A DNA stretch of 64,000 bases, from positions 1-64,000 of the IMG/VR virus record IMGVR_UViG_3300030329_003548, one strand, 5' to 3'. Within the stretch, counting starts at the first letter, position 1. Each line of letters starts with the position of its first letter. The notes below the pieces were generated by a model, which was not told the DNA's origin, made no database searches, and was given only the letters and a program-made list of their open reading frames with translations. This stretch comes from a virus. Below, in pieces: positions 1 to 64,000 of this stretch. The position numbers and the translations under genes were made by a program.

Positions 1-2
1 TA

Positions 3-77
3 AATGGGCTGATTTGGCTAGTTCCAGCAGCGATTGCGGTATATCTAATGATCAAATTATATAAAAAATACTCATGA
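3..77 (+). CDS. C-terminal end of a small membrane protein (5' partial)
   Basis: An open frame runs in from the left edge and stops at 75-77, overlapping the next ATG (ATGA). The 24 visible residues are one hydrophobic stretch (LIWLVPAAIAVYLMI) followed by a basic end (KLYKKYS), which looks like a membrane anchor with a cytoplasmic positive tail. The start lies outside the window and the function is unknown. The ATGA overlap suggests translational coupling to the following gene. Confidence 0.5.
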   Translation, partial: NGLIWLVPAAIAVYLMIKLYKKYS

Positions 78-370
78 AGAAACATAAAGGAATACCCCTT
101 AACGACAATAACTTTGAAGAAGTTATGGCCAGTGATTTTCCGAGGGTTTATATACATGACATTAAAGATAACCCAGACGATACCTGCTCTATGGAAATTT
201 CTACCAATAAGGCTTTTGACGAACTCTTTAAGAAAGAAAAAAATCGTAAGCGAGTTAGCAAAAAGGGGGTACAAGAGTTTTTTATAGAGCTATTCGAAAA
301 GGGTATAGCTAAAGAAGACGGGTACGATGTCAAAAAGTTAAAAGAGATGAAACCAGGTAATGGAGACTGA
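74..370 (+). CDS. Hypothetical protein, 98 aa
   Basis: I do not recognise this protein. It is small, hydrophilic and charged, rich in Lys, Glu and Asp, with a probable helical centre (FDELFKKEKNRKRVSKKG) and no membrane segment or cysteine motif. Its ATG overlaps the stop of the preceding membrane-protein fragment, and its last 11 bases overlap the start of the nucleotidyltransferase gene at 360. It therefore lies in a tightly coupled early operon. The opposite-strand ORF over the same bases is a shadow. Confidence 0.6.
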   Translation: MKKHKGIPLNDNNFEEVMASDFPRVYIHDIKDNPDDTCSMEISTNKAFDELFKKEKNRKRVSKKGVQEFFIELFEKGIAKEDGYDVKKLKEMKPGNGD

Positions 371-797
371 CATTGAAACAGTAAAGGTAGTAGCAGCTAG
401 CGGGTATTTTGACCCTCTACATGTAGGTCATTTAGAGTATCTTGAAATGGCCAAGGGCTTAGGTGATAGGTTATTTGTAATTGTAAACAATGATATACAA
501 GCTCATAAAAAGAAGGGTAAGTCGTTTATGAAGTTAGAGGACCGACTTAGAATTGTTAAGGCATTAAAATGTGTAGACGTGGCGGTCATGTCGATTGACG
601 AAGATCTATCTGTATGTAAATCACTTGATATGATCAGACCGAACATTTTTGCTAATGGCGGTGATAGAAAGGAGGAAGAAATTCCTGAAGCTAATATTTG
701 TAGACAGCTTAATATTGAAATGGTAGACGGTCTAGGAGAAAAAATTCGTTCATCATCGGAATTAGTGAATAGATGTACCAATACAGAGCAAAGTTAA
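360..797 (+). CDS. Cytidylyltransferase-like nucleotidyltransferase
   Basis: This is a small single-domain nucleotidyltransferase of the TagD / RfaE C-terminal type, which joins CTP or ATP to a phosphorylated sugar or polyol. The family signature GYFDPLHVGH is at residues 15-24, with the catalytic HxGH at 21-24. A second nucleotide-binding motif (RSSSELV, equivalent to the ISST segment) lies near residues 130-136. At 145 aa it is close to the usual length. The substrate is unknown. With the glycosyltransferase at 3644 and the dTDP-sugar genes at 10.4-13.2 kb it suggests that the phage makes activated glycans. It overlaps its neighbours at both ends. Confidence 0.85.
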   Translation: METDIETVKVVAASGYFDPLHVGHLEYLEMAKGLGDRLFVIVNNDIQAHKKKGKSFMKLEDRLRIVKALKCVDVAVMSIDEDLSVCKSLDMIRPNIFANGGDRKEEEIPEANICRQLNIEMVDGLGEKIRSSSELVNRCTNTEQS

Positions 798-1117
798 TCA
801 GGGTCATCGACGGTGACACTGTAGATGCCATGATTGACTTAGGTTTCGATACATGGGTCAAGAAGCGAATCAGGTTAGGTGGTATTGATGCGTGGGAATG
901 TCGTACTAGAGACAAGAAGGAGAAAGCGAAAGGTCTCAAGGCTAAAGAATGGCTCAAACAAACACTTGAAGATTGTGATAATGAATTTATAATCGAATCA
1001 ACAAAAGTTGGTAAGTATGGTAGATGTATAGGGTACATATTTGTCGGAGATGATTTAGATTACTCTGTAAACTCGAGACTTATTGACGAAGGACACGCTA
1101 CGCTGTATGAGGATTGA
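773..1117 (+). CDS. Thermonuclease-like (SNase fold) nuclease
   Basis: A staphylococcal-nuclease-like OB-fold protein of 114 aa. The N-terminal segment [13 protein letters not shown] is the typical opening of the family. Residues R34, D39 and E42 (RLGGIDAWE) match the SNase Arg35-Asp40-Glu43 active-site set, and R84 (KYGR) can serve as the second catalytic Arg. Such enzymes cleave DNA or RNA using calcium. No signal peptide is visible, so it probably acts in the cytoplasm, perhaps in host nucleic-acid breakdown. It overlaps the upstream gene by 25 nt, and GMP reductase starts inside its last codons. Confidence 0.85.
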
Positions 1118-2138
1118 ACAAGATATCAAGTTAGATTATAAAGACGTACTTCTGAGACCTAAACGGTCTATTTTAAACTCAAGAAAAGAAGTAATGCTAA
1201 AACGTCAATTTCACTTTAGACATAGTGATTATGAATGGCTTGGTCACCCAGTAGTAGCCGCTAATATGGATCATGTCGGTACTATGGAGATGGCACATGC
1301 CTTAAAGCAACATGCTATGCTGACTTGCTTACATAAGCATCACACACCGGAGCAGTATCAAAATAATTGGCAAGAGATTAAGGATAACGCTGCAGTGACA
1401 ACTGGTATAACATATACGGAATATGATAAAATAAAACCAGTATTGCGACATCTAGATGTTAAGTTTATATGCATTGATGTAGCAAATGGTTATTCGGAAA
1501 GATTTTCCAAATTTGTAAAAGTTGTACGGAAAGAGTTTCCTGATAAAGTAATAATAGCTGGTAATGTTGTTACCGGTGAAATGACGGAGGAGTTAATATT
1601 AAATGGAGCTGATGTGGTTAAAGTTGGTATTGGGAGTGGTAGTGTTTGCACTACTCGTATTCAGACTGGTGTCGGATATCCTCAACTCAGCGCGGTCATT
1701 GAATGCGCTGACGCTGCTCACGGGGTTGGTGGGCATATTATGGCTGATGGTGGTTGTTGTTGTCCTGGGGACATATCCAAAGCCTTTGCTGCTGGGGCTG
1801 ATTATGTTATGCTGGGCGGCATGCTTGCTGGTCATGCAGAATGTAGTGGGGAGATCGTCGAAGAAGAAGGACGACAATATAAACAATTTTATGGAATGAG
1901 CTCCGATACCGCTATGAACAAATATAGTGGCGGGGTCGCAGAATATCGAAGTTCAGAAGGTAAGACAGTCAACGTACCCTATAAAGGACCCGTCAGAGGG
2001 ACTGTGACTAGCATCTTAGGTGGTCTGAGAAGCGCTTGTACTTACATTGGAGCTAGCGCAATTAGATATATGCCCAAGTGCGCGACATTCGTTAGAGTAA
2101 CACAACAATCAAACGAAATATTCGGAAAAAATGACTAA
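1107..2138 (+). CDS. guaC: GMP reductase
   Basis: An IMPDH/GMPR-family barrel enzyme converting GMP to IMP with NADPH and releasing ammonia. The active-site loop [20 protein letters not shown] with its catalytic Cys is diagnostic of GuaC rather than IMP dehydrogenase, as are [14 protein letters not shown], the flap [15 protein letters not shown] and the C-terminal FVRVTQQ. There is no CBS insert, and the length (343 aa) matches bacterial GuaC. I chose the ATG at 1107, which overlaps the nuclease stop, over an in-frame TTG at 1083, because the protein then begins like known GMP reductases ([21 protein letters not shown]). It lies in the early nucleotide-metabolism block, presumably recycling guanine nucleotides. 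Confidence 0.93.
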
Positions 2139-2772
2139 TACAATATTACAAATTACTAAAGTTAACCCTGAGTATGCTAAGGAGATTAGAGACTCATTTA
2201 ATCACTTACCGGAAACTGATCACCGCGACGGTAATTATAGACTGCGAAGATATTCCCGTGTTAGTGTCGACTGTGATAAGTCTACCGCGGTAGTGACAGA
2301 TTTACGTGTCAAAGAATTTAATCAAAGCAGTAAGTATAATCAGCATCAAGGTGGAATGTCGCGCGCGTTCGATAACATCGATCAAGATGTAATTAATAGC
2401 GCATGTCTTAGAGAGATGTGTAATGTATTTTATAGGGCATGTAGCTTGTCGTCACCGTATACGATGGATATACATCAAATGAGAGTACGCGCTAAAGGAG
2501 GAGCTACTCAGTTGTCTCCTGAAGGTTGGCACCAAGACGGATATGATTGCATTGCAGTTATTGGAATTGATCGTTGCAATATTATCGGTGGTGAGCTACT
2601 ATTATCAACAAGTAAGACGGACCCACCGTTCTTACAAGCAATTCTCGATCCAGGCACTATGGCTATTGTGGATGATAGTTATCTGTGGCATAACGGGAGA
2701 AGTATACAGCTTATAGAGAATGATGAACCAGGGTACATGGACGTACTCGTCTTTACAGCGAAAAAACAATGA
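2131..2772 (+). CDS. 2OG-Fe(II) dioxygenase (PF10014-type)
   Basis: This protein carries the family hallmark [11 protein letters not shown] (His-x-Asp iron ligands) and, further on, NIIGGELLL and a distal DDSYLWHNG with the third His ligand. This is the layout of the BsmA / isoleucine-hydroxylase-like 2OG-Fe dioxygenase family, which hydroxylates free amino acids or other small substrates using 2-oxoglutarate and oxygen. The substrate is not deducible. Length is 213 aa. It overlaps the guaC stop and the next small ORF by a few bases, so it belongs to the same early operon. Other 2OG enzymes share the fold, but the PEGxHQDG motif makes this assignment firm. Confidence 0.85.
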
Positions 2773-2978
2773 TGGAATTTAAGGATACATACAGCTGGCT
2801 GACTAGAATCAGATTGTGCTGGACTGTGTTAACAACAGGTAGACATAACCCTAAGGATTATAAGACTAGAGATGAAGAAAAACAATGGCAGATTTGCCGA
2901 CAGCGGGACAGAGAGCTGGCATCAGCAATCCGCCCAAGAACTGATACACATATAGACGATAGGTACATGGAGCAGTAA
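2769..2978 (+). CDS. Hypothetical protein, 69 aa
   Basis: A small, highly charged protein with a Trp-containing N-terminal helix (YSWLTRIRLCW) and an Arg/Asp-rich C-terminal half. There is no recognisable domain. Its start overlaps the stop of the dioxygenase gene, and the amidotransferase gene begins 3 nt after its stop, so co-translation with both is likely. Two consecutive ATG codons at the start leave the exact initiator uncertain. Function unknown. Confidence 0.5.
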   Translation: MMEFKDTYSWLTRIRLCWTVLTTGRHNPKDYKTRDEEKQWQICRQRDRELASAIRPRTDTHIDDRYMEQ

Positions 2979-2981
2979 ATT

Positions 2982-3647
2982 ATGTGTGGAATATTTGGTA
3001 GCACTCGCTTAGAACAATTTAAAACACTCTACGCTATGAATAAGCAGCGTGGAGACTTCGCTTACGGGGGTGTATATGTATCATCAACCGGTTCGATTAT
3101 ACATAGAGTACCAGGGGAACCTGACATGGCACTCGACAACTCCGACTACTATCTAGGGCATACACAGGCCCCGACGTCAATTGAGCGTGAACATGGCGTA
3201 GCTACTAGCCACCCGTTTCGACATAATGACTGGGTTGTGGCACATAACGGTGTATTGTCTAATGATAGAGATATTATACAAGAGTATTGGATAGGCTCAC
3301 CTCCGGATACAGTTAATAATGTTGACTCGTCAGTTATACCAGCATTCATTGATCACTGTTATATAGGTGAGGACAGCGACGAAAACGAAATCAAAGCTAT
3401 TACATGCGCTTTAGGTGCATTAAAGGGTACATTCGGTGTATGGATATATAATGAAAATAGTAATAACAAATATCTTGCCCGAGTAGGTAGTACACTTTTC
3501 AGAGATGTAAGAGATAATTACTTTTCATCCATCCAGGATCCATACCATACTCTCGTACCTCTAAGAGAGGGTGTATTGTATAAGATTACAGATACTATAG
3601 ATCCAGTCGGTGAGTTTGAGTACAGTTCACCGTTTTTCGTATTATGA
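2982..3647 (+). CDS. Class II glutamine amidotransferase domain protein
   Basis: The N-terminus MCGIFG, with nucleophilic Cys2 exposed after Met removal, is the signature of Ntn-type class II glutaminases (as in PurF, GlmS, AsnB). The RGDFAYGG segment and the SHPF...VAHNGVLSN stretch fit the glutamine-binding and oxyanion-hole regions. At 221 aa only the glutaminase domain is present, with no synthetase, PRTase or isomerase domain fused. Ammonia from glutamine would have to pass to a separate acceptor enzyme. Neighbours are the dioxygenase and a glycosyltransferase, so a role in sugar or base modification is possible but unproven. Confidence 0.85.
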   Translation: MCGIFGSTRLEQFKTLYAMNKQRGDFAYGGVYVSSTGSIIHRVPGEPDMALDNSDYYLGHTQAPTSIEREHGVATSHPFRHNDWVVAHNGVLSNDRDIIQEYWIGSPPDTVNNVDSSVIPAFIDHCYIGEDSDENEIKAITCALGALKGTFGVWIYNENSNNKYLARVGSTLFRDVRDNYFSSIQDPYHTLVPLREGVLYKITDTIDPVGEFEYSSPFFVL

Positions 3648-4357
3648 CAACTTTAATTGGAACCTGCACAAAACATGGTGTAGAGGGGTTTGAAGAAACT
3701 TCTACATATAACTCTATGCTTATTGGCTGTGCTAGAGAAGATTGTGACGATCATATTTTATATACAGATATGCACTTTCAGGCCGTCGTTAAAAAGAATA
3801 ATAAAGAGAATATCGGAAAGCATTACAACAAAGTATTAGACATGGCAGTGACTGAGGGGTATGATACAGTCATACTAATGCATGATGATGTTAAAATGGA
3901 TGATTTGGGTTGGACTGAAAAGCTACAAGAAGCATTTAAGGATAATGACATAGTAGGCCTAGCCGGTGCTACACAGGCTCAGATTAAGGAACCTGCACTA
4001 TGGCATTTAATGTCTAATCAAAACGATTGGTCAGGTGCAGTAGCACATAAAACAGGAGATGGTAAACAGTTTGTAACTAATTTCGGACCTGTACCGAATA
4101 GATGTGTTATAATGGATGGTTTATTTTTAGCTATTAAAGTTAGTAGTTTAAAACCTGAAGTTAGGTTCGACGAAAACCTTCCAGCCATAGCTCATCATTA
4201 TGATTTAGATTTTTGCTTGCAAGCTAACAAACATGGGTTAAAATTAACAACATGGCCTATATGGGTGCGCCACGATAGCCCTGGATTAGGAGACGTTAAT
4301 CAAGAGTTTCTTGACAGTCAAAGTTATTTTTTGAATAAATGGACAAGCAAAAGCTAG
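3644..4357 (+). CDS. Glycosyltransferase (GT-A / family 2-like)
   Basis: A 237-aa protein whose core fits a GT-A glycosyltransferase. A Rossmann-like segment reads YDTVILMHDDVKMDD, where HDDV supplies the DxD-type metal and sugar-nucleotide site. It is followed by a conserved acceptor region (GLFLAIK..., HHYDLDFCLQANKHGLKL), the usual GT2 D-x-D/E-x-C-x-x-A arrangement, and a terminal HD near WVRHDSPG. It starts within the amidotransferase stop and overlaps the helicase start. The acceptor could be phage DNA, virion protein or a host surface glycan; the sequence does not say which. Confidence 0.75.
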   Translation: MTTLIGTCTKHGVEGFEETSTYNSMLIGCAREDCDDHILYTDMHFQAVVKKNNKENIGKHYNKVLDMAVTEGYDTVILMHDDVKMDDLGWTEKLQEAFKDNDIVGLAGATQAQIKEPALWHLMSNQNDWSGAVAHKTGDGKQFVTNFGPVPNRCVIMDGLFLAIKVSSLKPEVRFDENLPAIAHHYDLDFCLQANKHGLKLTTWPIWVRHDSPGLGDVNQEFLDSQSYFLNKWTSKS

Positions 4358-5670
4358 ATACTGATTTTTTTGAGATTGTCGTAATATACAATATGTTAAC
4401 TAACCCTGAGTATTTGGGAACGTTAGTTGATACTATTGAACCTAGATATTTCAAGAATAAGCAAATCTCTTCTATCGTTGAATTAATTACGGACTTTTTT
4501 ATTAAACGTAATAGTACACCTACTATAACTGAAATTAAATCTCGGCTGACTACACCAGAGCTCAAAGAGCAATTTAAATACATCGTTAACCAGTTTAATG
4601 ATATTGATAGAAAGTTTAATAGAGATGAGCTATATGAAAATACAGAGAGGTTTATAAAAGAGAAAAGCGTGTATCATACTATGATAGACGTAGCAGATGA
4701 CTGCCAGGCAGGTAACATAGATACTGCTGATATATTGGACAAGTTTGAGAAGGCTTGTGGCGTAAACCTCACCGGTGGACTGGGAATGGAGTTCTTTTCT
4801 AATATCGACGAGCATATTGCTGATTTACAGAAAGAAGAAAAACATATACCGTCCAATTGGGAGTGGTTGGATAGAAAGCTAGGTGGTGGCTTTTTAGAGA
4901 AAGGTAAAGCTTTATATTTGTTCGCAGGAGCAACTAATATTGGTAAGTCAATATTTTTAGGTAACATTGCGTGTAACGTAGCAGCACAGGGTAAGACTGC
5001 TGTTTTGATATCATTAGAAATGTCTGAGCTAATGTATGCTAAGCGTATATCTACTAGTATCAGTCAAATACCTATAAGTGATTTAACCGGTAGTTCTGAT
5101 ATTGTTAAGCGAAATATAGAGACATATAAAGATAGTCACCCAGACTCTAGATTAATTATTAAAGAATTTCCTCCTAACGCTATATCTTCAACACAATTAA
5201 GTGCATATCTGCAAAAGCTAATACATCAAGGTATTAAGCCTGATATAGTAGTATTAGATTATATTAACTTGCTACATTCACCAATCGGGAACAACTCATA
5301 TGAGAGAATTAAACATACATCAGAGCAGGTTAGAGCCTTGTCGTATACGTTTAATTGTCCGTTCGTAACAGCTACACAAGTTAACAGAAGTGGCTTAAAC
5401 GAACACAATCCAGGTGTAGAAAATATTAGTGAAAGTATCGGTCTAGCCGCTACAGCTGATTGTATCATGAGCATCTGGCAAGAAGATGAAGATGTTGAGC
5501 TAGGTATTATTCGAATGGGGATGATTAAGAATAGATATGGTCAAAATTTCGGGTCAGTTGAGATGAGTGTTGACTACACTACACTGACGTTATCAGAAGC
5601 GGAGTCGATGAACAACACTGAACAATCAATGGCTATTGATAGAACTCTGAGATCTTTAGTCGAGGATTAG
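4339..5670 (+). CDS. gp41: Replicative DNA helicase, T4 gp41 / DnaB family
   Basis: Hexameric 5'-3' helicase that unwinds the replication fork and works with the gp61 primase. The Walker A motif is FAGATNIGKS (about residues 195-204), Walker B is DIVVLDYINLL, and the arginine-rich late motif is MGMIKNRYGQNFG. A DnaB-type N-terminal helical domain precedes the RecA core. Length is 443 aa against about 475 in T4. It lies upstream of a gp33-position protein, gp59 and gp32, which supports assignment to the T4-type replisome. Its start overlaps the glycosyltransferase gene by 19 nt. Confidence 0.93.
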   Translation: MDKQKLDTDFFEIVVIYNMLTNPEYLGTLVDTIEPRYFKNKQISSIVELITDFFIKRNSTPTITEIKSRLTTPELKEQFKYIVNQFNDIDRKFNRDELYENTERFIKEKSVYHTMIDVADDCQAGNIDTADILDKFEKACGVNLTGGLGMEFFSNIDEHIADLQKEEKHIPSNWEWLDRKLGGGFLEKGKALYLFAGATNIGKSIFLGNIACNVAAQGKTAVLISLEMSELMYAKRISTSISQIPISDLTGSSDIVKRNIETYKDSHPDSRLIIKEFPPNAISSTQLSAYLQKLIHQGIKPDIVVLDYINLLHSPIGNNSYERIKHTSEQVRALSYTFNCPFVTATQVNRSGLNEHNPGVENISESIGLAATADCIMSIWQEDEDVELGIIRMGMIKNRYGQNFGSVEMSVDYTTLTLSEAESMNNTEQSMAIDRTLRSLVED

Positions 5671-5680
5671 CTGTAATATT

Positions 5681-6604
5681 GTGGATTTGGATGTAAATAC
5701 TTTTCTCTTGAAGAAAAAGTTTGTCTTTACAGATATAGATTTGGACGGGTCTATGAGTTATCTGGTGTTTAGCTGGTTAACCGGTCATAGTGATATACCG
5801 TATTCTACGGTCAGAGTTAATGATTGCAGGCCCGCGTTTTCAAATTGGCTAAAAACTAATAACCCTAAAAAATACGATCAAATATATGTGTTTGATTTAG
5901 ACACATCGGACTGCATAGACCTAATTGATCTACCGAACGTTGTAATTATAGACCATCATACTTCCCACGTAGAGAATAAGCATAAGTATAAGAAGGCTAA
6001 GACGTTTATTAATGAGCAATCTAGCTGCTGTAAGCATATATACAATCTTCTACATAAAAAAGTTGATAATAAATTGACTGACCAGCAAAAGCACTTATTA
6101 CTATTAGCCGATGATTATGATTGCTATAAATTAGCTCTGAAAGATACACTATCGTTAAATTTTTTGTTTAGAAACTACCAAGGTGACAGGCTACGTAAAT
6201 TTATAAATGACTTCGGTGACGGGTTTAGCGGGTTCACTAAAGACCAAAATGCTATCATACAATTCTATCATAATAAGTTAAACTCTATAAAGTCGGAATT
6301 GCAAATACACGCTGCAGACATACCTATTAAAAAGAAAACGTATAAGTTCGTTTCTACTTTCGCCAGTGATTGTATAAACGAAGTTGCGGAACATATTATT
6401 AAAGACAACAGAGCTGACGTAGGTCTTGTTGTAAATTTAAAATCTAATAAGGTTAGTTTTAGGAAGAATAAAAGCGTGGATTTAGACCTATCACAATTAG
6501 CTCAAAAATTGTCAGATGAAGGAGGTGGACACAAATATGCAGCCGGTGGGTCGATCGGTAGTAAATTTTTACAGTTTACTAAATTGTTTAAACCAGTACC
6601 ATGA
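5681..6604 (+). CDS. DHH-family phosphoesterase (possible replacement for T4 RNase H)
   Basis: DHH/DHHA1 phosphoesterase of 307 aa. Metal-site motifs are visible: FTDIDLDGSMS (D-x-D), VFDLDTSD, IDHHTSH (the DHH triplet) and LADDYDC. The C-terminal GGGHKYAAGG is the DHHA1 substrate loop. RecJ, NrnA/oligoribonuclease and cyclic-dinucleotide phosphodiesterases share this architecture. The position just before the gp33-59-32 block corresponds to the neighbourhood of T4 rnh, so primer removal or 5' exonuclease work at the fork is a reasonable inference. Degradation of nanoRNA or signalling nucleotides remains possible. The start is GTG. Confidence 0.85.
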   Translation: MDLDVNTFLLKKKFVFTDIDLDGSMSYLVFSWLTGHSDIPYSTVRVNDCRPAFSNWLKTNNPKKYDQIYVFDLDTSDCIDLIDLPNVVIIDHHTSHVENKHKYKKAKTFINEQSSCCKHIYNLLHKKVDNKLTDQQKHLLLLADDYDCYKLALKDTLSLNFLFRNYQGDRLRKFINDFGDGFSGFTKDQNAIIQFYHNKLNSIKSELQIHAADIPIKKKTYKFVSTFASDCINEVAEHIIKDNRADVGLVVNLKSNKVSFRKNKSVDLDLSQLAQKLSDEGGGHKYAAGGSIGSKFLQFTKLFKPVP

Positions 6605-6930
6605 AACCTTCATCGATAAATCCAAACCCTAGCGTGCGTGTATGTGAGGAAGAGCTCAAGGATTTATTTCTCAATTTTTGTTCGTTTTTGTGCATAGTTC
6701 ATAATAAAAAGTTGAATTTACCAAATATTTTCTTATTATTGTTGAAGGAAGATAAAGTAAAAAAGCTGTATAAGGATATGGCTGATTTTGATACCGACTA
6801 TGAAGCATTTAAATCGTTTCTAGATTACGATAGTTCTTTGCATAAGAGTAAGTACATCAAAAAATATCTTAACGCAACATATAAGACACCAAAAAAACGT
6901 GGTAACAAACGAAGAAAAAAACGTGTATAA
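6601..6930 (+). CDS. Hypothetical protein in the T4 gene 33 position
   Basis: A 109-aa protein with a helical centre and a strongly basic C-terminal tail (KTPKKRGNKRRKKRV). It starts within the stop of the DHH gene and overlaps the gp59-like gene by 32 nt. In T4 the order is 33-59-32, and gp33 (112 aa), the late-transcription co-activator, occupies exactly this place. Size and synteny therefore suggest gp33. However, I cannot see the hydrophobic C-terminal clamp-binding motif of gp33; the tail is basic instead. Assignment is by position only. Confidence 0.45.
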   Translation: MKPSSINPNPSVRVCEEELKDLFLNFCSFLCIVHNKKLNLPNIFLLLLKEDKVKKLYKDMADFDTDYEAFKSFLDYDSSLHKSKYIKKYLNATYKTPKKRGNKRRKKRV

Positions 6931-7582
6931 CACGTATTTAAGAATTAACCGCACCCGAAAGGGTGTACCATATAAAATTCGTAAAAATTTCGATAGCTTT
7001 GTAGATACAGATAAGCATACATACGTTCGTAGATTGGTTAGGCTCTTTGCCAAACACACTAACATTAAGTGGAATGACTTCTTTAATGCACCTTATGAGC
7101 TATACCCGGACGATGTTGAGTTTGATCTAAAATTCTACACTTCTCCAAAAGCCATTAAAATATACTCTATGTATATGGCAAAACAAGATTCATCCTCTCC
7201 TGATAACAGAATCGAAGATATAAAAAATACATATATGTATATTTTTAAGTTTTGCAAACAGAATAATATGTGTCTAGACGAATATTTGCAGCATATGACT
7301 AACGACTTGAACACGTTCATTTTACATATACGGAATCACGACGTCTACATAGCAGCGCTATTCGGAATAGATGATTTCGAAAATATAATTTCAACAGTTG
7401 ATAATGACAGATTAGAGTTTACTATTGGTAAGTATGCATCAGATGTGCCTTTGCATCGAACTAGATTTTACAGCTCGAAAAAGGCTAAAAGGATTGCCAA
7501 ACAATGTGCTAATCAGATTAAAAAACTGTTGCTTAAACACAAAGAAGATACTATAATAAATCAAAATAAAGAAAATCAATAA
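6899..7582 (+). CDS. gp59: Helicase loader, T4 gp59-like
   Basis: Highly basic, all-helical protein of 227 aa (T4 gp59: 217 aa) immediately upstream of gp32, as in T4. By eye the middle resembles gp59: an N-terminal VYNTYL segment, a central DIKNTYMYIFKFCKQNNM stretch comparable to DIRNIYYF in T4, and a later FILHIRNHDVYIAALFGID segment. gp59 binds fork DNA and gp32 and loads gp41. The start chosen is GTG at 6899, overlapping the upstream gene. Length, synteny and the local match support the call, though overall identity is low. Confidence 0.7.
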   Translation: MVTNEEKNVYNTYLRINRTRKGVPYKIRKNFDSFVDTDKHTYVRRLVRLFAKHTNIKWNDFFNAPYELYPDDVEFDLKFYTSPKAIKIYSMYMAKQDSSSPDNRIEDIKNTYMYIFKFCKQNNMCLDEYLQHMTNDLNTFILHIRNHDVYIAALFGIDDFENIISTVDNDRLEFTIGKYASDVPLHRTRFYSSKKAKRIAKQCANQIKKLLLKHKEDTIINQNKENQ

Positions 7583-7589
7583 TACTAAT

Positions 7590-8450
7590 ATGTCAACTAC
7601 ATACACACAAAGCATGTTTGATCAAATTAAGAGTGCCATGACTAAGACTACTTCTTCGAATAGCACTTATAAGGAGATTATGAGACTCGAGCCCGGTAAT
7701 ACTTATGTTGTTAGGTTTGTTCCTAATATCGAAGACCCCGGAAAGACGTTTTTTAACTATTACTCTCATTCTTGGGAGAGTTTCGCCACTGGCCAGTTTA
7801 TTTCCGCAGTGAGCCCACAAACGTTCGGTGAGACCGATCCTATTGCAACTGCTAAGTACTCGTTGCTGAAGCATGGTACTGATGAAGAGAAGTCTAAGGC
7901 TGAGAAAATTCTTCGTCGTGAAAATTGGTTAGCGAACGTATATGTTGTTGATGATCCTCGCAATCCTGACAATAACGGTCAAGTTAAGCTGTTGCGCTTT
8001 GGTAGACAACTACATAAGATTATCGTAGAAGCGATTGAGGGTGAGGATGCTGATGATTTCGGTCCTAGAATTTTTGATTTATCCTCTAAGGGTTGTAGCT
8101 TTAAGATTAAAGTAGAGAGACAGGGGGAATATCCGACGTATGTATCATCTAGGTTCGCTCCTCCATCTGATATTAATCTGGAAGAAGATGATATCGATAA
8201 GGTGTACCGTGGAGCTCATGATCTTGAGACTGTATTTACTATTAAGAGTAGTGATGAGCTCAAGGCTATGCTTGACGAGCACTTTCATTGCAAGAAGGGA
8301 GGTGTCGAGGAAGCCTGGAACCCTGAACCTAAAGAGGAAAAGCCTAGAAAAACTGTAAAGGCTGAGACAGTAAGTGTACCTGATGAGGTTGAAGTCGATC
8401 CGCTGGATGATGACAAGGTCAAAGAGCTACTCGATGGATTAGGAGACTAA
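7590..8450 (+). CDS. gp32: Single-stranded DNA-binding protein, T4 gp32
   Basis: T4-type SSB of 286 aa (T4: 301). The N-terminal self-association segment is followed by the OB-fold core: YVVRFVPN, the WLANVYVVDDPRNPDNNG stretch that matches the T4 WANILVV...P.N.G region, and LLRFGRQLHKI. The very acidic C-terminal tail (VEVDPLDDDKVKELLDGLGD) is the partner-binding domain. Unusually, the T4 zinc ligands Cys77, Cys87 and Cys90 have no counterparts: His60 (YSHSW) is kept, but the following stretch reads ISAVSPQTFGETDPIA. It sits directly after gp59. Confidence 0.93.
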   Translation: MSTTYTQSMFDQIKSAMTKTTSSNSTYKEIMRLEPGNTYVVRFVPNIEDPGKTFFNYYSHSWESFATGQFISAVSPQTFGETDPIATAKYSLLKHGTDEEKSKAEKILRRENWLANVYVVDDPRNPDNNGQVKLLRFGRQLHKIIVEAIEGEDADDFGPRIFDLSSKGCSFKIKVERQGEYPTYVSSRFAPPSDINLEEDDIDKVYRGAHDLETVFTIKSSDELKAMLDEHFHCKKGGVEEAWNPEPKEEKPRKTVKAETVSVPDEVEVDPLDDDKVKELLDGLGD

Positions 8451-8453
8451 TAC

Positions 8454-8948
8454 ATGGGGGATCCACTGAAAGACTTAGAGGCTGTGGCGGCATTAGCAGC
8501 GCACACTAATGCGTTTGTTAATGAGCAGAAAGAAAATATGGTCTCCGAGGCGGAAAGCCTTAAGGCAGGTAATTTTGATGCTAAGTCCTTTCTGAAGACA
8601 CATGTACAGCAAGCACAGGCTGAGGGAGCACTGCCACCTCCTCCACCATCTCAACCACAACCACAACCACAATATGTAAACCCTCAAGACATGATTCCTC
8701 AGGCTGCACCACCGCAGCAAGTGCAATATGTCGCACCACCGCAACAGGCCGTGCAGGCTCATATTACACTACCTCCAAACGTAGAGGAAAGACTGACTAA
8801 TATTGAAAAGACATTAAGTGACATCAGTGATACACTGACTAAGCTTGGAGCCTTAGATAAAAAGTTTAGTAAGTTCATGGAAAAAGGTGTTGAAGGTCGT
8901 GTAAAACAGATTACACTTAGATTAGATGATCCTAAAGATAAGAAATAA
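8454..8948 (+). CDS. Proline/glutamine-rich protein with C-terminal coiled coil
   Basis: A 164-aa protein with a helical N-terminus (residues 1-55), a low-complexity Pro/Gln linker (about 60-105, including PPPPPSQPQPQPQ and two APPQQ(V/A) copies) and a probable coiled coil (VEERLTNIEKTLSDISDTLTKL). A good ribosome-binding site (AGGAGA) precedes the ATG. It sits between gp32 and the gp45 clamp and overlaps the clamp gene start by 23 nt. I do not recognise the family. The position suggests a replication accessory or scaffold role, which is only inference. Confidence 0.65.
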   Translation: MGDPLKDLEAVAALAAHTNAFVNEQKENMVSEAESLKAGNFDAKSFLKTHVQQAQAEGALPPPPPSQPQPQPQYVNPQDMIPQAAPPQQVQYVAPPQQAVQAHITLPPNVEERLTNIEKTLSDISDTLTKLGALDKKFSKFMEKGVEGRVKQITLRLDDPKDKK

Positions 8949-9669
8949 GCCTGACTTCGTTAATAAGTTTCTAAGCCCTGTTAGTAAGATTAACGATAGC
9001 TGTATTCTTAAATTGACTAATAAAGGGTTTAGTACTCTTATGTCAGCAGCTGATAATACTGTTATTTTATATGGTCAGTATGATGTAGAGTGTGAAGAAG
9101 TAGAGGGCACTCATATCTTCAACTTACCAGATCTTAATAGGTTGATTAAGATTCTGCAATGCATTGAAAAGGATAATATATCTTTAGAACTTGAATCTAA
9201 CCACATCAAGTATAGTTCTAGTGACGTAAGATTTAAATATCATTTATTAGATGATGGTATTCTGTCCGCTCCACCGGTTAGTGTTGATAAGATTAAGCAG
9301 ACTGTTAAGAATTACAACGCTTCATTTAAAGTACCTTATACATCATTGATAAATTTGATTAAGAATGGATCATTTGCCTTAGATATCAATAAAGTGTATC
9401 TGTTCTCAAAGAATGGTGAAGTATATGCAGAGATTGACGATAAAGAGCGTCATAACGTTGATAGCTTTTGTATGAAATTGTGTAATGGCATATATGGTGA
9501 CGAGATAACTGAACCGCTACCTATAAGCTTTGAAACAATTCGTGTATTGGCAGGAACTAGATGTGAAGAGGTTGCCGTATATGTTAATACTGAGTTGAAT
9601 GTCCTTACTTTCGAGGTTAATACTAATGATGTAAAGATGACATATATCGTATCTGGATTGAGTAAGTGA
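8926..9669 (+). CDS. gp45: Sliding clamp, T4 gp45-like
   Basis: A 247-aa protein with the repeated beta-alpha-beta clamp pattern: SCILKLTNKGFSTLMSAADN at the N-terminus, FNLPDLNRLIKIL in domain one, and a second half with FKVPYTSLINLIKNG, ISFETIRVLAG and a closing TYIVSGLSK strand. T4 gp45 has 228 aa and the same fold. The trimeric clamp tethers the polymerase. In T4 it also activates late transcription with gp33 and gp55, which fits the T4-type late boxes in this window. The gene for the clamp loader large subunit is far away at 41434. Confidence 0.8.
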   Translation: MILKIRNKPDFVNKFLSPVSKINDSCILKLTNKGFSTLMSAADNTVILYGQYDVECEEVEGTHIFNLPDLNRLIKILQCIEKDNISLELESNHIKYSSSDVRFKYHLLDDGILSAPPVSVDKIKQTVKNYNASFKVPYTSLINLIKNGSFALDINKVYLFSKNGEVYAEIDDKERHNVDSFCMKLCNGIYGDEITEPLPISFETIRVLAGTRCEEVAVYVNTELNVLTFEVNTNDVKMTYIVSGLSK

Positions 9670-10019
9670 AGACCATGCCTAAAAATAAAATAACAAATCA
9701 AAGCTACTTTCTCAAGAGGCTTAGAGATAACGGCTATTATGCGTGCAGATTATTTGATAGATATGGGGATGAAGATGATAGAAGATGGACTGTTATGCTA
9801 AACCCTTATCATGAATCTGTTTTTGTCACATGCTATAAGGACGAGGAGTTTAGTGGTAGAGGGTTATATGAATTCAATGATGGTGGTAAATCACTGCCTA
9901 AGAATTTTAAAGTTAGTACTGACTCCATGGAAGTTGTTATAAGCTATTTAGCCGAATATAACGTTATCGGTCGAGAATCTACACTAAATAATTCAAATGG
10001 TAAAAAGCGATCATCCTGA
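9666..10019 (+). CDS. Hypothetical protein, about 115 aa
   Basis: A small mixed alpha/beta protein without a recognised domain. Tyr, Asp and Arg are abundant (YGDEDDRRWTVMLNPYHESVFVTCYKDEEF). Two starts are possible: GTG at 9666, overlapping the clamp stop (GTGA), or ATG at 9675. The coupling-type overlap favours the first, codon preference the second. It overlaps the next gene by 23 nt. It lies with the replication genes; its function is unknown. Confidence 0.55.
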   Translation: MKTMPKNKITNQSYFLKRLRDNGYYACRLFDRYGDEDDRRWTVMLNPYHESVFVTCYKDEEFSGRGLYEFNDGGKSLPKNFKVSTDSMEVVISYLAEYNVIGRESTLNNSNGKKRSS

Positions 10020-10416
10020 ACCAGACGAGCCTAAAAAGCCGGCTAAGCGTACCCGTAAGAAAGTAGCACCAAAAAAGCCAGCTGCTAAGAAATCAGCTTC
10101 TAAAAAGGTTAGTGGTAATAACAATGGCCAGTATAAGCCGGAAGGTATAAGTAAGGGTCTAGAAGCATTATTTTTTGGATTAGAAGATTCAGCTGGTCGT
10201 CGTAGAAGGAAAAATAAAAAGCAATTATGTAGTCTAATAGATGAATATATGTCTGCATATATTGTGCTAGGTTATGACATGGATGGTGAGCTAGTACAGG
10301 TAACTCAAGGTAAGACTGACAAGGATTACGATGCTTTGAGTGTCGCTCTTCAGAAGTATGTATTTTCTATGGCCAAGCCTCCGCCCTTCCCTCCGGGTGG
10401 AGAATTCGAACTATAG
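9997..10416 (+). CDS. Basic-tailed hypothetical protein (H1-like N-terminus)
   Basis: The N-terminal third (about residues 8-45) is a Lys/Ala/Pro-rich tract (KKPAKRTRKKVAPKKPAAKK) like the tails of histone H1 and bacterial HU-like proteins, so nucleic-acid binding is likely. A compact C-terminal domain follows (GISKGLEALFFGLEDSAGRRRRKNKKQ and LIDEYMSAYIVLGYDMDGELV), ending in a Pro-rich stretch. I do not recognise the domain. It overlaps the upstream gene, and the sugar gene at 10433 follows after a short gap with a possible promoter. Confidence 0.6.
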   Translation: MVKSDHPEPDEPKKPAKRTRKKVAPKKPAAKKSASKKVSGNNNGQYKPEGISKGLEALFFGLEDSAGRRRRKNKKQLCSLIDEYMSAYIVLGYDMDGELVQVTQGKTDKDYDALSVALQKYVFSMAKPPPFPPGGEFEL

Positions 10417-10426
10417 GTGTTAATAT
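10398..10426 (+). promoter_or_regulatory. Possible sigma70 promoter of the dTDP-sugar operon
   Basis: TAATAT (10421-10426) lies 6 nt before the ATG at 10433, with a weak -35 (TGGAGA, 10398-10403) at 17 nt. The close spacing to the ATG is like that at 13838 and 40615. Confidence 0.35.
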
Positions 10427-10432
10427 TATAGC

Positions 10433-11338
10433 ATGAAGTTATTAGTATTAGGTGGAGGATTCATCGGCCAGGCCGTACACCGTCATTTATCAGACTACCA
10501 TAACACGGATTTAATCACACAAAGAGATGTTGATTACGCTTTGACTGGTAATGGTGCTAAATCTCTCAGACATTTTCTAAGTGAAGCCAATCCTGCTTAT
10601 GATGTGGTAGTGAATTGTTCCGGGTATACAGGTTCCCCAAATGTTGATGGTTGTGAATCTAATAAAGAAGATTGCTGGTTATACAACGTAGTAGCTCCTG
10701 CTAGAACAACTCGCCTTATTAATGAACACTTCGGAACACCTGTAATTCATATTTCTAGCGGGTGTATCTATCAAGGAGACCAAGACTTTACTGAGGAAGA
10801 TGTACCTAATTTCGGTGTATATAATAACGACAGCAGTTTTTACAGTCGCTCGAAACATGCCGGTGAGCTACTTTTAAAGGACATGGATTGCTACACGTTA
10901 AGAATTCGAATGCCTGTTATCGGTAAGGATCACGATAAGAATCTACTAGTGAAATTGAGAAAATACAAGCGTGTTATTGACGCTGTTAACTCTATTACGC
11001 GAGTAGAAGACTTGTGTACGGTTGTAGAGAAGATATGTGAAAATAGGCACGAAATTCCACCCGGTATTTTCAATGTAGTCAATGAAGGTAAGATTAATAT
11101 TCACGGTATATTGGATGTTTTAAGAAAGCATGGAATGGGGTATGCAGATTGGACTAAAGTCAAAGAGCAAGATTTAGATTTAGCATGTAAGCGGTCTAAT
11201 TGTACACTTAGCACTGATAAACTATCTAAATACGGAATTAAACTCCCATCAGTACAGTATGCTCTAAATCAGTGTGTTATGGGCATGAAGTATGATATGG
11301 AATTAAAATATGGTATCGGTGGTGTAGGAACATTTTAA
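10433..11338 (+). CDS. RmlD-like NAD(P)-dependent sugar reductase/epimerase
   Basis: Extended short-chain dehydrogenase of 301 aa. The Rossmann nucleotide site is LVLGGGFIGQAV (residues 4-15), and the catalytic Tyr-x-x-x-Lys is YSRSK, with an upstream ISSGCIY serine strand. The length and the IYQG/EDVPN region resemble dTDP-4-dehydrorhamnose reductase (RmlD), which reduces the 4-keto group of a dTDP-6-deoxyhexose. It is next to rmlA and rmlB, and rmlA begins 2 nt after its stop. No rmlC epimerase is seen in the window, so the final sugar may not be rhamnose. Confidence 0.75.
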   Translation: MKLLVLGGGFIGQAVHRHLSDYHNTDLITQRDVDYALTGNGAKSLRHFLSEANPAYDVVVNCSGYTGSPNVDGCESNKEDCWLYNVVAPARTTRLINEHFGTPVIHISSGCIYQGDQDFTEEDVPNFGVYNNDSSFYSRSKHAGELLLKDMDCYTLRIRMPVIGKDHDKNLLVKLRKYKRVIDAVNSITRVEDLCTVVEKICENRHEIPPGIFNVVNEGKINIHGILDVLRKHGMGYADWTKVKEQDLDLACKRSNCTLSTDKLSKYGIKLPSVQYALNQCVMGMKYDMELKYGIGGVGTF

Positions 11339-11339
11339 A

Positions 11340-12239
11340 ATGGGTTACAGAAAAGGAATCATTCTAGCAGGCGGAAAGGGTACGAGGTTGTATCCTATGA
11401 CCGCTGGTGTCAATAAGCAGCTATTGCCAGTGTATGATAAGCCTATGATTTATTATCCGCTAGCGTCCTTGATGTCAGCTGTCATCAGAGATGTATTAAT
11501 TATATCATCGCCTGATCAGATATTACAGTTTAATAGCACTCTGGGTAATGGTAATGACTGGGGTATGAATATTGAGTACGCAACACAAGACGTACCTAAT
11601 GGCATTGCAGAAGCATTTTTAATTGCTGAGAACGTTGGATTTCTTAAAGGTGACCCGTGTGCATTAGCACTGGGTGATAATATCTTTTACGGAGAGGATT
11701 TCTATAAGGACTTAATGTACATTAGTAAGATGAATGAAAATTGCGTGTTCGGATATAGGGTGGCTAACCCGGAAGAATACGGTGTTGTCGATTTTGAGCG
11801 ACCATCTGACATGTATGAGAGAAATGTTAGAGTTAAAGGTATTGAGGAGAAACCAGCAAACCCTAAGTCTAATTATGCCGTACCAGGGTTATATTTTTAT
11901 GATTCTTCTGCTGTGAGCAAGGCACGCTCTCTTAAACCCTCACCTAGAGGTGAACTTGAAATTACGGATTTAAATAACCTTTACATCAAGGATAAAAAAC
12001 TAAAGGTTAAGTTGCTTAGAGATAGCGCTGCTTGGTTTGATACCGGTGCACCAGAAGCTATGTTCGAAGCGTCGATGTTTGTAAAATCCATTCAATCTAG
12101 AACAGGGTTGATGATTGGTTGTGTTGAGGAGATCGCCTATAAAAAAGAATTTATTAGCTATAACCAATTTTGTAATGTAATCTCTTCACTGCCTAATTGT
12201 CAATATAGAACATATTTGGAGAGAAAATATGACGCGTGA
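11340..12239 (+). CDS. rmlA: Glucose-1-phosphate thymidylyltransferase
   Basis: RmlA makes dTDP-glucose from dTTP and glucose-1-phosphate. The N-terminal GIILAGGKGTRLYPMT is the nucleotide-binding signature. Other family motifs are KQLLPVYDKPMIYYPL, ALGDNIFYGE with the metal-binding Asp, GVVDF, GIEEKP and the C-terminal WFDTG. Length (299 aa) matches bacterial RmlA. It lies between the RmlD-like gene and rmlB, with which it overlaps by 11 nt, forming one operon. Confidence 0.95.
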   Translation: MGYRKGIILAGGKGTRLYPMTAGVNKQLLPVYDKPMIYYPLASLMSAVIRDVLIISSPDQILQFNSTLGNGNDWGMNIEYATQDVPNGIAEAFLIAENVGFLKGDPCALALGDNIFYGEDFYKDLMYISKMNENCVFGYRVANPEEYGVVDFERPSDMYERNVRVKGIEEKPANPKSNYAVPGLYFYDSSAVSKARSLKPSPRGELEITDLNNLYIKDKKLKVKLLRDSAAWFDTGAPEAMFEASMFVKSIQSRTGLMIGCVEEIAYKKEFISYNQFCNVISSLPNCQYRTYLERKYDA

Positions 12240-13173
12240 TTATATCGTAACAGGTGGTTGTGGTTTTATCGGGAGTAATTTTGTCAATTACTTGTGTGAC
12301 CATACGGATGGTACTGTTCATGTGCTCGACAAGATGACATATGCTGCTGATATCGGTAACATCTTACAAAAAAATTATAAAGATAACAGGGTTGTTGTTA
12401 CGTGTTGTGATTTAGCTACTAGTAAGAGCGTCATAGCCGATGCACTTAATGGTGAGAATGTGAAGGCTATATTTCACTTTGCCGCTGAGAGCCACGTAGA
12501 TAATAGTATCACTGGTCCGGAGATTTTTATCGATGCTAATGTATATGGAACGTTTAATCTTTTACAAAAAGCGAGAGAGTATAATGTGCCTAGGTTTGTT
12601 CATGTATCAACCGATGAAGTATATGGTGCATTAGGCTTAGACGACCCGTCATTTAAAGAGAGTAACCCTCTAGAACCTAATAATGTTTATTCGGCATCAA
12701 AGGCATCAGCGGATTTAATCGTTAGATCGTTTAATAAGACTTTCGGGTTAGACGTAGTAACTACTAGATGCTGTAATAATTATGGACCCAGACAGCACGA
12801 TGAGAAGCTAGTTCCTAAAGTTATTTCTAATGCATTAAACGATAAACCTATTCCTGTCTACGGTAAGGGTGAGAATGTTAGAGAATGGATTTACGTAGAA
12901 GATCACTGCAAGGCTATATATGAAGTATATAAAAACGGTCAAGCGGGAGAAGTATATAATATTGGATCTGGAAAAGAGATTCAGAATATAGAGATGGTCA
13001 AATTGATCTTAGATATTGTCGGAAAACCTCATGATTTGATTGAGTTTGTAGATGATAGGCTAGGTCATGACTTTAGGTACTCAATTAACTCAGATAAACT
13101 TAATTCAATTGCTAAAATCGATTATAAAGACTTTAAAGAAGGCTTGGAACAAACCATCCAGTGGTACCGATAA
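12229..13173 (+). CDS. rmlB: dTDP-glucose 4,6-dehydratase
   Basis: RmlB converts dTDP-glucose to dTDP-4-keto-6-deoxyglucose. The NAD site TGGCGFIGSNFV is at residues 8-19. FAAESHVDNSI, the catalytic STDEVYG (Thr-Asp-Glu) and YSASK (Tyr-x-x-x-Lys) are present, as are NNYGPRQ and REWIYVEDH in the substrate domain. Length is 314 aa, slightly short of the roughly 340 aa of bacterial enzymes. A good ribosome-binding site (GGAGA) precedes the ATG. Together with rmlA and the RmlD-like gene it gives the phage a dTDP-deoxysugar route. Confidence 0.95.
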   Translation: MTRDYIVTGGCGFIGSNFVNYLCDHTDGTVHVLDKMTYAADIGNILQKNYKDNRVVVTCCDLATSKSVIADALNGENVKAIFHFAAESHVDNSITGPEIFIDANVYGTFNLLQKAREYNVPRFVHVSTDEVYGALGLDDPSFKESNPLEPNNVYSASKASADLIVRSFNKTFGLDVVTTRCCNNYGPRQHDEKLVPKVISNALNDKPIPVYGKGENVREWIYVEDHCKAIYEVYKNGQAGEVYNIGSGKEIQNIEMVKLILDIVGKPHDLIEFVDDRLGHDFRYSINSDKLNSIAKIDYKDFKEGLEQTIQWYR

Positions 13174-13180
13174 GGGTAGT

Positions 13181-13429
13181 ATAAAAGAACGGACAGTTTA
13201 TGCTGTTGCTCATGGTGATTATAGAGGAGAGTTCTTTGTTTTAATGGAGAAGCGAAAGGATCAATATATGTTTCTATCTTTACCGGATTTACACGTTAGA
13301 TCAGTGCCGCGCAGTGATGTAGAGTATGGATTGCAGAATGAAATATTAGAAGAGATTGAACCATTACCTACCGATGTGTATATGGTATGCCAGGCACAGT
13401 ATAGAAAAAATAACAAAAAGCATAAATAA
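13181..13429 (+). CDS. Small conserved-looking protein with unclear start
   Basis: The plausible domain begins TVYAVAHGDYRGEFFVLMEK and continues through FLSLPDLHVRSVPRSDVEYGL to a Tyr/Lys end, a compact beta-rich unit of about 80 aa. No ATG, GTG or TTG lies between the rmlB stop and this domain. The only upstream ATG in frame (13067) would overlap rmlB by 107 nt and add a 38-residue leader of unlike composition. The coordinate given is an in-frame ATA at 13181 that has AAGGG just upstream. The start is unresolved; function unknown. Confidence 0.5.
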   Translation: MKERTVYAVAHGDYRGEFFVLMEKRKDQYMFLSLPDLHVRSVPRSDVEYGLQNEILEEIEPLPTDVYMVCQAQYRKNNKKHK

Positions 13430-13434
13430 TTAAA

Positions 13435-13629
13435 ATGGATTTCGTACAACCAAAGAAAATTATGTCTCCCTTTACAGGAGAATATTCTACTCCTAAGTTG
13501 AGAACTATCGAGTACTACGACCGTGTTGTTGTTGAAGCTCATTGGTACTGCCCGTCTACTGGACAATTTATCCAGAAAGGCATTGTCGAGGAGAAGGCCA
13601 AAGATAATTCTCACAAATCTCACGACTGA
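13435..13629 (+). CDS. Hypothetical protein, 64 aa
   Basis: A small protein (MDFVQPKKIMSPFTGEYSTP...) with a central DRVVVEAHWYCPSTGQFIQKG segment. The single CP pair is too little for a zinc site. Its TGA stop at 13627 overlaps an ATG (TGATG). The same reading frame stays open for another 60 codons after the TGA, so a longer readthrough protein is formally possible. Function unknown. Confidence 0.6.
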   Translation: MDFVQPKKIMSPFTGEYSTPKLRTIEYYDRVVVEAHWYCPSTGQFIQKGIVEEKAKDNSHKSHD

Positions 13630-13812
13630 TGGAAAACAGTTCGAAAGCGTCGGTCTGACGCTAAAAAAGAATCTGTAGGGACAGTCACTCACCATACTAT
13701 TAATGAACAAGGTGAAGTTGAATACTATGATGTTCAGTGGGACAATGGTATTGAGAAGAATATTCCTGCCAAAGATCTAGTAATGGTTGAAGGTCGTAAG
13801 CATAAGCATTAA
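13629..13812 (+). pseudogene. Frame-disrupted small SH3-like protein gene
   Basis: Codons 13630-13809 form an open 60-residue frame without any start codon at its head. The encoded WKTVRKRRSDAKKESVGTVT followed by EYYDVQWDNGIEKNIPAKDLV resembles a small KOW/SH3-like barrel with a Lys/Arg N-terminus. The natural start would be the ATG at 13629, coupled to the preceding TGA (TGATG), but that frame ends after 9 codons at 13656. A +1 shift at GTC-TGA-C (13653-13659), a one-base sequence error, or TGA readthrough from the preceding gene would each restore a product. Confidence 0.45.
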
Positions 13813-13837
13813 AAGTAGTTTTCTCACATCTTGATAC

Positions 13838-13843
13838 TATAAT
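13838..13843 (+). promoter_or_regulatory. Sigma70-like -10 box for primase gene
   Basis: A perfect TATAAT lies 6 nt before the primase ATG at 13850. No good -35 is visible at 16-18 nt upstream. If used, transcription would start at about the A of the ATG, giving a leaderless mRNA. Confidence 0.45.
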
Positions 13844-13849
13844 ATCTTC

Positions 13850-14869
13850 ATGGTCCTACCAGAAGACTATATTGCTCAAAAGTTTCATCAATTAGCCGGT
13901 TACGTTAAGTTTAAGCGCTCAACTAATGTGTATGAAGGTGGTTGCCCTATGTGCAAAGAGGGGAAGAGCTGGGGAAGAAAGCGCCGGCTATACTACATCG
14001 TAAAATCTGGTACTATATATTGCCATAATTGTGGTTGGTCAGGAAATGCTATTAAGTTCATTAAGGAGGTTGGTCATCTCACATATGAGGAGATAATGAA
14101 TGAAGCGAAAGATTATGATTTAATACCTGAAGATGTTTCTGAAGATAAGTATACCCGCACTAATTATAGTACAGAAATATTACCTCATGACTCTATCAAT
14201 TTATTTGATGAACATCAAGTCGAGTACCATAAAGATAATGAACCTGTAAAGATGTGCTTAGAGTTAATTCACAGCAGACGTTTACATAGTGCAGTCAATA
14301 GACCTAAGTCATTATACGTCAGCTTAACAGACTTTACACATAAAAATAGACTAGTTATTCCATTTTATGACCAGTCAGGTGACATAGCGTTTTATCAGAG
14401 TAGAACTGTTGTTCCGAACTCTTCTCTTCCGAAATATCTATCTAAATCTAACAGCGAAAAGACACTGTTTAATCTGAATAATATTAATTCAGATATTGAT
14501 CATCTGTTTATATTCGAAGGTCCTATTGATGCGTGCTTTGTTAGGAATGGTACAGCTGTTGCAGGGATTCAAGAGAACAGTGATCGATCGCTATCTGCTA
14601 AGCAGAGAGACCAATTAACACACTATAACTTCTTTGATCAGATATGGGTATTAGACTCTCAATGGCAGGATAGTGCGAGTAAGAGTAAAACGTTGAAATT
14701 GGCGGAACAAGGTCATAGAGTTTTCGTATGGCCTGAGAAATACGGTAAACGGTTTAAGGATTTCAATGATATGGCAGTAGCTCTCAATATAAGCGAAATC
14801 CCGTATAAGTTTATTCTAGATAACACTCATACGGGATTAAAAGTTAGAGTACTATTAAATGTAACCTAA
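13850..14869 (+). CDS. gp61: DNA primase, T4 gp61-like
   Basis: DnaG-type primase of 339 aa (T4 gp61: 342). An N-terminal zinc ribbon uses C32/C35 (CPMC) and C58/C61 (CHNC). The TOPRIM core includes HLFIFEGPIDACFV with the catalytic Glu, and IWVLDSQWQD followed by FKDFNDMA supplies the acidic metal ligands. It makes RNA primers for lagging-strand synthesis together with gp41. Its 3' end overlaps the convergent minus-strand gene by 15 nt, with no terminator between them. Confidence 0.9.
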   Translation: MVLPEDYIAQKFHQLAGYVKFKRSTNVYEGGCPMCKEGKSWGRKRRLYYIVKSGTIYCHNCGWSGNAIKFIKEVGHLTYEEIMNEAKDYDLIPEDVSEDKYTRTNYSTEILPHDSINLFDEHQVEYHKDNEPVKMCLELIHSRRLHSAVNRPKSLYVSLTDFTHKNRLVIPFYDQSGDIAFYQSRTVVPNSSLPKYLSKSNSEKTLFNLNNINSDIDHLFIFEGPIDACFVRNGTAVAGIQENSDRSLSAKQRDQLTHYNFFDQIWVLDSQWQDSASKSKTLKLAEQGHRVFVWPEKYGKRFKDFNDMAVALNISEIPYKFILDNTHTGLKVRVLLNVT

Positions 14870-15256
14870 GCGTCTGAGTCTGATATGGTTCTCAGCACTA
14901 CCTTGATTACCCTTGTAGCTGTCTTCTTTTGTTATAGCGGCACCAACTCTCGCTGCACCGGATAAAACAGGGCTAATAGTAATTGTACCAGCACTCCAGT
15001 CACCGGTAGTTGAATCAGCGGACAAGTTAGACATGGCTGTAATCGAATAGAGAGTACCGTCTCCCTCAATTGTAAATTCGTGACCGACAGCCCAGTTATT
15101 GTAACCTTTGCTACCTTCAAGGATGGCGGTACCAAAACCACTTAAGTTCAGTGTAGAGGCACTGGCTGCGAAGTTACCAGCTACACCGCATAGATACGAT
15201 GTGATAGTAGACGCTGATTGGCCATCGTTTTTATTATTGTTCCATATTACTGCCAT
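14855..15256 (-). CDS. Probable virion protein, 133 aa
   Basis: A low-charge, Ser/Ala/Gly/Thr-rich, beta-strand-type protein (NFAASASTLNLSGFGTAIL, DWSAGTITISPVLSG) typical of phage structural or decoration proteins. It is transcribed alone from the minus strand. A late box (AATAAATA) ends 5 nt before the ATG, so late expression is likely. I do not recognise a family. It converges on, and overlaps, the primase gene. Confidence 0.65.
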   Translation of the reverse strand: MAVIWNNNKNDGQSASTITSYLCGVAGNFAASASTLNLSGFGTAILEGSKGYNNWAVGHEFTIEGDGTLYSITAMSNLSADSTTGDWSAGTITISPVLSGAARVGAAITKEDSYKGNQGSAENHIRLRRLGYI

Positions 15257-15261
15257 ATCAA

Positions 15262-15268
15262 TATTTAT
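15262..15268 (-). promoter_or_regulatory. Late promoter box (ATAAATA), 5 nt before ATG at 15256
   Basis: On the minus strand the sequence reads AATAAATA-TTGAT-ATG. It matches the T4 late -10 element TATAAATA. T4 spacing would place the transcript start on the A of the ATG. Confidence 0.75.
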
Positions 15269-15277
15269 TCTTTAGGG

Positions 15278-15694
15278 TTATTTTTCTTCTGAAGAGAGCA
15301 AGTATCCCTTGAGAGATTCAACTAAACCTCTAAGATCTTGCGCAATTCTTGAAATCTTTTTCGTCTCACTCTTGGAGACATTGTTAAATAGGGTATCACA
15401 CTCAGCATTATTCAACTGCGACTGTAATGAGTTACCATCCAGCCCGTTTAAGAAGTTAGTAAAGTCCTCAATTTGACCAATCCACCCACCGATAGCCTGA
15501 GTCATTGCAGCATTTTGCTCTTTTTGGTAATTCACGACAGGATTATCCGCAACATCGCTAACTGCAGCTAACGTCGCGCCACTATCACTCATTTCACCTT
15601 CAACTGGCCCGGGTGGAGTTGCAGGTCCCATTTGAGCCGCAGGATCAGCCTCTTGCTCAAGTAATACATTAAACTTCTTATCATAGATGCTCAT
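15278..15694 (-). CDS. Putative internal capsid protein with targeting-like N-terminus
   Basis: A 138-aa acidic, Ala/Asn/Gln-rich protein. Its N-terminus MSIYDKKFNVLLEQEADPAA resembles T4 capsid-targeting peptides (for example MKTYQEFIAEA), with a possible prohead-protease site after LLE at residues 11-13. A Pro/Gly linker (MGPATPPGPVEGEM) follows, then a helical C-terminal half. It has its own late box 10 nt upstream, back to back with the late box of the gene at 15736. The internal-head role is inferred from the motif shared with five other late proteins here. Confidence 0.6.
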   Translation of the reverse strand: MSIYDKKFNVLLEQEADPAAQMGPATPPGPVEGEMSDSGATLAAVSDVADNPVVNYQKEQNAAMTQAIGGWIGQIEDFTNFLNGLDGNSLQSQLNNAECDTLFNNVSKSETKKISRIAQDLRGLVESLKGYLLSSEEK

Positions 15695-15704
15695 AAGCTA
15701 TAAG

Positions 15705-15711
15705 TATTTAT
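15705..15711 (-). promoter_or_regulatory. Late promoter box (GATAAATA), 10 nt before ATG at 15694
   Basis: The minus strand reads GATAAATACTTATAGCTT-ATG. It is divergent from the plus-strand box at 15723, so a 40-bp region serves both strands. Confidence 0.7.
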
Positions 15712-15722
15712 CTTTATAGCGA

Positions 15723-15729
15723 ATAAATA
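15723..15729 (+). promoter_or_regulatory. Late promoter box (GAATAAATA), 6 nt before ATG at 15736
   Basis: The sequence GAATAAATA-ATTACA-ATG predicts a leader of about one nucleotide under T4 late-promoter geometry. Confidence 0.75.
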
Positions 15730-15735
15730 ATTACA

Positions 15736-16173
15736 ATGGCGCGCAAATTTTTACTTGAAGATGTATTAGCAATGTCCGACAAATGGGCGACTGGTACGTC
15801 AGGTCGCAATGTCGGTCCAGAGCCAATGTCACTACTAGATATGCTCAAGAAAAGTGACAACCAACATCCGAACTACGTAAAGGCACCAGGTTCGATGCCT
15901 CATTCAGTACAAAATCTTGTACAGCTATTAGGTGACTTATACGTTCAATCGGCTGAAGTTAAGAAATCTCTATTATTAGCCAAAGCAAATCCCGTCTTAG
16001 ACGATAAGACAAAAGCTAAAGCTCAAATCCAAAAAATTGTCAAAAAAATTGAAACAATTCAGAAGATTATAAATTCAATAAGCATTGATATTGATGGTTT
16101 TTCAATTGAATCTGAAACTGACCAATCATATGTCAGTGATGACAATCTTCCCGTGGATAAAAGGGATAAGTAG
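15736..16173 (+). CDS. Putative internal capsid protein, 145 aa
   Basis: A Lys-rich, mainly helical protein whose first residues MARKFLLEDVLAMSD contain the F-x-L-x-E pattern shared by several late proteins of this phage; LLE followed by D fits a gp21-type cleavage site. The C-terminal half is a probable coiled coil (KTKAKAQIQKIVKKIETIQK). It is preceded by a late box 6 nt upstream. I do not recognise the family. A head-core or internal-protein role is inferred from the N-terminal motif and the late promoter. Confidence 0.6.
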   Translation: MARKFLLEDVLAMSDKWATGTSGRNVGPEPMSLLDMLKKSDNQHPNYVKAPGSMPHSVQNLVQLLGDLYVQSAEVKKSLLLAKANPVLDDKTKAKAQIQKIVKKIETIQKIINSISIDIDGFSIESETDQSYVSDDNLPVDKRDK

Positions 16174-16175
16174 GT

Positions 16176-16181
16176 TAATAT
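16176..16181 (+). promoter_or_regulatory. Possible -10 element before 16189
   Basis: TAATAT lies 7 nt before the GTG start of the membrane zinc-ribbon gene. The context (GTTAATATTA) is like that before 10433. No convincing -35 is seen. Confidence 0.25.
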
Positions 16182-16188
16182 TAGTATA

Positions 16189-16596
16189 GTGAAAGAGTTA
16201 ATTAGGCCACTAGCTATACTTATAGTTGTAAGTTCTTCTATAGCATTTTTTCTGCTACAGTTTGATATAAATTTTTGGGCTACATTTCTCGCTGCTACTG
16301 TAGCTCAATTTGTTATATGGGAAATTGTAAAGTATGTCGTTAGTGTTAGAACTGCTACTAAAGCTGCGGAGATGGAGATCCAGATCTTAGAAGAACTAGG
16401 TAAGCAAACGATCAGTATCCCGTGTGCAGCGTGTAAGAAGGTTAATTTGACACCTATCAGATTAGATATTAACAATACGTTTAAGTGTGACGAGTGTGAT
16501 AAGGAGAACGCAGTGTATATTGAGGTAGAATCAGCGCAAGTAACAAATCCATTAGGCGAAGATAGCTCTGAATCGATAAAGGTTAAGCAATGGTAG
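16189..16596 (+). CDS. Membrane-anchored zinc-ribbon protein
   Basis: A 135-aa protein with two hydrophobic segments (about residues 6-25, LAILIVVSSSIAFFLL, and 28-50, INFWATFLAATVAQFVIW). A short linker and a cytoplasmic zinc ribbon follow, with cysteine pairs CAAC and CDEC about 28 residues apart. The GTG start is chosen because the hydrophobic segment begins immediately after it. It overlaps the next gene by 7 nt. The function is unknown; a membrane-tethered nucleic-acid or protein-binding ribbon is plausible. Confidence 0.6.
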   Translation: MKELIRPLAILIVVSSSIAFFLLQFDINFWATFLAATVAQFVIWEIVKYVVSVRTATKAAEMEIQILEELGKQTISIPCAACKKVNLTPIRLDINNTFKCDECDKENAVYIEVESAQVTNPLGEDSSESIKVKQW

Positions 16597-17042
16597 AAAA
16601 CGATAAGCATTTATGGGATTCATTCGACGATAAACAACCGTCAGCGATAACACCACAGAAAGAAGTAAAGCCTAGAGTTGTCTTTAAAGAGGTTGACGAA
16701 AAGATTCTTCAATTGTGGAAGGAAAAAGATAAGAATTTATATTATCAATATAAGAAAGGTGAGTTAATTGGTCAAAAGTATACCGCCAGTGATGCTACGT
16801 ATGATATAGCTCTGCATTTATTTATAGACACTATAATACAAGGTATTAGAGATAATATTGAAGATACGGTCGATAATATCGAAAAAAAGCAGATAAAACT
16901 GAATCAATTGAAGACTGCATCGACGGTTTTAAAGGAATCCGTTTCGGTCCTCAAAAGCATGAATTTTAAGCTTGACAATAATTTAATTTTACCTATAATG
17001 CATGGGTACGTACACGAATGTGTTAAGAAAGTACTCAAGTAA
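16590..17042 (+). CDS. Hypothetical helical protein, 150 aa
   Basis: A charged, helical protein with a predicted coiled coil in the C-terminal half (IRDNIEDTVDNIEKKQIKLN). The N-terminus is disordered and acidic. It starts within the end of the membrane zinc-ribbon gene and is followed after 2 nt by the next small gene. No family recognised. Confidence 0.55.
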   Translation: MVENDKHLWDSFDDKQPSAITPQKEVKPRVVFKEVDEKILQLWKEKDKNLYYQYKKGELIGQKYTASDATYDIALHLFIDTIIQGIRDNIEDTVDNIEKKQIKLNQLKTASTVLKESVSVLKSMNFKLDNNLILPIMHGYVHECVKKVLK

Positions 17043-17044
17043 TT

Positions 17045-17335
17045 ATGAAACAACCAGATAAAATCCTAAACATTGACGTAACACAGCCGGTTGAGATCAG
17101 CAGCCAGACCGATAAACATAATATGACATTATACGAAGCCGCCCGCTGGTGCGCCCTGCTCCAAGGTTTAGACGTTATAACTAGAAAAGCTAAGCATTTA
17201 AAGATAAACCTAGATACAGACAAGTCCTGGATCAAGCCTTTAGCATTGCAGAAATTTGTCGACGAAGAGACACCAGTTGCGGTGACAGAGATTAAGGCAC
17301 AGCTGGATAAGGTAGATGAGACTACCGCAGCTTAA
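17045..17335 (+). CDS. Hypothetical protein, 96 aa
   Basis: A small soluble protein with a helix around MTLYEAARWCALLQGLDVITRKA and an acidic, Ala/Thr-rich end. It is the last gene of the short run from 16189; a sigma70-like promoter follows. Function unknown. Confidence 0.55.
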   Translation: MKQPDKILNIDVTQPVEISSQTDKHNMTLYEAARWCALLQGLDVITRKAKHLKINLDTDKSWIKPLALQKFVDEETPVAVTEIKAQLDKVDETTAA

Positions 17336-17343
17336 TTGGTAGG

Positions 17344-17371
17344 TTGACTTCCTTTTCATATGTGTTAAAAT
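17344..17371 (+). promoter_or_regulatory. Sigma70-type promoter of the ALDH/saccharopine operon
   Basis: TTGACT (17344-17349), 16-nt spacer, TAAAAT (17366-17371), then 7 nt to the ATG at 17379. The predicted transcription start falls on or just before the ATG, so the first mRNA codon would be nearly leaderless. Confidence 0.65.
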
Positions 17372-17378
17372 AATATAT

Positions 17379-17933
17379 ATGAGATTAGATCATATTGCCT
17401 ATCGAGTAAAGAATCGATATAAGACTGCTAAGTTTTTTGAAGACACACTCGGTTACACTATAGGCACTGAATTTCAAATTGAGTTTGATGATGGCTCTAA
17501 AGCTGATTGTCTAGCTCTTGTGCCACCAGAAAAACGACCAGATTCAACTCGTGATTGGACTCTAAATACTTGTTTAAGTTTTAATGAGTATGACGAAGAA
17601 GATATCACGTATCATGCACCGGCTGAGATCTTTGTCAGCGATGGTAAAATCGGATCTATTGTTGGTGATTGGGTTGCTGCTCGCGGTGGGGTGGGTGGTG
17701 TTCATCATGTGGCTTATCAGTGTGATAGTGTTGAAGATACTATGAAGAAATGGAAAGAGGAAGGGTATGCTGAATTTCTTTCTAACGAACCTCTTACTTG
17801 CCCGGGATTAAAACAAGTTTTCACAAAACCATCTGAACTTACAGGTGTAATATATGAATTAATTTCACGGGAAGGAGACGGCTTCTGTGAAGACAATGTA
17901 AAAGATTTAATGTTAAGCACACAAGAATTATGA
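17379..17933 (+). CDS. VOC-superfamily (glyoxalase/HPPD-like) metal enzyme
   Basis: A 184-aa vicinal-oxygen-chelate protein. The two halves begin LDHIAYRV (His5) and GGVHHVAYQC (His109/110), and the second ends TGVIYELI with Glu160, giving the His-His-Glu metal site used by glyoxalases, epimerases and hydroxyphenylpyruvate dioxygenases. The GVGGVHHVAY motif is closest to the HPPD-like branch by eye, but the substrate is unknown. It is the first gene behind the 17344 promoter, and its stop overlaps the aldehyde dehydrogenase start (ATGA), so the two are probably functionally linked. Confidence 0.8.
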   Translation: MRLDHIAYRVKNRYKTAKFFEDTLGYTIGTEFQIEFDDGSKADCLALVPPEKRPDSTRDWTLNTCLSFNEYDEEDITYHAPAEIFVSDGKIGSIVGDWVAARGGVGGVHHVAYQCDSVEDTMKKWKEEGYAEFLSNEPLTCPGLKQVFTKPSELTGVIYELISREGDGFCEDNVKDLMLSTQEL

Positions 17934-19471
17934 GTACAATGACAGACGAATTAGTAGAAGGCCGTAATTATGTTAACGGGGAATTTGTAGCGTGGAGAAA
18001 GGGTGTCGGGGGAGCAGATTTTGACACAGATGAATATGCTAATATCAATCCTGCTACTGGGGAGGTGTTAGGTATGTTTCCTCAATCTACTCCTGAAGAA
18101 GTGTGGGAGGCATACGATAACGCTCGGACAGCTTTCAGTTCTTGGAAGGCTAAAAGTAGATTGGAGAGAGCAGAGATTTTAAATAAGGTTGCAGATTTAA
18201 TTGTACAGCGTAGAGAGAAATTAGCGCGTATTATCTCTCTTGAAACAGGTAAAAATTACAACGAGTCAATTGCGGAAGTTAACGAGGCGCTGCACATGGC
18301 TCAGTTCGCGTTCGGGTCCGGTAGAACCCCCACTGGAGATATTGTCTCATCTGAGCTTGCAGAGAAGGATTCGTATATGATCCGTAAGCCTAAAGGCGTC
18401 ATTGCGATAGTATCTCCTTTTAATTTTCCACTAGCTATCGGACCGTTTTGGTGTGCAGCTCCAGCATTAGTCGAAGGTAATACAGTTATCATTAAACCTT
18501 CTGAAGATGCTCCTTGGTCTACTCATGCCGCAGCTCAATTATATCACGAAGCCGGTCTACCTGCCGGTGTATTGCAGGTGTTACATGGTGACGGATTGGT
18601 TGGTAATGCATTAATCCATGAAGATGTAGATCATATTTGCTTCACTGGTAGTGCAGATGTAGGTCAACACATTCGAAAGGTAGCTGCTGAGAGCTGGCAT
18701 AAAACGACCAGTTGCGAAATGGGTAGTAAGTCAGCTTGTATTGTGTTTGATGATGCTGATGTTGATATGGCTGTTGATGCAGCAATTGCTAGTGCATTTA
18801 AGTTATCAGGTCAACGTTGTGTCTCATCTGGTAGAATGATTGTTCAGCGTGGAGTATATGATGAGTTTTGTGAAAAATTTGCCGCTAAGGCTAAAGAAAT
18901 AAAGACAGGTAACCCGTTCAATGACGATGGTACACCAAATCAGAGCATGTATTATGGTCCTATTATCAATAAACAAGGATTTGATAAGATCTCCGAGTAT
19001 AACGAAGAAGTTGTTGTAGATCATGATGCTCAAATTCTAGTAGTACCTGAATATACATCTGATAATGGTGCGTATTATATTACACCAATGGTATATAAGA
19101 CAAAGTGGAGAGGTCACGAGGCACCGTACTTAAGAAATGAAGTTTTCGGTCCTCATGTAGCATTAGTTCCGTTTGATACTATTGAAGAAGGGGTGCGGAT
19201 TTATAATGATACAGAATATGGATTGGCAGTTGGCATTCTAACTAATAATTATCGTACAGCTCGTTACTGTCGAGATAATTGTGACACGGGTATGTGTTAC
19301 TGGAATGGTGGATCCATTGCAGCGGAAAGTCATTTGTCGTTTGGAGGTGTAAAGAAGAGCGGCAATGGCTTTCCGTCTGCAGCTAAAACATGGCTAGCTG
19401 TCACTCATACTATGTCTTGGACCGTTAATCACGGTGAGGATATCGCCTTTCCCCAAGGAATGTCAAAATGA
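17930..19471 (+). CDS. Aldehyde dehydrogenase, possibly aminoadipate-semialdehyde type
   Basis: Full-length NAD(P)-dependent aldehyde dehydrogenase of 513 aa. Catalytic residues are visible: Asn165 (SPFNFP), Glu263 (CEMGSKSA) and nucleophile Cys297 (SGQRCVSS). The nucleotide-binding stretch GNTVIIKPSEDAPW and the late motif NEVFGPHVALVPF are also present. The general pattern suggests the ALDH7 / L-2-aminoadipate-semialdehyde dehydrogenase branch. That subfamily call is inference, supported by the saccharopine-dehydrogenase-like gene in the same operon. Genes on both sides overlap it by 4 nt. Confidence 0.9.
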   Translation: MSTMTDELVEGRNYVNGEFVAWRKGVGGADFDTDEYANINPATGEVLGMFPQSTPEEVWEAYDNARTAFSSWKAKSRLERAEILNKVADLIVQRREKLARIISLETGKNYNESIAEVNEALHMAQFAFGSGRTPTGDIVSSELAEKDSYMIRKPKGVIAIVSPFNFPLAIGPFWCAAPALVEGNTVIIKPSEDAPWSTHAAAQLYHEAGLPAGVLQVLHGDGLVGNALIHEDVDHICFTGSADVGQHIRKVAAESWHKTTSCEMGSKSACIVFDDADVDMAVDAAIASAFKLSGQRCVSSGRMIVQRGVYDEFCEKFAAKAKEIKTGNPFNDDGTPNQSMYYGPIINKQGFDKISEYNEEVVVDHDAQILVVPEYTSDNGAYYITPMVYKTKWRGHEAPYLRNEVFGPHVALVPFDTIEEGVRIYNDTEYGLAVGILTNNYRTARYCRDNCDTGMCYWNGGSIAAESHLSFGGVKKSGNGFPSAAKTWLAVTHTMSWTVNHGEDIAFPQGMSK

Positions 19472-19815
19472 ATAAAAGAGAAGAAATAGATAAAAATTTG
19501 AAAGATAACGGGATGAGAACTCTCACTGAAATCGAAGAATATAGGGATACTGTTGGTTGGGTACCATATGGTGAATATATGGAATACATCTATAAGCATT
19601 GCCCGGGTAGACGTTTCGATGAACATAGTGTCCAGGAAAATTTTATGGACAAAGCTTTAGAACCGGATAGATTGTTGAGAGAGGCTGCTTATATAATGAG
19701 TTTAAAGCATCGACCTTGCTGTTATCATGATTCACCGTGGAACGAGAAAGAGCAATTAGAGTTTGAAGAGGTAATGTATAATAAATTTAGAGCAATTTTA
19801 AAGGAATGGGAGTAA
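19468..19815 (+). CDS. Hypothetical protein, 115 aa
   Basis: An acidic/basic mixed helical protein with two segments bearing Cys/His (KHCPGRRFDEH and KHRPCCYHDSPW) that could bind a metal, though no standard motif is formed. The start overlaps the aldehyde dehydrogenase stop (ATGA). No family recognised; it lies inside the metabolic operon. Confidence 0.55.
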   Translation: MNKREEIDKNLKDNGMRTLTEIEEYRDTVGWVPYGEYMEYIYKHCPGRRFDEHSVQENFMDKALEPDRLLREAAYIMSLKHRPCCYHDSPWNEKEQLEFEEVMYNKFRAILKEWE

Positions 19816-19818
19816 TTT

Positions 19819-19896
19819 ATGGGAAAAGGAAGAGACAAACCGAAGAGAGAGAAAAAGAAACCTAAGAAAGAAAAGCGAAAGAAGAAAGGTAACTAG
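19819..19896 (+). CDS. Lysine-rich micro-protein, 25 aa
   Basis: ATG at 19819 opens a 25-codon frame encoding almost only Lys, Arg, Glu and Pro (MGKGRDKPKREKKKPKKEK...). It follows the previous stop by 3 nt and precedes the next small ORF by 3 nt, so it fits the operon. Such tiny basic peptides may be nucleic-acid binding, but expression is unproven. Confidence 0.4.
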   Translation: MGKGRDKPKREKKKPKKEKRKKKGN

Positions 19897-19899
19897 TAT

Positions 19900-20031
19900 A
19901 TGTCTAGACGGGATATAATGGGGTATCAGAAGCCTCGCGGTAAGAAGACGCGTCAAGGGTGTAGTAATAATAGTAGAGGAAATAAAAAGTATAGAGGTCA
20001 AGGAGGTCCTAGAAAGAGGTTTAAAAAATGA
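19900..20031 (+). CDS. Arg/Lys/Gly-rich small protein, 43 aa
   Basis: A 43-aa basic protein (MSRRDIMGYQKPRGKKTRQG ... GGPRKRFKK) with RG and GG repeats, like RNA-binding tails. Its stop overlaps the ATG of the saccharopine-dehydrogenase-like gene (AATGA). The tight fit between neighbours supports it being real. Confidence 0.45.
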   Translation: MSRRDIMGYQKPRGKKTRQGCSNNSRGNKKYRGQGGPRKRFKK

Positions 20032-21122
20032 AAGCATTAATTTATGGCGTAGGTAGAATGGGGCAAGCTATCGGCTATGCCATGAATGAATTAGGGTATG
20101 ATGTTGCAGGTGTTGATGTAGATCGCACAGGTATAGATAATCTCCGGAGATTAATTAATAAAGATATATCATTTACACTATCTTCTCCAAATTTTGATTA
20201 TGTTAAGGACTATGATCCTGATATTGTTATCTCATCTCTACCATACCACCAGACAGAAGAGGTTGCCACGTGGTGTGTTGATAATGGATTACGGTATTGT
20301 GATTTAGGTGGAAGAGTTGATGTTTCAGATAATATTAATAGCTATGCAAAAAAAGCAACAGCTCCAGTATTTACTGACTTGGGATTGGCTCCAGGATGGG
20401 TTAATATTTTAGCAGAGCAAGGGTATGCGCGTGTTAGTGGTGCGACAGATGTTAGGATGATGGTTGGCGGTATACCCCTTAAGAGACCCGTTGGCCCGTT
20501 AAAGTATTTCATGACGTGGTCGTTAGATGGGTTACTAAACGAATATAGAGATGATTGTGAGATATTACGAGATGGTGAGATACAGACTGTACCAGGTTTG
20601 AGTCACTGTGAATTAGTTGACCCGGAGTGGGAAAATTGTATTACTTTAGAGGCGTTTTGTACTAGTGGTGGTGCTGCTCATACTACTCGTCGTATGAAGG
20701 ATAGAGGTGTTAAAAATTGCATTTACAAGACATTGAGATGGGTAGGTCATCACGAATTAATTGATTTCTTCATGAATAAATGTAAGATGTCTGATGATGA
20801 ATTAAAACGTATACTTGAAGCAAGCGCGGAATATGAATCAACACGAGACGACGTAGTTATCATAATGACTGAGGTTACAAACAATTCAGGTTTAACATGG
20901 AAGAGAGAATATGTAGTTGAATGTGATGAGACCTTTACCGCTATGCAGAAATGTACTGCATTTTCTATTTCTAGTGTTGCTGATTTAATGGGTAGAGGTA
21001 TATTTGATAATCGCGTACAGCAGAATAGAGGTGGTGATATTAAGTTACCTAACGTATTAAATTACTCTGATATACCGTTCGAAAAGTTTGAAAAGAATCT
21101 TAAAAAGTTATGCATTATATAG
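20028..21122 (+). CDS. Saccharopine dehydrogenase-like oxidoreductase
   Basis: A 364-aa protein with an N-terminal Rossmann fold (ALIYGVGRMGQAIGYAM, residues 3-19; acidic VDVD for ribose binding), the family segment IVISSLPYHQTEEVATWCVD, DLGGRV, TDLGLAPGWVNI and a C-terminal catalytic domain. This is the saccharopine dehydrogenase / lysine 6-dehydrogenase architecture. These enzymes form or reduce imine-linked products, including aminoadipate semialdehyde from saccharopine or lysine. Carboxynorspermidine and homospermidine synthases are relatives, so the substrate is not settled. The operon with an aldehyde dehydrogenase favours lysine/aminoadipate chemistry. Confidence 0.82.
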   Translation: MKALIYGVGRMGQAIGYAMNELGYDVAGVDVDRTGIDNLRRLINKDISFTLSSPNFDYVKDYDPDIVISSLPYHQTEEVATWCVDNGLRYCDLGGRVDVSDNINSYAKKATAPVFTDLGLAPGWVNILAEQGYARVSGATDVRMMVGGIPLKRPVGPLKYFMTWSLDGLLNEYRDDCEILRDGEIQTVPGLSHCELVDPEWENCITLEAFCTSGGAAHTTRRMKDRGVKNCIYKTLRWVGHHELIDFFMNKCKMSDDELKRILEASAEYESTRDDVVIIMTEVTNNSGLTWKREYVVECDETFTAMQKCTAFSISSVADLMGRGIFDNRVQQNRGGDIKLPNVLNYSDIPFEKFEKNLKKLCII

Positions 21123-21334
21123 TAGGTACACAATTTGTTAAATCCGGTAAACAATTAACAGTATATAATATCGCTGTCCGCCAAGAGAAACTTGTTTACA
21201 CTTTTAAGGAATCAACCGGTGACAAATTCGATATGACGTTTGAAGATACAGCGCAAGCTGACAGATATATTGCTACAGCTAGAAAAGAAGCACTTCCGGA
21301 CTACGAAGCTTATTATTCTTCTAATAAGGCTTAA
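21110..21334 (+). CDS. Hypothetical protein, 74 aa
   Basis: A small beta-type protein overlapping the saccharopine-dehydrogenase-like gene by 13 nt. No motif recognised. Its TAA stop shares the palindrome TTAA with the stop of the convergent gp14 gene, so the two genes overlap by 4 nt without a terminator. Confidence 0.55.
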   Translation: MHYIVGTQFVKSGKQLTVYNIAVRQEKLVYTFKESTGDKFDMTFEDTAQADRYIATARKEALPDYEAYYSSNKA

Positions 21335-22050
21335 TTGTAGTCTCCATATACATCATCGTCATCCCCATAAGCGCTATAATTCCATACGCTCTTAGAATCT
21401 GTATCAACATTATCTGTATATGCCTTGGTATCAGTCTGTGTGTTAGTATGACCAGATAACCTACCTGAGAAAGAGTCATCATATACTTGGTCTTGCCCCT
21501 TTTCACCTGACAGACCAGGTTCGAATGACCAGTCGTGACGCTTAGCTTGTATTAACCAAACATAATGACCCATTAGCGGGTTAATTGTACTTACTTCTTG
21601 ATCACGACGAGCTGTGATTTCGAAAAACTTACCATTACGGTCACCGGGTCTATCGTTACCAAACTCTGTCAATTGAAACACATCACCTGCTTTTGGCTCT
21701 GCACCTTGACCGAAGGTATCATAATACGCACTAACTGCTATCCATGCAGTAACATCGTCCTGACCCTCTATACCAAATTTGCTTAATATTACTGATTGCT
21801 CATTTAACTCAATCATCATAACCACTCTACTAGGATCACTATAAGTAGCAGATGGTTGTTCACCGTAGAAGGCATCGTGAGCAGAAAGAGCATATCCACT
21901 TACATAGTAGTGAACCTCTTGTCCATAAATTTTAATTTGCTCATTAAACCACAACGCGAAGTTGTCACGTTCATTATCGTTAAACGACTTGTCACCGATT
22001 CTAAACGTTCCAGGTACTGTTACTTCATCTCCGTAATATTGTCGTGGCAT
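21331..22050 (-). CDS. gp14: Neck protein, T4 gp14-like
   Basis: A 239-aa protein (T4 gp14: 256). By eye it follows gp14: an N-terminal segment with EQIKIYGQEVHYYV, then FYGEQPSATYS, LSKFGIEGQDDVTAWIAVSA, a PKAGDVFQL turn and KFFEIT, matching the T4 IQMRGVECYYV..., FGMQVQDEVTLSI, PKEGDLIYF and LFEI pattern. The C-terminus is acidic and disordered. gp14 with gp13 forms the head-tail connector neck. Its ATG overlaps the stop of the upstream 130-aa gene (TAATG), so it is translated from the same late transcript. Confidence 0.8.
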   Translation of the reverse strand: MPRQYYGDEVTVPGTFRIGDKSFNDNERDNFALWFNEQIKIYGQEVHYYVSGYALSAHDAFYGEQPSATYSDPSRVVMMIELNEQSVILSKFGIEGQDDVTAWIAVSAYYDTFGQGAEPKAGDVFQLTEFGNDRPGDRNGKFFEITARRDQEVSTINPLMGHYVWLIQAKRHDWSFEPGLSGEKGQDQVYDDSFSGRLSGHTNTQTDTKAYTDNVDTDSKSVWNYSAYGDDDDVYGDYN

Positions 22051-22442
22051 TATTTCCCTATACAGTATGAGTTTAATTTATCATCAAAATATACCGTGAT
22101 ACCTGTTGTACCTAGATCACGAGGATGGTCAGGTGTCAGATTTTTGATCTTGTATATTGTTAAGATATCTTTTAAATCTTTTCCATTAAGTACTTGCTTA
22201 CCAGATATAGAGTTTCTTAATATCTCAACCTTACGGACGAGTTCTGGATTAACTTTATCTTTATCAGGTACTAGATTCTGTCTTTGACGGGTCATACCCG
22301 TAAGACCTTTTTGAATGCGAGTATTATTGACGTCTTTTACTCTATTACCGTCCGTATCCCCGCTTTCTGCAGATGTAAACCTAAAGAAATCCTTAAAGCT
22401 AGGCATCTCGCCCCCTAGTACATCTTCACTTAAAGGTCTCAT
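22050..22442 (-). CDS. Putative capsid-associated protein, 130 aa
   Basis: The start is taken at the ATG 22442, not the TTG at 22445, because it lies 6 nt after a late box. The N-terminus MRPLSEDVLGGEMPSFKDFF carries the [LI]-x-E motif (LSE followed by D) near the start, as in other putative internal head proteins here. The rest is basic and helical with a C-terminal ITVYFDDKLNSYCIG strand. It is translationally coupled to gp14. No family recognised. Confidence 0.6.
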   Translation of the reverse strand: MRPLSEDVLGGEMPSFKDFFRFTSAESGDTDGNRVKDVNNTRIQKGLTGMTRQRQNLVPDKDKVNPELVRKVEILRNSISGKQVLNGKDLKDILTIYKIKNLTPDHPRDLGTTGITVYFDDKLNSYCIGK

Positions 22443-22448
22443 CAATAG

Positions 22449-22455
22449 TATTTAT
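22449..22455 (-). promoter_or_regulatory. Late promoter box (CATAAATA), 6 nt before ATG at 22442
   Basis: The minus strand reads CATAAATA-CTATTG-ATG. It directly follows a terminator hairpin, so it starts an independent late transcript for the 130-aa protein and gp14. Confidence 0.75.
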
Positions 22456-22456
22456 G

Positions 22457-22489
22457 TAAAAAAAGAAAACCTCACCCTAAGGTGAGGTT
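22457..22489 (-). terminator. Rho-independent terminator after holin gene
   Basis: On the minus strand a perfect 9-bp stem AACCTCACC/GGTGAGGTT with loop TTAG is followed by TTTTCTTTTTTT. It separates the lysis-gene transcript from the gp14 transcript. Confidence 0.85.
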
Positions 22490-22518
22490 ACTTTATAGAA
22501 CTGTAACGGGTTTTTTAT

Positions 22519-22707
22519 TTAGTTTTTTTTACTACCGTCTTTAGCCTTACCTACGTTAATGGCTAAGAAATCGACTACTTTGTAGAGCTTACCTACGATG
22601 GTATCGTCCTTAGGTGTTGGCGTCAGCGCGGCGATGGCGGAGGCAACAGTGACGATGCCTGTTATGATTCCGATCAGTTCATTTCTATGTTCTAATATCC
22701 AGCTCAT
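22519..22707 (-). CDS. Holin-like small membrane protein, 62 aa
   Basis: Start set at 22707, where a CTAAATA late box lies 5 nt upstream; the longer in-frame extension has no support. The protein has a charged N-terminus (MSWILEHRNE), one hydrophobic segment (LIGIITGIVTVASAIAAL, residues 11-28) and a soluble Lys-rich end (TPTPKDDTIVGKLYKVVDFL). Size and topology suit a holin or related lysis protein. It stands next to a lipoprotein and an overlapping small gene that resemble spanins. The holin role is inference from context. Confidence 0.55.
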   Translation of the reverse strand: MSWILEHRNELIGIITGIVTVASAIAALTPTPKDDTIVGKLYKVVDFLAINVGKAKDGSKKN

Positions 22708-22712
22708 GTAAG

Positions 22713-22719
22713 TATTTAG
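22713..22719 (-). promoter_or_regulatory. Late promoter box (CTAAATA), 5 nt before ATG at 22707
   Basis: The minus strand reads ACTAAATA-CTTAC-ATG. It is a one-base variant of the ATAAATA box with the same spacing and decides the start of the holin-like gene. Confidence 0.65.
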
Positions 22720-22730
22720 TCCGTGAGCTG

Positions 22731-22961
22731 TCAATCTTCTGCGTCTGCAGGAAGAGCTCCAGCGTACCACCCTTCAGGTAATTGCATGTTATTCTTAGAT
22801 AGCACCCATTCACCGTTTTTGAGAACATACACCTTACCAGTGACGTTCGGGCCAATGCGTACAATTTGAGATTGGGTGTCAACGAAGACAACCTTAGTGG
22901 ATCCACATCCCATAAGTATGGCCGCGGTGCTAATCAGTAGAAGTGTCTTTAGTACTTTCAT
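22731..22961 (-). CDS. Outer-membrane lipoprotein, candidate o-spanin
   Basis: A 76-aa protein with a lipoprotein signal: basic MKVLK, hydrophobic TLLLISTAAI and the lipobox LMGC, with the lipidated Cys at residue 19. The mature part (GSTKVVFVDTQSQIVRIG...) is short and ends in LPEGWYAGALPADAED. Its start overlaps the preceding small gene by 32 nt, an arrangement often seen in i-spanin/o-spanin pairs, and a holin-like gene follows. Spanins fuse inner and outer membranes at lysis. The lipoprotein call is firm; spanin function is inferred. Confidence 0.7.
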   Translation of the reverse strand: MKVLKTLLLISTAAILMGCGSTKVVFVDTQSQIVRIGPNVTGKVYVLKNGEWVLSKNNMQLPEGWYAGALPADAED

Positions 22962-23115
22962 CTTTAGATTTTCTTTCTGCCTCTATTATACGATCACGCC
23001 ATGCATTTTTCAACTTGTCAGGTGTTTTATCTGCATTAGACGCTTTCTTATCTTGCTTCATTTCAGCCGAGAAGAATTCTAAGATTGCTGCGATAACTTG
23101 TTTAAGCCATAACAT
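22930..23115 (-). CDS. Small protein, candidate i-spanin, 61 aa
   Basis: The start is taken as ATG 23115, 4 nt after the preceding stop; an ATG at 23154 in frame would overlap that gene. The N-terminus MLWLKQVIAAILEFF is hydrophobic/amphipathic and could insert in the inner membrane. The rest is a highly charged helix (DKLKNAWRDRIIEAERKSKD). It overlaps the lipoprotein gene, as inner spanins do. It is shorter than most i-spanins, so the call is tentative. Confidence 0.5.
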   Translation of the reverse strand: MLWLKQVIAAILEFFSAEMKQDKKASNADKTPDKLKNAWRDRIIEAERKSKDESTKDTSTD

Positions 23116-23119
23116 AATT

Positions 23120-23524
23120 TTAAATTGGACCAGATCCAGGAAACCGGCCACCAAATTGTCGAATTACATCTCCCCAATTTCGAGCAGGTAACGGTTGACC
23201 AAGCTTATCTTTTTGTGCCCCAAATCTTGGAGCTTCTTTCTCCCACCAATTCGCTGGCACACTGTAACCTTTTGGATTGGTGAATTCTCCCATTTTGGTT
23301 TGCAGCGTCAAAAAATCTGGATCTAGACGGTGTTGTTGCTGTGCTTGAGGTGAGATACCATAGTCCATCATCATAGATTGTATGGGAGATAGCGGACCAG
23401 CCTTACCGTCTGGGACACCGGCGCCCGCTAGCGGGCGCGCGCGCGCTTTTTGGGCGTGAAGAATCTGCCATTTATCCTCAGTTATATAAGCTTCCCAAAT
23501 TAGTTTTTGATCCTTATCCTTCAT
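23120..23524 (-). CDS. Putative internal capsid protein, 134 aa
   Basis: The N-terminus MKDKDQKLIWEAYITEDKWQ resembles T4-type capsid-targeting peptides; IWE followed by A at residues 9-12 fits a prohead-protease site. The remainder is Pro/Gly/Gln-rich and basic, with an odd KARARPLAGAGVPDG segment encoded by a nearly pure-GC palindrome (23419-23446) unlike the surrounding AT-rich DNA. It has a perfect TATAAATA late box 6 nt upstream. No enzymatic motif seen. The candidate spanin gene follows after 4 nt. Confidence 0.6.
   Translation of the reverse strand: MKDKDQKLIWEAYITEDKWQILHAQKARARPLAGAGVPDGKAGPLSPIQSMMMDYGISPQAQQQHRLDPDFLTLQTKMGEFTNPKGYSVPANWWEKEAPRFGAQKDKLGQPLPARNWGDVIRQFGGRFPGSGPI
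23419..23451. repeat. GC-only palindrome with (GC)n tract
   Basis: GCGCCCGCTAGCGGGCGC (23421-23438) is a perfect 18-nt palindrome followed by alternating GC and, on the plus strand, TTTTT (23447-23451). It lies within the coding sequence of the 134-aa protein and differs sharply in composition from the rest of the window. Confidence 0.7.
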
Positions 23525-23530
23525 TAAAAG

Positions 23531-23538
23531 TATTTATA
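23531..23538 (-). promoter_or_regulatory. Late promoter box (TATAAATA), 6 nt before ATG at 23524
   Basis: An exact T4 consensus on the minus strand, TATAAATA-CTTTTA-ATG. It overlaps the T-run of the terminator of the upstream gene. Confidence 0.85.
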
Positions 23539-23567
23539 AAAAAACCCGGTCAATATATTGACCGGGT
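23538..23567 (-). terminator. Rho-independent terminator after the 305-aa gene
   Basis: ACCCGGTCAATATATTGACCGGGT (23544-23567) is a perfect 24-nt palindrome. On the minus strand it is followed by TTTTTT, which merges into the next TATAAATA late box. Confidence 0.88.
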
Positions 23568-23591
23568 CTAAATGAAGGATGTTGTAGTGAA

Positions 23592-24176
23592 TTAAGCTCT
23601 GAATAAGTCTTTATTACCGCCAGAAACTTTACCACCTACTTTGTTGTTCTTGCCCTGCAAGCCAACGTTCTCGTGAGAACCATCAACTACTGCTTGACCA
23701 CCCGCGACGGGCTTAGGTTTTCCACCGTCTTCCTGTCCACCTGCACCACCTTCGCCGTGCCCGTGACCAGATACTTGGTGACCGGAACCGGATACTTTGT
23801 TACTCTTACCTTGTAAGCCGGTATTTTCGTGAGCACCGTCGACTACTGCCTGCCCGCCAGTGAAGTTATGGTCGTGGTCGAAATTAGTATAGCTCTCGCC
23901 AAACTCATCTCCCTCAACCTCGGCGACATCTTCCATGTCTTCGATTTCCTCTTCACCGCCTTCTCCACTCATGTCGTCAGCGATACCAACTAAAAGTTCT
24001 GCTACTTCACGGAGCCTGCTAGCAAGATCACCTCCACCGAGGTCCTCTTCTTCGCCACCCATCATGTCGTCCATGCCGGGCTCAGCTTCCATGCCTAAAT
24101 CTACTTCTTCGCCACCCATTACATCTTCGAATAGGCGATCAAATGTTGACTGTGATTGTTGTTGATTTTCCTTCAT
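23592..24176 (-). CDS. Nested shorter product of the 305-aa ORF (194 aa)
   Basis: An in-frame ATG at 24176 is preceded by GAAATAAATA and 8 nt, the same late-box arrangement used by separate genes here. The product begins MKENQQQSQSTFDRLFEDVM, which contains the F-x-x-L-x-E motif (LFE followed by D) seen at the start of the other putative capsid-targeted proteins. The same frame also encodes the longer protein, so this may be either a gene fusion or one gene with two products. Confidence 0.5.
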   Translation of the reverse strand: MKENQQQSQSTFDRLFEDVMGGEEVDLGMEAEPGMDDMMGGEEEDLGGGDLASRLREVAELLVGIADDMSGEGGEEEIEDMEDVAEVEGDEFGESYTNFDHDHNFTGGQAVVDGAHENTGLQGKSNKVSGSGHQVSGHGHGEGGAGGQEDGGKPKPVAGGQAVVDGSHENVGLQGKNNKVGGKVSGGNKDLFRA

Positions 24177-24509
24177 TGTAGAATTATTTATTTCTTTTTG
24201 TTCTTTTTTCACCGGGTTAGAGAAACTTTCAACACCAAAAGCAGACTCGCCAGTTGAGCTGTTTTGGGTATCCAATTCTGCCTTCTCTACACCATCAGGA
24301 GTCGTCGCGCCGTCGAACCCTTTTTCCTTTTTAGGTTCACCTTCAAAAGCTATATCTTTAGCGGGTTTAGCCTTCACAGCCTCACCTTCTGTAAGAAGAC
24401 TCTTGCGATTGGCAGCTTCTTGTTCTTCAAGTTTCAGCTCTTTATCTGTTACGGGTGAAACATTCTTGGAATATAGTTCACCAATTTCATCAATATGTCG
24501 TACTGGCAT
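23592..24509 (-). CDS. Acidic Gly/His-rich virion-associated protein, 305 aa
   Basis: The start is set at ATG 24509, 5 nt after a TATAAATA box, rather than at an upstream in-frame ATG. The N-terminal third is charged and disordered. The middle is very acidic (MGGEEEDLGGGD, GEGGEEEIEDMEDVAEVEGD). The C-terminal part carries two copies of GGQAVVDGxHENxGLQGKxNKV separated by a His/Gly stretch (SGHGHGEGGAGG). It has no globular domain that I know. Composition and late control suggest a prohead-core or internal virion protein. It contains a nested late promoter and start at 24191-24176. Confidence 0.65.
   Translation of the reverse strand: MPVRHIDEIGELYSKNVSPVTDKELKLEEQEAANRKSLLTEGEAVKAKPAKDIAFEGEPKKEKGFDGATTPDGVEKAELDTQNSSTGESAFGVESFSNPVKKEQKEINNSTMKENQQQSQSTFDRLFEDVMGGEEVDLGMEAEPGMDDMMGGEEEDLGGGDLASRLREVAELLVGIADDMSGEGGEEEIEDMEDVAEVEGDEFGESYTNFDHDHNFTGGQAVVDGAHENTGLQGKSNKVSGSGHQVSGHGHGEGGAGGQEDGGKPKPVAGGQAVVDGSHENVGLQGKNNKVGGKVSGGNKDLFRA
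23625..23865 (-). repeat. Two diverged copies of a ~22-residue coding repeat
   Basis: The repeats encode GGQAVVDGAHENTGLQGKSNKV and GGQAVVDGSHENVGLQGKNNKV and lie at about 23795-23862 and 23630-23697. They are separated by a His/Gly-rich spacer. Confidence 0.75.
24185..24191 (-). promoter_or_regulatory. Internal late promoter box (AATAAATA), 8 nt before ATG at 24176
   Basis: The minus strand reads GAAATAAATA-ATTCTACA-ATG inside the 305-aa ORF. T4 geometry would start transcription about 3 nt before the internal ATG. Confidence 0.55.
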
Positions 24510-24522
24510 GTAAATATTTATA
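24510..24522. promoter_or_regulatory. Bidirectional late promoter between 305-aa gene and terminase
   Basis: The near-palindrome GTAAATATTTATA holds TATAAATA on the minus strand (5 nt before the ATG at 24509) and GTAAATA on the plus strand (23 nt before the terminase ATG). The terminase leader contains AGGAA as a possible ribosome-binding site. Confidence 0.65.
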
Positions 24523-24539
24523 TATTGTAGGAACCTTTT

Positions 24540-26318
24540 ATGAACAAAAAAGATGATCAAAAATATTATCTAGGAAATAAGAACCTTCCTAGACCGGATG
24601 CTGAGTTTGAGTGGACTCCGGAGATGATCAATGAGCTTAAGAAAAGTAAGCGTAATATACTATATTTTGCAGAAAACTTCTTTTATATTGTTAACCTAGA
24701 CCGTGGCCGAGAGAGGATTGGCTTATATAAATGTCAAAAGAGAGTATTACGTAGTTTAAGAGATAATAGATTTGTTAGTTTATTAGCTAGCCGTCAGATT
24801 GGTAAAACTACCTTAATGACAATATATTGCTTATGGATAGCATGCTTTCAAGAAGATCAGCGAATACTTATCGTAGCTAACAAAGAGCAGACTGCTATTA
24901 ACATCTTTAAGAGAGTGCGATTAGCATATGAGATGTTACCTAATCACTTAAAACCTGGTGTTGTAGAGTACGGTAAGACCGCTATGGCATTAGATAATGG
25001 ATCTAGTATTGGTATTTCAACCACGTCATCGGATGCTGGTCGTGGTGATTCCTGTAATGTATTGGTTCTTGATGAGTTAGCATTTATTGATGATCACTTA
25101 GTTCAGGATTTCTGGAGATCAGTCTATCCTATCATTTCATCTTCTAAAAAATCTAAAATTTTTATTGCGAGCACACCTAACGGTACCGAGAACCTGTTTC
25201 ATGAAATTTACACCAACGCAGAGAAGGGTGAAAGTAACTGGAAGGCAGAGAGAGTAGATTGGTGGGAGATCCCTGGTCGTGACGAAGAGTGGAAAGAGGA
25301 GACTATGAAGTCCCTTGGGAGTGTTGAGGCTTTTAGTCAAGAATTTGGAAATGTATTCTTACAAACAGGTGAATCAGTAATTGATGAAGAATTATTCGAA
25401 CGGTTAAAGCTAGGTTGTTCTGAGCCAGAATTTGTGTTTGATGAAGGTAAGTATCTATTGTGGGAAGAACCAAAAGAAGACCACTTATATGGTATAGGTG
25501 TTGATATTGCAGAGGGTGTCGGTGAAAATGCTAGTGTTGTACAAGTTCTAGATATAACAGATTTGACGAATATTGTTCAAGTCGCCGTATACCATAACAA
25601 TACTATTTCCCCCTATAATTTCACCACAAAGGTTTTTGAGATAGCTCAACACTGGGGAAGTCCTCCTATTGCAGTAGAGAGAAACAACTGTGGAGCTCAA
25701 GTAGTTGATAACCTTTTCAATCAGCACGGGTATTCTAACTTAATTACCTTTTCACCAAAAGGCTCACACTCAAAGTCGTATGATAATAGGTTAGGTGTTA
25801 TTGCCCATACTAATACCAAATATAAAGGTGTGGTTAATATGAGATATTGGGTAAACCATTTACAGGTTGTTAAATTCAATGATATTAGCACTGTTAATGA
25901 AATGAGATCATTTGTACGGTACCCTAATGGTACCTGGGCAGCAAAGAAAGAGGGTAATTATCTAGATGATAGAGTTATGTCGTTGATATGGTCTTTAATT
26001 GGGTTGGAAGAAACTGTTGTTGATAGATATTATGAAATTGTTGAGTTCGATGACAACCATAAACCTAAAATGATAAAATCTATAGACTACGGTACTCGTC
26101 ATTTTGTAAATCCGGTATCTATGTATTCAAATGAAAAGGTGATAGGTAGTCACGGAAATGCTTTACCAATAGTTTTCACTAGTACCGAGCAGAGTAGTGA
26201 TATTGATGAGCTTAAAACGTTAGGGTGGGAATTCCCCTCACCTAGACACGAAGATCAGTTTAATGATATTTGGGATAACCAAAAAGGTGACAACATGCAT
26301 TACTATGGAGACTTTTAA
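24540..26318 (+). CDS. gp17: Terminase large subunit, T4 gp17
   Basis: DNA-packaging ATPase-nuclease of 592 aa (T4: 610). Walker A is LLASRQIGKTT (about residues 80-90; T4 has SRQLGKTT), Walker B is VLVLDELAFID (about 174-184), and the coupling motif IASTPNGTEN follows. The C-terminal RNase H-like nuclease begins YGIGVDIAEGVGENAS with its catalytic Asp near 320 and continues to a later DDRVMSLIW. The enzyme docks on the portal and pumps DNA into the prohead. The small subunit gene (gp16-like) is elsewhere, at 40086 on the minus strand. Confidence 0.95.
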   Translation: MNKKDDQKYYLGNKNLPRPDAEFEWTPEMINELKKSKRNILYFAENFFYIVNLDRGRERIGLYKCQKRVLRSLRDNRFVSLLASRQIGKTTLMTIYCLWIACFQEDQRILIVANKEQTAINIFKRVRLAYEMLPNHLKPGVVEYGKTAMALDNGSSIGISTTSSDAGRGDSCNVLVLDELAFIDDHLVQDFWRSVYPIISSSKKSKIFIASTPNGTENLFHEIYTNAEKGESNWKAERVDWWEIPGRDEEWKEETMKSLGSVEAFSQEFGNVFLQTGESVIDEELFERLKLGCSEPEFVFDEGKYLLWEEPKEDHLYGIGVDIAEGVGENASVVQVLDITDLTNIVQVAVYHNNTISPYNFTTKVFEIAQHWGSPPIAVERNNCGAQVVDNLFNQHGYSNLITFSPKGSHSKSYDNRLGVIAHTNTKYKGVVNMRYWVNHLQVVKFNDISTVNEMRSFVRYPNGTWAAKKEGNYLDDRVMSLIWSLIGLEETVVDRYYEIVEFDDNHKPKMIKSIDYGTRHFVNPVSMYSNEKVIGSHGNALPIVFTSTEQSSDIDELKTLGWEFPSPRHEDQFNDIWDNQKGDNMHYYGDF

Positions 26319-26320
26319 TA

Positions 26321-26908
26321 ATGGCAGATAAAGCAAAACAGTCAGTACTAAACAAAGCCCGGTTAGATAAATTTTTACTATCTTTATCTGTCCCTGCTGC
26401 TTTGAAGAATACGGTATCAAAAGTAGAACGAGCAACACATAACCATAGCGATGCTAGAACGATGCCTGATACACTACAATTTTCCGTATATGGTGTTGTA
26501 GTACCAGCTGTAACTATATTACCTAACGATCTACCGTATGCAGGTCAACACTTAAACGTATCCACTCACTCTAGATCTAAGTACGATGACGTTACAGTAA
26601 ACTTTACCATCGACAATCAATTTAACAACTACTGGCATATATGGAGATGGCTAGATGTACTAAACGACGACAAGCTCTCTATATATGATGCCCAAGGTGA
26701 AAGGGAGCCTAGAATGCTGCTAGATGACTATCAAACCAACTTTACCGTGTTTGGTATGAATGAGTACAATAAAAACGTGGTCGAGTTTACTTACACAAAA
26801 GCGTTTCCCATCGGATTAGGTGAAATAATGTACAATTACAGAGATCCTCAAGAAGCTGAAAGTACCCTAACATTCTCGTTCTCTCAGCTACATGTTAACT
26901 TACTTTAG
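26321..26908 (+). CDS. Tail-tube-fold protein (gp19-like), 195 aa
   Basis: The protein shows the tube-fold pattern of T4-like tails: a beta strand FSVYGVVVPAVTILP, the segment YDDVTVNFTIDNQFNNYWHIWRWLD, which is like the gp19 region ITFRADGDNAIRTVFENWSR, and a closing FTYTKAFPIGLGEI ... TLTFSFSQLHV. It starts 2 nt after terminase and lies before the sheath gene. It may be a tail terminator, connector or a second tube-like protein; true gp19 is at 29371. The fold assignment is by eye. Confidence 0.55.
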   Translation: MADKAKQSVLNKARLDKFLLSLSVPAALKNTVSKVERATHNHSDARTMPDTLQFSVYGVVVPAVTILPNDLPYAGQHLNVSTHSRSKYDDVTVNFTIDNQFNNYWHIWRWLDVLNDDKLSIYDAQGEREPRMLLDDYQTNFTVFGMNEYNKNVVEFTYTKAFPIGLGEIMYNYRDPQEAESTLTFSFSQLHVNLL

Positions 26909-26952
26909 TCGACAATTTTAGGTTCAACCAGAATAAAATAATTCCGAAACGA

Positions 26953-26959
26953 ATAAATA
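26953..26959 (+). promoter_or_regulatory. Late promoter box (GAATAAATA), 6 nt before ATG at 26966
   Basis: The sequence GAATAAATA-TTTTAT-ATG precedes the sheath gene. The identical arrangement, including the TTTTAT spacer, recurs before 29976. Confidence 0.8.
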
Positions 26960-26965
26960 TTTTAT

Positions 26966-29350
26966 ATGGCACGTACAATACAATCACCAGGTGTAGAAAT
27001 TAATGAGATTGATTTATCTCTGCGTCCTGTGCTTCCTATCGGCACTCATATCATGGTACCCGGCTTCGCAGCTCAAGGGCCAACAGACGAGTTACTGGAG
27101 GTCGCCAGCTTCTCTGAATTTGAGACAGTATACGGGAAACCTACCAATGCAGCAGAAAGATATTTCTATCACACAGTAAAGAGTATATTTAACAGCGACG
27201 CAAATGTGCTAACGACCCGCTTGCCATACGGGTCAGCAGCTGGATTGGGCTTTGGTGATAGCTATTCCGCGTTATTCTTCCCTTGCTACCCTTATAATGG
27301 TGAGCAGGCACTACCTACAACCGTACATTCAGCTGGTGCATCGTTATCGGGTGTGGGTGATACAGGTGGTACTGGATATGTATTTGGTCGACCAACCTTA
27401 GTTGAGCTGAGTAAAGAGCAATACGATTTAGTAAACAGAAGACAGTTTAGTTGGACTAACCATGTAAAACCGAGTGAGAGCTTCTCCAATGATCACAATA
27501 CTTGGGGTAAAGCTGGCATGATTATCACTAATAAAGCTAAAACTACTATTAATGATAAGTATGAAGGTTATTACATCACATTAACTGACAACTCGCAGAT
27601 GAATCCTGCGACTGATTTTGACAGTGTTAACAACTTCTATAGTGTTAATGCTAGCAGCAACGGTCAAAACTTAGTAGGTAACCCATTAGTTGTTCCTGCA
27701 GAGAGAAGAAACTTCTCACTCTCTGGTACTGCAACAGATAGTAATGGTAATGTTTCTGAGAAACTTGAGAATCTACCAACATTTGACGTTTCTAGTGACG
27801 AATTTAAGGATACCGCAATCTTAGGGTTGTTCAAGATGAGAACATCAGTGTTCTCAACTGATACGTTAAAATTAGATAATGTATTAGCTGAGTCTTATAT
27901 GGGATCTCTTGACGGGTATCGCAAGCTACAGAATCAAAACGGTGGTACACCTAAGACGTTCTTCTTAGGTGATATTGAAGACGGTTCACCTAACCTTGAA
28001 GTAATTATTAACCCCAATATCAGTCTTAATACTGGTACATGGGCAAATAGTGCCAATAATGAACCTAATAAGATGGTAAGGTTCTTATCTCAAAGAGCTC
28101 TTACGGATTCTGCAAGCGTATCACTTTCTGGTAACTTTGGTGTACCTAGAAACGTATTAACAAGCTTACATCACGCCTCTACTGGCTTAGCTATGACGGA
28201 TGCGTTGCTACCATTAGGTTTATATCAGCCTGCTAATCCTGTTAATAAGATTGTTGGTTCTGTACCGACCAAGGTTAGACGTGTAATGGATAACCTGTTA
28301 AATGTTGATGCACAGCAGATTGATGTTTCTGTTGAAGCTGGTTTAGGTACGGTTTATGCTGGTTCTGAGTATCAGCAATTATCCGGTACTGGATTAGAGA
28401 CATTTGATGATACCCTGAGATTTGATATGGGTGATTACAGTAATTCTACTGGTTTATATAAGTTAAGCGAGGGTGTAAATTCTGATGCTAGCTTACATGG
28501 TGAAGGTTATAACCTGCAGCAGAATTACAGAGCAGTATTTAATGAATTCCAGAATTTTGCTGAATTCAAGAGAAAAGATCACATCTTTATTGCTGATACA
28601 CCGAGATGGATCTTTGTACAAGGTAGAAACGATAAGGTTCTTAATGATAAGACCAGAGTATTTACACAAGCTGTATATTGGCCGTTGAGGCACGTATATG
28701 GTTCGATTAATACTAGTTTCGCAACTGTATATGGTAACTGGGCTAGAGTATATGATGGAACATCTGATACTCAAATCTGGGCACCGTTCTCCGGTGTAGC
28801 AGCAGCAACATTTGCTAATACTGATAACACATATGACCCATGGTGGGCTCCTGCTGGATTTACCCGTGGTAGATTTGGTGGTGTAAATGATCTCGCAGTA
28901 ATTCCTGCGCAGAAGCACAGAGATCAGTTATATAGAATCAGTATTAACCCAGTACATCAATTCCCGAATGAAGGTTTCGTAATTTGGGGTCAGAAGACCA
29001 TGTTCAAGAAGCCGAGCGCATTCGATAGAGTTAATGTAAGAAGGTTGTTCTTGTACCTCGAGAAGCTCGTAAGACAAACGATGAAGTTCTACGTATTCGA
29101 GCCAAACACAGTACTAACAAGAACACAGGTACTGAATAATTTAACACCTATCTTTGATAGAGTTAAAAACACACAAGGTATGTATGACTACCTCATCATT
29201 TGTGATGAAAGAAACAACACACCTGACGTTATTGATCAGAACGAGTTAGTAGTTGACATCTACATTAAACCGGTACGTGCTGCTGAGTTTATCCTGGTTA
29301 ACTTCTACGCAACAAGAACTGGTCAGGACTTTAACGAATTAATAGCTTAA
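26966..29350 (+). CDS. gp18: Tail sheath protein, T4 gp18
   Basis: Contractile sheath subunit of 794 aa, longer than T4 gp18 (659 aa). The N-terminal arm MARTIQSPGVEINEIDLS and the following GFAAQGPTDELLEVASFSEFETVYG are characteristic of sheath proteins. The conserved C-terminal domain includes WVFVQGRND-like DTPRWIFVQGRND, the NVRRLFLYLEKLVRQTMKFYVFEPN stretch and the closing VRAAEFILVNFYATRTGQDFNELIA. The extra length is in the central surface-exposed insertion (about residues 110-480). It is followed directly by the tube gene. Confidence 0.95.
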   Translation: MARTIQSPGVEINEIDLSLRPVLPIGTHIMVPGFAAQGPTDELLEVASFSEFETVYGKPTNAAERYFYHTVKSIFNSDANVLTTRLPYGSAAGLGFGDSYSALFFPCYPYNGEQALPTTVHSAGASLSGVGDTGGTGYVFGRPTLVELSKEQYDLVNRRQFSWTNHVKPSESFSNDHNTWGKAGMIITNKAKTTINDKYEGYYITLTDNSQMNPATDFDSVNNFYSVNASSNGQNLVGNPLVVPAERRNFSLSGTATDSNGNVSEKLENLPTFDVSSDEFKDTAILGLFKMRTSVFSTDTLKLDNVLAESYMGSLDGYRKLQNQNGGTPKTFFLGDIEDGSPNLEVIINPNISLNTGTWANSANNEPNKMVRFLSQRALTDSASVSLSGNFGVPRNVLTSLHHASTGLAMTDALLPLGLYQPANPVNKIVGSVPTKVRRVMDNLLNVDAQQIDVSVEAGLGTVYAGSEYQQLSGTGLETFDDTLRFDMGDYSNSTGLYKLSEGVNSDASLHGEGYNLQQNYRAVFNEFQNFAEFKRKDHIFIADTPRWIFVQGRNDKVLNDKTRVFTQAVYWPLRHVYGSINTSFATVYGNWARVYDGTSDTQIWAPFSGVAAATFANTDNTYDPWWAPAGFTRGRFGGVNDLAVIPAQKHRDQLYRISINPVHQFPNEGFVIWGQKTMFKKPSAFDRVNVRRLFLYLEKLVRQTMKFYVFEPNTVLTRTQVLNNLTPIFDRVKNTQGMYDYLIICDERNNTPDVIDQNELVVDIYIKPVRAAEFILVNFYATRTGQDFNELIA

Positions 29351-29353
29351 CGA

Positions 29354-29360
29354 CTAAATA
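29354..29360 (+). promoter_or_regulatory. Late promoter box (CTAAATA), 10 nt before ATG at 29371
   Basis: The sequence ACTAAATA-ATTACAAGAT-ATG precedes the tube gene. It is a variant box with a predicted leader of about 5 nt. Confidence 0.6.
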
Positions 29361-29370
29361 ATTACAAGAT

Positions 29371-29916
29371 ATGCCAAACATACAACAAGGAATTCAAGAT
29401 TTCTATCGAGTTGCACAAGAACGCGATTTCGCACGCGATTTCCAGTTCAGAGTGCTTGACGTCTCTGATAGAGGTGCACCGGTATTAACACAAGACGACT
29501 TAGTCTACGCTACTGCCGCCAACCTTCCTGCCCGTGGCATTCAGAATGTACCCACCCCTTTCATGGGCTTGCAGTTTAACCTTCCTGGCTCCGTTGAGTA
29601 CCCTGATGCCACTGGTTATCAGATTACATTTAGAGCTGATGGTGACAATGCAATTAGAACCGTCTTTGAAAATTGGTCTCGTTCAATCTTTGATGATGAG
29701 ACAAGTACTGGTGCTTATAGGTTGTATGCTAATTCTACAGTTTCTCTTGCACAATTAAATGCTAACTTAGATGTTGTTAGAGTTTACCAATTAGTCGGTG
29801 TTTGGCCGATTACTGTTGGTGAGCTGGTTTATAACACTACCGGTAACGGTGAAGTTGTTGAATTCCAAGCAACATTAGCATATCAATACTGGAGACGTAA
29901 TATTCTACCAGTTTAA
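29371..29916 (+). CDS. gp19: Tail tube protein, T4 gp19
   Basis: Inner tube subunit of 181 aa (T4: 163). It opens with a helical segment and RDFQFRVLDV, continues with a central YQITFRADGDNAIRTVFENWSRS and closes with YQLVGVWPITVGELVYN and VVEFQATLAYQYWRR, the standard gp19 pattern. It lies immediately after the sheath gene, as in T4. It polymerises on the baseplate hub around the tape measure. Confidence 0.92.
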   Translation: MPNIQQGIQDFYRVAQERDFARDFQFRVLDVSDRGAPVLTQDDLVYATAANLPARGIQNVPTPFMGLQFNLPGSVEYPDATGYQITFRADGDNAIRTVFENWSRSIFDDETSTGAYRLYANSTVSLAQLNANLDVVRVYQLVGVWPITVGELVYNTTGNGEVVEFQATLAYQYWRRNILPV

Positions 29917-29937
29917 TTCCGATTAACATCACATTAG

Positions 29938-29966
29938 TTATCCCGTAACTGACCGTTGCGGGATAA
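29938..29966 (+). terminator. Hairpin overlapping the 29963 late box
   Basis: TTATCCCG and CGGGATAA form an 8-bp stem (longer with a G-T pair, loop TGACC). The 3' arm runs directly into GATAAATATTTT. It could terminate gp19 transcription or be a regulatory element; the T-run is interrupted. Confidence 0.5.
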
Positions 29967-29969
29967 ATA
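29963..29969 (+). promoter_or_regulatory. Late promoter box (GATAAATA), 6 nt before ATG at 29976
   Basis: The sequence GGATAAATA-TTTTAT-ATG shares its first bases with the hairpin stem just upstream. Confidence 0.8.
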
Positions 29970-29975
29970 TTTTAT

Positions 29976-31352
29976 ATGGCGGCACCACAACCACCTCCGA
30001 ACTATCAACAGGCTCAAATAGCTCGTGCACGGGTCAATAACCAAAGGCGTGTTCAGAGAATGGGAACCCCGCAACAGGATGTTAGTGACCTTCCTGATAA
30101 TAACGCGTCTCAGATGGGGTATATAGATCCACAGAGCGGAAAAGCTCTTACTGACCCCGGTGTTCAAGCTCGACCCGTATCTCGTGAGAATCTTGCAAAA
30201 TTAAATGCTGCAGGGAACAGGGTAGGCAGTGAAGGATTAGAGGGAACACCGAACCCTACTGCTCCGGTTGCTCCACCCGCTGCAGCGAAGCCTGCTACAG
30301 ATTACACCGCCACTAATAAACCTATCACAAAAAATGCTTACGGGTTAGATTTAAAAACTAATCTAGAAAAATTAATAGGTAACAGCGAGCAAATCATTAA
30401 TAATGTGTTTGATGCAACAGGTAACCCGGTAGCTGTTAGAAGCCACTTTTTTAATGTTTTAAGTAAGTGGGAATCTTCATTGCCATTAAATCAGCTATGG
30501 TGTCTAGTATTTAACGTTCCACCAGCTATTAAAGATAATCTAACTTCTGTAAATGAAGAAAGCAATGACGCTCCAGCTCCTGGTACCACTAGTTATGGTA
30601 TGCAGGGATGGGGTGAAGAGATTAATGCATCATGGGGTGTTGATATGGGACGTGAAACTGTACATACACCTCCAATGTATAGATCTCATATTGGATGTGC
30701 ATTTGCACAAACAGTTGGTATCCCGCCAGAGAATTTAGGTACTGAAACTGTTGGTATTCCTAATAGAGGCTTTATTAAGGCCCCTGTTGTGAAACAGCGT
30801 AACCCGTTCGGATCTTTAAACGTAGAATTTTTAGAAACAAATGTATCGTTTGTTGATTTTTTGATACGTCCGTGGGTTATTCAAACATCACATTATGGGT
30901 TAGTAGCTAGACCAGTCGCTGATTTGGATATTAAGACAGATATGTTCCTGTTAAATTTCGGTCGCATGGGTGTAGATCCAGCTTCTCATCATGCTGCTGG
31001 TGGAGGTGATCCCGGTCAGATGGCTAACGTGCGTGGATTTGTATTAAGAAAAATGTTCCACTTTAAGGATTGTTTCCCTATTAACGTTGCTAACGAGAGG
31101 TACTCGTATACACCGGAAGGTGGCCCAGATAGAAGAGACGTTGAATTTGTATTTACGAGATATCAAGCTATTTTACCTGAGGGAGGCATTAATCATGCAC
31201 TAGAAATGGCAGCATGGGACGATGCAGCGTTTGGCGGTAATGCGGTATCCCTTCCTGCTAAATCTAAACGAAGCGGTGGTGGATTATTAGGTATGCCTGG
31301 TCGAATAGCTAATGGTATTATGAATTCTGGTCGTAATATGTTAGGCTTGTAA
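29976..31352 (+). CDS. Baseplate/tube-cap-like virion protein, 458 aa
   Basis: A Pro/Gln/Ala-rich disordered N-terminus (about residues 1-120) leads into a tube-fold-like domain (FLETNVSFVDFLIRPWVI, LDIKTDMFLLNFGRM and DVEFVFTRYQAILPEGG). The overall plan resembles the gp54/gp48 tube-baseplate connectors of T4, which contain a gp19-like fold. A Gly-rich tail (KSKRSGGGLLGMPG) ends the protein. It is placed between tube and hub-chaperone genes. The exact T4 counterpart is not certain; gp54 is my best guess. Confidence 0.5.
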   Translation: MAAPQPPPNYQQAQIARARVNNQRRVQRMGTPQQDVSDLPDNNASQMGYIDPQSGKALTDPGVQARPVSRENLAKLNAAGNRVGSEGLEGTPNPTAPVAPPAAAKPATDYTATNKPITKNAYGLDLKTNLEKLIGNSEQIINNVFDATGNPVAVRSHFFNVLSKWESSLPLNQLWCLVFNVPPAIKDNLTSVNEESNDAPAPGTTSYGMQGWGEEINASWGVDMGRETVHTPPMYRSHIGCAFAQTVGIPPENLGTETVGIPNRGFIKAPVVKQRNPFGSLNVEFLETNVSFVDFLIRPWVIQTSHYGLVARPVADLDIKTDMFLLNFGRMGVDPASHHAAGGGDPGQMANVRGFVLRKMFHFKDCFPINVANERYSYTPEGGPDRRDVEFVFTRYQAILPEGGINHALEMAAWDDAAFGGNAVSLPAKSKRSGGGLLGMPGRIANGIMNSGRNMLGL

Positions 31353-31365
31353 TAAGTCATTATAC

Positions 31366-32247
31366 ATGAGTGACTTTATATACCCTGTAGAACAAATATC
31401 TACTGATAGCGTTCTATACTTCAAACAATTCACTCACAGGCAAAATAAAAATTTTGTTAAAGTACTTCTTAACGGTGATACAAATATTCTAGAAATGTTC
31501 GTTAGTACTCTTATTAAGGATCTATCAGTTAATGATATTGATACTGACAACCTTTCGTGTATTGACAAATTAGGAATATTATTAGGTATTAGAGCATACA
31601 ATGTCTCACCAGTTGCTAAATTTACAACTATCGTCGACAAAGGCAGGCAAGAGCAATTTGAAATTAGTGTTAATGATGTCATTGATAAGATTAAACAGCA
31701 TAAAGTAGCACACACTTTTAATATTGATAAAAATGGTATTAAGGTTGAAGGAACAATACCTAAAGTGTTAGCTGCGGAAAATCAGTTAGATATGATTACT
31801 AGTAGTATTGATGTTATTGAGTTTAACGGTAATGCTATTGACGCAAGAGAATTAACTCTAGATCAGAGGAGAGAGGTAATTGATAAGTTGCCTTCGTTTG
31901 TATTATCTAGTGTATTAGAGTTTTTATATGAACAGGAACAAATACTAAAAACGACACCTGTAATTAAGCTAGGATCAGATCAAGAAATGCACTTATCTTT
32001 TATCAATAGATCAATTGCAGAGATAATCAGGTTATTCTTCAATACAGATCTCAAGCAGTTTTATGAAACCGAATACACGCTAATTAAACACTTTAACTTC
32101 ACGCATGAAAGTATAAACAACTGTGCCCCTGCTGAACTAATGTTATATTATAATATTATTAACGAGGAAATTAAAAAGCAGAAAGAAGAAGAACAGAAAC
32201 AACAATCCGGACAATCTGTAAACCCTAACAACAGCCTGAAAGGTTGA
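31366..32247 (+). CDS. Baseplate hub / assembly protein (gp26- or gp51-like)
   Basis: A 293-aa protein with mixed fold, opening VLYFKQFTHRQNKNFVKVLL and ending in a Gln/Glu/Lys-rich coil. Size and place (between tube-type proteins and the tape measure, side by side with a second protein of equal size) fit the two hub subunits or chaperones gp26 and gp51 of T4-like phages. I cannot see a diagnostic motif, so this is a positional call. Confidence 0.45.
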   Translation: MSDFIYPVEQISTDSVLYFKQFTHRQNKNFVKVLLNGDTNILEMFVSTLIKDLSVNDIDTDNLSCIDKLGILLGIRAYNVSPVAKFTTIVDKGRQEQFEISVNDVIDKIKQHKVAHTFNIDKNGIKVEGTIPKVLAAENQLDMITSSIDVIEFNGNAIDARELTLDQRREVIDKLPSFVLSSVLEFLYEQEQILKTTPVIKLGSDQEMHLSFINRSIAEIIRLFFNTDLKQFYETEYTLIKHFNFTHESINNCAPAELMLYYNIINEEIKKQKEEEQKQQSGQSVNPNNSLKG

Positions 32248-32263
32248 AAAACGAGTTCTTTCT

Positions 32264-32270
32264 GTAAATA
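32264..32270 (+). promoter_or_regulatory. Late promoter box variant (GTAAATA), 6 nt before ATG at 32277
   Basis: The sequence TGTAAATA-ACATTG-ATG has the most frequent spacing and decides for ATG 32277 over the TTG at 32274. Confidence 0.5.
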
Positions 32271-32276
32271 ACATTG

Positions 32277-33140
32277 ATGAGTAATACTGCACAAACCAAC
32301 TACATGGATGTCCTGCAGGATATTGAAGAGTTTTATACAGACAATCCAGTTGAAGCATGGTGCCCTACTCTTGGCAAGACAATTAAATTTAGACCACTAG
32401 ATGTATCGCAGATGAAGGGCATTATGGAGCTTCAGATCGGTGCACAAAAAGATGTATATGGAGTTTCTGCCGGATTACAAGTTGTCAACAATTTCAATCA
32501 AATCATAGCTAACAATTGTACTGAGGATGATGCTAAGCTCGGCTATACTCTAACTACTCTAGATAGAGATGCTATTATGCTGCAGCTCCGTGCATATTCC
32601 AACGACACTATTGACATCATAGATGACGATAAAACCGTGGTAGTTGAGCTAGGTAAGATAGTAGATAAACTCAAAAAGACCCGCATCGATGACGGTCTTA
32701 TGACCTATAGCAAAACGTATGAATACAAGTCAGGTAACATTGACGTTAATCTCGGTATCCCGTCCATAGAAACTGATTATGCTCTGAATACGTATTTTCA
32801 AAATGTCTATAAAGACAACTTCGAGACAAAAGATGCCGAAAAGGTAGTTCAAGATATTGAGAAGGTCGTATCTGAGGTGTTCTTTGTTGAGATATGCAAA
32901 TATATTAAGTCCATTGTGATCAACAAGGGAGACAAAAGCACAACGTTAAATTTCACTGATGTCTCCTTATTAGACGACAATATTGCAATTTTACAAAAAC
33001 TTCCATCTGGGGTAATATCTGGAGTTTCTAATTATATCAATAAGCTTAAGAAGTTTAGAGACGGACCTTTAACTTATAAAGACGCTTCCGGTAAAAATGC
33101 TATTCTTGCAGTAGATGCAAATCTCTTCATCGGGTTATAA
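32277..33140 (+). CDS. Baseplate hub / assembly chaperone-like protein, 287 aa
   Basis: The protein contains WCPTLGKTIKFRPLDVSQMKGIMELQI, a segment typical of T4-like hub/assembly-chaperone proteins (gp26 group), followed by helical regions and a C-terminal SGVSNYINKLKKFRDG. With the preceding 293-aa protein it probably aids hub and tape-measure assembly. Start at ATG 32277 because of the late box. The exact T4 equivalent is uncertain. Confidence 0.5.
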   Translation: MSNTAQTNYMDVLQDIEEFYTDNPVEAWCPTLGKTIKFRPLDVSQMKGIMELQIGAQKDVYGVSAGLQVVNNFNQIIANNCTEDDAKLGYTLTTLDRDAIMLQLRAYSNDTIDIIDDDKTVVVELGKIVDKLKKTRIDDGLMTYSKTYEYKSGNIDVNLGIPSIETDYALNTYFQNVYKDNFETKDAEKVVQDIEKVVSEVFFVEICKYIKSIVINKGDKSTTLNFTDVSLLDDNIAILQKLPSGVISGVSNYINKLKKFRDGPLTYKDASGKNAILAVDANLFIGL

Positions 33141-33149
33141 GCGTTTCCG

Positions 33150-33156
33150 ATAAATA
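33150..33156 (+). promoter_or_regulatory. Late promoter box (GATAAATA), 12 nt before ATG at 33169
   Basis: The sequence GATAAATA-CTTACAGTATTT-ATG precedes the tape-measure-like gene. The predicted leader is about 7 nt. Confidence 0.7.
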
Positions 33157-33168
33157 CTTACAGTATTT

Positions 33169-35553
33169 ATGGCCGACCAATCCGCTGCAATGTTTAATAG
33201 AATGCTAGGTACCCTTAACGGGCTATCTACGTCTACTAATACTCTAGTTAATGTTGCAAGGCAGCAAAAATCTTCTCTAGATAGTGTTAATAAGACATTG
33301 GCTGCTCTTCCTAATGCTATAGCAAATAACAGCCGTAGTCAGTTTAAAAACGTACAACAAGTTGTAATTCAAGGATACTCAGTAGGAAATTCCGTTAGAC
33401 CATTAACTCATTTTGCTGATTATCTTGCTAAGGTTATGCCTCAAATGCAAATGCCCAACGTAAAGGTACAGCAGAAGGAAGGATTTTTAAGCAAAGTGTT
33501 TAAGATGATATTCTTTGGAGGTGCAGCAGGTGCAGTTATAGGCTCTATATTAGGAGCTGATTGGAAAGCGCTATTAGAAGGTCAAATTAGTTTTGTAGAT
33601 TTTGGTAAAAAGCTCTTAAACGAGAAAGACGGGTTGTTGAGTAAGTTCCCATTCTTCCACTTAAAGCACCTTCTTACAGGTATATTGGAAGTCACTAAAG
33701 GTAATATTAAAGGTGGCATAGCACGAATGGCTGTAGCTATTCCAGGATTTAGTACGTTCTTGAAATGGGTAGGTGGAAAGACAACCGAGAGGATGCCCGC
33801 AGGTGCGCTTGGCGGTGAATGGATAAAAAGAGTTGACGCTGGTAAGGGATTTAATGACTTATGGAAAGCGATTAAAGATAAATTCGGTTCATTTTTAGCA
33901 TCTGCTATAGAACAAATTGTACCCATTTTAGGCGATGCAATTGTTAAGATTGATTGGAAGAAGGTTTTACCCGGTACTACAATAGCAGCACTTGGGTTAG
34001 ATCAGGTTAATCTTGAAGGTGGACTGCTAGGTGTTATTAATAGATTTATAACAAGCTTAAAAGAGAAAACATTCTTTAAAAATATTGGCCAGTTCTTAGA
34101 AGCAGCAGGCAAATTTGATCTAACTGCTATGGGTGATGCAATTAAGCCTTTAAAGCCTATTTTAGATTCAATTAAGAAATTTATAGACGCCGGTGGTGGT
34201 GTTGATGTTGTAGAAAATGTAAACTTGTTCGGATTTAAAGAAATTGACCTTGGAGGGTTCCTGAACAAATTAGTAGTTGGCTTACAGAAGAGATTTAAAT
34301 CTCTATTTGCTGGAGAAGGCGATAAAACTATCTTCGATCACATTAATGAGTTTGGAAAATCTGGAGACTGGAATGAATTGAAATTTATCCTACCTCAAGG
34401 AATAATAAACTTCCTTAGCAGTGATAAAGGCATTTTTGATGCTGGTGGATTGCTCAATGTTAAAGGAGAAGGTGGTTTCTGGGATAAGATTACAAGTAGT
34501 AATTTATATACAAGTGTACAAGCATTTCTAACTGGAATGCAAGAGAAGCCATTGCAGACTGCTTTAGGATTAGTGGCGAGCGAAGAGACAGTAAACAGTA
34601 TAATGGCAATGCTTGATAAAGATTTCAAAACTGCACTCAAAGAAGATATATTAAGCTTCGATCTTGGAGAGTGGTTTTATAGTACAAATTTAGGGAACTG
34701 GATTGAAAATTTCCAACGTCGACCAGTAGAGATGTTATTTGGTCAAGGTGAAGGAGCATTATTCCCTAGTATCGGTAGACTCTTGGAAAAAGGGCCCGTA
34801 GAAGCTATTCAGAATTTAGGAAAAGAATTTGGTATAGATAAAATCCCTTCACCTGGTGATGTTTGGAAAGGATTCGTAGAGTCACCACTAATACAAAACG
34901 TGCTAGAGCCTGTCAAGACTGTTATAAGCGGGTTTACCGATATCGCAGATGGAAACTGGCTCCAGGGTATATTAAAGATAGGTCAATTTATCCCCGGGTT
35001 TGATAGAGTTATAGATACCGGTCTTGAACAAATTAAAAAGGATAAGGGTGCTGTCGCCAAACTTACCGGAGCCGGGGTTAACTTAGATGAAATAATAAAA
35101 AGCCAAAACACAGCGGCTGAAGCTATGAAACTTCAAAGTAATCTAATACTCAAAGGCGCTGCTTGGAGGCATGGTGCAAAAGGTGATGTACTTAAAATGT
35201 TCCAACAACAAGCAGAGCAGAAAGTAAAATCGTTCCTAACACCTGGAGATGAAAAACCTGCACCAGAAGCTAAACCTGAAAAACCTGCAGACCCGGATGC
35301 TAAACCTCAACCTCAAGCATCAATTAAATTAGATGCTGATTTCAAGAAAGTAACAGATGGTATTGTAGGTGCATTAGTAGGTAATACTGGTAAGACTTTA
35401 ATGGAGGTTATTGAAACAAGTAACGAGAAATTAATAACAGCAATAGAGAGTATACAGCCGAGTACAGTAGCAATGGTAGCCCCGGGCGGCCAACAGATAC
35501 AGATGCCAGCTGGTACTGGTCCGAATACTAGCGCGAGGAAGCTTAACATATGA
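33169..35553 (+). CDS. Tape-measure-like tail protein (gp29-type)
   Basis: A long, mainly helical protein of 794 aa. After a Ser/Thr/Asn-rich N-terminal helix it has a hydrophobic, potentially membrane-active segment (KVFKMIFFGGAAGAVIGSILG, about residues 105-125). Many amphipathic repeats with Gly-Leu-Phe-Lys patterns follow, then a Pro/Lys/Ala linker (KPAPEAKPEKPADPDAKPQ) and a short end domain. This is the usual tape-measure architecture. It sits between hub-assembly and tube-cap genes, as gp29 does functionally in T4. Direct similarity to gp29 is not visible. Confidence 0.65.
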   Translation: MADQSAAMFNRMLGTLNGLSTSTNTLVNVARQQKSSLDSVNKTLAALPNAIANNSRSQFKNVQQVVIQGYSVGNSVRPLTHFADYLAKVMPQMQMPNVKVQQKEGFLSKVFKMIFFGGAAGAVIGSILGADWKALLEGQISFVDFGKKLLNEKDGLLSKFPFFHLKHLLTGILEVTKGNIKGGIARMAVAIPGFSTFLKWVGGKTTERMPAGALGGEWIKRVDAGKGFNDLWKAIKDKFGSFLASAIEQIVPILGDAIVKIDWKKVLPGTTIAALGLDQVNLEGGLLGVINRFITSLKEKTFFKNIGQFLEAAGKFDLTAMGDAIKPLKPILDSIKKFIDAGGGVDVVENVNLFGFKEIDLGGFLNKLVVGLQKRFKSLFAGEGDKTIFDHINEFGKSGDWNELKFILPQGIINFLSSDKGIFDAGGLLNVKGEGGFWDKITSSNLYTSVQAFLTGMQEKPLQTALGLVASEETVNSIMAMLDKDFKTALKEDILSFDLGEWFYSTNLGNWIENFQRRPVEMLFGQGEGALFPSIGRLLEKGPVEAIQNLGKEFGIDKIPSPGDVWKGFVESPLIQNVLEPVKTVISGFTDIADGNWLQGILKIGQFIPGFDRVIDTGLEQIKKDKGAVAKLTGAGVNLDEIIKSQNTAAEAMKLQSNLILKGAAWRHGAKGDVLKMFQQQAEQKVKSFLTPGDEKPAPEAKPEKPADPDAKPQPQASIKLDADFKKVTDGIVGALVGNTGKTLMEVIETSNEKLITAIESIQPSTVAMVAPGGQQIQMPAGTGPNTSARKLNI

Positions 35554-36968
35554 ACGAGAGACATCTATTTAAGATAAAGACAATGGATAAGGAGGACCTA
35601 GGCTTTAACAAGGTAAGCCTTCCTAATATGAACAACGCTGCGGCTCCTGAGCTCATACCTCAAAAATCACGGGCATCGAGTCGGGGTAATTTTGACCCTC
35701 AGATAATTAATGTTATTACAGATCATCAATGGACACATACACCTTCTATAGGTCGTAACGAAGTACCTCGCGTCAAACTGTCGGAGTATAAGATAGAGTT
35801 TAACTCTGTAATGCAACAGTTAAGATATCTTCTTACGATGGGTACAGACGCAGTGGATAAGGGATTAACGATAGGTGAAGGTATATTCGGCCAAGCTGGT
35901 TCTGGATCTTCCCCGGCTAATGAAAAGTTAAAAGAACATAAGGCAAAAGTTGAAAAGGCTGTAGAGAAAATTAAGGAAATAGAAACAAAAGTTAAAAAAA
36001 CTGTACTTGGTCCAGATGCAGGAAACTTTGAAATTACAGTAAACCCTCCAGATAATATAAAAAATGATGTACCGTGGTTAACACCTTATTGGGGGTTATA
36101 TGGTGTACAACCTACAGGGTTTCAATATATAATGCCTTATTTTGTTGATGAATATAAATCAGTAGGTCAAGCATGGGGAGATGTTCGTGGAGGTGGTATA
36201 TTTAGTACAATATTAAAAGATGCACCAGTAGGGTTAGCTCAAATGATTACATCTCAGTTTGAAACTGTAGCTAAAGGTGCGTATATAGATTTACCAAAGT
36301 CTTATCATTACGATCAAACAGCAACACCTGACGTTAAATTTACATTTTATTTATATAATACAAATTCTTGGGAGGATGTGGTAAAAAACTGGCAATTAGT
36401 GTTCATGTTAGTTTATCAAAATTTAGCTAATAAGACGTCTAAGATACTCTTAGAACCTCCTGTAATATATGAAGTAGAGGTTGATGGGTTACATTATTTC
36501 CCTTACGCATATATTTCAGGATTACAAATTAAGAGCCATGGCACTCAGCGCGAGATGGTTGTACCTGTACAAGTAGACGATAGATCAAATTTTCATCCCA
36601 AGACGTTTACAGATCCTCCGTATGAGAAGAAGAAACCATCAACTGGAACGGATTATGTTCGTCGCCATGGTACTGGTAGTACATCACATGAAGGTAAAAG
36701 TGTAAACGTTACGGAAGCAGGATCAAGTCAAGGTTCTCCTGATCCTAAAATCCGTGGCATAAAAACTCAAATACCTGAAGCATGGGAAGTAAATATCACC
36801 TTAAAATCATTGCTACCGGAAACTAAAAATCTTATGTTCCATGCTATTACTCAAGGAGCAGATATCTACGAAGTGTTCATTAATGATGCCGCAGTAGGTC
36901 CGCAAACAAAATCAACTGCCACGGCTTGGAACCAAAACACTAATCACATACAAAGAAAGTCAAAATGA
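35550..36968 (+). CDS. gp48: Baseplate tail-tube cap, T4 gp48-like
   Basis: A 472-aa protein (T4 gp48: 364). Its core has the segment DVKFTFYLYNTNSWEDVVKNWQLVFMLVYQN, comparable to the gp48 region TWDLTPRSTEDLMAIINIYQYF, then LEPPVIYEVEVDGLHYFPYAYISGL and WEVNITLKSLLPETKNLM near the end, matching the gp48 tail. A coiled region (KEHKAKVEKAVEKIKEIETKV) interrupts the N-terminal part. It overlaps the tape-measure gene and the gp53-like gene by 4 nt each. Confidence 0.65.
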   Translation: MNERHLFKIKTMDKEDLGFNKVSLPNMNNAAAPELIPQKSRASSRGNFDPQIINVITDHQWTHTPSIGRNEVPRVKLSEYKIEFNSVMQQLRYLLTMGTDAVDKGLTIGEGIFGQAGSGSSPANEKLKEHKAKVEKAVEKIKEIETKVKKTVLGPDAGNFEITVNPPDNIKNDVPWLTPYWGLYGVQPTGFQYIMPYFVDEYKSVGQAWGDVRGGGIFSTILKDAPVGLAQMITSQFETVAKGAYIDLPKSYHYDQTATPDVKFTFYLYNTNSWEDVVKNWQLVFMLVYQNLANKTSKILLEPPVIYEVEVDGLHYFPYAYISGLQIKSHGTQREMVVPVQVDDRSNFHPKTFTDPPYEKKKPSTGTDYVRRHGTGSTSHEGKSVNVTEAGSSQGSPDPKIRGIKTQIPEAWEVNITLKSLLPETKNLMFHAITQGADIYEVFINDAAVGPQTKSTATAWNQNTNHIQRKSK

Positions 36969-37339
36969 AAACAGAACTAGATAAGGTGCAAAACGATATT
37001 ACTGCTTTACCACAGCTTCATGAGTTCTTGTATGAGAAGATCTTTAAGATGTATAAAGAAGGTGATCATTATGCATTTAATATTCTGAAGAAGATCAAGA
37101 TACCTAGAGATTTACCAGAAGGAGCCGTTACATATGTCAATGTACGTGGAAACATGACTTGGCCGCAGATAAGTTATTTAGAATATGGTACGATTAATTT
37201 GTGGTGGTTAATATGTATATCAAGTGGTATAACTAACCCGGTACATAATCCTGAACCTGGTACTATATTGAGAATTATATCTCCAACTGTTGTTAGATCT
37301 GTATTGGATGAGATAGATAGACAAGTTAAGAATCAATGA
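36965..37339 (+). CDS. gp53: Baseplate wedge protein, T4 gp53-like (LysM-like core)
   Basis: A 124-aa protein with the gp53/LysM-like segment MTWPQISYLEYGTINLWWLI followed by CISSGITNPVHNPEPGTILRI; the pattern is a single-residue-spaced Trp-Trp-Leu-Ile helix and a GT-x-L-R-I strand. T4 gp53 is longer (196 aa). It overlaps gp48 and the next gene (ATGA), and participates in joining baseplate wedges to the hub. Confidence 0.72.
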   Translation: MKTELDKVQNDITALPQLHEFLYEKIFKMYKEGDHYAFNILKKIKIPRDLPEGAVTYVNVRGNMTWPQISYLEYGTINLWWLICISSGITNPVHNPEPGTILRIISPTVVRSVLDEIDRQVKNQ

Positions 37340-38856
37340 GTTTTGAAAGCACTTTAACTGTTAGCCTGAATAATCAAAATTACGACATTAGCGTAATTTT
37401 GATTAATGGTAACAGCCCAGCTCAGAGACTGCCTCGAGGTATTGTTCAAGAAATATTAATTGAGGATAATATATACTCTATATTCCATACAGGTAAGTTG
37501 ACTATTAATAGTAGTCATAATGCATTAGACAACTCTCCCTTAACTCCAACGTTTAATATTGATAGTAGAGATACAGTCTTAGTAGATATTAAACCTGTAC
37601 ATAAAGCTGGGGATGAAAGAAAGTTTCCGATTGAGTTATGGGGATTAAATTTTGCATTCTTTATATATGATGAAGAAGAGGTTATTAATGGTGATACTAA
37701 TAACAAAACAAAGATATATCATTTAAGAGATATTCGAGAACAATATTTAAGAGAGATTAATACAAGATGGTCTACTGCTGGTGCGGCTGGTATAATGCCT
37801 AATATTGGTCAATTATCAGATGAACATAGATCAATGTATACTGGTGATGCGATTCAAAGCCTATTAACAACTGGTTTAGAAGGTAAAGGAGCTGAGTTAA
37901 TGTGGGCTGATGATTGGTCATTAGGTTCAAACAAAATATTTTATACGTCTACAGGTGATACAACACTGTTCGATGACATTGAGTATGTTCTAGACGATCA
38001 TATGTCTAGCGATGATGATAATTGTTTCCTGCGAGCAGAAAGGTCACCTAATATTAGTTTATTTTCATTAAGATCGGTATCAGATTATTTTCAAGGCACA
38101 GTTGGTGATCGAGGAGAAGGATTGGGACCTGCAAACGCAGATGTATTTGCACTCCATAGTGGAACAACTACAGACACTAAAGGTGTCAATAACAGTAAGA
38201 TTCCAAAAGGTAAATCACCAAAACAAATTGACACTGGTACATTAGAGATGTTTGATTCATTAACTAATTTTGAATTATTAAATACATCAAATGCAGATAG
38301 TATGAGTGAGTTAGTTACTACCCTAGGTCATACGTATGACCGTAGAAATAAAGAGTTTATTATAAGAAGCAAAGAGACTCACATACAATCTATCAGAGAC
38401 AAGTATGAGCAACTAGTAAATGATAAATTAGTATCTCATACTGTTAACGCCGTTTTTCCTGTCAACGCAGATAAGTTAGAAAATAGAGTTTTTAAGAATA
38501 TTGATACTGGTGTTAGATCTTGGTATAAAAAGACAATTGGTAGAGTTATGAATAAGGCTTTAGCGTTTAGTCCAGGAATTAGCTTTACTGTACATGGCTC
38601 TACTCACAGACAAGCAGGAAGATTTTACACGTTAGCTGATAAGACGTCTAATAATGATACACCTTTCGAGAAATTATTGATGGGAGATTGGTTAGGTATT
38701 AAAGTCAGCCATGTCTTCATGCTTGAACAAAATGCATATGCTAATCATATATCATGTGTGAGACCGTTTACGTATGAACCGTTGTTATTAGACGCTCCAG
38801 GTACACCAGGTGGGTTGAGAATAGACATGAGCGGAGAGGAGACACAGTTAGCATAA
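37336..38856 (+). CDS. gp27: Baseplate central hub protein, T4 gp27-like
   Basis: A 506-aa protein (T4 gp27: 391). The opening (TVSLNNQNYDISVILI, then GIVQEILIEDNIYSIFHTGKL) and ELWGLNFAFFIYDEEEV are the N-terminal barrel pattern. A central stretch has VTTLGHTYDRRNKEFIIRS, and the C-terminal barrel includes GISFTVHGSTHRQAGRFYTLAD and LMGDWLGIKVSHVFMLEQNAYANHISCVR. gp27 forms the trimeric hub holding the puncturing device. The layout and the position after gp53 support the call. Confidence 0.7.
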   Translation: MSFESTLTVSLNNQNYDISVILINGNSPAQRLPRGIVQEILIEDNIYSIFHTGKLTINSSHNALDNSPLTPTFNIDSRDTVLVDIKPVHKAGDERKFPIELWGLNFAFFIYDEEEVINGDTNNKTKIYHLRDIREQYLREINTRWSTAGAAGIMPNIGQLSDEHRSMYTGDAIQSLLTTGLEGKGAELMWADDWSLGSNKIFYTSTGDTTLFDDIEYVLDDHMSSDDDNCFLRAERSPNISLFSLRSVSDYFQGTVGDRGEGLGPANADVFALHSGTTTDTKGVNNSKIPKGKSPKQIDTGTLEMFDSLTNFELLNTSNADSMSELVTTLGHTYDRRNKEFIIRSKETHIQSIRDKYEQLVNDKLVSHTVNAVFPVNADKLENRVFKNIDTGVRSWYKKTIGRVMNKALAFSPGISFTVHGSTHRQAGRFYTLADKTSNNDTPFEKLLMGDWLGIKVSHVFMLEQNAYANHISCVRPFTYEPLLLDAPGTPGGLRIDMSGEETQLA

Positions 38857-40103
38857 TGGGTAGTCAGTTTCCAGTAAAGACAGGAATAGCTCACATTGTT
38901 GATACAGATGTTGCTAACTCTATTGATTTTCATATTGCTGCTAGCAGCTACACTAACACATTAGACAAATATCTAGGTGAAATTGCTTTAGTATATTTTC
39001 ATAATTATACAAAGCATACATGGGACACGCTTGAGACTCAAAGCAAGTTTTTTGAGAAGCTGAATGATGGTATTAATTTCAACTGGGGTGAAGATGCTGG
39101 TGGATATATGGATCCGTATGAAGCAAATTCTGCTGACAATTTAACTTACAATAAGGAGGATGAACCTATAGATAGCTTAGTAAATAAGCTATTAGCTTAT
39201 TCTATAACAAACCCAGGCGCGTTGAGCTTACCGTATGTCTCATACGAGAATACATTATTAAATGAAACTGAGGTATGGGTGCGTAATGATGACGGATCAA
39301 TACAAACTGAAGAAGGTCAATTTAAAGCTATAGACTTAGTAACTATGTCTAATAGGCTAATAAAAGTAGATAAGCCTACTAATGATGCAGTTAGAAAACA
39401 TATTTCAGCTGGTAATGTTCCTAATATAGGAATGGCAGATCTAGATAATCAATTTTTAATATATTGGATCGAAAAGTTCCAACGCGCTCATCCAGAAGTT
39501 CACCGGAAATATCAAAATTTGGTTACTGATAGTACTGTAGATTATTTTACTGATTTTAGTGACTCTATTGGCTCCTTAGTTAGAGATATTGATGAGACTG
39601 TTGATCCGTGGATGTTACCATTATTTGATGTTGACTTTACTGGTTGGTCTACAGATGAGAAATTAAGACCTAGCTATTTAACACCTGTACTTCAAGATAA
39701 GATTGATGATGCAACGGAAGAACAGCTTCACGATATGACTTCAAAAATTGAAAAGGTATATCGAAAAAATATAGTCCATTCTTCGTTAATTAGAGCTGTT
39801 GCTGGTATTAATACGGCTCACGGAGAAGATTTTAACGGTGGTACCGGTGATACTGCACAATGGAAGCGAATGAAAACATATACTGCGCAGTTTAATGATA
39901 TTATAGCAGAAACGTTAGGTAATATATACTCTGTATTGCTCCCGTGGAGAAACAAAATTGATAATAAGCAAAAAATAGATTATACAGTGTTTGATTACGT
40001 CGTCGAGAATACTTCGTATGAAGTAGATATTCTTAGAAATAAATTTAAGGAAGTTGATAGCACTGTAGCTGATATTGAAACAGCTTTAGGGTCTTCCAGA
40101 TAA
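38856..40103 (+). CDS. Virion/baseplate-associated protein, 415 aa
   Basis: Unrecognised soluble protein starting at the final A of the gp27 stop. It contains Trp/Tyr-rich helical parts and no cysteines or known motifs; helices such as VRKHISAGNVPNIG, LDNQFLIYWIEKFQRAH and IEKVYRKNIVHSSLIRAV are visible. It follows the hub gene, so a baseplate or hub role is likely. Its end overlaps the convergent gp16-like gene by 18 nt. Confidence 0.6.
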   Translation: MGSQFPVKTGIAHIVDTDVANSIDFHIAASSYTNTLDKYLGEIALVYFHNYTKHTWDTLETQSKFFEKLNDGINFNWGEDAGGYMDPYEANSADNLTYNKEDEPIDSLVNKLLAYSITNPGALSLPYVSYENTLLNETEVWVRNDDGSIQTEEGQFKAIDLVTMSNRLIKVDKPTNDAVRKHISAGNVPNIGMADLDNQFLIYWIEKFQRAHPEVHRKYQNLVTDSTVDYFTDFSDSIGSLVRDIDETVDPWMLPLFDVDFTGWSTDEKLRPSYLTPVLQDKIDDATEEQLHDMTSKIEKVYRKNIVHSSLIRAVAGINTAHGEDFNGGTGDTAQWKRMKTYTAQFNDIIAETLGNIYSVLLPWRNKIDNKQKIDYTVFDYVVENTSYEVDILRNKFKEVDSTVADIETALGSSR

Positions 40104-40577
40104 AGACGTGTCCAGATCGTCCTCGGTAACTTCAATAACCTTAGCGTCTTTCACAAGTTGCTTAAACACTTCATCTCTGGTTCCTATATAGGAGTTCTTA
40201 TCTGGTTTTTCATTCTCAATAGCCAGCTTAGTATCAATATCCATCTTCTTAGTTAAAATAGATGTAGCTGAACGCTTATTTTGGACTACAATTTTATTCA
40301 AACTTTCCAAAGCAGAACTAGAAGCTTTGATTAAATCAGCTAGAGCTCCGATACTATCTGGGTCACCAGAAGCCATAACATAGTCCTTAACTTCTCGTAA
40401 AGTATCTAAGCTTTGATTAATTAGCTCACCTGAGTTTTTTACAACAAATTCTTCAACATCTTCCGGAGCAAGCCCTTCTTCTGCTGCTCTTCGGGAAACT
40501 TCTTTATTGACTTTTGTGCTTTCTTGTAACTGCTTTACTAGAGAATTTAATTGGTCTTCCGCTTTATTGTCACTCAT
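40086..40577 (-). CDS. gp16: Terminase small subunit, T4 gp16-like
   Basis: The start is taken at ATG 40577 (preceded by AGG), giving 163 aa, nearly the same as T4 gp16 (164 aa); the longer frame would run into the early promoter. The central coiled coil DPDSIGALADLIKASSSALESLNKI parallels the T4 [26 protein letters not shown] region. The N-terminus is Lys/Glu/Gln-rich and the C-terminus acidic, as in gp16. It would regulate gp17 and select DNA for packaging. Unusually it is separated from gp17 by 14 kb and on the opposite strand. Confidence 0.68.
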   Translation of the reverse strand: MSDNKAEDQLNSLVKQLQESTKVNKEVSRRAAEEGLAPEDVEEFVVKNSGELINQSLDTLREVKDYVMASGDPDSIGALADLIKASSSALESLNKIVVQNKRSATSILTKKMDIDTKLAIENEKPDKNSYIGTRDEVFKQLVKDAKVIEVTEDDLDTSLSGRP

Positions 40578-40591
40578 CCTGAAATACTTAG

Positions 40592-40620
40592 TTGAAAATG
40601 CCCTCTTAACAACATATAAT
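40592..40620 (+). promoter_or_regulatory. Sigma70 promoter of the dUTPase island
   Basis: TTGAAA (40592-40597), 17-nt spacer, TATAAT (40615-40620), then 6 nt to the ATG at 40627. It is one of the best sigma70 matches in the window, and predicts a leaderless first message. It lies just outside the gp16-like coding start. Confidence 0.8.
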
Positions 40621-40626
40621 ACCAAC

Positions 40627-40782
40627 ATGGCGACAGTAATTGTAGAAGGACACGGAACGTTTTCAGTCAATTCAGAGAATTTGAGAGAGTTAATTCAATG
40701 GTTAGAGACTAACAACGCTGCACAAGTAGAAAGTAATCAACAAGATCCAACATACGGAGGAGATACGCTATTAAATGAGTGA
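40627..40782 (+). CDS. Hypothetical protein, 51 aa
   Basis: ATG 40627 is used because it follows the -10 box by 6 nt; the longer frame would run back through the promoter. The product MATVIVEGHGTFSVNSENLR... is a small acidic protein resembling a beta-hairpin plus helix (ELIQWLETNNAAQVE). It overlaps the dUTPase gene by 8 nt. Function unknown. Confidence 0.6.
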   Translation: MATVIVEGHGTFSVNSENLRELIQWLETNNAAQVESNQQDPTYGGDTLLNE

Positions 40783-41272
40783 CACAATTCATAGACAACA
40801 TTTACTATTAAATCCGATAGTTAAGTTTGTTAAGACGCATCCAGATGCACAGCTACCTAGAGCTAACAACAGCGAGATAGGAACCGGTGATTCAGGTTAC
40901 GACCTAGTAGCCGTTGAAGATGTACTTATCAAGGCTGATAGCAGTGCTGTTGTACCAGTCGGTCTGACACTCGCTTATATTGAGCCAGGGTTTTGGTTTC
41001 GAATTGAACCGAGATCTGGGCTAGGATTCAAACATAGTATACAACCTCATCTAGGTGTAATTGATAATGGCTATCGTGGAGATTTAGGAGTTAAATTATA
41101 CAATTTTAATACAGATCATAGAAATATGACACTAGCTAATCATCAAGTTAAAAAAGGTGACAGAATCGCACAGTTTGTAGTATACCCCCTTATTCATCCA
41201 CAATGTGAATGGGCTGATGAAGTTACTGAATCAGCTCGCGGAGCTTCTGGTTTTGGAAGTAGCGGTAAATAA
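40775..41272 (+). CDS. dut: dUTP diphosphatase (trimeric dUTPase)
   Basis: All five dUTPase motifs are recognisable in the 165-aa protein: GDSGYDL (motif 1), PRSGLG (2), GVIDNGYRGDLGV (3, with the catalytic Asp and the base-stacking Tyr), GDRIAQFVV (4) and RGASGFGSSG (5). The enzyme hydrolyses dUTP to dUMP, lowering uracil in DNA and supplying thymidylate synthesis. Motif 5 has Ala-Ser in place of the common x-Gly but keeps the Phe-Gly-Ser-Ser/Thr-Gly core. It is in a small early operon inside the late structural region. Confidence 0.95.
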   Translation: MSDTIHRQHLLLNPIVKFVKTHPDAQLPRANNSEIGTGDSGYDLVAVEDVLIKADSSAVVPVGLTLAYIEPGFWFRIEPRSGLGFKHSIQPHLGVIDNGYRGDLGVKLYNFNTDHRNMTLANHQVKKGDRIAQFVVYPLIHPQCEWADEVTESARGASGFGSSGK

Positions 41273-41274
41273 GC

Positions 41275-41303
41275 TTGACGTTCCTCTTATTAAAACGTAT
41301 AAT
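41275..41303 (+). promoter_or_regulatory. Sigma70 promoter for the 35-aa protein and clamp loader
   Basis: TTGACG (41275-41280), 17-nt spacer, TATAAT (41298-41303). The predicted start is near 41310, leaving a leader of about 17 nt with AAAGGA as ribosome-binding site before ATG 41327. Confidence 0.85.
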
Positions 41304-41326
41304 ATAAGAACAATAAAGGATATATT

Positions 41327-41434
41327 ATGGCAAGAAATACAAGACAACGAGTTTCCGTAAAACAACGTGGCCGCACCACAGTACGTAAGACTGTAACTGT
41401 AACTAAGACTGTCAAGCCTAGAAAACGTAAGTAA
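41327..41434 (+). CDS. Arg/Lys/Thr-rich small basic protein, 35 aa
   Basis: A 35-codon ORF directly behind a strong promoter and ribosome-binding site (AAAGGA). The product (MARNTRQRVSVKQRGRTTVR...VTKTVKPRKRK) is almost entirely basic and Thr/Val-rich, suggesting DNA or RNA binding. Its stop overlaps the clamp-loader ATG (TAATG). The promoter and coupling make expression likely. Confidence 0.65.
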   Translation: MARNTRQRVSVKQRGRTTVRKTVTVTKTVKPRKRK

Positions 41435-42354
41435 TGTTCGAAAATCTCTGGGTAGAGAAATACCGTCCTAAGGAATTATCAGAAATTGTTCTATCTGAAG
41501 ATAATAGAGCGATTGTAGATAAGTTTTCTTCAGATAGAGAGATACCGAATATACAGCTAGTCGGTCCTCCAGGTGTAGGTAAAACTACACTCGCGAAGAT
41601 GTTAGTGAAGAGTATTCTTGACTGTCAATATTTGTATATCAATGCTTCAGATGAAAACGGTATTGATACTATTAGATCCAAGGTAGTACAGTTTGCTCAA
41701 GTTAAGAGTATTGACGGTAACATTAAGGTTATTATATTAGACGAATGTGACGGTTTAAGTCAAGATGCGCAACGAGCTCTTCGAAATACTATGGAGGAGT
41801 ATGCTGAGATTACTCGCTTCATATTAACAGCCAATTATGGTCATAGAATCATCCCAGCACTACAAAGTAGATGTCAACATTTAGATCTAACCCCTCCTTT
41901 AGATTTATGTGTTGATAGAATTTCTCATATTCTGAAGGATCAAGATATTTCCGTATCAGATGAGCAGTACGAGGTTCTTAAAAAGTTTATAAGAAATAAT
42001 TATCCTGATTTAAGACGCACTGTTAATGAGCTTCAAAAATTTTGTAGAGATAAGAAACTTAACATCGTAGACTCAGAGAAGTGCGAAGAGTTTGTTAAGC
42101 AAATATATCTTTTAACTATTAAAGGTCATGTTCTTAAAGTTAGAAAGTATATGATTGAGAATGAGGAGAAGTTTAATAGCGATTACCCGATGTTATTAAA
42201 ACTACTATTTGATTATGTCGATACATACGTTAAGTCAGATCAGAAGAAGAAGATGCATATGGTGATAATTGCCGAAGCTTTGTATAGAAGCGCTTTTGTG
42301 ATGGATCAAGAGATTAATTGTTATAGCTGTTTGATTCAGCTATCTGATAATTAA
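41434..42354 (+). CDS. gp44: Clamp loader large subunit, T4 gp44
   Basis: AAA+ ATPase of 306 aa (T4: 319). The N-terminal WVEKYRPKELSEIVL, Walker A GPPGVGKT (residues 44-51), Walker B VIILDECDGL, sensor 1 FILTANY and the SRC motif QSRCQH (arginine finger) are the full RFC/gp44 signature. With gp62 it loads gp45; no gp62 candidate was found in the window. Its stop shares TTAA with the convergent minus-strand gene. Confidence 0.95.
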   Translation: MFENLWVEKYRPKELSEIVLSEDNRAIVDKFSSDREIPNIQLVGPPGVGKTTLAKMLVKSILDCQYLYINASDENGIDTIRSKVVQFAQVKSIDGNIKVIILDECDGLSQDAQRALRNTMEEYAEITRFILTANYGHRIIPALQSRCQHLDLTPPLDLCVDRISHILKDQDISVSDEQYEVLKKFIRNNYPDLRRTVNELQKFCRDKKLNIVDSEKCEEFVKQIYLLTIKGHVLKVRKYMIENEEKFNSDYPMLLKLLFDYVDTYVKSDQKKKMHMVIIAEALYRSAFVMDQEINCYSCLIQLSDN

Positions 42355-42905
42355 CTCATATATTTACCAGTATCAGATTTAGCAGGAGCTACTTTAGAAA
42401 TATTTTCATCTTTGTTTCGTAGCTGTCTATCTCCATCACCCATACCAGTTTGTTTAACTGGGCTTAAGTCGTGATCATCTACATCAACTTCACTCGGCTT
42501 AATTTGAGTTGGGTCGTCTTTAATTTGACTATCTGGAGTCTTTCCAGATAAATTCGGATAATCTTCTTGAAGTTCTACTAATTCTTGTGGAACGGTATAT
42601 ATTTCTTGAGGCATGAATAATCCTGGAGCCTTCTCGCGAATGACGTCTACATAAAACCCGTCAACCATCTCAAAATGACCGTTTTGAGCAGTATTTGGTC
42701 TGTCTGTCTTTATAGCGCTAATTCTAAGATTATCGCCAGATTCAATGAGTTGCTTTAATCTCTCTAGTTTAACTTCTGGTTGTTTCTTAGCCCATTCGTG
42801 CTGAAGGAAGTTCTCGATAAATTTAATACGGTCACCAACAAGAAAGTTAGTTCCCTGGTATCTAGTCAACGCTCCCTCAACAATTAGATCAAACTTGCTC
42901 TTCAT
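42351..42905 (-). CDS. Putative capsid-targeted late protein, 184 aa
   Basis: Of two tandem ATGs the second (42905) is chosen: it stands 6 nt from the late box, while the first would lie upstream of the expected transcript start. The N-terminus MKSKFDLIVEGALTRYQG carries the F-x-L-I-x-E motif (IVE followed by G) like the T4 capsid-targeting peptides. A folded basic domain follows (FLVGDRIKFIENFLQHEWAKK ... GHFEMVDGFYVDVIREKAPG), then an acidic disordered tail. No family recognised. Confidence 0.6.
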   Translation of the reverse strand: MKSKFDLIVEGALTRYQGTNFLVGDRIKFIENFLQHEWAKKQPEVKLERLKQLIESGDNLRISAIKTDRPNTAQNGHFEMVDGFYVDVIREKAPGLFMPQEIYTVPQELVELQEDYPNLSGKTPDSQIKDDPTQIKPSEVDVDDHDLSPVKQTGMGDGDRQLRNKDENISKVAPAKSDTGKYMS

Positions 42906-42911
42906 CATAAT

Positions 42912-42918
42912 TATTTAT
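42912..42918 (-). promoter_or_regulatory. Late promoter box (CATAAATA), 6 nt before ATG at 42905
   Basis: The minus strand reads CATAAATA-ATT-ATG-ATG. T4 geometry puts the start of transcription at the second ATG, which therefore decides the start codon. Confidence 0.75.
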
Positions 42919-42946
42919 GCTAATCAAGCGGATATCGAGGTCTTAG

Positions 42947-42953
42947 ATAAATA
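42947..42953 (+). promoter_or_regulatory. Late promoter box (GATAAATA), 8 nt before ATG at 42962
   Basis: The sequence GATAAATA-ATTAGTGA-ATG precedes gp25, divergent from the box at 42912. Confidence 0.75.
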
Positions 42954-42961
42954 ATTAGTGA

Positions 42962-43477
42962 ATGGCATCTATTAAATTAGACGGGCTGAGAGTTACAACT
43001 CCTCATAGCACTGACGACAACGTAAACCCTACAGTTGTCCCGGAAGAGCTATATACCTATAAAGACATTAAGTTAGATATTGAAATTGGATCGTCTAACG
43101 TAAACCTCCCAGCTAATCAATCTAAAAATAATACAGACATTGCTGACATTCGTGATTTAGGTGCTATTAAGCAATCTATAGAAAACATTTTCAATACCAC
43201 TCCTGGTGAGAAGTTGTTAAATCCGCATTTAGGTATGAATTTAGCCAGATTTTTATTTGATCCTATAACTCGTGAGACAGGTGAATTAATTGCTCGGCAA
43301 ATACTTGTAGGATTATCTCGTCAAGAACCTCGTATTTCAGTAACTGGTATAAAGATAGTCGGTGATGTACCTAGCAATACTTATAATATAGGGTTTGTTA
43401 TAACAATGCCTAACCTCTCAGATGAGAGAGTTACAGTCGGTGGTATATTGGACGAAAAAGGATTTAATTTTGTGTAA
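42962..43477 (+). CDS. gp25: Baseplate wedge protein, T4 gp25
   Basis: A gp25/GPW-family lysozyme-like wedge protein, 171 aa (T4: 132). Diagnostic segments are IRDLGAIKQSIENIFNTTPGEKLLNPHLGMNLARFLF, read in two parts as AIKQSIENIFNT and GEKLLNPHLGMNL, then LIARQILVGLSRQEPRISV. The N-terminal 35 residues are an extra disordered arm. It is followed by gp6, its partner in the wedge and inner-ring complex. Confidence 0.9.
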   Translation: MASIKLDGLRVTTPHSTDDNVNPTVVPEELYTYKDIKLDIEIGSSNVNLPANQSKNNTDIADIRDLGAIKQSIENIFNTTPGEKLLNPHLGMNLARFLFDPITRETGELIARQILVGLSRQEPRISVTGIKIVGDVPSNTYNIGFVITMPNLSDERVTVGGILDEKGFNFV

Positions 43478-43479
43478 TC

Positions 43480-45291
43480 ATGGCTAATAATAATACAACT
43501 AAAACGGAATTTAAGCTGCCAACTGACGCGTATGCGACATTTGATGCAACCAGCTTAAAGAGTCATATAATCGATAGACTTAATCGCACGACTACACTGA
43601 CTGATCAAAATTATGAAGGTAGTAATATGTCTGCTGTTATTGATATTATTGCATACAGCTATCATACATTATTGTTCTATCTCAACCAAACATCTTCTGA
43701 AGCCATGTTCACAGATGCAGAGTTGTATGAAAATATGAACAGAATTGTTAAATCTATAGATTACAATCCTGTAGGTTACCAGACTAGTTCGCTATCGTTT
43801 GGAGCAGTAGCAAATTCCTCGCTAGCTGTTGATACATATACTATACCTAGATATACATTTATTAACGCTGGCGGTATGTCGTTTTCCCTCAACAAGGACA
43901 TCACGTTTACTAAGACACAAACTTCTTCAGAATCATTAGACGTCATATCTAACCAGCACCTCTTATATCAGGGACAGTTTCAAGAATACCCAGTATATGT
44001 TGCCAATGGAGAAGAATTTGAATTTATTACATTGCTTCCGGGAGACGATACTATTATTGACCATTTTAATATACATGCGTATATCAAGGACGGTAAAACT
44101 GGAGACTGGAAAGAATGGAACAGGGTTACATCTCTATTCTTAGAAGATGGTGATTCACCTGCATACGAAGTTAGATTAAATGAGAACAAGAGATATGAAA
44201 TAAAATTTGGTAATAATGTTAACGGTAAGAAGTTACAAGCCGGTGATCAAGTAGCTGTATATTACCTCGTCAGTGAGGGTAAGCGCGGTGAAGTCGGTCC
44301 TAACGCTATCAACGGTTCGAATCTAAATCGATACAGTACTATACAATTTGAAGATATTTTTAGCCAGATAAAGGTGTCGAACACCAACTATATGTCTCCG
44401 ACACAATTAGTACAATTGACATTTACAAACGCTAATGCATCTACTGAATATTCATTAGGTGAAACTGTTAGCGATATTAGGGAAAGAGCACCTAAAGTGT
44501 TCTCATCGCAACATAGACTAGTTACAGAATCCGATTTTACCAATTTCGTTAAGCATACACATTCGAATGTTATTTCAGATGTCAAAGTTGTTAATAACTG
44601 GGACTATATAGAAGGTCATATGTCATATATCATCAATACGCTAAAACTGCGGTCTCATACTAGTGATCCTAGCACTATATACAATCAGGTAAATTTTGCA
44701 GATACATGTGACTTTAATAACGTATACGTATATGCTACACCTAAAACGAGTACAGCAGCTAGCACCACAGTTAGAAATAGCTATCTAACACCTTCACAGA
44801 AAAATACCATTATTGATTCTGTTCGACACAATAAGACGTTAACCTCAGAAGTTCTAATTATGGATCCAGTATATATGTCTGTAGATGTAGGTGTCAAGAG
44901 CGTTGATGAGAGCTTAGATACTTCCATTGCAGATAACACTCGTTTAAGATTGGTTAGAGATAAAAATTCTAGAGCTAGTTTGAGTAATATTGAAAAACAA
45001 GCAAGTACTATAATTGAAACATATTTTAATAATAGCCAATTGGGTGGAGTTATAAATGTCAACGATCTCACTAATAGTTTATTGAGTATCAATGGAGTTA
45101 GTAATATTAAGACTGTACGAACAGATATGAGCCTAGAAGTTGAAGGGATAAGTCTTATGATCTGGAACCCTATATATCCTGATTTAGACGTTTCAATTAC
45201 AACTGCAAACGTTCAACTCCCATATTTTAAACGTGCATATTTGAACGATTCTATAAATTTCATAACTAAACTTGAAGCAACTGAATTTTAA
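43480..45291 (+). CDS. gp6: Baseplate wedge protein, T4 gp6
   Basis: A 603-aa protein (T4 gp6: 660). The N-terminal region has the gp6/gpJ-type segment LKSHIIDRLNRTTTLTDQNYEGSN followed by a helix (VIDIIAYSYHTLLFYLNQTSSEAMFTDA in part). A central KFGNNVNGKKLQAGDQVAVYYL barrel precedes IRERAPKVFSSQHRLVTESDF, the characteristic gpJ-family strand-turn. gp6 dimers form the baseplate inner ring that holds wedges together. It lies after gp25 as expected. Confidence 0.9.
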   Translation: MANNNTTKTEFKLPTDAYATFDATSLKSHIIDRLNRTTTLTDQNYEGSNMSAVIDIIAYSYHTLLFYLNQTSSEAMFTDAELYENMNRIVKSIDYNPVGYQTSSLSFGAVANSSLAVDTYTIPRYTFINAGGMSFSLNKDITFTKTQTSSESLDVISNQHLLYQGQFQEYPVYVANGEEFEFITLLPGDDTIIDHFNIHAYIKDGKTGDWKEWNRVTSLFLEDGDSPAYEVRLNENKRYEIKFGNNVNGKKLQAGDQVAVYYLVSEGKRGEVGPNAINGSNLNRYSTIQFEDIFSQIKVSNTNYMSPTQLVQLTFTNANASTEYSLGETVSDIRERAPKVFSSQHRLVTESDFTNFVKHTHSNVISDVKVVNNWDYIEGHMSYIINTLKLRSHTSDPSTIYNQVNFADTCDFNNVYVYATPKTSTAASTTVRNSYLTPSQKNTIIDSVRHNKTLTSEVLIMDPVYMSVDVGVKSVDESLDTSIADNTRLRLVRDKNSRASLSNIEKQASTIIETYFNNSQLGGVINVNDLTNSLLSINGVSNIKTVRTDMSLEVEGISLMIWNPIYPDLDVSITTANVQLPYFKRAYLNDSINFITKLEATEF

Positions 45292-45293
45292 TA

Positions 45294-48200
45294 ATGGCTA
45301 TCCATACGCTATCCGATGTACCTTTTTCTGTAACTGGGGGGCTGAGCGCCAACCACAGTACGGGGCATGGGGATGGCACTAGAGAGACATTATCCGGGTA
45401 CACAAACAAGTTAACAACTTTTAGATTTGCAGTTACCGGTACTTCCAGTCTTACATATTCACCAGATAGCACAGTATGGGACTTCGGTGATGGTACTACA
45501 ACAAAAGGGTTTTCTGCGACACACGTATATACGGAACCAGGTGTATATAACGTACAGTTAATTAACTATAATTCCTCCGGTGAAGAGATATACAGTACAC
45601 ATACCAAGCAATTATCAGTAGTAAACTTTTTAACAGATAACCTGACTAGACCGTATGATGACATTATTAACTTATTAAATGTCCCTGCTGGTACCGGTGG
45701 TGTATTACAAAAACCTATTACTATAGATAGAGTTAATACTTGGCAACCGCATAATATGCTGTCAGGTACCGGATACACACTCACTCTATATTCTAGCGGA
45801 TCAAGATCTAGAAAACTAGATATTAAAAGGTTTAATGAATATAAATGGTCACATCTAGATAAGACTTGGAGCTTTTATGAAAAATTAACTGCGGATAGTG
45901 GTGCAGAGATATTTAACCCTATCGAGTCAATTAAGACAACAAATGAAGATATCTACATAGCGTTATCAGCTGTAGAAGAAGGTGGATTTACTAGAAATGC
46001 TTTTATTCGATCTATATCCTCTAACCCTGACGCTGTGTTTGTCGGTACATCAGGTACTGCAGAGTTTTTCTATGGAGATGATACAGCAAAAAATTACAGC
46101 TCAGGTGTAGATGATTCACCTATATTTTTATTTGCGACATTAGATACGTCCAATTTTCCATTCCAGTCTCAGATATCTAATAACAATTATTATGGCATAG
46201 ACACGCTACCTCATTATGAATCATATAGAGTAACTATACCAGCTAAAACTCGTTTTAGTAGAGCTACATCATTAACGTTTACAACTAACGGTTTATTAGA
46301 GATGCCATTAGGGTCAGTTAAGTGGCAAAATTGCGAAGTACCGTTTGTTATTAGCTTTGTGAACCAATATAATTCTAGAGCTGAAGATTACCCTGCGTTG
46401 TCTATTAATTCATCTACTACCCCTAACTCTAGTACGTGGGTTGTAAACGTCAGTGTCGTAAGTAGCTGTAGTACTGGTACTAATACGAGGTTGCTGTCAG
46501 CAGATTTCTTTAGAACAAAAGATGGGCAGTTACCTAATTCTATTGAGAGTACATATAGAGGATATTTTATACCGAGAGAAGTTGGTGATAATGTCTCGCT
46601 TAAGGGTGAAGTTGTAATCAACGATCCTGCTCATAATGATAGAGACATTTTATTTGGATATTTAACTAATCCAGAATTTGATAATGTATATAGAGTAGCA
46701 CCTGGTGAGCAATATGAATTTGACGGTGACTCTGGAGTTATTAATACTTCATTGCCCGGAAATAGAACTGAAACGCTATTGTCAGCAGGAGGATATTATC
46801 CTGTATCCGTTGTACCAGTTACTGCTAGTTATTTGAATAATAAAGTGTATGCATATTTTGCAGACTCTCATAACGATAAGGTATTCAAATATAATAATAA
46901 TATGGAGTTACTGAGCACATTTGACTTCAGTCAGAAAGTTCAAATAACAACCAGCTCGATAACTACAAGTGCGACATTAATTAGCATTAATGACAAAGAT
47001 TCACCAGATAGATTAACACCTAGTGATATCACTATCGACAGTGAAAAGCGGTTGTGGGTCCCAATGCACGACGGTAACCTAGTAGTTCGCATCGATCCTG
47101 ACACAGGGTACGTTGATAGGGTTATTAGAGATGATTCAAACGTAACATACAACACAGTTTTAACTAGCTGGAGGGAGGACACAGGTCCTTCGTTCACAAC
47201 AACGGTTAGTGCTACTAGCGGGTTAGCAGGATTCAATCTAACAGAACCTACCACTGTTGATTGTGATTTAGATGATAATATATGGATTGCATATTCTAAT
47301 CCACTTAACGGGTTTATTATAAAGTATGATACATCCGTAGACCCATGTAGCGCCATTGTCAAGTATGATTTTCCTGATTACGAAGCTCCTACTGATATAG
47401 TTGTAGATAATGATAATAATATATGGGTAGCGACGCAAAAACATTTTATCAGAAACGTTCTAAGTGAAAAGACAGGTGTTATTGAAGCTAAGAAATTAGA
47501 CCACGTATACGACTTTCAGTTCGCAGATGAATTGGGGGCCGCTGGAGCGAATTTTGAGCCTGGTCAGTTGATTCACATACCAGGAGGGACGTTTACTAAT
47601 CCTATGAGAGATCCAGCCGGTATTCAATGTAACTATAACGGTTGGTGGATAATTCAAGCAGTGTCGGCTCATGATGCTCCCAGCCGGGTTGCCGGTAACT
47701 TCAACGTAGAAGTTCACCCGTATGCTGGACTAGTACATTCATCACAAGCTAGCCGAAACATAACTGTACATAGTACAGAAGATGGTACAGGTGCCACTGG
47801 TGCTGTAACAGTAAAATCGTATGAGTCTGATAATGTATATAAATTTGACTCATCAGGGACATTACTACATAAAGTCTCCGGTTTTCACATACCTAGCTAT
47901 ATAGTTGTAGACAATCACCAGAACGCATGGGTGACGCATGATACTAATACTGTAACACGCATCACATCAGCTGGGCAAATAGATAAAAATATACCTATAT
48001 TAGATACTGATTTCGTTGAACTGTCTGGTGGTAAGGGAGCTCAAAGAGAAATTCGCGGCGTTAAACAACATCTAGGTGGTATCACGTGTGACTTTTACAA
48101 TAGGCTATGGGTAATTAATTCATTTGAAAATCGAATACATTATTTACCTCTATATAATATGTCACTGTCTTCTATACAATATATTGATGAAGATCAAACT

Positions 48201-49280
48201 ACAGCCGGTATTGGGTCAAATATGTATCAAGCTATTGGTGACTGGACTGGATATGAATGGTTTAACAAATACATACAGGTTCAAGGTCAACGAGTAGTTA
48301 CTGGAAACAATACATTCACCATTTACCCGTCGACAGGTCAATACAGTATTAACAAATTCGGAGAAGACTTTGACCCAGCAGAGACTATTAAATCTTACAG
48401 ACAGCAACCATTTTTAAAGAATTATAATAAGCTGTTCAATGATATTATCGGTATATCAGTTGGTACCCTTAGCTCGCAACCTACTGAACTTGGTAAGGTT
48501 GTATATGAGAAGATATCTAATTTCGTACAAAATCACAATGATATAGATACATGCACAATAGATGCATTATATTCAATTTGTGATCAGTTTGATGTACCTA
48601 TAGAAAATTATAAATTTGGATACCCAGCTAGCATTAAGCGAGTAATGGATTTAGCATCCGTACATCGCAAACATTTATGGGGTGATCGTAGTAAGTATGC
48701 CCGTGATTTTGAGAGCTTGAGTGAATTTGCAGGTTATAATAGTAATGAGCTCGCTCCTGCTACTAGACCGATTAATATTGGGTTAAAGACTGTTGTAACT
48801 AATAACTTAACTGCCTATCATGTAGATGAACTAGATGCAAGTACATATATGGTCTCAGCTGGTACTAAATTAGTAGCAAAGCAGTTATACGATAGTCAAT
48901 TTAAATTAATTAACCCAATGTATTTATCTGGTACCGGGTCCGAACCATTTTCAGCAACCGCTAATGGTATATCACTTGTGTCTGCGTATCCTTTGAGCAG
49001 TTACCATGTTAACTGGGGATGGGGATTATACAACGACATTAACGGTCTCGATATTAAGGAATATTATAAATTTTATTCATATAACGAAGAGTATAATAAC
49101 ACACAGCAAGAGGGATTAATTGACTGGGAAAATTCACTGACAACGGTTAAGGAATTGAGTCACATTAATACGTGGGCTGAAGATGATGGAATAATTGACG
49201 TTATGCTCGATTATGAACTTAGAAGAGGGTTGAATATGTTTACAGATTCTATATCTGCTGGCACATCCGAGTATCAATAA
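45294..49280 (+). CDS. Giant baseplate protein with PKD and NHL-propeller domains
   Basis: A 1328-aa protein in the place of T4 gene 7. A PKD-like beta-sandwich (residues ~40-110, with WDFGDG at 62-67 and HVYTEPGVYNVQL) is near the N-terminus. Between ~515 and ~940 several NHL-type blades occur: IDSEKRLWVPMHDGNLVVRI, CDLDDNIWIAYS, VVDNDNNIWVATQ, VVDNHQNAWVTHD and CDFYNRLWVINS. The C-terminal part (about 1060-1328) is helical, with ISNFVQNHNDIDTCTIDALYS. A virion role is inferred; PKD and propeller domains probably form the outer surface. Confidence 0.65.
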   Translation: MAIHTLSDVPFSVTGGLSANHSTGHGDGTRETLSGYTNKLTTFRFAVTGTSSLTYSPDSTVWDFGDGTTTKGFSATHVYTEPGVYNVQLINYNSSGEEIYSTHTKQLSVVNFLTDNLTRPYDDIINLLNVPAGTGGVLQKPITIDRVNTWQPHNMLSGTGYTLTLYSSGSRSRKLDIKRFNEYKWSHLDKTWSFYEKLTADSGAEIFNPIESIKTTNEDIYIALSAVEEGGFTRNAFIRSISSNPDAVFVGTSGTAEFFYGDDTAKNYSSGVDDSPIFLFATLDTSNFPFQSQISNNNYYGIDTLPHYESYRVTIPAKTRFSRATSLTFTTNGLLEMPLGSVKWQNCEVPFVISFVNQYNSRAEDYPALSINSSTTPNSSTWVVNVSVVSSCSTGTNTRLLSADFFRTKDGQLPNSIESTYRGYFIPREVGDNVSLKGEVVINDPAHNDRDILFGYLTNPEFDNVYRVAPGEQYEFDGDSGVINTSLPGNRTETLLSAGGYYPVSVVPVTASYLNNKVYAYFADSHNDKVFKYNNNMELLSTFDFSQKVQITTSSITTSATLISINDKDSPDRLTPSDITIDSEKRLWVPMHDGNLVVRIDPDTGYVDRVIRDDSNVTYNTVLTSWREDTGPSFTTTVSATSGLAGFNLTEPTTVDCDLDDNIWIAYSNPLNGFIIKYDTSVDPCSAIVKYDFPDYEAPTDIVVDNDNNIWVATQKHFIRNVLSEKTGVIEAKKLDHVYDFQFADELGAAGANFEPGQLIHIPGGTFTNPMRDPAGIQCNYNGWWIIQAVSAHDAPSRVAGNFNVEVHPYAGLVHSSQASRNITVHSTEDGTGATGAVTVKSYESDNVYKFDSSGTLLHKVSGFHIPSYIVVDNHQNAWVTHDTNTVTRITSAGQIDKNIPILDTDFVELSGGKGAQREIRGVKQHLGGITCDFYNRLWVINSFENRIHYLPLYNMSLSSIQYIDEDQTTAGIGSNMYQAIGDWTGYEWFNKYIQVQGQRVVTGNNTFTIYPSTGQYSINKFGEDFDPAETIKSYRQQPFLKNYNKLFNDIIGISVGTLSSQPTELGKVVYEKISNFVQNHNDIDTCTIDALYSICDQFDVPIENYKFGYPASIKRVMDLASVHRKHLWGDRSKYARDFESLSEFAGYNSNELAPATRPINIGLKTVVTNNLTAYHVDELDASTYMVSAGTKLVAKQLYDSQFKLINPMYLSGTGSEPFSATANGISLVSAYPLSSYHVNWGWGLYNDINGLDIKEYYKFYSYNEEYNNTQQEGLIDWENSLTTVKELSHINTWAEDDGIIDVMLDYELRRGLNMFTDSISAGTSEYQ

Positions 49281-49286
49281 TGTAAA

Positions 49287-49293
49287 TTAAATA
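49287..49293 (+). promoter_or_regulatory. Degenerate late box (TTAAATA), 7 nt before ATG at 49301
   Basis: The sequence ATTAAATA-TAATTAT-ATG differs from consensus at one base but has typical spacing. Confidence 0.4.
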
Positions 49294-49300
49294 TAATTAT

Positions 49301-52294
49301 ATGGCTGATAATCCGTCAAAATTAGAGAGTGAAGATAGACCAGTATCGTATATCGACTGGTTACAAACACTTGCGGACACAGCACGCTTCAGTGAAACAC
49401 AGTTATTTAAACAGTATAATGATTATGTAGCTGATTGGTATACTGAAAAAAAGGCAGAGAAGATTAACCAGGGTCAATATATTGATAACGTATATATTGA
49501 GCTACTTAAACAAATTGCTATTGACTATTCAACTGCAGACGAGAAGAGATTTCTACTTAACATCGACTATACAGATAAGAGAGAATTAGATATTGTAATA
49601 CCATACTTCGTTAAGAAGCTAAAACAAGTAACACAGTATTTTATTAGAAAGAGAACCGATGTTAAGCATGCGAAAATTAAGCACAGTTTTAAAGGGAGTG
49701 AAGCTGGAGCCAGAAACACAATTAAAGATATTATTATAGATCAACTTAGATCTGTAGAATTTACTAAAGACTACCCTAATACGTACATTCCACCGACGTC
49801 TGCTATTGATAGAGACATGGTCGTTGAGGTCGATTCGTTGTATGATGAATATCCAAATTATTTCGATAATAGCCCTGATGTTGATGCTAGCGAGTACAAC
49901 ACTAGTCAGGATACTCGTCATACTCTCTTTAACAGCAATGTTGAGAATGTTGACCCTAATTTATATTTAAATTTTACCGAAGCAATACAAAAGTTGTTCG
50001 AGGAAATACCGATACTGTTGACGTCAAGTGCTGGCGACGATATAACATCTTCTGGTGGATTAAATCTTACCTTTAATACGGTACGTACGGATATAGAAAA
50101 TTTACCTGAAAAGAATTTTGTTGGTACAGGTAAAACAAAAGATGACTTAGCGTTAAATTATCAAAAGCAATTAATTGAGAAGTTTTCCGGTACTAAGTAT
50201 TGCTACCTATCGACTGGTAACACACAAACTGAGACATTATCTGGGACACTGTTTGAACCATCTCATCCCATTGCTAATATTTTAAATAGATATTATCCAA
50301 CACATGCTTCTGTCCCTAGCACATCACATTTAAAATCAATTAAAGAAATTGGTGGGTTTTTTACACCTGACAAGTTAGGCATTATTAATTATTCTAGTGT
50401 CGTTTTAACATATACATATGATCAGAGTAAGTTAGAGCCAAATACTCTATACATATTTCCGGATCCAGATGAATATGGTCCAGGTAGAGGTAATACTCAG
50501 GCTGATCAATTATCTCCTGTTAAACATGCTGATGATGTTACTAGTATTCGCGCCAATAAAGCTAGCTCTCAACAAGGTGATATTGTTAACGATAAATCGC
50601 TACAAAAATTTTACCCTTATCAATCCAGAGAGGAAACATTACAATATCAACCAGGCGGTGTAAGCAAATCTACAGACAATATTGATCTATGGTCAGGAGA
50701 TGTAGAATCAATATGGGGTAATGAAGATGTATATCCTATCTTACCTTTAAAAGATATACCTGTATCTGATAAAATCCAAGACTTATTAGTAACTGATGAA
50801 GTAGCATATGAATGGAAGACGGACATCTTTGGTAATGAATACGCGCTTTATAAAAAGATAACACCTGCTAGAAAAACAACTGATCAAGTAAATTCTAACT
50901 TCAATAAAGCCCGTGTTTCGGATTGGAGCAATGAAAGTAATAACCCATTCAGTGTTTCTGGGTTATCAGCTGATTATACCAATGCATTTACTACACCAGA
51001 GTATAGATACTTTAATCATCAACTATCAGCGTTTACTACACAATATGATAGTAGAGCAGATACATTAACTGTAGACAAGCCTATCTATGATAGACAGGAC
51101 AATGTATATGGTAGATTATTTTTTAGAAACGGGCAGTCGACTATTATTGATTCTGTATCATCTGCTTTAAGCGCAGTATTTGTCAAGTACTCAAATACAA
51201 CTGACATTATTGATGAGCTTCACTATAAAATTAAAAACTTTGATTTAATACAGAACGTTATAGTTATAGAGACTCAAAATTTCTTAGTTTTAGAGAAATT
51301 TAATTACGACCACTCTTCAGGCGTATTTACAACAGATCTTGGACAACAAATATACCTTTCGTTATCCGGTGACAATGCTAATATTGTAAAGTTTGCTGAC
51401 CCGTGGTATAATGAACCTAGTAATGATATTATCTTATCAAAGACTGCTTTACATCCTTATCTATCCGGTTCTAACTATAAGATCATATACCCTGAGATGT
51501 ATCGATTTAATATCGGTACAAATCACTTTGAACCAGTGCTTACCCTAGACACACTGCTACCGACAGTTTCCAGTGATGCTGTTGATGATATGGCTACAAC
51601 ATATCAATTTTTGAGTAGCAAAGGCTTTACACTATCTGGTTCAGGAGAAGAGATTAACATTACTGAGATCGACAGACCATCAGTATGGCATAATTCCAAT
51701 GATCAAACACTAAGCTTTACATTTTTTGGTACAGATAACTGTAATTATCAGTACTTACATAATTATTACTTCGACACAGCAGATAAGAGTAGCTATACCG
51801 TTAAGCAGGTAGGATTAATTAAGCCAGATATTAACGTGTTTAACTATAACTTATCCGATTATGCATCTACATCTGGTGATACTGTTCCTGGAACTGTAAT
51901 GTACGATGAAGGGATTCCAGGGGTAGGTGGTTCTACTAACCCAGTATCAGGGCGGACTTGTCACACTTATTCCATTGACCCTGATAGAGACTCATTATTA
52001 TTAGGGTCTAATAGGGAGACATATCAGGTTGGGAACGAACATACATGGACATCTGTAGCATCAACTGATATTGGTCCATATACACATAATGTATCATATT
52101 TACTTTACAATTTAGCATTGAGCGCCGGAGCAGGTGCACGTGATATTGCTGTTTGTTTTGATGTCGCATTCTATACAAATACTGCAGCAAACACAGCATA
52201 TGCGATGGTTATCGACGATATCGGTGGATTATTGCAAGAGGACGGAAACCCCGTATTTAAAGAAGATGACACTATCATATTTGGAGACGCTTAG
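49301..52294 (+). CDS. Large baseplate/tail structural protein, 997 aa
   Basis: The N-terminal segment includes IDNVYIELLKQIAIDYSTADEKRFL and IPYFVKKLKQVTQYFIRKR, with a basic helical stretch near residues 100-140. I recall similar segments from large virion proteins near gp6 of marine T4-like phages, but cannot confirm that here. The rest is beta-rich with frequent Ser/Gly/Thr and a Tyr-rich end. No catalytic motif. It may take the place of T4 gp7/gp8. Confidence 0.6.
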   Translation: MADNPSKLESEDRPVSYIDWLQTLADTARFSETQLFKQYNDYVADWYTEKKAEKINQGQYIDNVYIELLKQIAIDYSTADEKRFLLNIDYTDKRELDIVIPYFVKKLKQVTQYFIRKRTDVKHAKIKHSFKGSEAGARNTIKDIIIDQLRSVEFTKDYPNTYIPPTSAIDRDMVVEVDSLYDEYPNYFDNSPDVDASEYNTSQDTRHTLFNSNVENVDPNLYLNFTEAIQKLFEEIPILLTSSAGDDITSSGGLNLTFNTVRTDIENLPEKNFVGTGKTKDDLALNYQKQLIEKFSGTKYCYLSTGNTQTETLSGTLFEPSHPIANILNRYYPTHASVPSTSHLKSIKEIGGFFTPDKLGIINYSSVVLTYTYDQSKLEPNTLYIFPDPDEYGPGRGNTQADQLSPVKHADDVTSIRANKASSQQGDIVNDKSLQKFYPYQSREETLQYQPGGVSKSTDNIDLWSGDVESIWGNEDVYPILPLKDIPVSDKIQDLLVTDEVAYEWKTDIFGNEYALYKKITPARKTTDQVNSNFNKARVSDWSNESNNPFSVSGLSADYTNAFTTPEYRYFNHQLSAFTTQYDSRADTLTVDKPIYDRQDNVYGRLFFRNGQSTIIDSVSSALSAVFVKYSNTTDIIDELHYKIKNFDLIQNVIVIETQNFLVLEKFNYDHSSGVFTTDLGQQIYLSLSGDNANIVKFADPWYNEPSNDIILSKTALHPYLSGSNYKIIYPEMYRFNIGTNHFEPVLTLDTLLPTVSSDAVDDMATTYQFLSSKGFTLSGSGEEINITEIDRPSVWHNSNDQTLSFTFFGTDNCNYQYLHNYYFDTADKSSYTVKQVGLIKPDINVFNYNLSDYASTSGDTVPGTVMYDEGIPGVGGSTNPVSGRTCHTYSIDPDRDSLLLGSNRETYQVGNEHTWTSVASTDIGPYTHNVSYLLYNLALSAGAGARDIAVCFDVAFYTNTAANTAYAMVIDDIGGLLQEDGNPVFKEDDTIIFGDA

Positions 52295-52301
52295 TGACGA
52301 T

Positions 52302-52308
52302 ATAAATA
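52302..52308 (+). promoter_or_regulatory. Late promoter box (TATAAATA), 18 nt before ATG at 52327
   Basis: A perfect T4 consensus ahead of the S74-tail-fibre gene. The longer gap gives a leader of about 13 nt with an AGGA ribosome-binding site, unlike most late genes here. Confidence 0.85.
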
Positions 52309-52326
52309 ATAATACAGGATACATAT

Positions 52327-55300
52327 ATGCCAAGAATTAGCCAATTAAACAATATTCCTGCTAGTTACGACACAGACGGTGGTGAATTGATTCCAGTCAC
52401 CATTAATAACGGTGGCACGCTACAGACTTTTAAGATTCCAGCTTCTGGGTTAAAGGGCGGTGAGGCATACACGCTCATGACTCAAATGAGCTCTCAGTAT
52501 CTTTCTGGACACTGGGTATCTCGTAATACAAATGATATTGTTAATACTAATTCTGGTAACGTCGGCATCGGGACGAACAGCCCTGCAGCTAAACTTCATT
52601 TATATGGTGGACATGCAACGACGCAGATGATTATGTCAGCGGGTAATGCATCGAATGTTGAGCTGCAATTATATAATGCTACTTCTGAGTGGTCTATGTA
52701 TTCTCACAATTCTAGTGATAGTTTGAGATTTTATGAGCGGGGTGCGGGTGACCGGGTAACCATACTTGCTGGTGGTAACGTCGGCATTGGGACTGCTGCG
52801 CCGGATACTAAATTGCAAGTTACAGGTGGTGAAGTCAGAGTCGACAATAATTACTCTTTCAGTTCGAAGAATGCAGCAGGAAACGCAATAAACTTTCTTT
52901 GGATTGATGGCACTAACAAGATACATGTTGGTTCAGATACTTCACGCGCCACAGGTTTTGTCAGTATTAATTCTGACGGTAAAGTTGGCATAGGCACGGG
53001 GGCAACTTCACCAAGTTACAAACTGGATGTAACTGGTGACGCTAGATGTGATGGTTTAGCTGTATCAGGTGCTGCACCTACGCTCCTTCTCGCTAGTAGC
53101 GCTAGTGGAAATACTAATTTAACATTCGCACAGAACAATGCTGATATGTGGAGTGTGCGAAATGATGATGTAGGTGCTCAAGTACTTTCTTTTTACGACC
53201 ACGTTAATAGCTCAACTAGAATGGTTGTCACTACTGGTGGTAGCGTCGGCATCGGGACTACTACACCTGAACAGATGCTAACTGTCGCAGGAAGTATTAG
53301 TGCATATGGTAGTTTATATTTAAGAGCACTTGGTTCAAATCAACACTTCCAACTAGAAGGTGGTACTAATACATTAGCAGTTAAAGATTGGGACGGTACC
53401 AGCATAATGACCTGGAATGGGTCTACTAATTATGTTGGTATTGGTATTAGCGTACCGGCCTACCCTCTTCATATATATGCTAATGATTATTCATATGTTC
53501 ATTTTACAAATAGTGAAGATTCCACTGGGTTTTCTGTTGGAGTAAATGATGATCTTAATTGCGCTCTCGTTCGGTACCGTGAAAATAGACCTTTAACATT
53601 CTGGACTAATGATCTCGAGCGCGTTCGAATTGATAATAACGGTAATGTCGGCCTAGGAACGGCTGCACCAGATGTAAATGTATCTGTTGTTGGTTGCCTC
53701 AGCGCTAGTGAATCATTAAGTGCTCGCCATGTATCTGTTAATGGAGTTGCTGATGTTACTTCGAGAGTTAAGATTGATAGTACTGGTAGACATAAGAATT
53801 TCGAATTATACGATTCTACTGTAAGAGCAGGTTATGTAGGATATGATAACACAGATAACATTACTCGTGTATTTGCGACATCAGCTAGTTCACAATTAGC
53901 GCTTGGTACTGCTGACACAGAAGCAGTACGAGTTGATGCATCCGGTAATGTTGGTATTGGAATTACTTCACCAATCGCACCTCTTCATATTGAAGACCCT
54001 ACAAATGATGGTGACCCGTTAGTAGTGCTACAGAAAGGATCTGAGCTATATAGCATGACCAAGAATGCTACTACAGGTAATTTAGCATTTAGTGGTAATA
54101 CTGTTGGGATGGGATATGATTTCTATGACGAGCATGACGGTATAATCATGTCACTCCAGAAAGGTACATCCGGGGCAGTGGCTATTGGCTGTGTGCCTGA
54201 TCATGCACATTCATTAACCGTTAATGGAACAATTAGTGGCAAGCAAGTAATTCTCGGTCGTGCTCAATATATTAACTTTAATACTGAAACTGGAGAGTCT
54301 GGGTATGGTATTAGAGACAATGGCGGTACTATTGAAGCTAAGAATGAAGGTGGTACGTGGATGACAGTTCTTACCAGCTCTGGCGGTGGAGGTGGAGGTG
54401 GTTCTGGTACCATCAACTCCGGTGTAGCTAAGAAGTTAGCTTTTTATAGTAGTACTGGGACGACTGTAGATGATGCTACTGACCTTTATGTCGGTAGTAG
54501 TGGTACATACTTCTCTGTTGGTGGAGACAGCTTCGGTCAAGCAACAGCTACTGTTAAAGGTACATTAAGTTCCAGTGGTAATGTTACAGCTAATGGATCA
54601 ATTACATTAGGTGAAACTCATACCTCTAGTGCTATAAATCATACTATATCTCAAACATCTAATGATTTAAAATTCACTCATAATCACAGTTCAGGTCATA
54701 ATATAATCTTCGCAAATGAAGCTTCTGGTGCTGAGAGCATGCGAATTTCCGACGGTGGTCACATCGGCATCGGGCGAACCCCGAGTAGTTACCCGTTAGA
54801 AATAGAATCTAACGCGAACGGGTCGATTCTTTTAAATGGTGATGCAACTAATGACCCTGTCATCTTCATTGGCTCTGACACAGGTGTCACCAAAGGCAGT
54901 ATACAGTTCTCCAACACTGGCGCTGACGTTGTGCTGATGGGCACTGACGGCAAGCTTTCCATTGCTACCGCGAGTGGAGGCCCTGGAACAAACGTGGGCA
55001 TCGGGACAACTGACCCTGCACATGCATTACATATACAGAGTCATAGTAATGCTGTATTAGCTCTATCAGGAACATACCCTGCAGTGCACTTCTATGACTA
55101 TAATTCTGCTGATAACGATACTCGAGATTATACATTTATTAGAGGTGCTGGTACCGGTGGTGGTGACCCTCAAATTCAACTAGGTTGGTATGATCAAAGT
55201 GCGGCTGCCGCTCATTATCAAATGACGTTCTTAACTGCTGGTTATGTAGGCATTGGAACAACTACACCATCTAAAGCACTTCACGTTAAGAGTAGTGATG

Positions 55301-56577
55301 GTGACCAGATAGTTGTTGAGAGAACTTCTGTTGGTAGTGCTGAGATTGGTATTGATAATATTACAGGTACAGCTGACTTAGTACTCGACCCACAGACAAA
55401 TAGCTCTGGTGTTGTTCTGAGATATCATACTGGTGGTAGTAGCTATAATGGAATGGTCTTAGATGAGTCAGGTTACGTAGGTATCGGTACAACAACTCCC
55501 ACATCAACACAAGGTTGGATACCGAAGCTCAATGTTGAGCATGCTGGTGATGTTGCTATTATACTCAAAGATACAAATACTGCTCAGCAAAATGCTGTAG
55601 GTACTACTGGTGCCGGTCTGTTCTTGGATGCATGTGGCCATGCCACGGCCTCTAGTAATAACATTATTGTATTCCGAACAGAAAATACTGATGCTCAATT
55701 CTCACCAACAGAGCGTATGCGAATCACTGAGGTAGGAAGAGTTGGTATCGGAACAAGCTCCCCGACTCAGTTACTAGAAATTGATGGTGGTTCAGAAACC
55801 TCTACTGTTTCCGTACTTGATAGTACAGGTAGATACAAGTATCAAGAGTTCCATCATTCTGATACGAGAAAAGCTTACGTAGGTTACGATAATACAGATA
55901 ATGTCGTTCGTCTATTTGGTACAGCAGCTGCATCTGAGATAGCATTTGGTGTAGCTGATACTGAACATATGCGACTTGATACTAATGGTAACTTAGGATT
56001 AGGAACCTCTAGTCCCAGCGTTAATTTCCATATAGCCAGCGCATCATCACCAGTCTTCGTGATAGAGGATACTACTAACAACGTCAAAGTAAGAACCGCT
56101 GTGGATAACAGTAGAGGGTACTTCGGAACAATATCTAATCATAGTCTCGAGCTTCAAATCAACGCCGCGACACAGGGTATCTTGACTACGACAGGTCTTG
56201 GATTAGGTAACCTCGCACCAGAAGCCAAATTACACGTAACTGGTAGCGGTTATTTCACAGAGGATGTTGTTGCTAGTTACGGTTCTGATGAAAGACTTAA
56301 GGATAATATTACTCGCATCACTGGCGCATTAGATAAGGTCGATAGACTTGGTGGTTATACATTTACATGGAATGATAAAGCTAATCCATTGCTGATCAAG
56401 CACCATTATAACGATGCTGGTGTTATAGCTCAAGAGGTAGAAGATGTTATGCCTGAAGCGGTTGTTACTCGTGATGATGGTTATATGGGTGTTAGATACG
56501 AAAGACTAGTACCGCTATTAATCGAATCTATCAAAGAACTTAAAGCTGAAATTGAAGAATTGAAGAAGAATAGATAA
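52327..56577 (+). CDS. Tail fibre with repeats and C-terminal S74 chaperone
   Basis: A 1416-aa fibre. The N-terminus MPRISQLNNIPASYDTDGGE is an adaptor-like segment also seen in the proteins at 57382 and 57753. The body has about 15 repeats of the form GN/YVGIGT-xxP-xxxLHV (first NVGIGTNSPAAKLHLYG, last LGLGNLAPEAKLHVTG) spaced through the sequence. A Gly run (SSGGGGGGGSG) splits the shaft. The C-terminal peptidase-S74 intramolecular chaperone begins SDERLKDNI (about residue 1319) and contains YTFTWND, VIAQEVEDVMPEAV and a final coiled coil. It self-cleaves to free the trimeric fibre. Confidence 0.9.
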   Translation: MPRISQLNNIPASYDTDGGELIPVTINNGGTLQTFKIPASGLKGGEAYTLMTQMSSQYLSGHWVSRNTNDIVNTNSGNVGIGTNSPAAKLHLYGGHATTQMIMSAGNASNVELQLYNATSEWSMYSHNSSDSLRFYERGAGDRVTILAGGNVGIGTAAPDTKLQVTGGEVRVDNNYSFSSKNAAGNAINFLWIDGTNKIHVGSDTSRATGFVSINSDGKVGIGTGATSPSYKLDVTGDARCDGLAVSGAAPTLLLASSASGNTNLTFAQNNADMWSVRNDDVGAQVLSFYDHVNSSTRMVVTTGGSVGIGTTTPEQMLTVAGSISAYGSLYLRALGSNQHFQLEGGTNTLAVKDWDGTSIMTWNGSTNYVGIGISVPAYPLHIYANDYSYVHFTNSEDSTGFSVGVNDDLNCALVRYRENRPLTFWTNDLERVRIDNNGNVGLGTAAPDVNVSVVGCLSASESLSARHVSVNGVADVTSRVKIDSTGRHKNFELYDSTVRAGYVGYDNTDNITRVFATSASSQLALGTADTEAVRVDASGNVGIGITSPIAPLHIEDPTNDGDPLVVLQKGSELYSMTKNATTGNLAFSGNTVGMGYDFYDEHDGIIMSLQKGTSGAVAIGCVPDHAHSLTVNGTISGKQVILGRAQYINFNTETGESGYGIRDNGGTIEAKNEGGTWMTVLTSSGGGGGGGSGTINSGVAKKLAFYSSTGTTVDDATDLYVGSSGTYFSVGGDSFGQATATVKGTLSSSGNVTANGSITLGETHTSSAINHTISQTSNDLKFTHNHSSGHNIIFANEASGAESMRISDGGHIGIGRTPSSYPLEIESNANGSILLNGDATNDPVIFIGSDTGVTKGSIQFSNTGADVVLMGTDGKLSIATASGGPGTNVGIGTTDPAHALHIQSHSNAVLALSGTYPAVHFYDYNSADNDTRDYTFIRGAGTGGGDPQIQLGWYDQSAAAAHYQMTFLTAGYVGIGTTTPSKALHVKSSDGDQIVVERTSVGSAEIGIDNITGTADLVLDPQTNSSGVVLRYHTGGSSYNGMVLDESGYVGIGTTTPTSTQGWIPKLNVEHAGDVAIILKDTNTAQQNAVGTTGAGLFLDACGHATASSNNIIVFRTENTDAQFSPTERMRITEVGRVGIGTSSPTQLLEIDGGSETSTVSVLDSTGRYKYQEFHHSDTRKAYVGYDNTDNVVRLFGTAAASEIAFGVADTEHMRLDTNGNLGLGTSSPSVNFHIASASSPVFVIEDTTNNVKVRTAVDNSRGYFGTISNHSLELQINAATQGILTTTGLGLGNLAPEAKLHVTGSGYFTEDVVASYGSDERLKDNITRITGALDKVDRLGGYTFTWNDKANPLLIKHHYNDAGVIAQEVEDVMPEAVVTRDDGYMGVRYERLVPLLIESIKELKAEIEELKKNR
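52555..56240 (+). repeat. About 15 tandem-type VGIGT-P-LHV coding repeats
   Basis: Each unit encodes a short beta-turn motif G-(N/Y/S)-V-G-(I/L)-G-T...P...L-x-(V/I), occurring every 40-120 residues. The DNA repeats are diverged (for example aacgtcggcatcgggac, taatgttggtattgga). Confidence 0.85.
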
Positions 56578-56581
56578 TGAA

Positions 56582-57355
56582 ATGCCGGCCACATTCACAC
56601 CTACTTTATCGACGCTAAATGTAGAACCTGGTGAAGGTTTATGTGTGTTTTTCTATGACTCCTCGTATGGCTTTTCTGGCGGTGGTATCGGTGACGCATT
56701 AGGTTATACGAATTACACTGGTGATTGTGGATTCAAAATGCACGGTGAAACTACCACCTATAATGGGTTGCAAGGTGCTTTATTAGGTGTCGGTTTGGAT
56801 GTTAAGGGTGGATTTGGGACCGTCAACAATAACAAGACAGGTGCTTATAATTTATATAGCGACGGAAATGTCAATGCCGGTTACACTGCTCTCTCTGCTA
56901 ACAGCATAACAACTAGACTAGGTAATATATCTAGCTACGCTGTTATAAATACAACTCCTAATCTGAGTACATTTGAAGCACCAGTAACGCTACATCAACA
57001 TGTATCTAGTAAGGACGATATAGTTTACAAATCAGTTAGAATATGGCTTCAAAATGAAAGTAAACAACTTAAGGTACAGATTAAGAATCCAACAACAAAC
57101 AAATATGTAACATATCAGACTATTGATCTCGACAATTTAGATACTCATGGATCATATAGTGATAGTTTACCGGATAAGATTAAGATTGGTATGGGATTCG
57201 CCACATCAAAAGCGGTCACTAATTGTGAAATAAAGAATTTTTCTGTATATGGTGATACGATAGAGTCTACTACAGATACAACAAAACACACGTCTCTTGT
57301 ATTCGCTGAATCTGGTACCATTATACCGTTATCCGGGAGGGGTCTTGAAGCTTAA
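56582..57355 (+). CDS. Lectin-like virion protein, 257 aa
   Basis: The pattern IGDALGYTNYTG...GALLGVGLDVKGGFG followed later by IKIGMGFATSKAVTNCEIKNFSVYGD resembles the L-type (legume-lectin) jelly roll, where the first block holds the metal/sugar region and the second is the lectin GFSA... strand. It lies between the tail fibre and small adaptor proteins, so a receptor-binding accessory role is likely. The fold call is by eye and not certain. Confidence 0.55.
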   Translation: MPATFTPTLSTLNVEPGEGLCVFFYDSSYGFSGGGIGDALGYTNYTGDCGFKMHGETTTYNGLQGALLGVGLDVKGGFGTVNNNKTGAYNLYSDGNVNAGYTALSANSITTRLGNISSYAVINTTPNLSTFEAPVTLHQHVSSKDDIVYKSVRIWLQNESKQLKVQIKNPTTNKYVTYQTIDLDNLDTHGSYSDSLPDKIKIGMGFATSKAVTNCEIKNFSVYGDTIESTTDTTKHTSLVFAESGTIIPLSGRGLEA

Positions 57356-57364
57356 AATTTTAAC

Positions 57365-57371
57365 ATAAATA
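57365..57371 (+). promoter_or_regulatory. Late promoter box (CATAAATA), 10 nt before GTG at 57382
   Basis: The sequence CATAAATA-GTATTACAAA-GTG supports the GTG as the start of the 124-aa protein. Confidence 0.65.
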
Positions 57372-57381
57372 GTATTACAAA

Positions 57382-57756
57382 GTGTCAAATAATATACATA
57401 TTACAACGTTACCACAGGTTACTGATATTAAAGCAGGGTACTTTCTGATTGTAGAAACTCCAGCTGGTACTAATATCATTGACTTTAACGACTTCGTAAT
57501 ATCAGACAACAATACAACATTCGCTCCGCTGCTTAGCACGCATACAGAAGACATCTTAAGTAATAAGACAGTTATTCAAGGCTTAACCGCCGGAACGTTC
57601 CCCTATCAATTTAATACAGTTAATGTTAGTACGTTGAGCGCAGAAAGTATTAAAACTAAAGGTAGCACAGGTGTAACAACTACAGTAGAGTTATCCACGA
57701 AGAGTGGTCTCCAAACAATGACTATTAACAATGGAATTATTACTAATATAGCATGA
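57382..57756 (+). CDS. Adaptor-like small virion protein, paralogue 1
   Basis: A 124-aa protein with the N-terminal pattern IHITTLPQVTDIKAGYFLIVETPAGTNIIDFNDFV. This matches its neighbour at 57753 over the first 60 residues and resembles the first 50 residues of the 1416-aa fibre. Such segments often bind a fibre to its anchoring protein. The C-terminal part is Thr/Ser-rich. It starts with GTG. Confidence 0.65.
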   Translation: MSNNIHITTLPQVTDIKAGYFLIVETPAGTNIIDFNDFVISDNNTTFAPLLSTHTEDILSNKTVIQGLTAGTFPYQFNTVNVSTLSAESIKTKGSTGVTTTVELSTKSGLQTMTINNGIITNIA

Positions 57757-58166
57757 GTGACAACGTCAACATAGTCAGATTGCCGAAAGCAGAGGAAATC
57801 TCGTCTGGAGATTATCTGATAATTGAAACTCCTTTAGGAACTAGAATTATTGATTTTAGTAATTTTGTATTAACTGAGAGCAATGTTACATTTAATACGG
57901 TACTCTCAGCTCATACTTCTGACATTGCAGCTAATAAAACGTTAATTGGTACTGTGACAGGTGCTATTTTTGATGGCGGTCAGAAGATGTTCGTAACTAG
58001 TTTGAGCGCATCTCAAGGTTTGAGCGCATGTACCGGTGGTGGTTTTAGTGTTAATTTAGGAACTCTCCCAACCTCTACCACAGGCCTTAAGACTGGTGAT
58101 CTGTATACTCAGACAGGAGCACAGCTAGGAGGCAGCGGTACTACTAAGGCTATATGTATCAAATAA
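57753..58166 (+). CDS. Adaptor-like small virion protein, paralogue 2
   Basis: A 137-aa tandem duplicate of the previous gene: IVRLPKAEEISSGDYLIIET matches at most positions, as do GTRIIDFSNFV, TFNTVLSAHTSDIAANKTLI and GAIF. The C-terminus differs, with a Gly/Ser/Thr-rich end (LSACTGGGFSVNLGTLPTS). It overlaps the preceding gene by 4 nt (ATGA). Confidence 0.65.
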   Translation: MSDNVNIVRLPKAEEISSGDYLIIETPLGTRIIDFSNFVLTESNVTFNTVLSAHTSDIAANKTLIGTVTGAIFDGGQKMFVTSLSASQGLSACTGGGFSVNLGTLPTSTTGLKTGDLYTQTGAQLGGSGTTKAICIK

Positions 58167-58194
58167 TACATAAGTGCTGATACCTAACCCTTCC

Positions 58195-58201
58195 ATAAAT
58201 A
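58195..58201 (+). promoter_or_regulatory. Late promoter box (CATAAATA), 9 nt before ATG at 58211
   Basis: The sequence CATAAATA-ATAATGTAG-ATG; the intervening ATG is followed at once by a stop (TAG), so 58211 is the start. Confidence 0.7.
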
Positions 58202-58210
58202 ATAATGTAG

Positions 58211-61200
58211 ATGAATATCTATAATTTCAACATATGGAACACCAAGCCAGTTAGCGGTGCATATCTTCTCGATGAAGATGTGAATATTAAGCATGTTGAT
58301 GAATACACTGATGACGGTTTAACGCTCAGTTTAACGAATGCTCTCTCTGATCTACAGGATACAACGTTTAACAAAGACACTAATTTCTACCTTTCTGATG
58401 AAAAAACTATAGAAAACATATTAGATATTCAACCCACTCAGGTCAATTATCCGATATATCGGCAAACTTGGTTAGAAAACACAGCATATAGTAGATTTAT
58501 AGTTGTCGACACATCTACTGGTTATACCGAGGTTACCGGTGTATCGGCTTCTGTAGATAATAGGAGCATATTCGAGTTAGAAATTTTAAACGATCAATAC
58601 ACTGCGATTAGGCATTATGACCCTTCAACTAGGTTGCTCAAATATCTCACTCTGAGCGCAAACAACACAACTGCAAAAAGAGATACGATCTTATCATTTA
58701 CACCTAGAGTGTCTGCTAGTGCTTTTGCCGATGATAGTCAGATATTCGAATACGTATTAGATGAAGATAATAATACATTATCGCTATTCGAATCAAGCAG
58801 TGGCACTTGCTTGATCGTCATGAAGCAACATGCTCAGACTGACGGTCGACAAGCTAGATCGTATGCATTTTATCCACTAAGTTCGGTTAATGTGTCAGTA
58901 GGGCCGATATCATATTCCAGTACTGTACCAGATATGGGTAAATGGAAGATCAGACCAATAAAGAAGACACCAAGCGTCTTTAATTTAAAATCTACATGGT
59001 CTAGCTATCTAAGTAGTATTGATGATAATCATTTAAATATAGACTCTAATAGGTCAGTTGATAATGTAAGTAATAACTTTCTACTTAATACGACGACTAA
59101 TAAAATCGTAACACAGGATTACCCTCACTCTGGTCCTAATTACATTGACATAAATTTGATGCCTTTAAAGAATCAGTTAACTGTAGAAGGTAATCAATCG
59201 CGTAGCAATCCTTATTCTGGCGCTGAGAGTGAAACAACACAGCGAGTGTATAATAAGATACACACTGGAAGTAAGCAAGAGCAAGGTAGTGATAGTATAT
59301 ACATGAATTATGTTGCTAATACTATGGCAACAGTGATACCTAGTGATAAGCTAACATATTTTCATATGCCTCAAGACATGAGGCCATATAAGCAGATAAA
59401 CATTAACGACACTACTTTAGCAAAAATTGGTGGTATACCTGGAAGCTCTCCAATAAAAGCAGATAAAGTTTTTAAGAAAAGAGCAGATAACTTTAATACT
59501 ACTCATCCACGAGACGAGCTTAACGGTACATGGCTGTGTGCATGGCTTTCTGGTTCACCTAATAGTTCAAACTTGCCGGTATGGGTAGACCGCTATTATA
59601 ATCCAGGAATAGAAACAACAGTAACGGCTATCACAGCTGATAAATCTGATATAGTTAAATACATTGATAGCAGAGTATCGATTACTAAAAAGCTATCAGC
59701 TGAAAATATTCGAGTATATGACAAGATTAGTGATTTAGTATTTGAACCAGGAGCACTATACGCTTATTCACACATAGGAAATAAAGATGCCAAAAAGATC
59801 ATAGAGAAGTTAAATGGTACTCTAATGATCGACGGTGTATCACAATATAAGAATGCATCGTTTGTAGATGTAAAACTGCCAGTAGATAATGTGTTAGTAT
59901 TTAACAGTGATAATTATGGTGTGACGGAAGAGATAGAGCACAAAGGTTCATTTACTCTCAGCTTTTGGATGCATTGCAATAATTGGGAGCAACCGTTTGC
60001 ACATCAATTCCTAGGCAACTACCTCAACAGAGGGTTTGGTCTATTTAACGAACCAGCTGTTACACCCATAATAACAGTGCCTAACGGGGGTGATATTGAA
60101 GTTTACAATTCCGATTTTAATAGAATCGATCGACATATTATTAATGAGCAAATTAAACATATAACAAAGCACGGTGGCACTGGTAATTACTGGGTTGCTA
60201 CTACAGCGCATGACGTATATGAATATGATGCTAAGGGTACAATTCAAAATAAAATAACATCATTTAATACTACTAACTACCCTAATAGGCACATTACAGA
60301 CATAGAAATTAGTAATGACAAATTGTATTTGCTTATGGAGCCAGTCGCTGGATGGGATAAAGCAACTACGTGTAAGTATTTTATATATGATCTTAAAGAG
60401 CAAACATCAGGGTATATTGGCACATCAGGAACTGCTAGCTTAGCAAACTACAGTCCATCAGTATCGTCAACTGGTAGAATACATTCGTTTAATACATTAT
60501 CAGGAGATATTATTACAGTTGTAGCTTGTGACGCGTTAAGTGGAAATGAGTCATTAGTAGATAACTTTAGTAGACCATGGTGGGTTCACGATAATAGAGT
60601 ATATACTTATGATGTAACCACATCTGCTGTGCAAATAGGTCTTAGTGCCTTATCGGGTCAAACAATTGACGGTATTAATTGTGATAAAGATAATAACCTA
60701 TGGGTACTTCATGGTGAGTCGTATACAGCCGGTGGTGCTATATCCGGTGCTAATAAAGTTACAAAGATAGATAATGATCGAAATATTTTATTCACAGTAT
60801 CGTTAACTTCTTCTCCTCCATTGAGTTCTGATACAGTTAGGTATATCGATTTTGTAGACGAATTTACTAATACAGGGTATAAATCATCCGCTATTGTCAT
60901 AAATCAAACAATTATTAATGGTGGTGATAACGTAGTACCTGGCTATACTACTAATGGCACTGTTTCCGGGAAAGCAGTCGCTGTTAAAATTTCATCTGAT
61001 GGTTACATCGAGAGCTATAATGATATACCTGGAAGTATCATGACGTATTCTGGTGTTAATAGCATATCAGCATTTAACTGGAAGACTATTACTGGGTACG
61101 ATTATTTGAGAAAAAATAAGCTCAATTTAAAGCCACGAATTGAAGCTAAATTAGGTGTAAGCAACCTGTATAATACCACGACTACCACACAATCATATTC

Positions 61201-61801
61201 TGCATTCACATTAACATATAATCTAACAGGCATGAATGCTGGGTGGCACCATTTTGGAGTAAGATTTAATGCCGAGCTTGGTGATTATGAGATGTATATT
61301 GACACTCAGCTAGTTGATAGCGTTAGTATTCCAGGGGGTAAATTCTCATATTCAAATATGTTCGAACAACCACTATTAGTAGGAGCGACGCCGTTCTATT
61401 CTAATGTACCCCTATCTGAATTTATACAGCAACCTAGACACTACCATGCTAATAACATAAAGATTAGAGACATCAAGTTATACAATAGTTCATTAGAGTA
61501 TTTCGATCTCAAAGCTCATTATTTAGCTAATACTGATATAAGAGATATAGTATGGGACGTATCTACTGGTCAGCGTAATTATATTGACACTGTTGAGCGC
61601 GTATTTAAACATACAGTGCCTGGTAGAAAGAGTGAAGTGTATGATATTAATATTAAAAACTCAGGAATAACAGATGCATCGCTTAAGGAAGGCTTACAAG
61701 ATAAAATCATAGAACAATTAGGAGATATTGTACCAGTACACACTAAGCTAAATGATATGATGTGGAACGGTACGAGTTTAAGTGCGGTATCAGGAATATA
61801 G
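58211..61801 (+). CDS. Giant virion protein: LamG-like domain with inserted propeller
   Basis: A 1196-aa protein. Near residues 575-600 a concanavalin/LamG-like jelly roll begins (GSFTLSFWMHCNNWEQPF, FLGNYLNRGFGLF); its second half appears at about 1005-1060 (AGWHHFGVRFNAELGDYEMYIDTQLVDSVSIPGG in parts, PLLVGATPF). Between them, residues ~615-930, lie propeller-like blades (GGTGNYWVATTAHDVYEYDAKG, ISNDKLYLLM, CDKDNNLWVLHGE). The C-terminal end (LKEGLQDKIIEQLGDIVPVHTKLND) is compact. The protein is probably a peripheral baseplate or fibre component binding glycans. Confidence 0.6.
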   Translation: MNIYNFNIWNTKPVSGAYLLDEDVNIKHVDEYTDDGLTLSLTNALSDLQDTTFNKDTNFYLSDEKTIENILDIQPTQVNYPIYRQTWLENTAYSRFIVVDTSTGYTEVTGVSASVDNRSIFELEILNDQYTAIRHYDPSTRLLKYLTLSANNTTAKRDTILSFTPRVSASAFADDSQIFEYVLDEDNNTLSLFESSSGTCLIVMKQHAQTDGRQARSYAFYPLSSVNVSVGPISYSSTVPDMGKWKIRPIKKTPSVFNLKSTWSSYLSSIDDNHLNIDSNRSVDNVSNNFLLNTTTNKIVTQDYPHSGPNYIDINLMPLKNQLTVEGNQSRSNPYSGAESETTQRVYNKIHTGSKQEQGSDSIYMNYVANTMATVIPSDKLTYFHMPQDMRPYKQININDTTLAKIGGIPGSSPIKADKVFKKRADNFNTTHPRDELNGTWLCAWLSGSPNSSNLPVWVDRYYNPGIETTVTAITADKSDIVKYIDSRVSITKKLSAENIRVYDKISDLVFEPGALYAYSHIGNKDAKKIIEKLNGTLMIDGVSQYKNASFVDVKLPVDNVLVFNSDNYGVTEEIEHKGSFTLSFWMHCNNWEQPFAHQFLGNYLNRGFGLFNEPAVTPIITVPNGGDIEVYNSDFNRIDRHIINEQIKHITKHGGTGNYWVATTAHDVYEYDAKGTIQNKITSFNTTNYPNRHITDIEISNDKLYLLMEPVAGWDKATTCKYFIYDLKEQTSGYIGTSGTASLANYSPSVSSTGRIHSFNTLSGDIITVVACDALSGNESLVDNFSRPWWVHDNRVYTYDVTTSAVQIGLSALSGQTIDGINCDKDNNLWVLHGESYTAGGAISGANKVTKIDNDRNILFTVSLTSSPPLSSDTVRYIDFVDEFTNTGYKSSAIVINQTIINGGDNVVPGYTTNGTVSGKAVAVKISSDGYIESYNDIPGSIMTYSGVNSISAFNWKTITGYDYLRKNKLNLKPRIEAKLGVSNLYNTTTTTQSYSAFTLTYNLTGMNAGWHHFGVRFNAELGDYEMYIDTQLVDSVSIPGGKFSYSNMFEQPLLVGATPFYSNVPLSEFIQQPRHYHANNIKIRDIKLYNSSLEYFDLKAHYLANTDIRDIVWDVSTGQRNYIDTVERVFKHTVPGRKSEVYDINIKNSGITDASLKEGLQDKIIEQLGDIVPVHTKLNDMMWNGTSLSAVSGI

Positions 61802-61802
61802 T

Positions 61803-63701
61803 ATGAATACTAGCAATATATTACCAGATCTGTCAGTTACAACCACTTTAAGTGGTGCGATAGATATCGATATCGAGAAATATTTTGAGCTCGATAGGTA
61901 TCTAGGTGAGTCACTACAGTTACCTTATACGTTTGATGATCTAAAAATTAAGCCTAACGAACTGTGTGTAGCAGATAATATTAATGCCTGCTTTGACAAG
62001 CTACATCATAACTTTTTATATATTAACGCACAAACTAAAATTGCCTCAAATAATTTTCCCCTATCTGGTAATTATAAAGGATACTTTGCTACTGCATCTG
62101 CAACATCAGACCCTCACCGTGAAGTGAGGTGGTTCAAGGCTCCTATCGATGACTCTTCTCGGCGCGCCCATAAAGAGTTTGTAGGTGGTACAGATTTAGT
62201 TAGTAATTTATCTGCGGAAGCTATTGCTAATCAATCCTACGGTAAAGGGCCTACACCGCTAGATTCTTTCCTTCACCCCAACGGGTTGATAGATGGCGTA
62301 TTTGCTGATAATTTACGAAACTCGAATTATTATATGGGCTTTATTGCTAACTCTGCTAATTTAATGGCTATACAGAGTGATAAGGATGATACGTTTATAT
62401 GGGGACCACAAACTATTTTAAATACTCCATATGTAGAAAATAGCACTCAGTTAACCTTTACAAATATCAAATCTCTAGCAATGAATTCTCAAAATAGATT
62501 ATTTGTGTTAGATGATGTCAATATATTCAAATTTGATGTTGATACCTTATTAGCGTACAATCCGGCACTTAGCGGCATTGGTAGAGATCTAATGTTCAGC
62601 ATAGGTGGTAAAAGTGACTCCGTCAATGATAAACTCAAATTTAATATACCTGTTAGTATAGCGATCGGTAAACATGATAAAGTGTATGTATTAGATCAAA
62701 AAGATAAAGCTTATAAGGTTTATGATAAAGATTTAAACTGGATAAAAACTGTTATCAAGACTGTTGATTTCGCTCAAGATACTGTCGTAGATATAGCAGT
62801 AGATAAAGATAATGAAGATGTGTATGTCTTAACAGAGAATGGTATTTTATTTAGATATAATAATGATAATGAACTAGTACAACAACAGCAGTTAGTAGAT
62901 ATTTTAGCTAAACCTTATATTGACGTACCGTCGTTAAGTAGTATAACTGTGGATGTATTGGGGCTACCAGCTGATAAATTCACAGGTATAGCATTTTCAA
63001 GAAATGATGGAAATGTGTTATATGTTTTAACTGAAAAAAATATCTTTAAGAAATTTAAAACAAAGACGGATAGGTCTATAGGGTCATTCCGGTTAACAGA
63101 TAATAACATATATACACTATCTGGTGGATATGGAAATATACCAGTAACTGAAGAGAAATTTAAATTTATTAACCTTTTAAATACTAGTGATAGATCGAAA
63201 GATTACATTTTTGTTGGTGGTAACAGTTCTGGCAATTTTTCAGTAAGTTCTGTCGGGAAGGTGTTCAAATTCGAAGAATCTGTAACATATCAGTCGTGTA
63301 TATACGATAGCTACAAGACTCGTACGTATCAAATAAGCGCCGTACATGTGCACCCGGATGAATATGTCACTTCATGGGTTCTTAATAAATCTCTATATAA
63401 ATTAATCTATAATCATTTGTTACTGAGAGACAACTTTCACTCTAAGTTTGTAGGAGAATATAACGAAGCAGGCTTAGTTCAATATAAAGGTATTGAGTAT
63501 ATTACTGATTTAGACGATAATTTGTTTGGATACGAGACAACATTAAACAATTTTATTGGTATTAATGAGCCTATATTAGCAGAGACTATTAATAGGTGTA
63601 TTGGTGAAGTATACACAATTCAACAAGGTTTAGTGAAAATGTGCGGTGAACGTATTGCAAACAAATACCCATATGCAACACAGGTAGTTAGATTGCAGTA
63701 A
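61803..63701 (+). CDS. Propeller-containing virion protein, 632 aa
   Basis: Start taken at ATG 61803, one base after the previous stop; an upstream GTG (61782) would overlap. From about residue 220 to 430 blades of an NHL-like propeller occur: MNSQNRLFVLDDVNIFKFD, AIGKHDKVYVLDQKDKAYKVYD, AVDKDNEDVYVLTENGILFRY and FSRNDGNVLYVLTEKN. The C-terminal part has conserved-looking ITDLDDNLFGYETTLNNFIG. It presumably assembles with the preceding protein. Confidence 0.6.
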   Translation: MNTSNILPDLSVTTTLSGAIDIDIEKYFELDRYLGESLQLPYTFDDLKIKPNELCVADNINACFDKLHHNFLYINAQTKIASNNFPLSGNYKGYFATASATSDPHREVRWFKAPIDDSSRRAHKEFVGGTDLVSNLSAEAIANQSYGKGPTPLDSFLHPNGLIDGVFADNLRNSNYYMGFIANSANLMAIQSDKDDTFIWGPQTILNTPYVENSTQLTFTNIKSLAMNSQNRLFVLDDVNIFKFDVDTLLAYNPALSGIGRDLMFSIGGKSDSVNDKLKFNIPVSIAIGKHDKVYVLDQKDKAYKVYDKDLNWIKTVIKTVDFAQDTVVDIAVDKDNEDVYVLTENGILFRYNNDNELVQQQQLVDILAKPYIDVPSLSSITVDVLGLPADKFTGIAFSRNDGNVLYVLTEKNIFKKFKTKTDRSIGSFRLTDNNIYTLSGGYGNIPVTEEKFKFINLLNTSDRSKDYIFVGGNSSGNFSVSSVGKVFKFEESVTYQSCIYDSYKTRTYQISAVHVHPDEYVTSWVLNKSLYKLIYNHLLLRDNFHSKFVGEYNEAGLVQYKGIEYITDLDDNLFGYETTLNNFIGINEPILAETINRCIGEVYTIQQGLVKMCGERIANKYPYATQVVRLQ

Positions 63702-63707
63702 TTAGGA

Positions 63708-63714
63708 ATAAATA
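63708..63714 (+). promoter_or_regulatory. Late promoter box (GAATAAATA), 7 nt before ATG at 63722
   Basis: The sequence GAATAAATA-ATTTAAG-ATG begins the next late gene. Confidence 0.75.
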
Positions 63715-63721
63715 ATTTAAG

Positions 63722-64000
63722 ATGTCAGATAATGTAAGATTTCATAGTAAATGGCACGGTAAGAATCATCATACCAAGAATACTTCTGGATATTATGATA
63801 GCGCCGATGACCCTATCGCTTCTCAGGCAGATCCATTTATGGGCAATTTCTACTTATCTGGTGCTCTTCACTTATACCAGCCAGATTATATGAGTGGAAC
63901 CTCTATGGTTGGCGCGGCCATTTCTGCAGGTACTTGGCTCGGTGTTGAGAGTTTGTATTCAACAGCTGTAGCAAATAGCGCTACGTGGGGTGTTAATACT
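63722..64000 (+). CDS. Virion protein, 3' partial
   Basis: Starts MSDNVRFHSKWHGKNHHTKN and stays open to the right edge (93 codons). Low-charge Ser/Gly/Ala/Tyr-rich composition after residue 30 (YLSGALHLYQPDYMSGTSM) is like the fibre proteins upstream. The late box at 63708 and the position after the propeller protein suggest another tail or fibre subunit. The rest lies outside the window. Confidence 0.7.
   Translation, partial: MSDNVRFHSKWHGKNHHTKNTSGYYDSADDPIASQADPFMGNFYLSGALHLYQPDYMSGTSMVGAAISAGTWLGVESLYSTAVANSATWGVNT

Follow-up and report, generated by a model that had tools for sequence, protein, structure and literature searches.

The question raised by this locus is how protein synthesis begins on messages whose late promoter box lies almost against the start codon. 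In the window (the whole 64-kb stretch of DNA analysed, from an uncultured T4-like phage), the heptamer ATAAATA stands a few nucleotides ahead of genes on both strands, and a sequence-only reading had proposed that most late mRNAs should be leaderless. Late phage transcription is classically taught from T4, where most boxed genes carry leaders with a Shine-Dalgarno (SD) sequence. A promoter so near the gene implies a different mode of protein synthesis initiation than in T4.

Placement of ATAAATA ahead of genes

Enrichment was analysed upstream of 122 called genes, from the record and a 24.8 kb flank taken from an overlapping record. ATAAATA ranked first among the 7-mers, with a box at most 30 nt from the start in 25 genes against 0.53 expected. 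Chance in an AT-rich genome would be consistent with the GC content of 38% and with the lack of overall over-representation, the 22 exact copies in the 64-kb window being fewer than the mean of 34.6 in dinucleotide shuffles; the signal is thus one of placement and not of number. Nevertheless, chance is refuted by the controls and its probability is negligible: ATAAATA precedes 21 genes of this set at gaps of 4-10 nt, whereas, when its letters are permuted in 20 other ways, 17 of the resulting motifs precede 0-4 genes. The remaining three, which are one- or two-base shifts of ATAAATA, precede 11 genes each.

The placement ahead of genes is therefore confirmed as an observation. In this phage, 28 genes have a box no more than 60 nt upstream, and in 26 of them it lies 5-12 nt ahead of the start; an exact box at 4-12 nt is commoner in genes that open a transcription unit (20/49) than in the others (6/73; Fisher 2.7e-5). 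The majority of genes are not box-led, being operon-internal or served by other promoters.

Within the window, 64 gene starts were scored (63 called and one 64-aa ORF at 13435). Exact boxes 4-30 nt upstream number 16, with 10 at gaps of 5-7 nt, 11 at 5-8 nt and 15 at 12 nt or less; with up to one mismatch the corresponding figures are 30, 16, 18 and 23. The counts of the sequence-only reading (20 boxes, 12 at 5-7 nt and 14 at 5-8 nt) fall between both tallies and hinge on the variants counted. One-mismatch boxes were dropped as evidence because they are too noisy, T4 itself having 30 of 235 genes with one at 4-12 nt. The seven boxes that had been cited (15262, 22449, 23531, 24515, 26953, 29963 and 63708) are indeed all exact, at 5, 6, 6, 5, 6, 6 and 7 nt from an ATG.

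The tail sheath gene gp18 (26966..29350, plus strand; phrog_23, E 6.6e-72) starts 6 nt after the box at 26953..26959 (plus), and the baseplate wedge gene (42962..43477, plus; phrog_261, E 5e-21; phrog_43, E 2.2e-14) starts 8 nt after that at 42947..42953 (plus). In wedge homologues the gap is 5 nt in HTVC008M, 24 in S-PM2 and 23 in KVP40. Other plus-strand boxes, each followed by an ATG start except where noted, are found at 29963..29969 (gap 6; gene 29976-31352, weak tail-tube match, E 0.00096), 33150..33156 (gap 12; gene 33169-35553), 57365..57371 (gap 10 to a GTG; gene 57382-57756), 58195..58201 (gap 9, as in its G005 ortholog; gene 58211-61801) and 63708..63714 (gap 7; tail fibre-like gene 63722-66205, which extends beyond the window). 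The box at 13422..13428 (plus) is 6 nt ahead of the 64-aa ORF 13435-13629, which the gene caller did not select and whose reality as a gene is uncertain. On the minus strand, the box at 15262..15268 precedes gene 14855-15256 (weak major-head-protein match, E 0.0084) by 5 nt, and the box TATAAATA at 23531..23537 precedes gene 23120-23524 by 6 nt.

By PHROGs profiles, the 26 close-box genes include only three strong virion matches (sheath, wedge and tail fibre) and two strong non-virion ones (a PhoH-like protein and an ATP-dependent protease), so the label "late" is partly assumed. The box-led genes are thus not all virion genes.

Box-to-start spacing and the predicted transcription start

In T4 the late box occupies T(-13) to A(-6), so that 5 nt separate it from +1 (PMC2988020). 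With the gaps found here, this geometry would put +1 at the start codon or within a few nucleotides upstream of it. Independently of gene calls, ATAAATA-N(k)-ATG has a hard edge across 205 boxes of the window phage plus six relatives, with no case at k=4, 36 at k=5 and 29 at k=6. In ten IMG/VR loci (90 boxes; three of the loci are from records also in the previous set) there are 0 at k=4 and 28 at k=5, and the control motifs lack an edge at 5 in this set, which also argues against chance. For TATAAT-type boxes the number of ATGs at gap 6 is 37, compared with about 15 on average at the other gaps.

A purine at the predicted +1 is partly borne out. It is present in 27 of 33 genes at gaps of 8 nt or more and in 8 of 10 at gap 7, with only 9 of 33 one base earlier; in far-box genes of T4-like phages the figure is 64/81. 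At gap 6 only 13 of 25 genes have a purine as the sixth base after the box, which may mean that +1 coincides with the ATG's A at this gap or that the signal is weak. The octamer tolerates any base at its first position (A, T, C and G in 35, 32, 22 and 12 of 101). Of 101 boxed genes here, 92 have an implied leader of 0-5 nt; in T4, KVP40, S-PM2 and Syn9 only 1 of 85 does.

A homologue of the late sigma factor gp55 (phrog_234, E 8e-28) is encoded outside the window in an overlapping record, and could be the protein that binds the box. Among the matches listed, its identity is 35-44% over 52-70% of its length; the T4 geometry is here transferred to a gp55 of that divergence. As in T4-type late promoters, a TATAAATA-like octamer core lies upstream of genes, ATAAATA being the top motif. 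Furthermore, several T4 core genes have homologues among the profile matches: tail sheath, large terminase, tail tube, baseplate wedge, DNA polymerase, Gp44 lid, SbcCD-like gp46/47, UvsX and gp32. Cyanophages are among the best matches for sheath and polymerase.

Regarding these data, ATAAATA probably serves as a late promoter of the gp55 type in a divergent T4-like phage, set so that the mRNAs begun at it would be leaderless or nearly so. Transcription would start with the initiation codon itself at gap 5 and 1-5 nt ahead of it at gaps of 6-10, and such starts would leave the messages with no SD sequence. The ribosome would be recruited by the AUG itself, lying at the 5' end or close to it, as is known for leaderless mRNAs, possibly through 70S-type initiation, and the host would be expected to translate such messages well. 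The claim that +1 coincides with the ATG's A or lies within 1-3 nt of it was too narrow, as only gap 5, and perhaps 6, would be strictly leaderless and gaps up to 10 imply up to 5 nt. Its core, that leaders of zero to a few nucleotides could not accommodate a ribosome-binding site and that T4 differs in this, is supported by the T4 geometry, the 5-nt edge, the +1 purines at longer gaps, the relatives and the contrast with T4, KVP40, S-PM2 and Syn9.

The same position, -13 to -6, could instead hold an A/U-rich translation signal of leadered mRNAs in hosts that do not use SD, with no promoter function. The related records have SD in only 39 of 353 non-box genes, and Flavobacterium, without SD, is described in PMC6847099 as using upstream adenines in mostly leadered transcripts. 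This explanation is nonetheless improbable: the heptamer is the late promoter of T4, mostly 19-36 nt upstream in T4 and two cyanophages, the boxes prefer first genes of transcription units, the edge falls at exactly 5 nt, and HTVC008M, where 57% of the non-box genes have an SD, still has nine boxes at exactly 5 nt.

Support for the start codons

The apparent gaps would be too short if the true starts were further downstream. Several ORFs have more than one in-frame start (22050, 42351, 71667): after the minus-strand box at 22449..22455, ORF 22050-22445 has a TTG at gap 3 and an in-frame ATG at gap 6, and after the one at 42912..42918 (minus), gene 42351-42908 opens with ATGATG at gaps 3 and 6. 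However, gp18 alignments begin at residue 1-4 in 11 of the 12 related records tabulated, which largely refutes longer leaders for this gene, and GenBank annotation picks the same codons at the three HTVC008M starts checked, so this alternative is very improbable.

In 11 of the 12 related records the gp18 box is 5-9 nt from the homology-fixed start. The minus-strand box TATAAATA at 24515..24521 is 5 nt from an ATG internal to ORF 23592-24560, and the start MPVRH is common to the window phage and G002, with gap 5 in both. This ORF opens with a TTG, the box-adjacent ATG being 51 nt inside. The close spacing, whose disappearance in related genomes had been named as the result to look for against the leaderless reading, is kept in relatives with sheath proteins 40-65% identical. 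A single clade for the close-box lineages is neither rejected nor demonstrated (AU p 0.49).

Leaderless messages could also be minor products, with protein made chiefly from read-through mRNAs of upstream promoters. An exact box at 4-12 nt leads only 20 of the 49 genes that open transcription units, and late RNAs of T4-like phages are polycistronic. On the other hand, boxes occupy divergent junctions with no same-strand gene upstream, so read-through would have to come from a distance: 15705..15711 (minus; gap 10 to the ATG of gene 15278-15694, likewise 10 in the G002 ortholog) diverges from 15723..15729 (plus; gap 6 to the ATG of gene 15736-16173, 9 in the G002 ortholog), and 42912 from 42947. 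We regard read-through as the main source as unlikely.

Shine-Dalgarno use and comparison with known systems

SD sequences are scarce at close-box genes (2/96) and absent from all 26 genes of the window phage with a box at 5-12 nt. In its non-box genes SD occurs in 18 of 69, against 12% in shuffles, which indicates that some SD use remains. The longer-gap exceptions are as had been claimed: the box at 52302..52308 (plus; gap 18 to the tail fibre-like gene 52327-56577), the sole leadered exact box in the window, has AGGA in between, and 24510 (GTAAATA, one mismatch, gap 23) also has AGGA. As evidence for two translation modes, a single exact box is weak in this phage. The case is clearer in the Pelagibacter phages HTVC008M and Mosig, both isolated on Pelagibacter ubique HTCC1062, where SD is found in 1 of 19 close-box genes, 19 of 22 far-box genes and about half of the non-box genes; judging from these genomes, both modes clearly appear to coexist within one genome, and no report of this was found in the literature searched.

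Plotting box spacing against SD use, as had been suggested, gave a Spearman coefficient of -0.80 over 36 entries that include near-duplicates and records entered twice (L014/G003, L105/G007). The coupling is unproved because of these duplicates and because only three independent contrasts fall on supported branches. Both traits were scored in 34 rows: 13 combine a close box with low SD, 18 combine a far box with SD, and three are discordant (L112, HTVC008M and AG-345-F15). A broader view has somewhat less than an even chance: a wide uncultured T4-like lineage could have re-registered its promoters, late gp55 and partly TATAAT-type, so that +1 meets the start codon, losing most SD; spacing would report the start mode of the host ribosome, and the Pelagibacter phages would run both modes.

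Concerning the host, a blastn of the tmRNA against phages gave no match, and the aldehyde dehydrogenase gene was rejected as a guide (one genome scan, 18 loci, at most 38% identity, several phyla). psbA was found in none of the eight IMG/VR records examined, with S-PM2 as positive control; a cyanobacterial host is not indicated by these records, which may be incomplete. Bacteroidota were weighed since they lack SD; the mostly leadered Flavobacterium transcripts (PMC6847099) may speak against them. Leaderlessness as a rule of alphaproteobacterial hosts was also rejected, as close boxes are absent from Sinorhizobium phage phiM12 and no boxed gene was called in Caulobacter phage Cr30, although one ATAAATA-N6-ATG occurs in the latter. 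With one spacing searched only, phiM9 gave 0 matches and P-SSM2 and S-SKS1 one each.

If +1 does fall on the AUG, this lineage and the cultured Pelagibacter phages would offer a simple system for leaderless translation of abundant virion proteins. Annotation would gain a rule, a start codon 5-10 nt after ATAAATA, and the translation mode of a host would be hinted at by sequence alone.

Leaderless late phage mRNAs as such are already known from Thermus phage phiYS40, where middle and late messages are reported as leaderless and infection as shifting IF2/IF3 (PMC3594737); the evidence is experimental there and comes from sequence here. In bacteria, a promoter-type signal about 10-12 bp ahead of the start is described as marking a leaderless gene (PMC3160421), and this phage fits the description, with the box at 5-12 nt in 26 of its 28 boxed genes. 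The -10 distance of those TA-led genes is similar, but their signal is the TANNNT of the housekeeping sigma and here it is a phage late-sigma box. For pelagimyophages, PMC7029224 describes late-promoter prediction as unsuccessful, and we suggest that close spacing may be the reason; in HTVC008M and Mosig, which share the close box with this phage, it is mostly at exactly 5 nt for one gene set, with SD elsewhere in the genome. Cyanophages S-PM2 and Syn9, whose late promoter is given as NATAAATA (PMC2984593), have the identical heptamer, but at gaps of 15-57 nt and none at 4-12, and S-PM2 carries psbA, in contrast to the eight records. Finally, T4 late promoters (gp55/gp33/gp45-dependent TATAAATA, PMC2988020) share the core box and a gp55 homologue with this phage, whereas in T4 the distance from box to start is 12-35 nt and 20 of 23 far-box genes have SD, compared with 5-12 nt in 26 of 28 genes here and SD in none of those 26.

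The ATAAATA box and its position upstream of genes

The window comes from an IMG/VR record of 87,296 bases (G000), and an overlapping record, G001 (111,662 bases), is identical to it in two compared stretches of 20-22 kb. The two records are probably one virus, so G001, which contributes 24.8 kb of upstream flank, extends the data and is not independent. By its profile matches (tail sheath, large terminase, tail tube, baseplate wedge, DNA polymerase, clamp loader, SbcCD-like gp46/47, UvsX and gp32) the phage is T4-like. By sequence comparison it is distant from the phage records compared: 20 kb gave no megablast match among the phage records searched, and its sheath, among the matches listed (cyanophages and marine single-cell viruses), is 31-39% identical over 36-47% of the protein. 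For a T4-like phage it also carries an aldehyde dehydrogenase (window 17930-19471; PF00171, E 4e-129), whose bacterial matches, among those listed, are only 25-38% identical, and a saccharopine dehydrogenase-like gene (window 20028-21122). A one-piece tmRNA gene lies outside the window (L010:7463-7855, plus strand, record 86463-86855; Rfam RF00023, 146 bits, E 5e-59); its predicted tag is 27 aa long, and a search of the phage collection gave no similar DNA.

In the 122 genes that our own ORF caller found in G000 and the flank, ATAAATA was the most enriched 7-mer within 30 nt upstream (25 genes versus 0.53 expected), with 41 copies in total. The example boxes cited in the sequence-only reading are all genuine, and its claim that boxes tightly adjoin start codons holds in this phage, where 26 of the 28 genes boxed within 60 nt of the start have a gap of 5-12 nt and the other two have 18 and 50. 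This count skips starts less than 4 nt from the box and uses a later in-frame ATG: in the ORFs at 22050, 42351 and 71667 the first start is at gap 3 and an ATG in the same frame follows at gap 6, and flank ORF 5609 has ATGs at gaps 2 and 8. On both strands of the window the motif is under-represented (22 observed versus 34.6 expected), a pattern that selection against stray late boxes would give.

The box precedes 20/49 genes opening a transcription unit and only 6/73 internal genes (Fisher 2.7e-5); in the whole group, the values are 78/222 and 21/232. This bias and the identity with the T4 late box, together with the gp55 homologue encoded in G001, favour reading ATAAATA as a promoter.

Predicted transcription starts and conservation of the spacing

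The T4 eight-base box is described as starting at T(-13) (PMC2988020), which places its end at -6 and makes the sixth base after it +1. Since +1 cannot fall downstream of the start codon, a leaderless design predicts an edge at a spacing of 5. Counts of ATAAATA-N(k)-ATG, which are independent of gene calls, were made over 205 boxes of the phage and six IMG/VR relatives found through the sheath protein (G002, G003, G005, G007, G009 and G010), giving 0, 36, 29 and 9 at k=4, 5, 6 and 7. Ten IMG/VR loci (90 boxes), three of them from records also in the seven-phage set, gave 0, 28, 14 and 7. The 26 cases at k=0-3 in the seven phages are above zero and look like background.

Furthermore, the predicted +1 is A or G in 27/33 genes at gaps of at least 8 (9/33 one base earlier), in 8/10 at gap 7, and in 64/81 far-box genes (longer gap) of T4, KVP40, S-PM2 and Syn9. 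At gap 6 it is a purine in only 13/25, and the following base opens the start codon (A, once G); initiation may be shifted by one there, or the signal may be absent. The implied leader is 0-5 nt in 92/101 boxed genes of the group versus 1/85 in the same four reference phages, in agreement with the proposal of short leaders unlike those of T4. On this evidence, mRNAs begun at these boxes are most probably leaderless or near-leaderless.

The close spacing is retained in related genomes. Alignment settles start codon placement for one case, the sheath gene gp18, which aligned from residue 1-4 in 11/12 related records (in L113 the best segment begins inside) and has a box 5-9 nt upstream in 11/12 (G003 has none); L101 and G010, one record, were entered once, and the truncated L013 and L017, each with gap 9, were excluded. 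The gp18 gap is 28-39 nt in T4, KVP40, S-PM2 and Syn9, and in Melnitz and the cultured Pelagibacter phages HTVC008M and Mosig an AGGAG-type sequence is found instead of a box within 40 nt. For the baseplate wedge gene, the gap is 8 in the window phage, 5 in HTVC008M, 8 in Mosig, 16 in Melnitz, 24 in S-PM2 and 23 in KVP40. GenBank starts agree for the three close-box Pelagibacter-phage genes checked (49760, 59714, with gap 8, and 75559).

Shine-Dalgarno use and spread across lineages

Shine-Dalgarno (SD) sequences were taken as AGGA, GGAG, GAGG, AGGT or AAGG with the last base 3-12 nt upstream of the start. In the group, such a sequence precedes only 2/96 close-box genes. SD was found in 39/353 non-box genes of the group, at or below the shuffled-sequence level in G003, G007, G009 and G010; in the window record it reached 18/69 (26%), above the shuffled 12%, with a few strong cases such as GGAGGA before 68082, and in the flank 3/26. 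Far-box genes carry SD in 20/23 cases in T4, 5/5 in HTVC008M, 14/17 in Mosig and 17/18 in Melnitz, only 6/22 in S-PM2 and 4/18 in Syn9, and 1/5 in the window group. The suggestion of two translation modes is thus weak in the window phage, with one exact case (52302), and clear in HTVC008M and Mosig, whose 101 boxes place 17 ATGs at gap 5 and 2 each at gaps 4 and 6. Over their whole genomes (NC_020484 and MT647606) a close class without SD, mostly at exactly 5 nt and including the HTVC008M baseplate wedge gene, stands beside a far class with SD.

An alignment-based scan of relatives (best 80 of 306 confirmed matches, 79 loci) placed close boxes with near-absent SD in several lineages: the window group, L099-L101 with L113, L102-L108, L014-L016, L110 and L127. 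Far boxes with frequent SD occur in most of another 19-row group (e.g. L111, L121, L124 and L132), where L112 has both spacings, and in more distant rows. The relatives L095-L098 and L109 have few boxes near starts, and their late promoter may be different; in these records of up to 196 kb the sheath is 44-45% identical and SD almost nil. Box spacing and SD use are strongly correlated across the rows compared, but their coupling is unproved because phylogenetic contrasts are too few.

A housekeeping -10 element, too, would give a leaderless message at a gap of 6. In the group, TATAAT precedes 37 ATGs at gap 6 versus a mean of about 15 at other gaps, and it stands before the DNA polymerase gene at gap 7; the window phage alone has 7 at gap 6 and no clear peak.

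Genes with close boxes and comparison with known systems

A PHROGs scan covered all 26 close-box genes, with the initial residues of 78969 missing. Strong matches were obtained for tail sheath (26966), baseplate wedge (42962), tail fibre (63722), PhoH-like (flank 3161) and an ATP-dependent protease outside the window (78969-81410 of the record, L009/L010; phrog_4871, E 6.8e-248), and weak virion matches for 14855, 29976 and 78567 (E 0.001-0.009); the remaining 18 gave no informative match. Gene 52327, whose box lies at gap 18, is tail fibre-like. The protease gene begins with GTG at gap 5 from a late box. A late virion programme, as originally proposed, is plausible: sheath, wedge and tail fibre are boxed, but so are the PhoH-like and protease genes, and gene-by-gene coverage is partial.

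Among the open-access papers listed, judged mostly by title and the opening of the abstract, none was seen to describe leaderless late messages for a T4-like phage. In Caulobacter phage Cr30 (NC_025422), 0 called genes have ATAAATA within 40 nt upstream. Cyanophage late promoters are given as NATAAATA (PMC2984593). In the Thermus phage phiYS40, most middle and late mRNAs are described as leaderless (PMC3594737), and a remark in the AR9 paper calls such transcripts frequent in phages (PMC5312081). A promoter signal 10-12 bp upstream of the start has been taken to mark leaderless genes in bacteria (PMC3160421). Moreover, leader lengths in Lactococcus are reported as bimodal, below 5 or about 40 nt (PMC10986495), a distribution which resembles the split between close and far boxes in the Pelagibacter phages.
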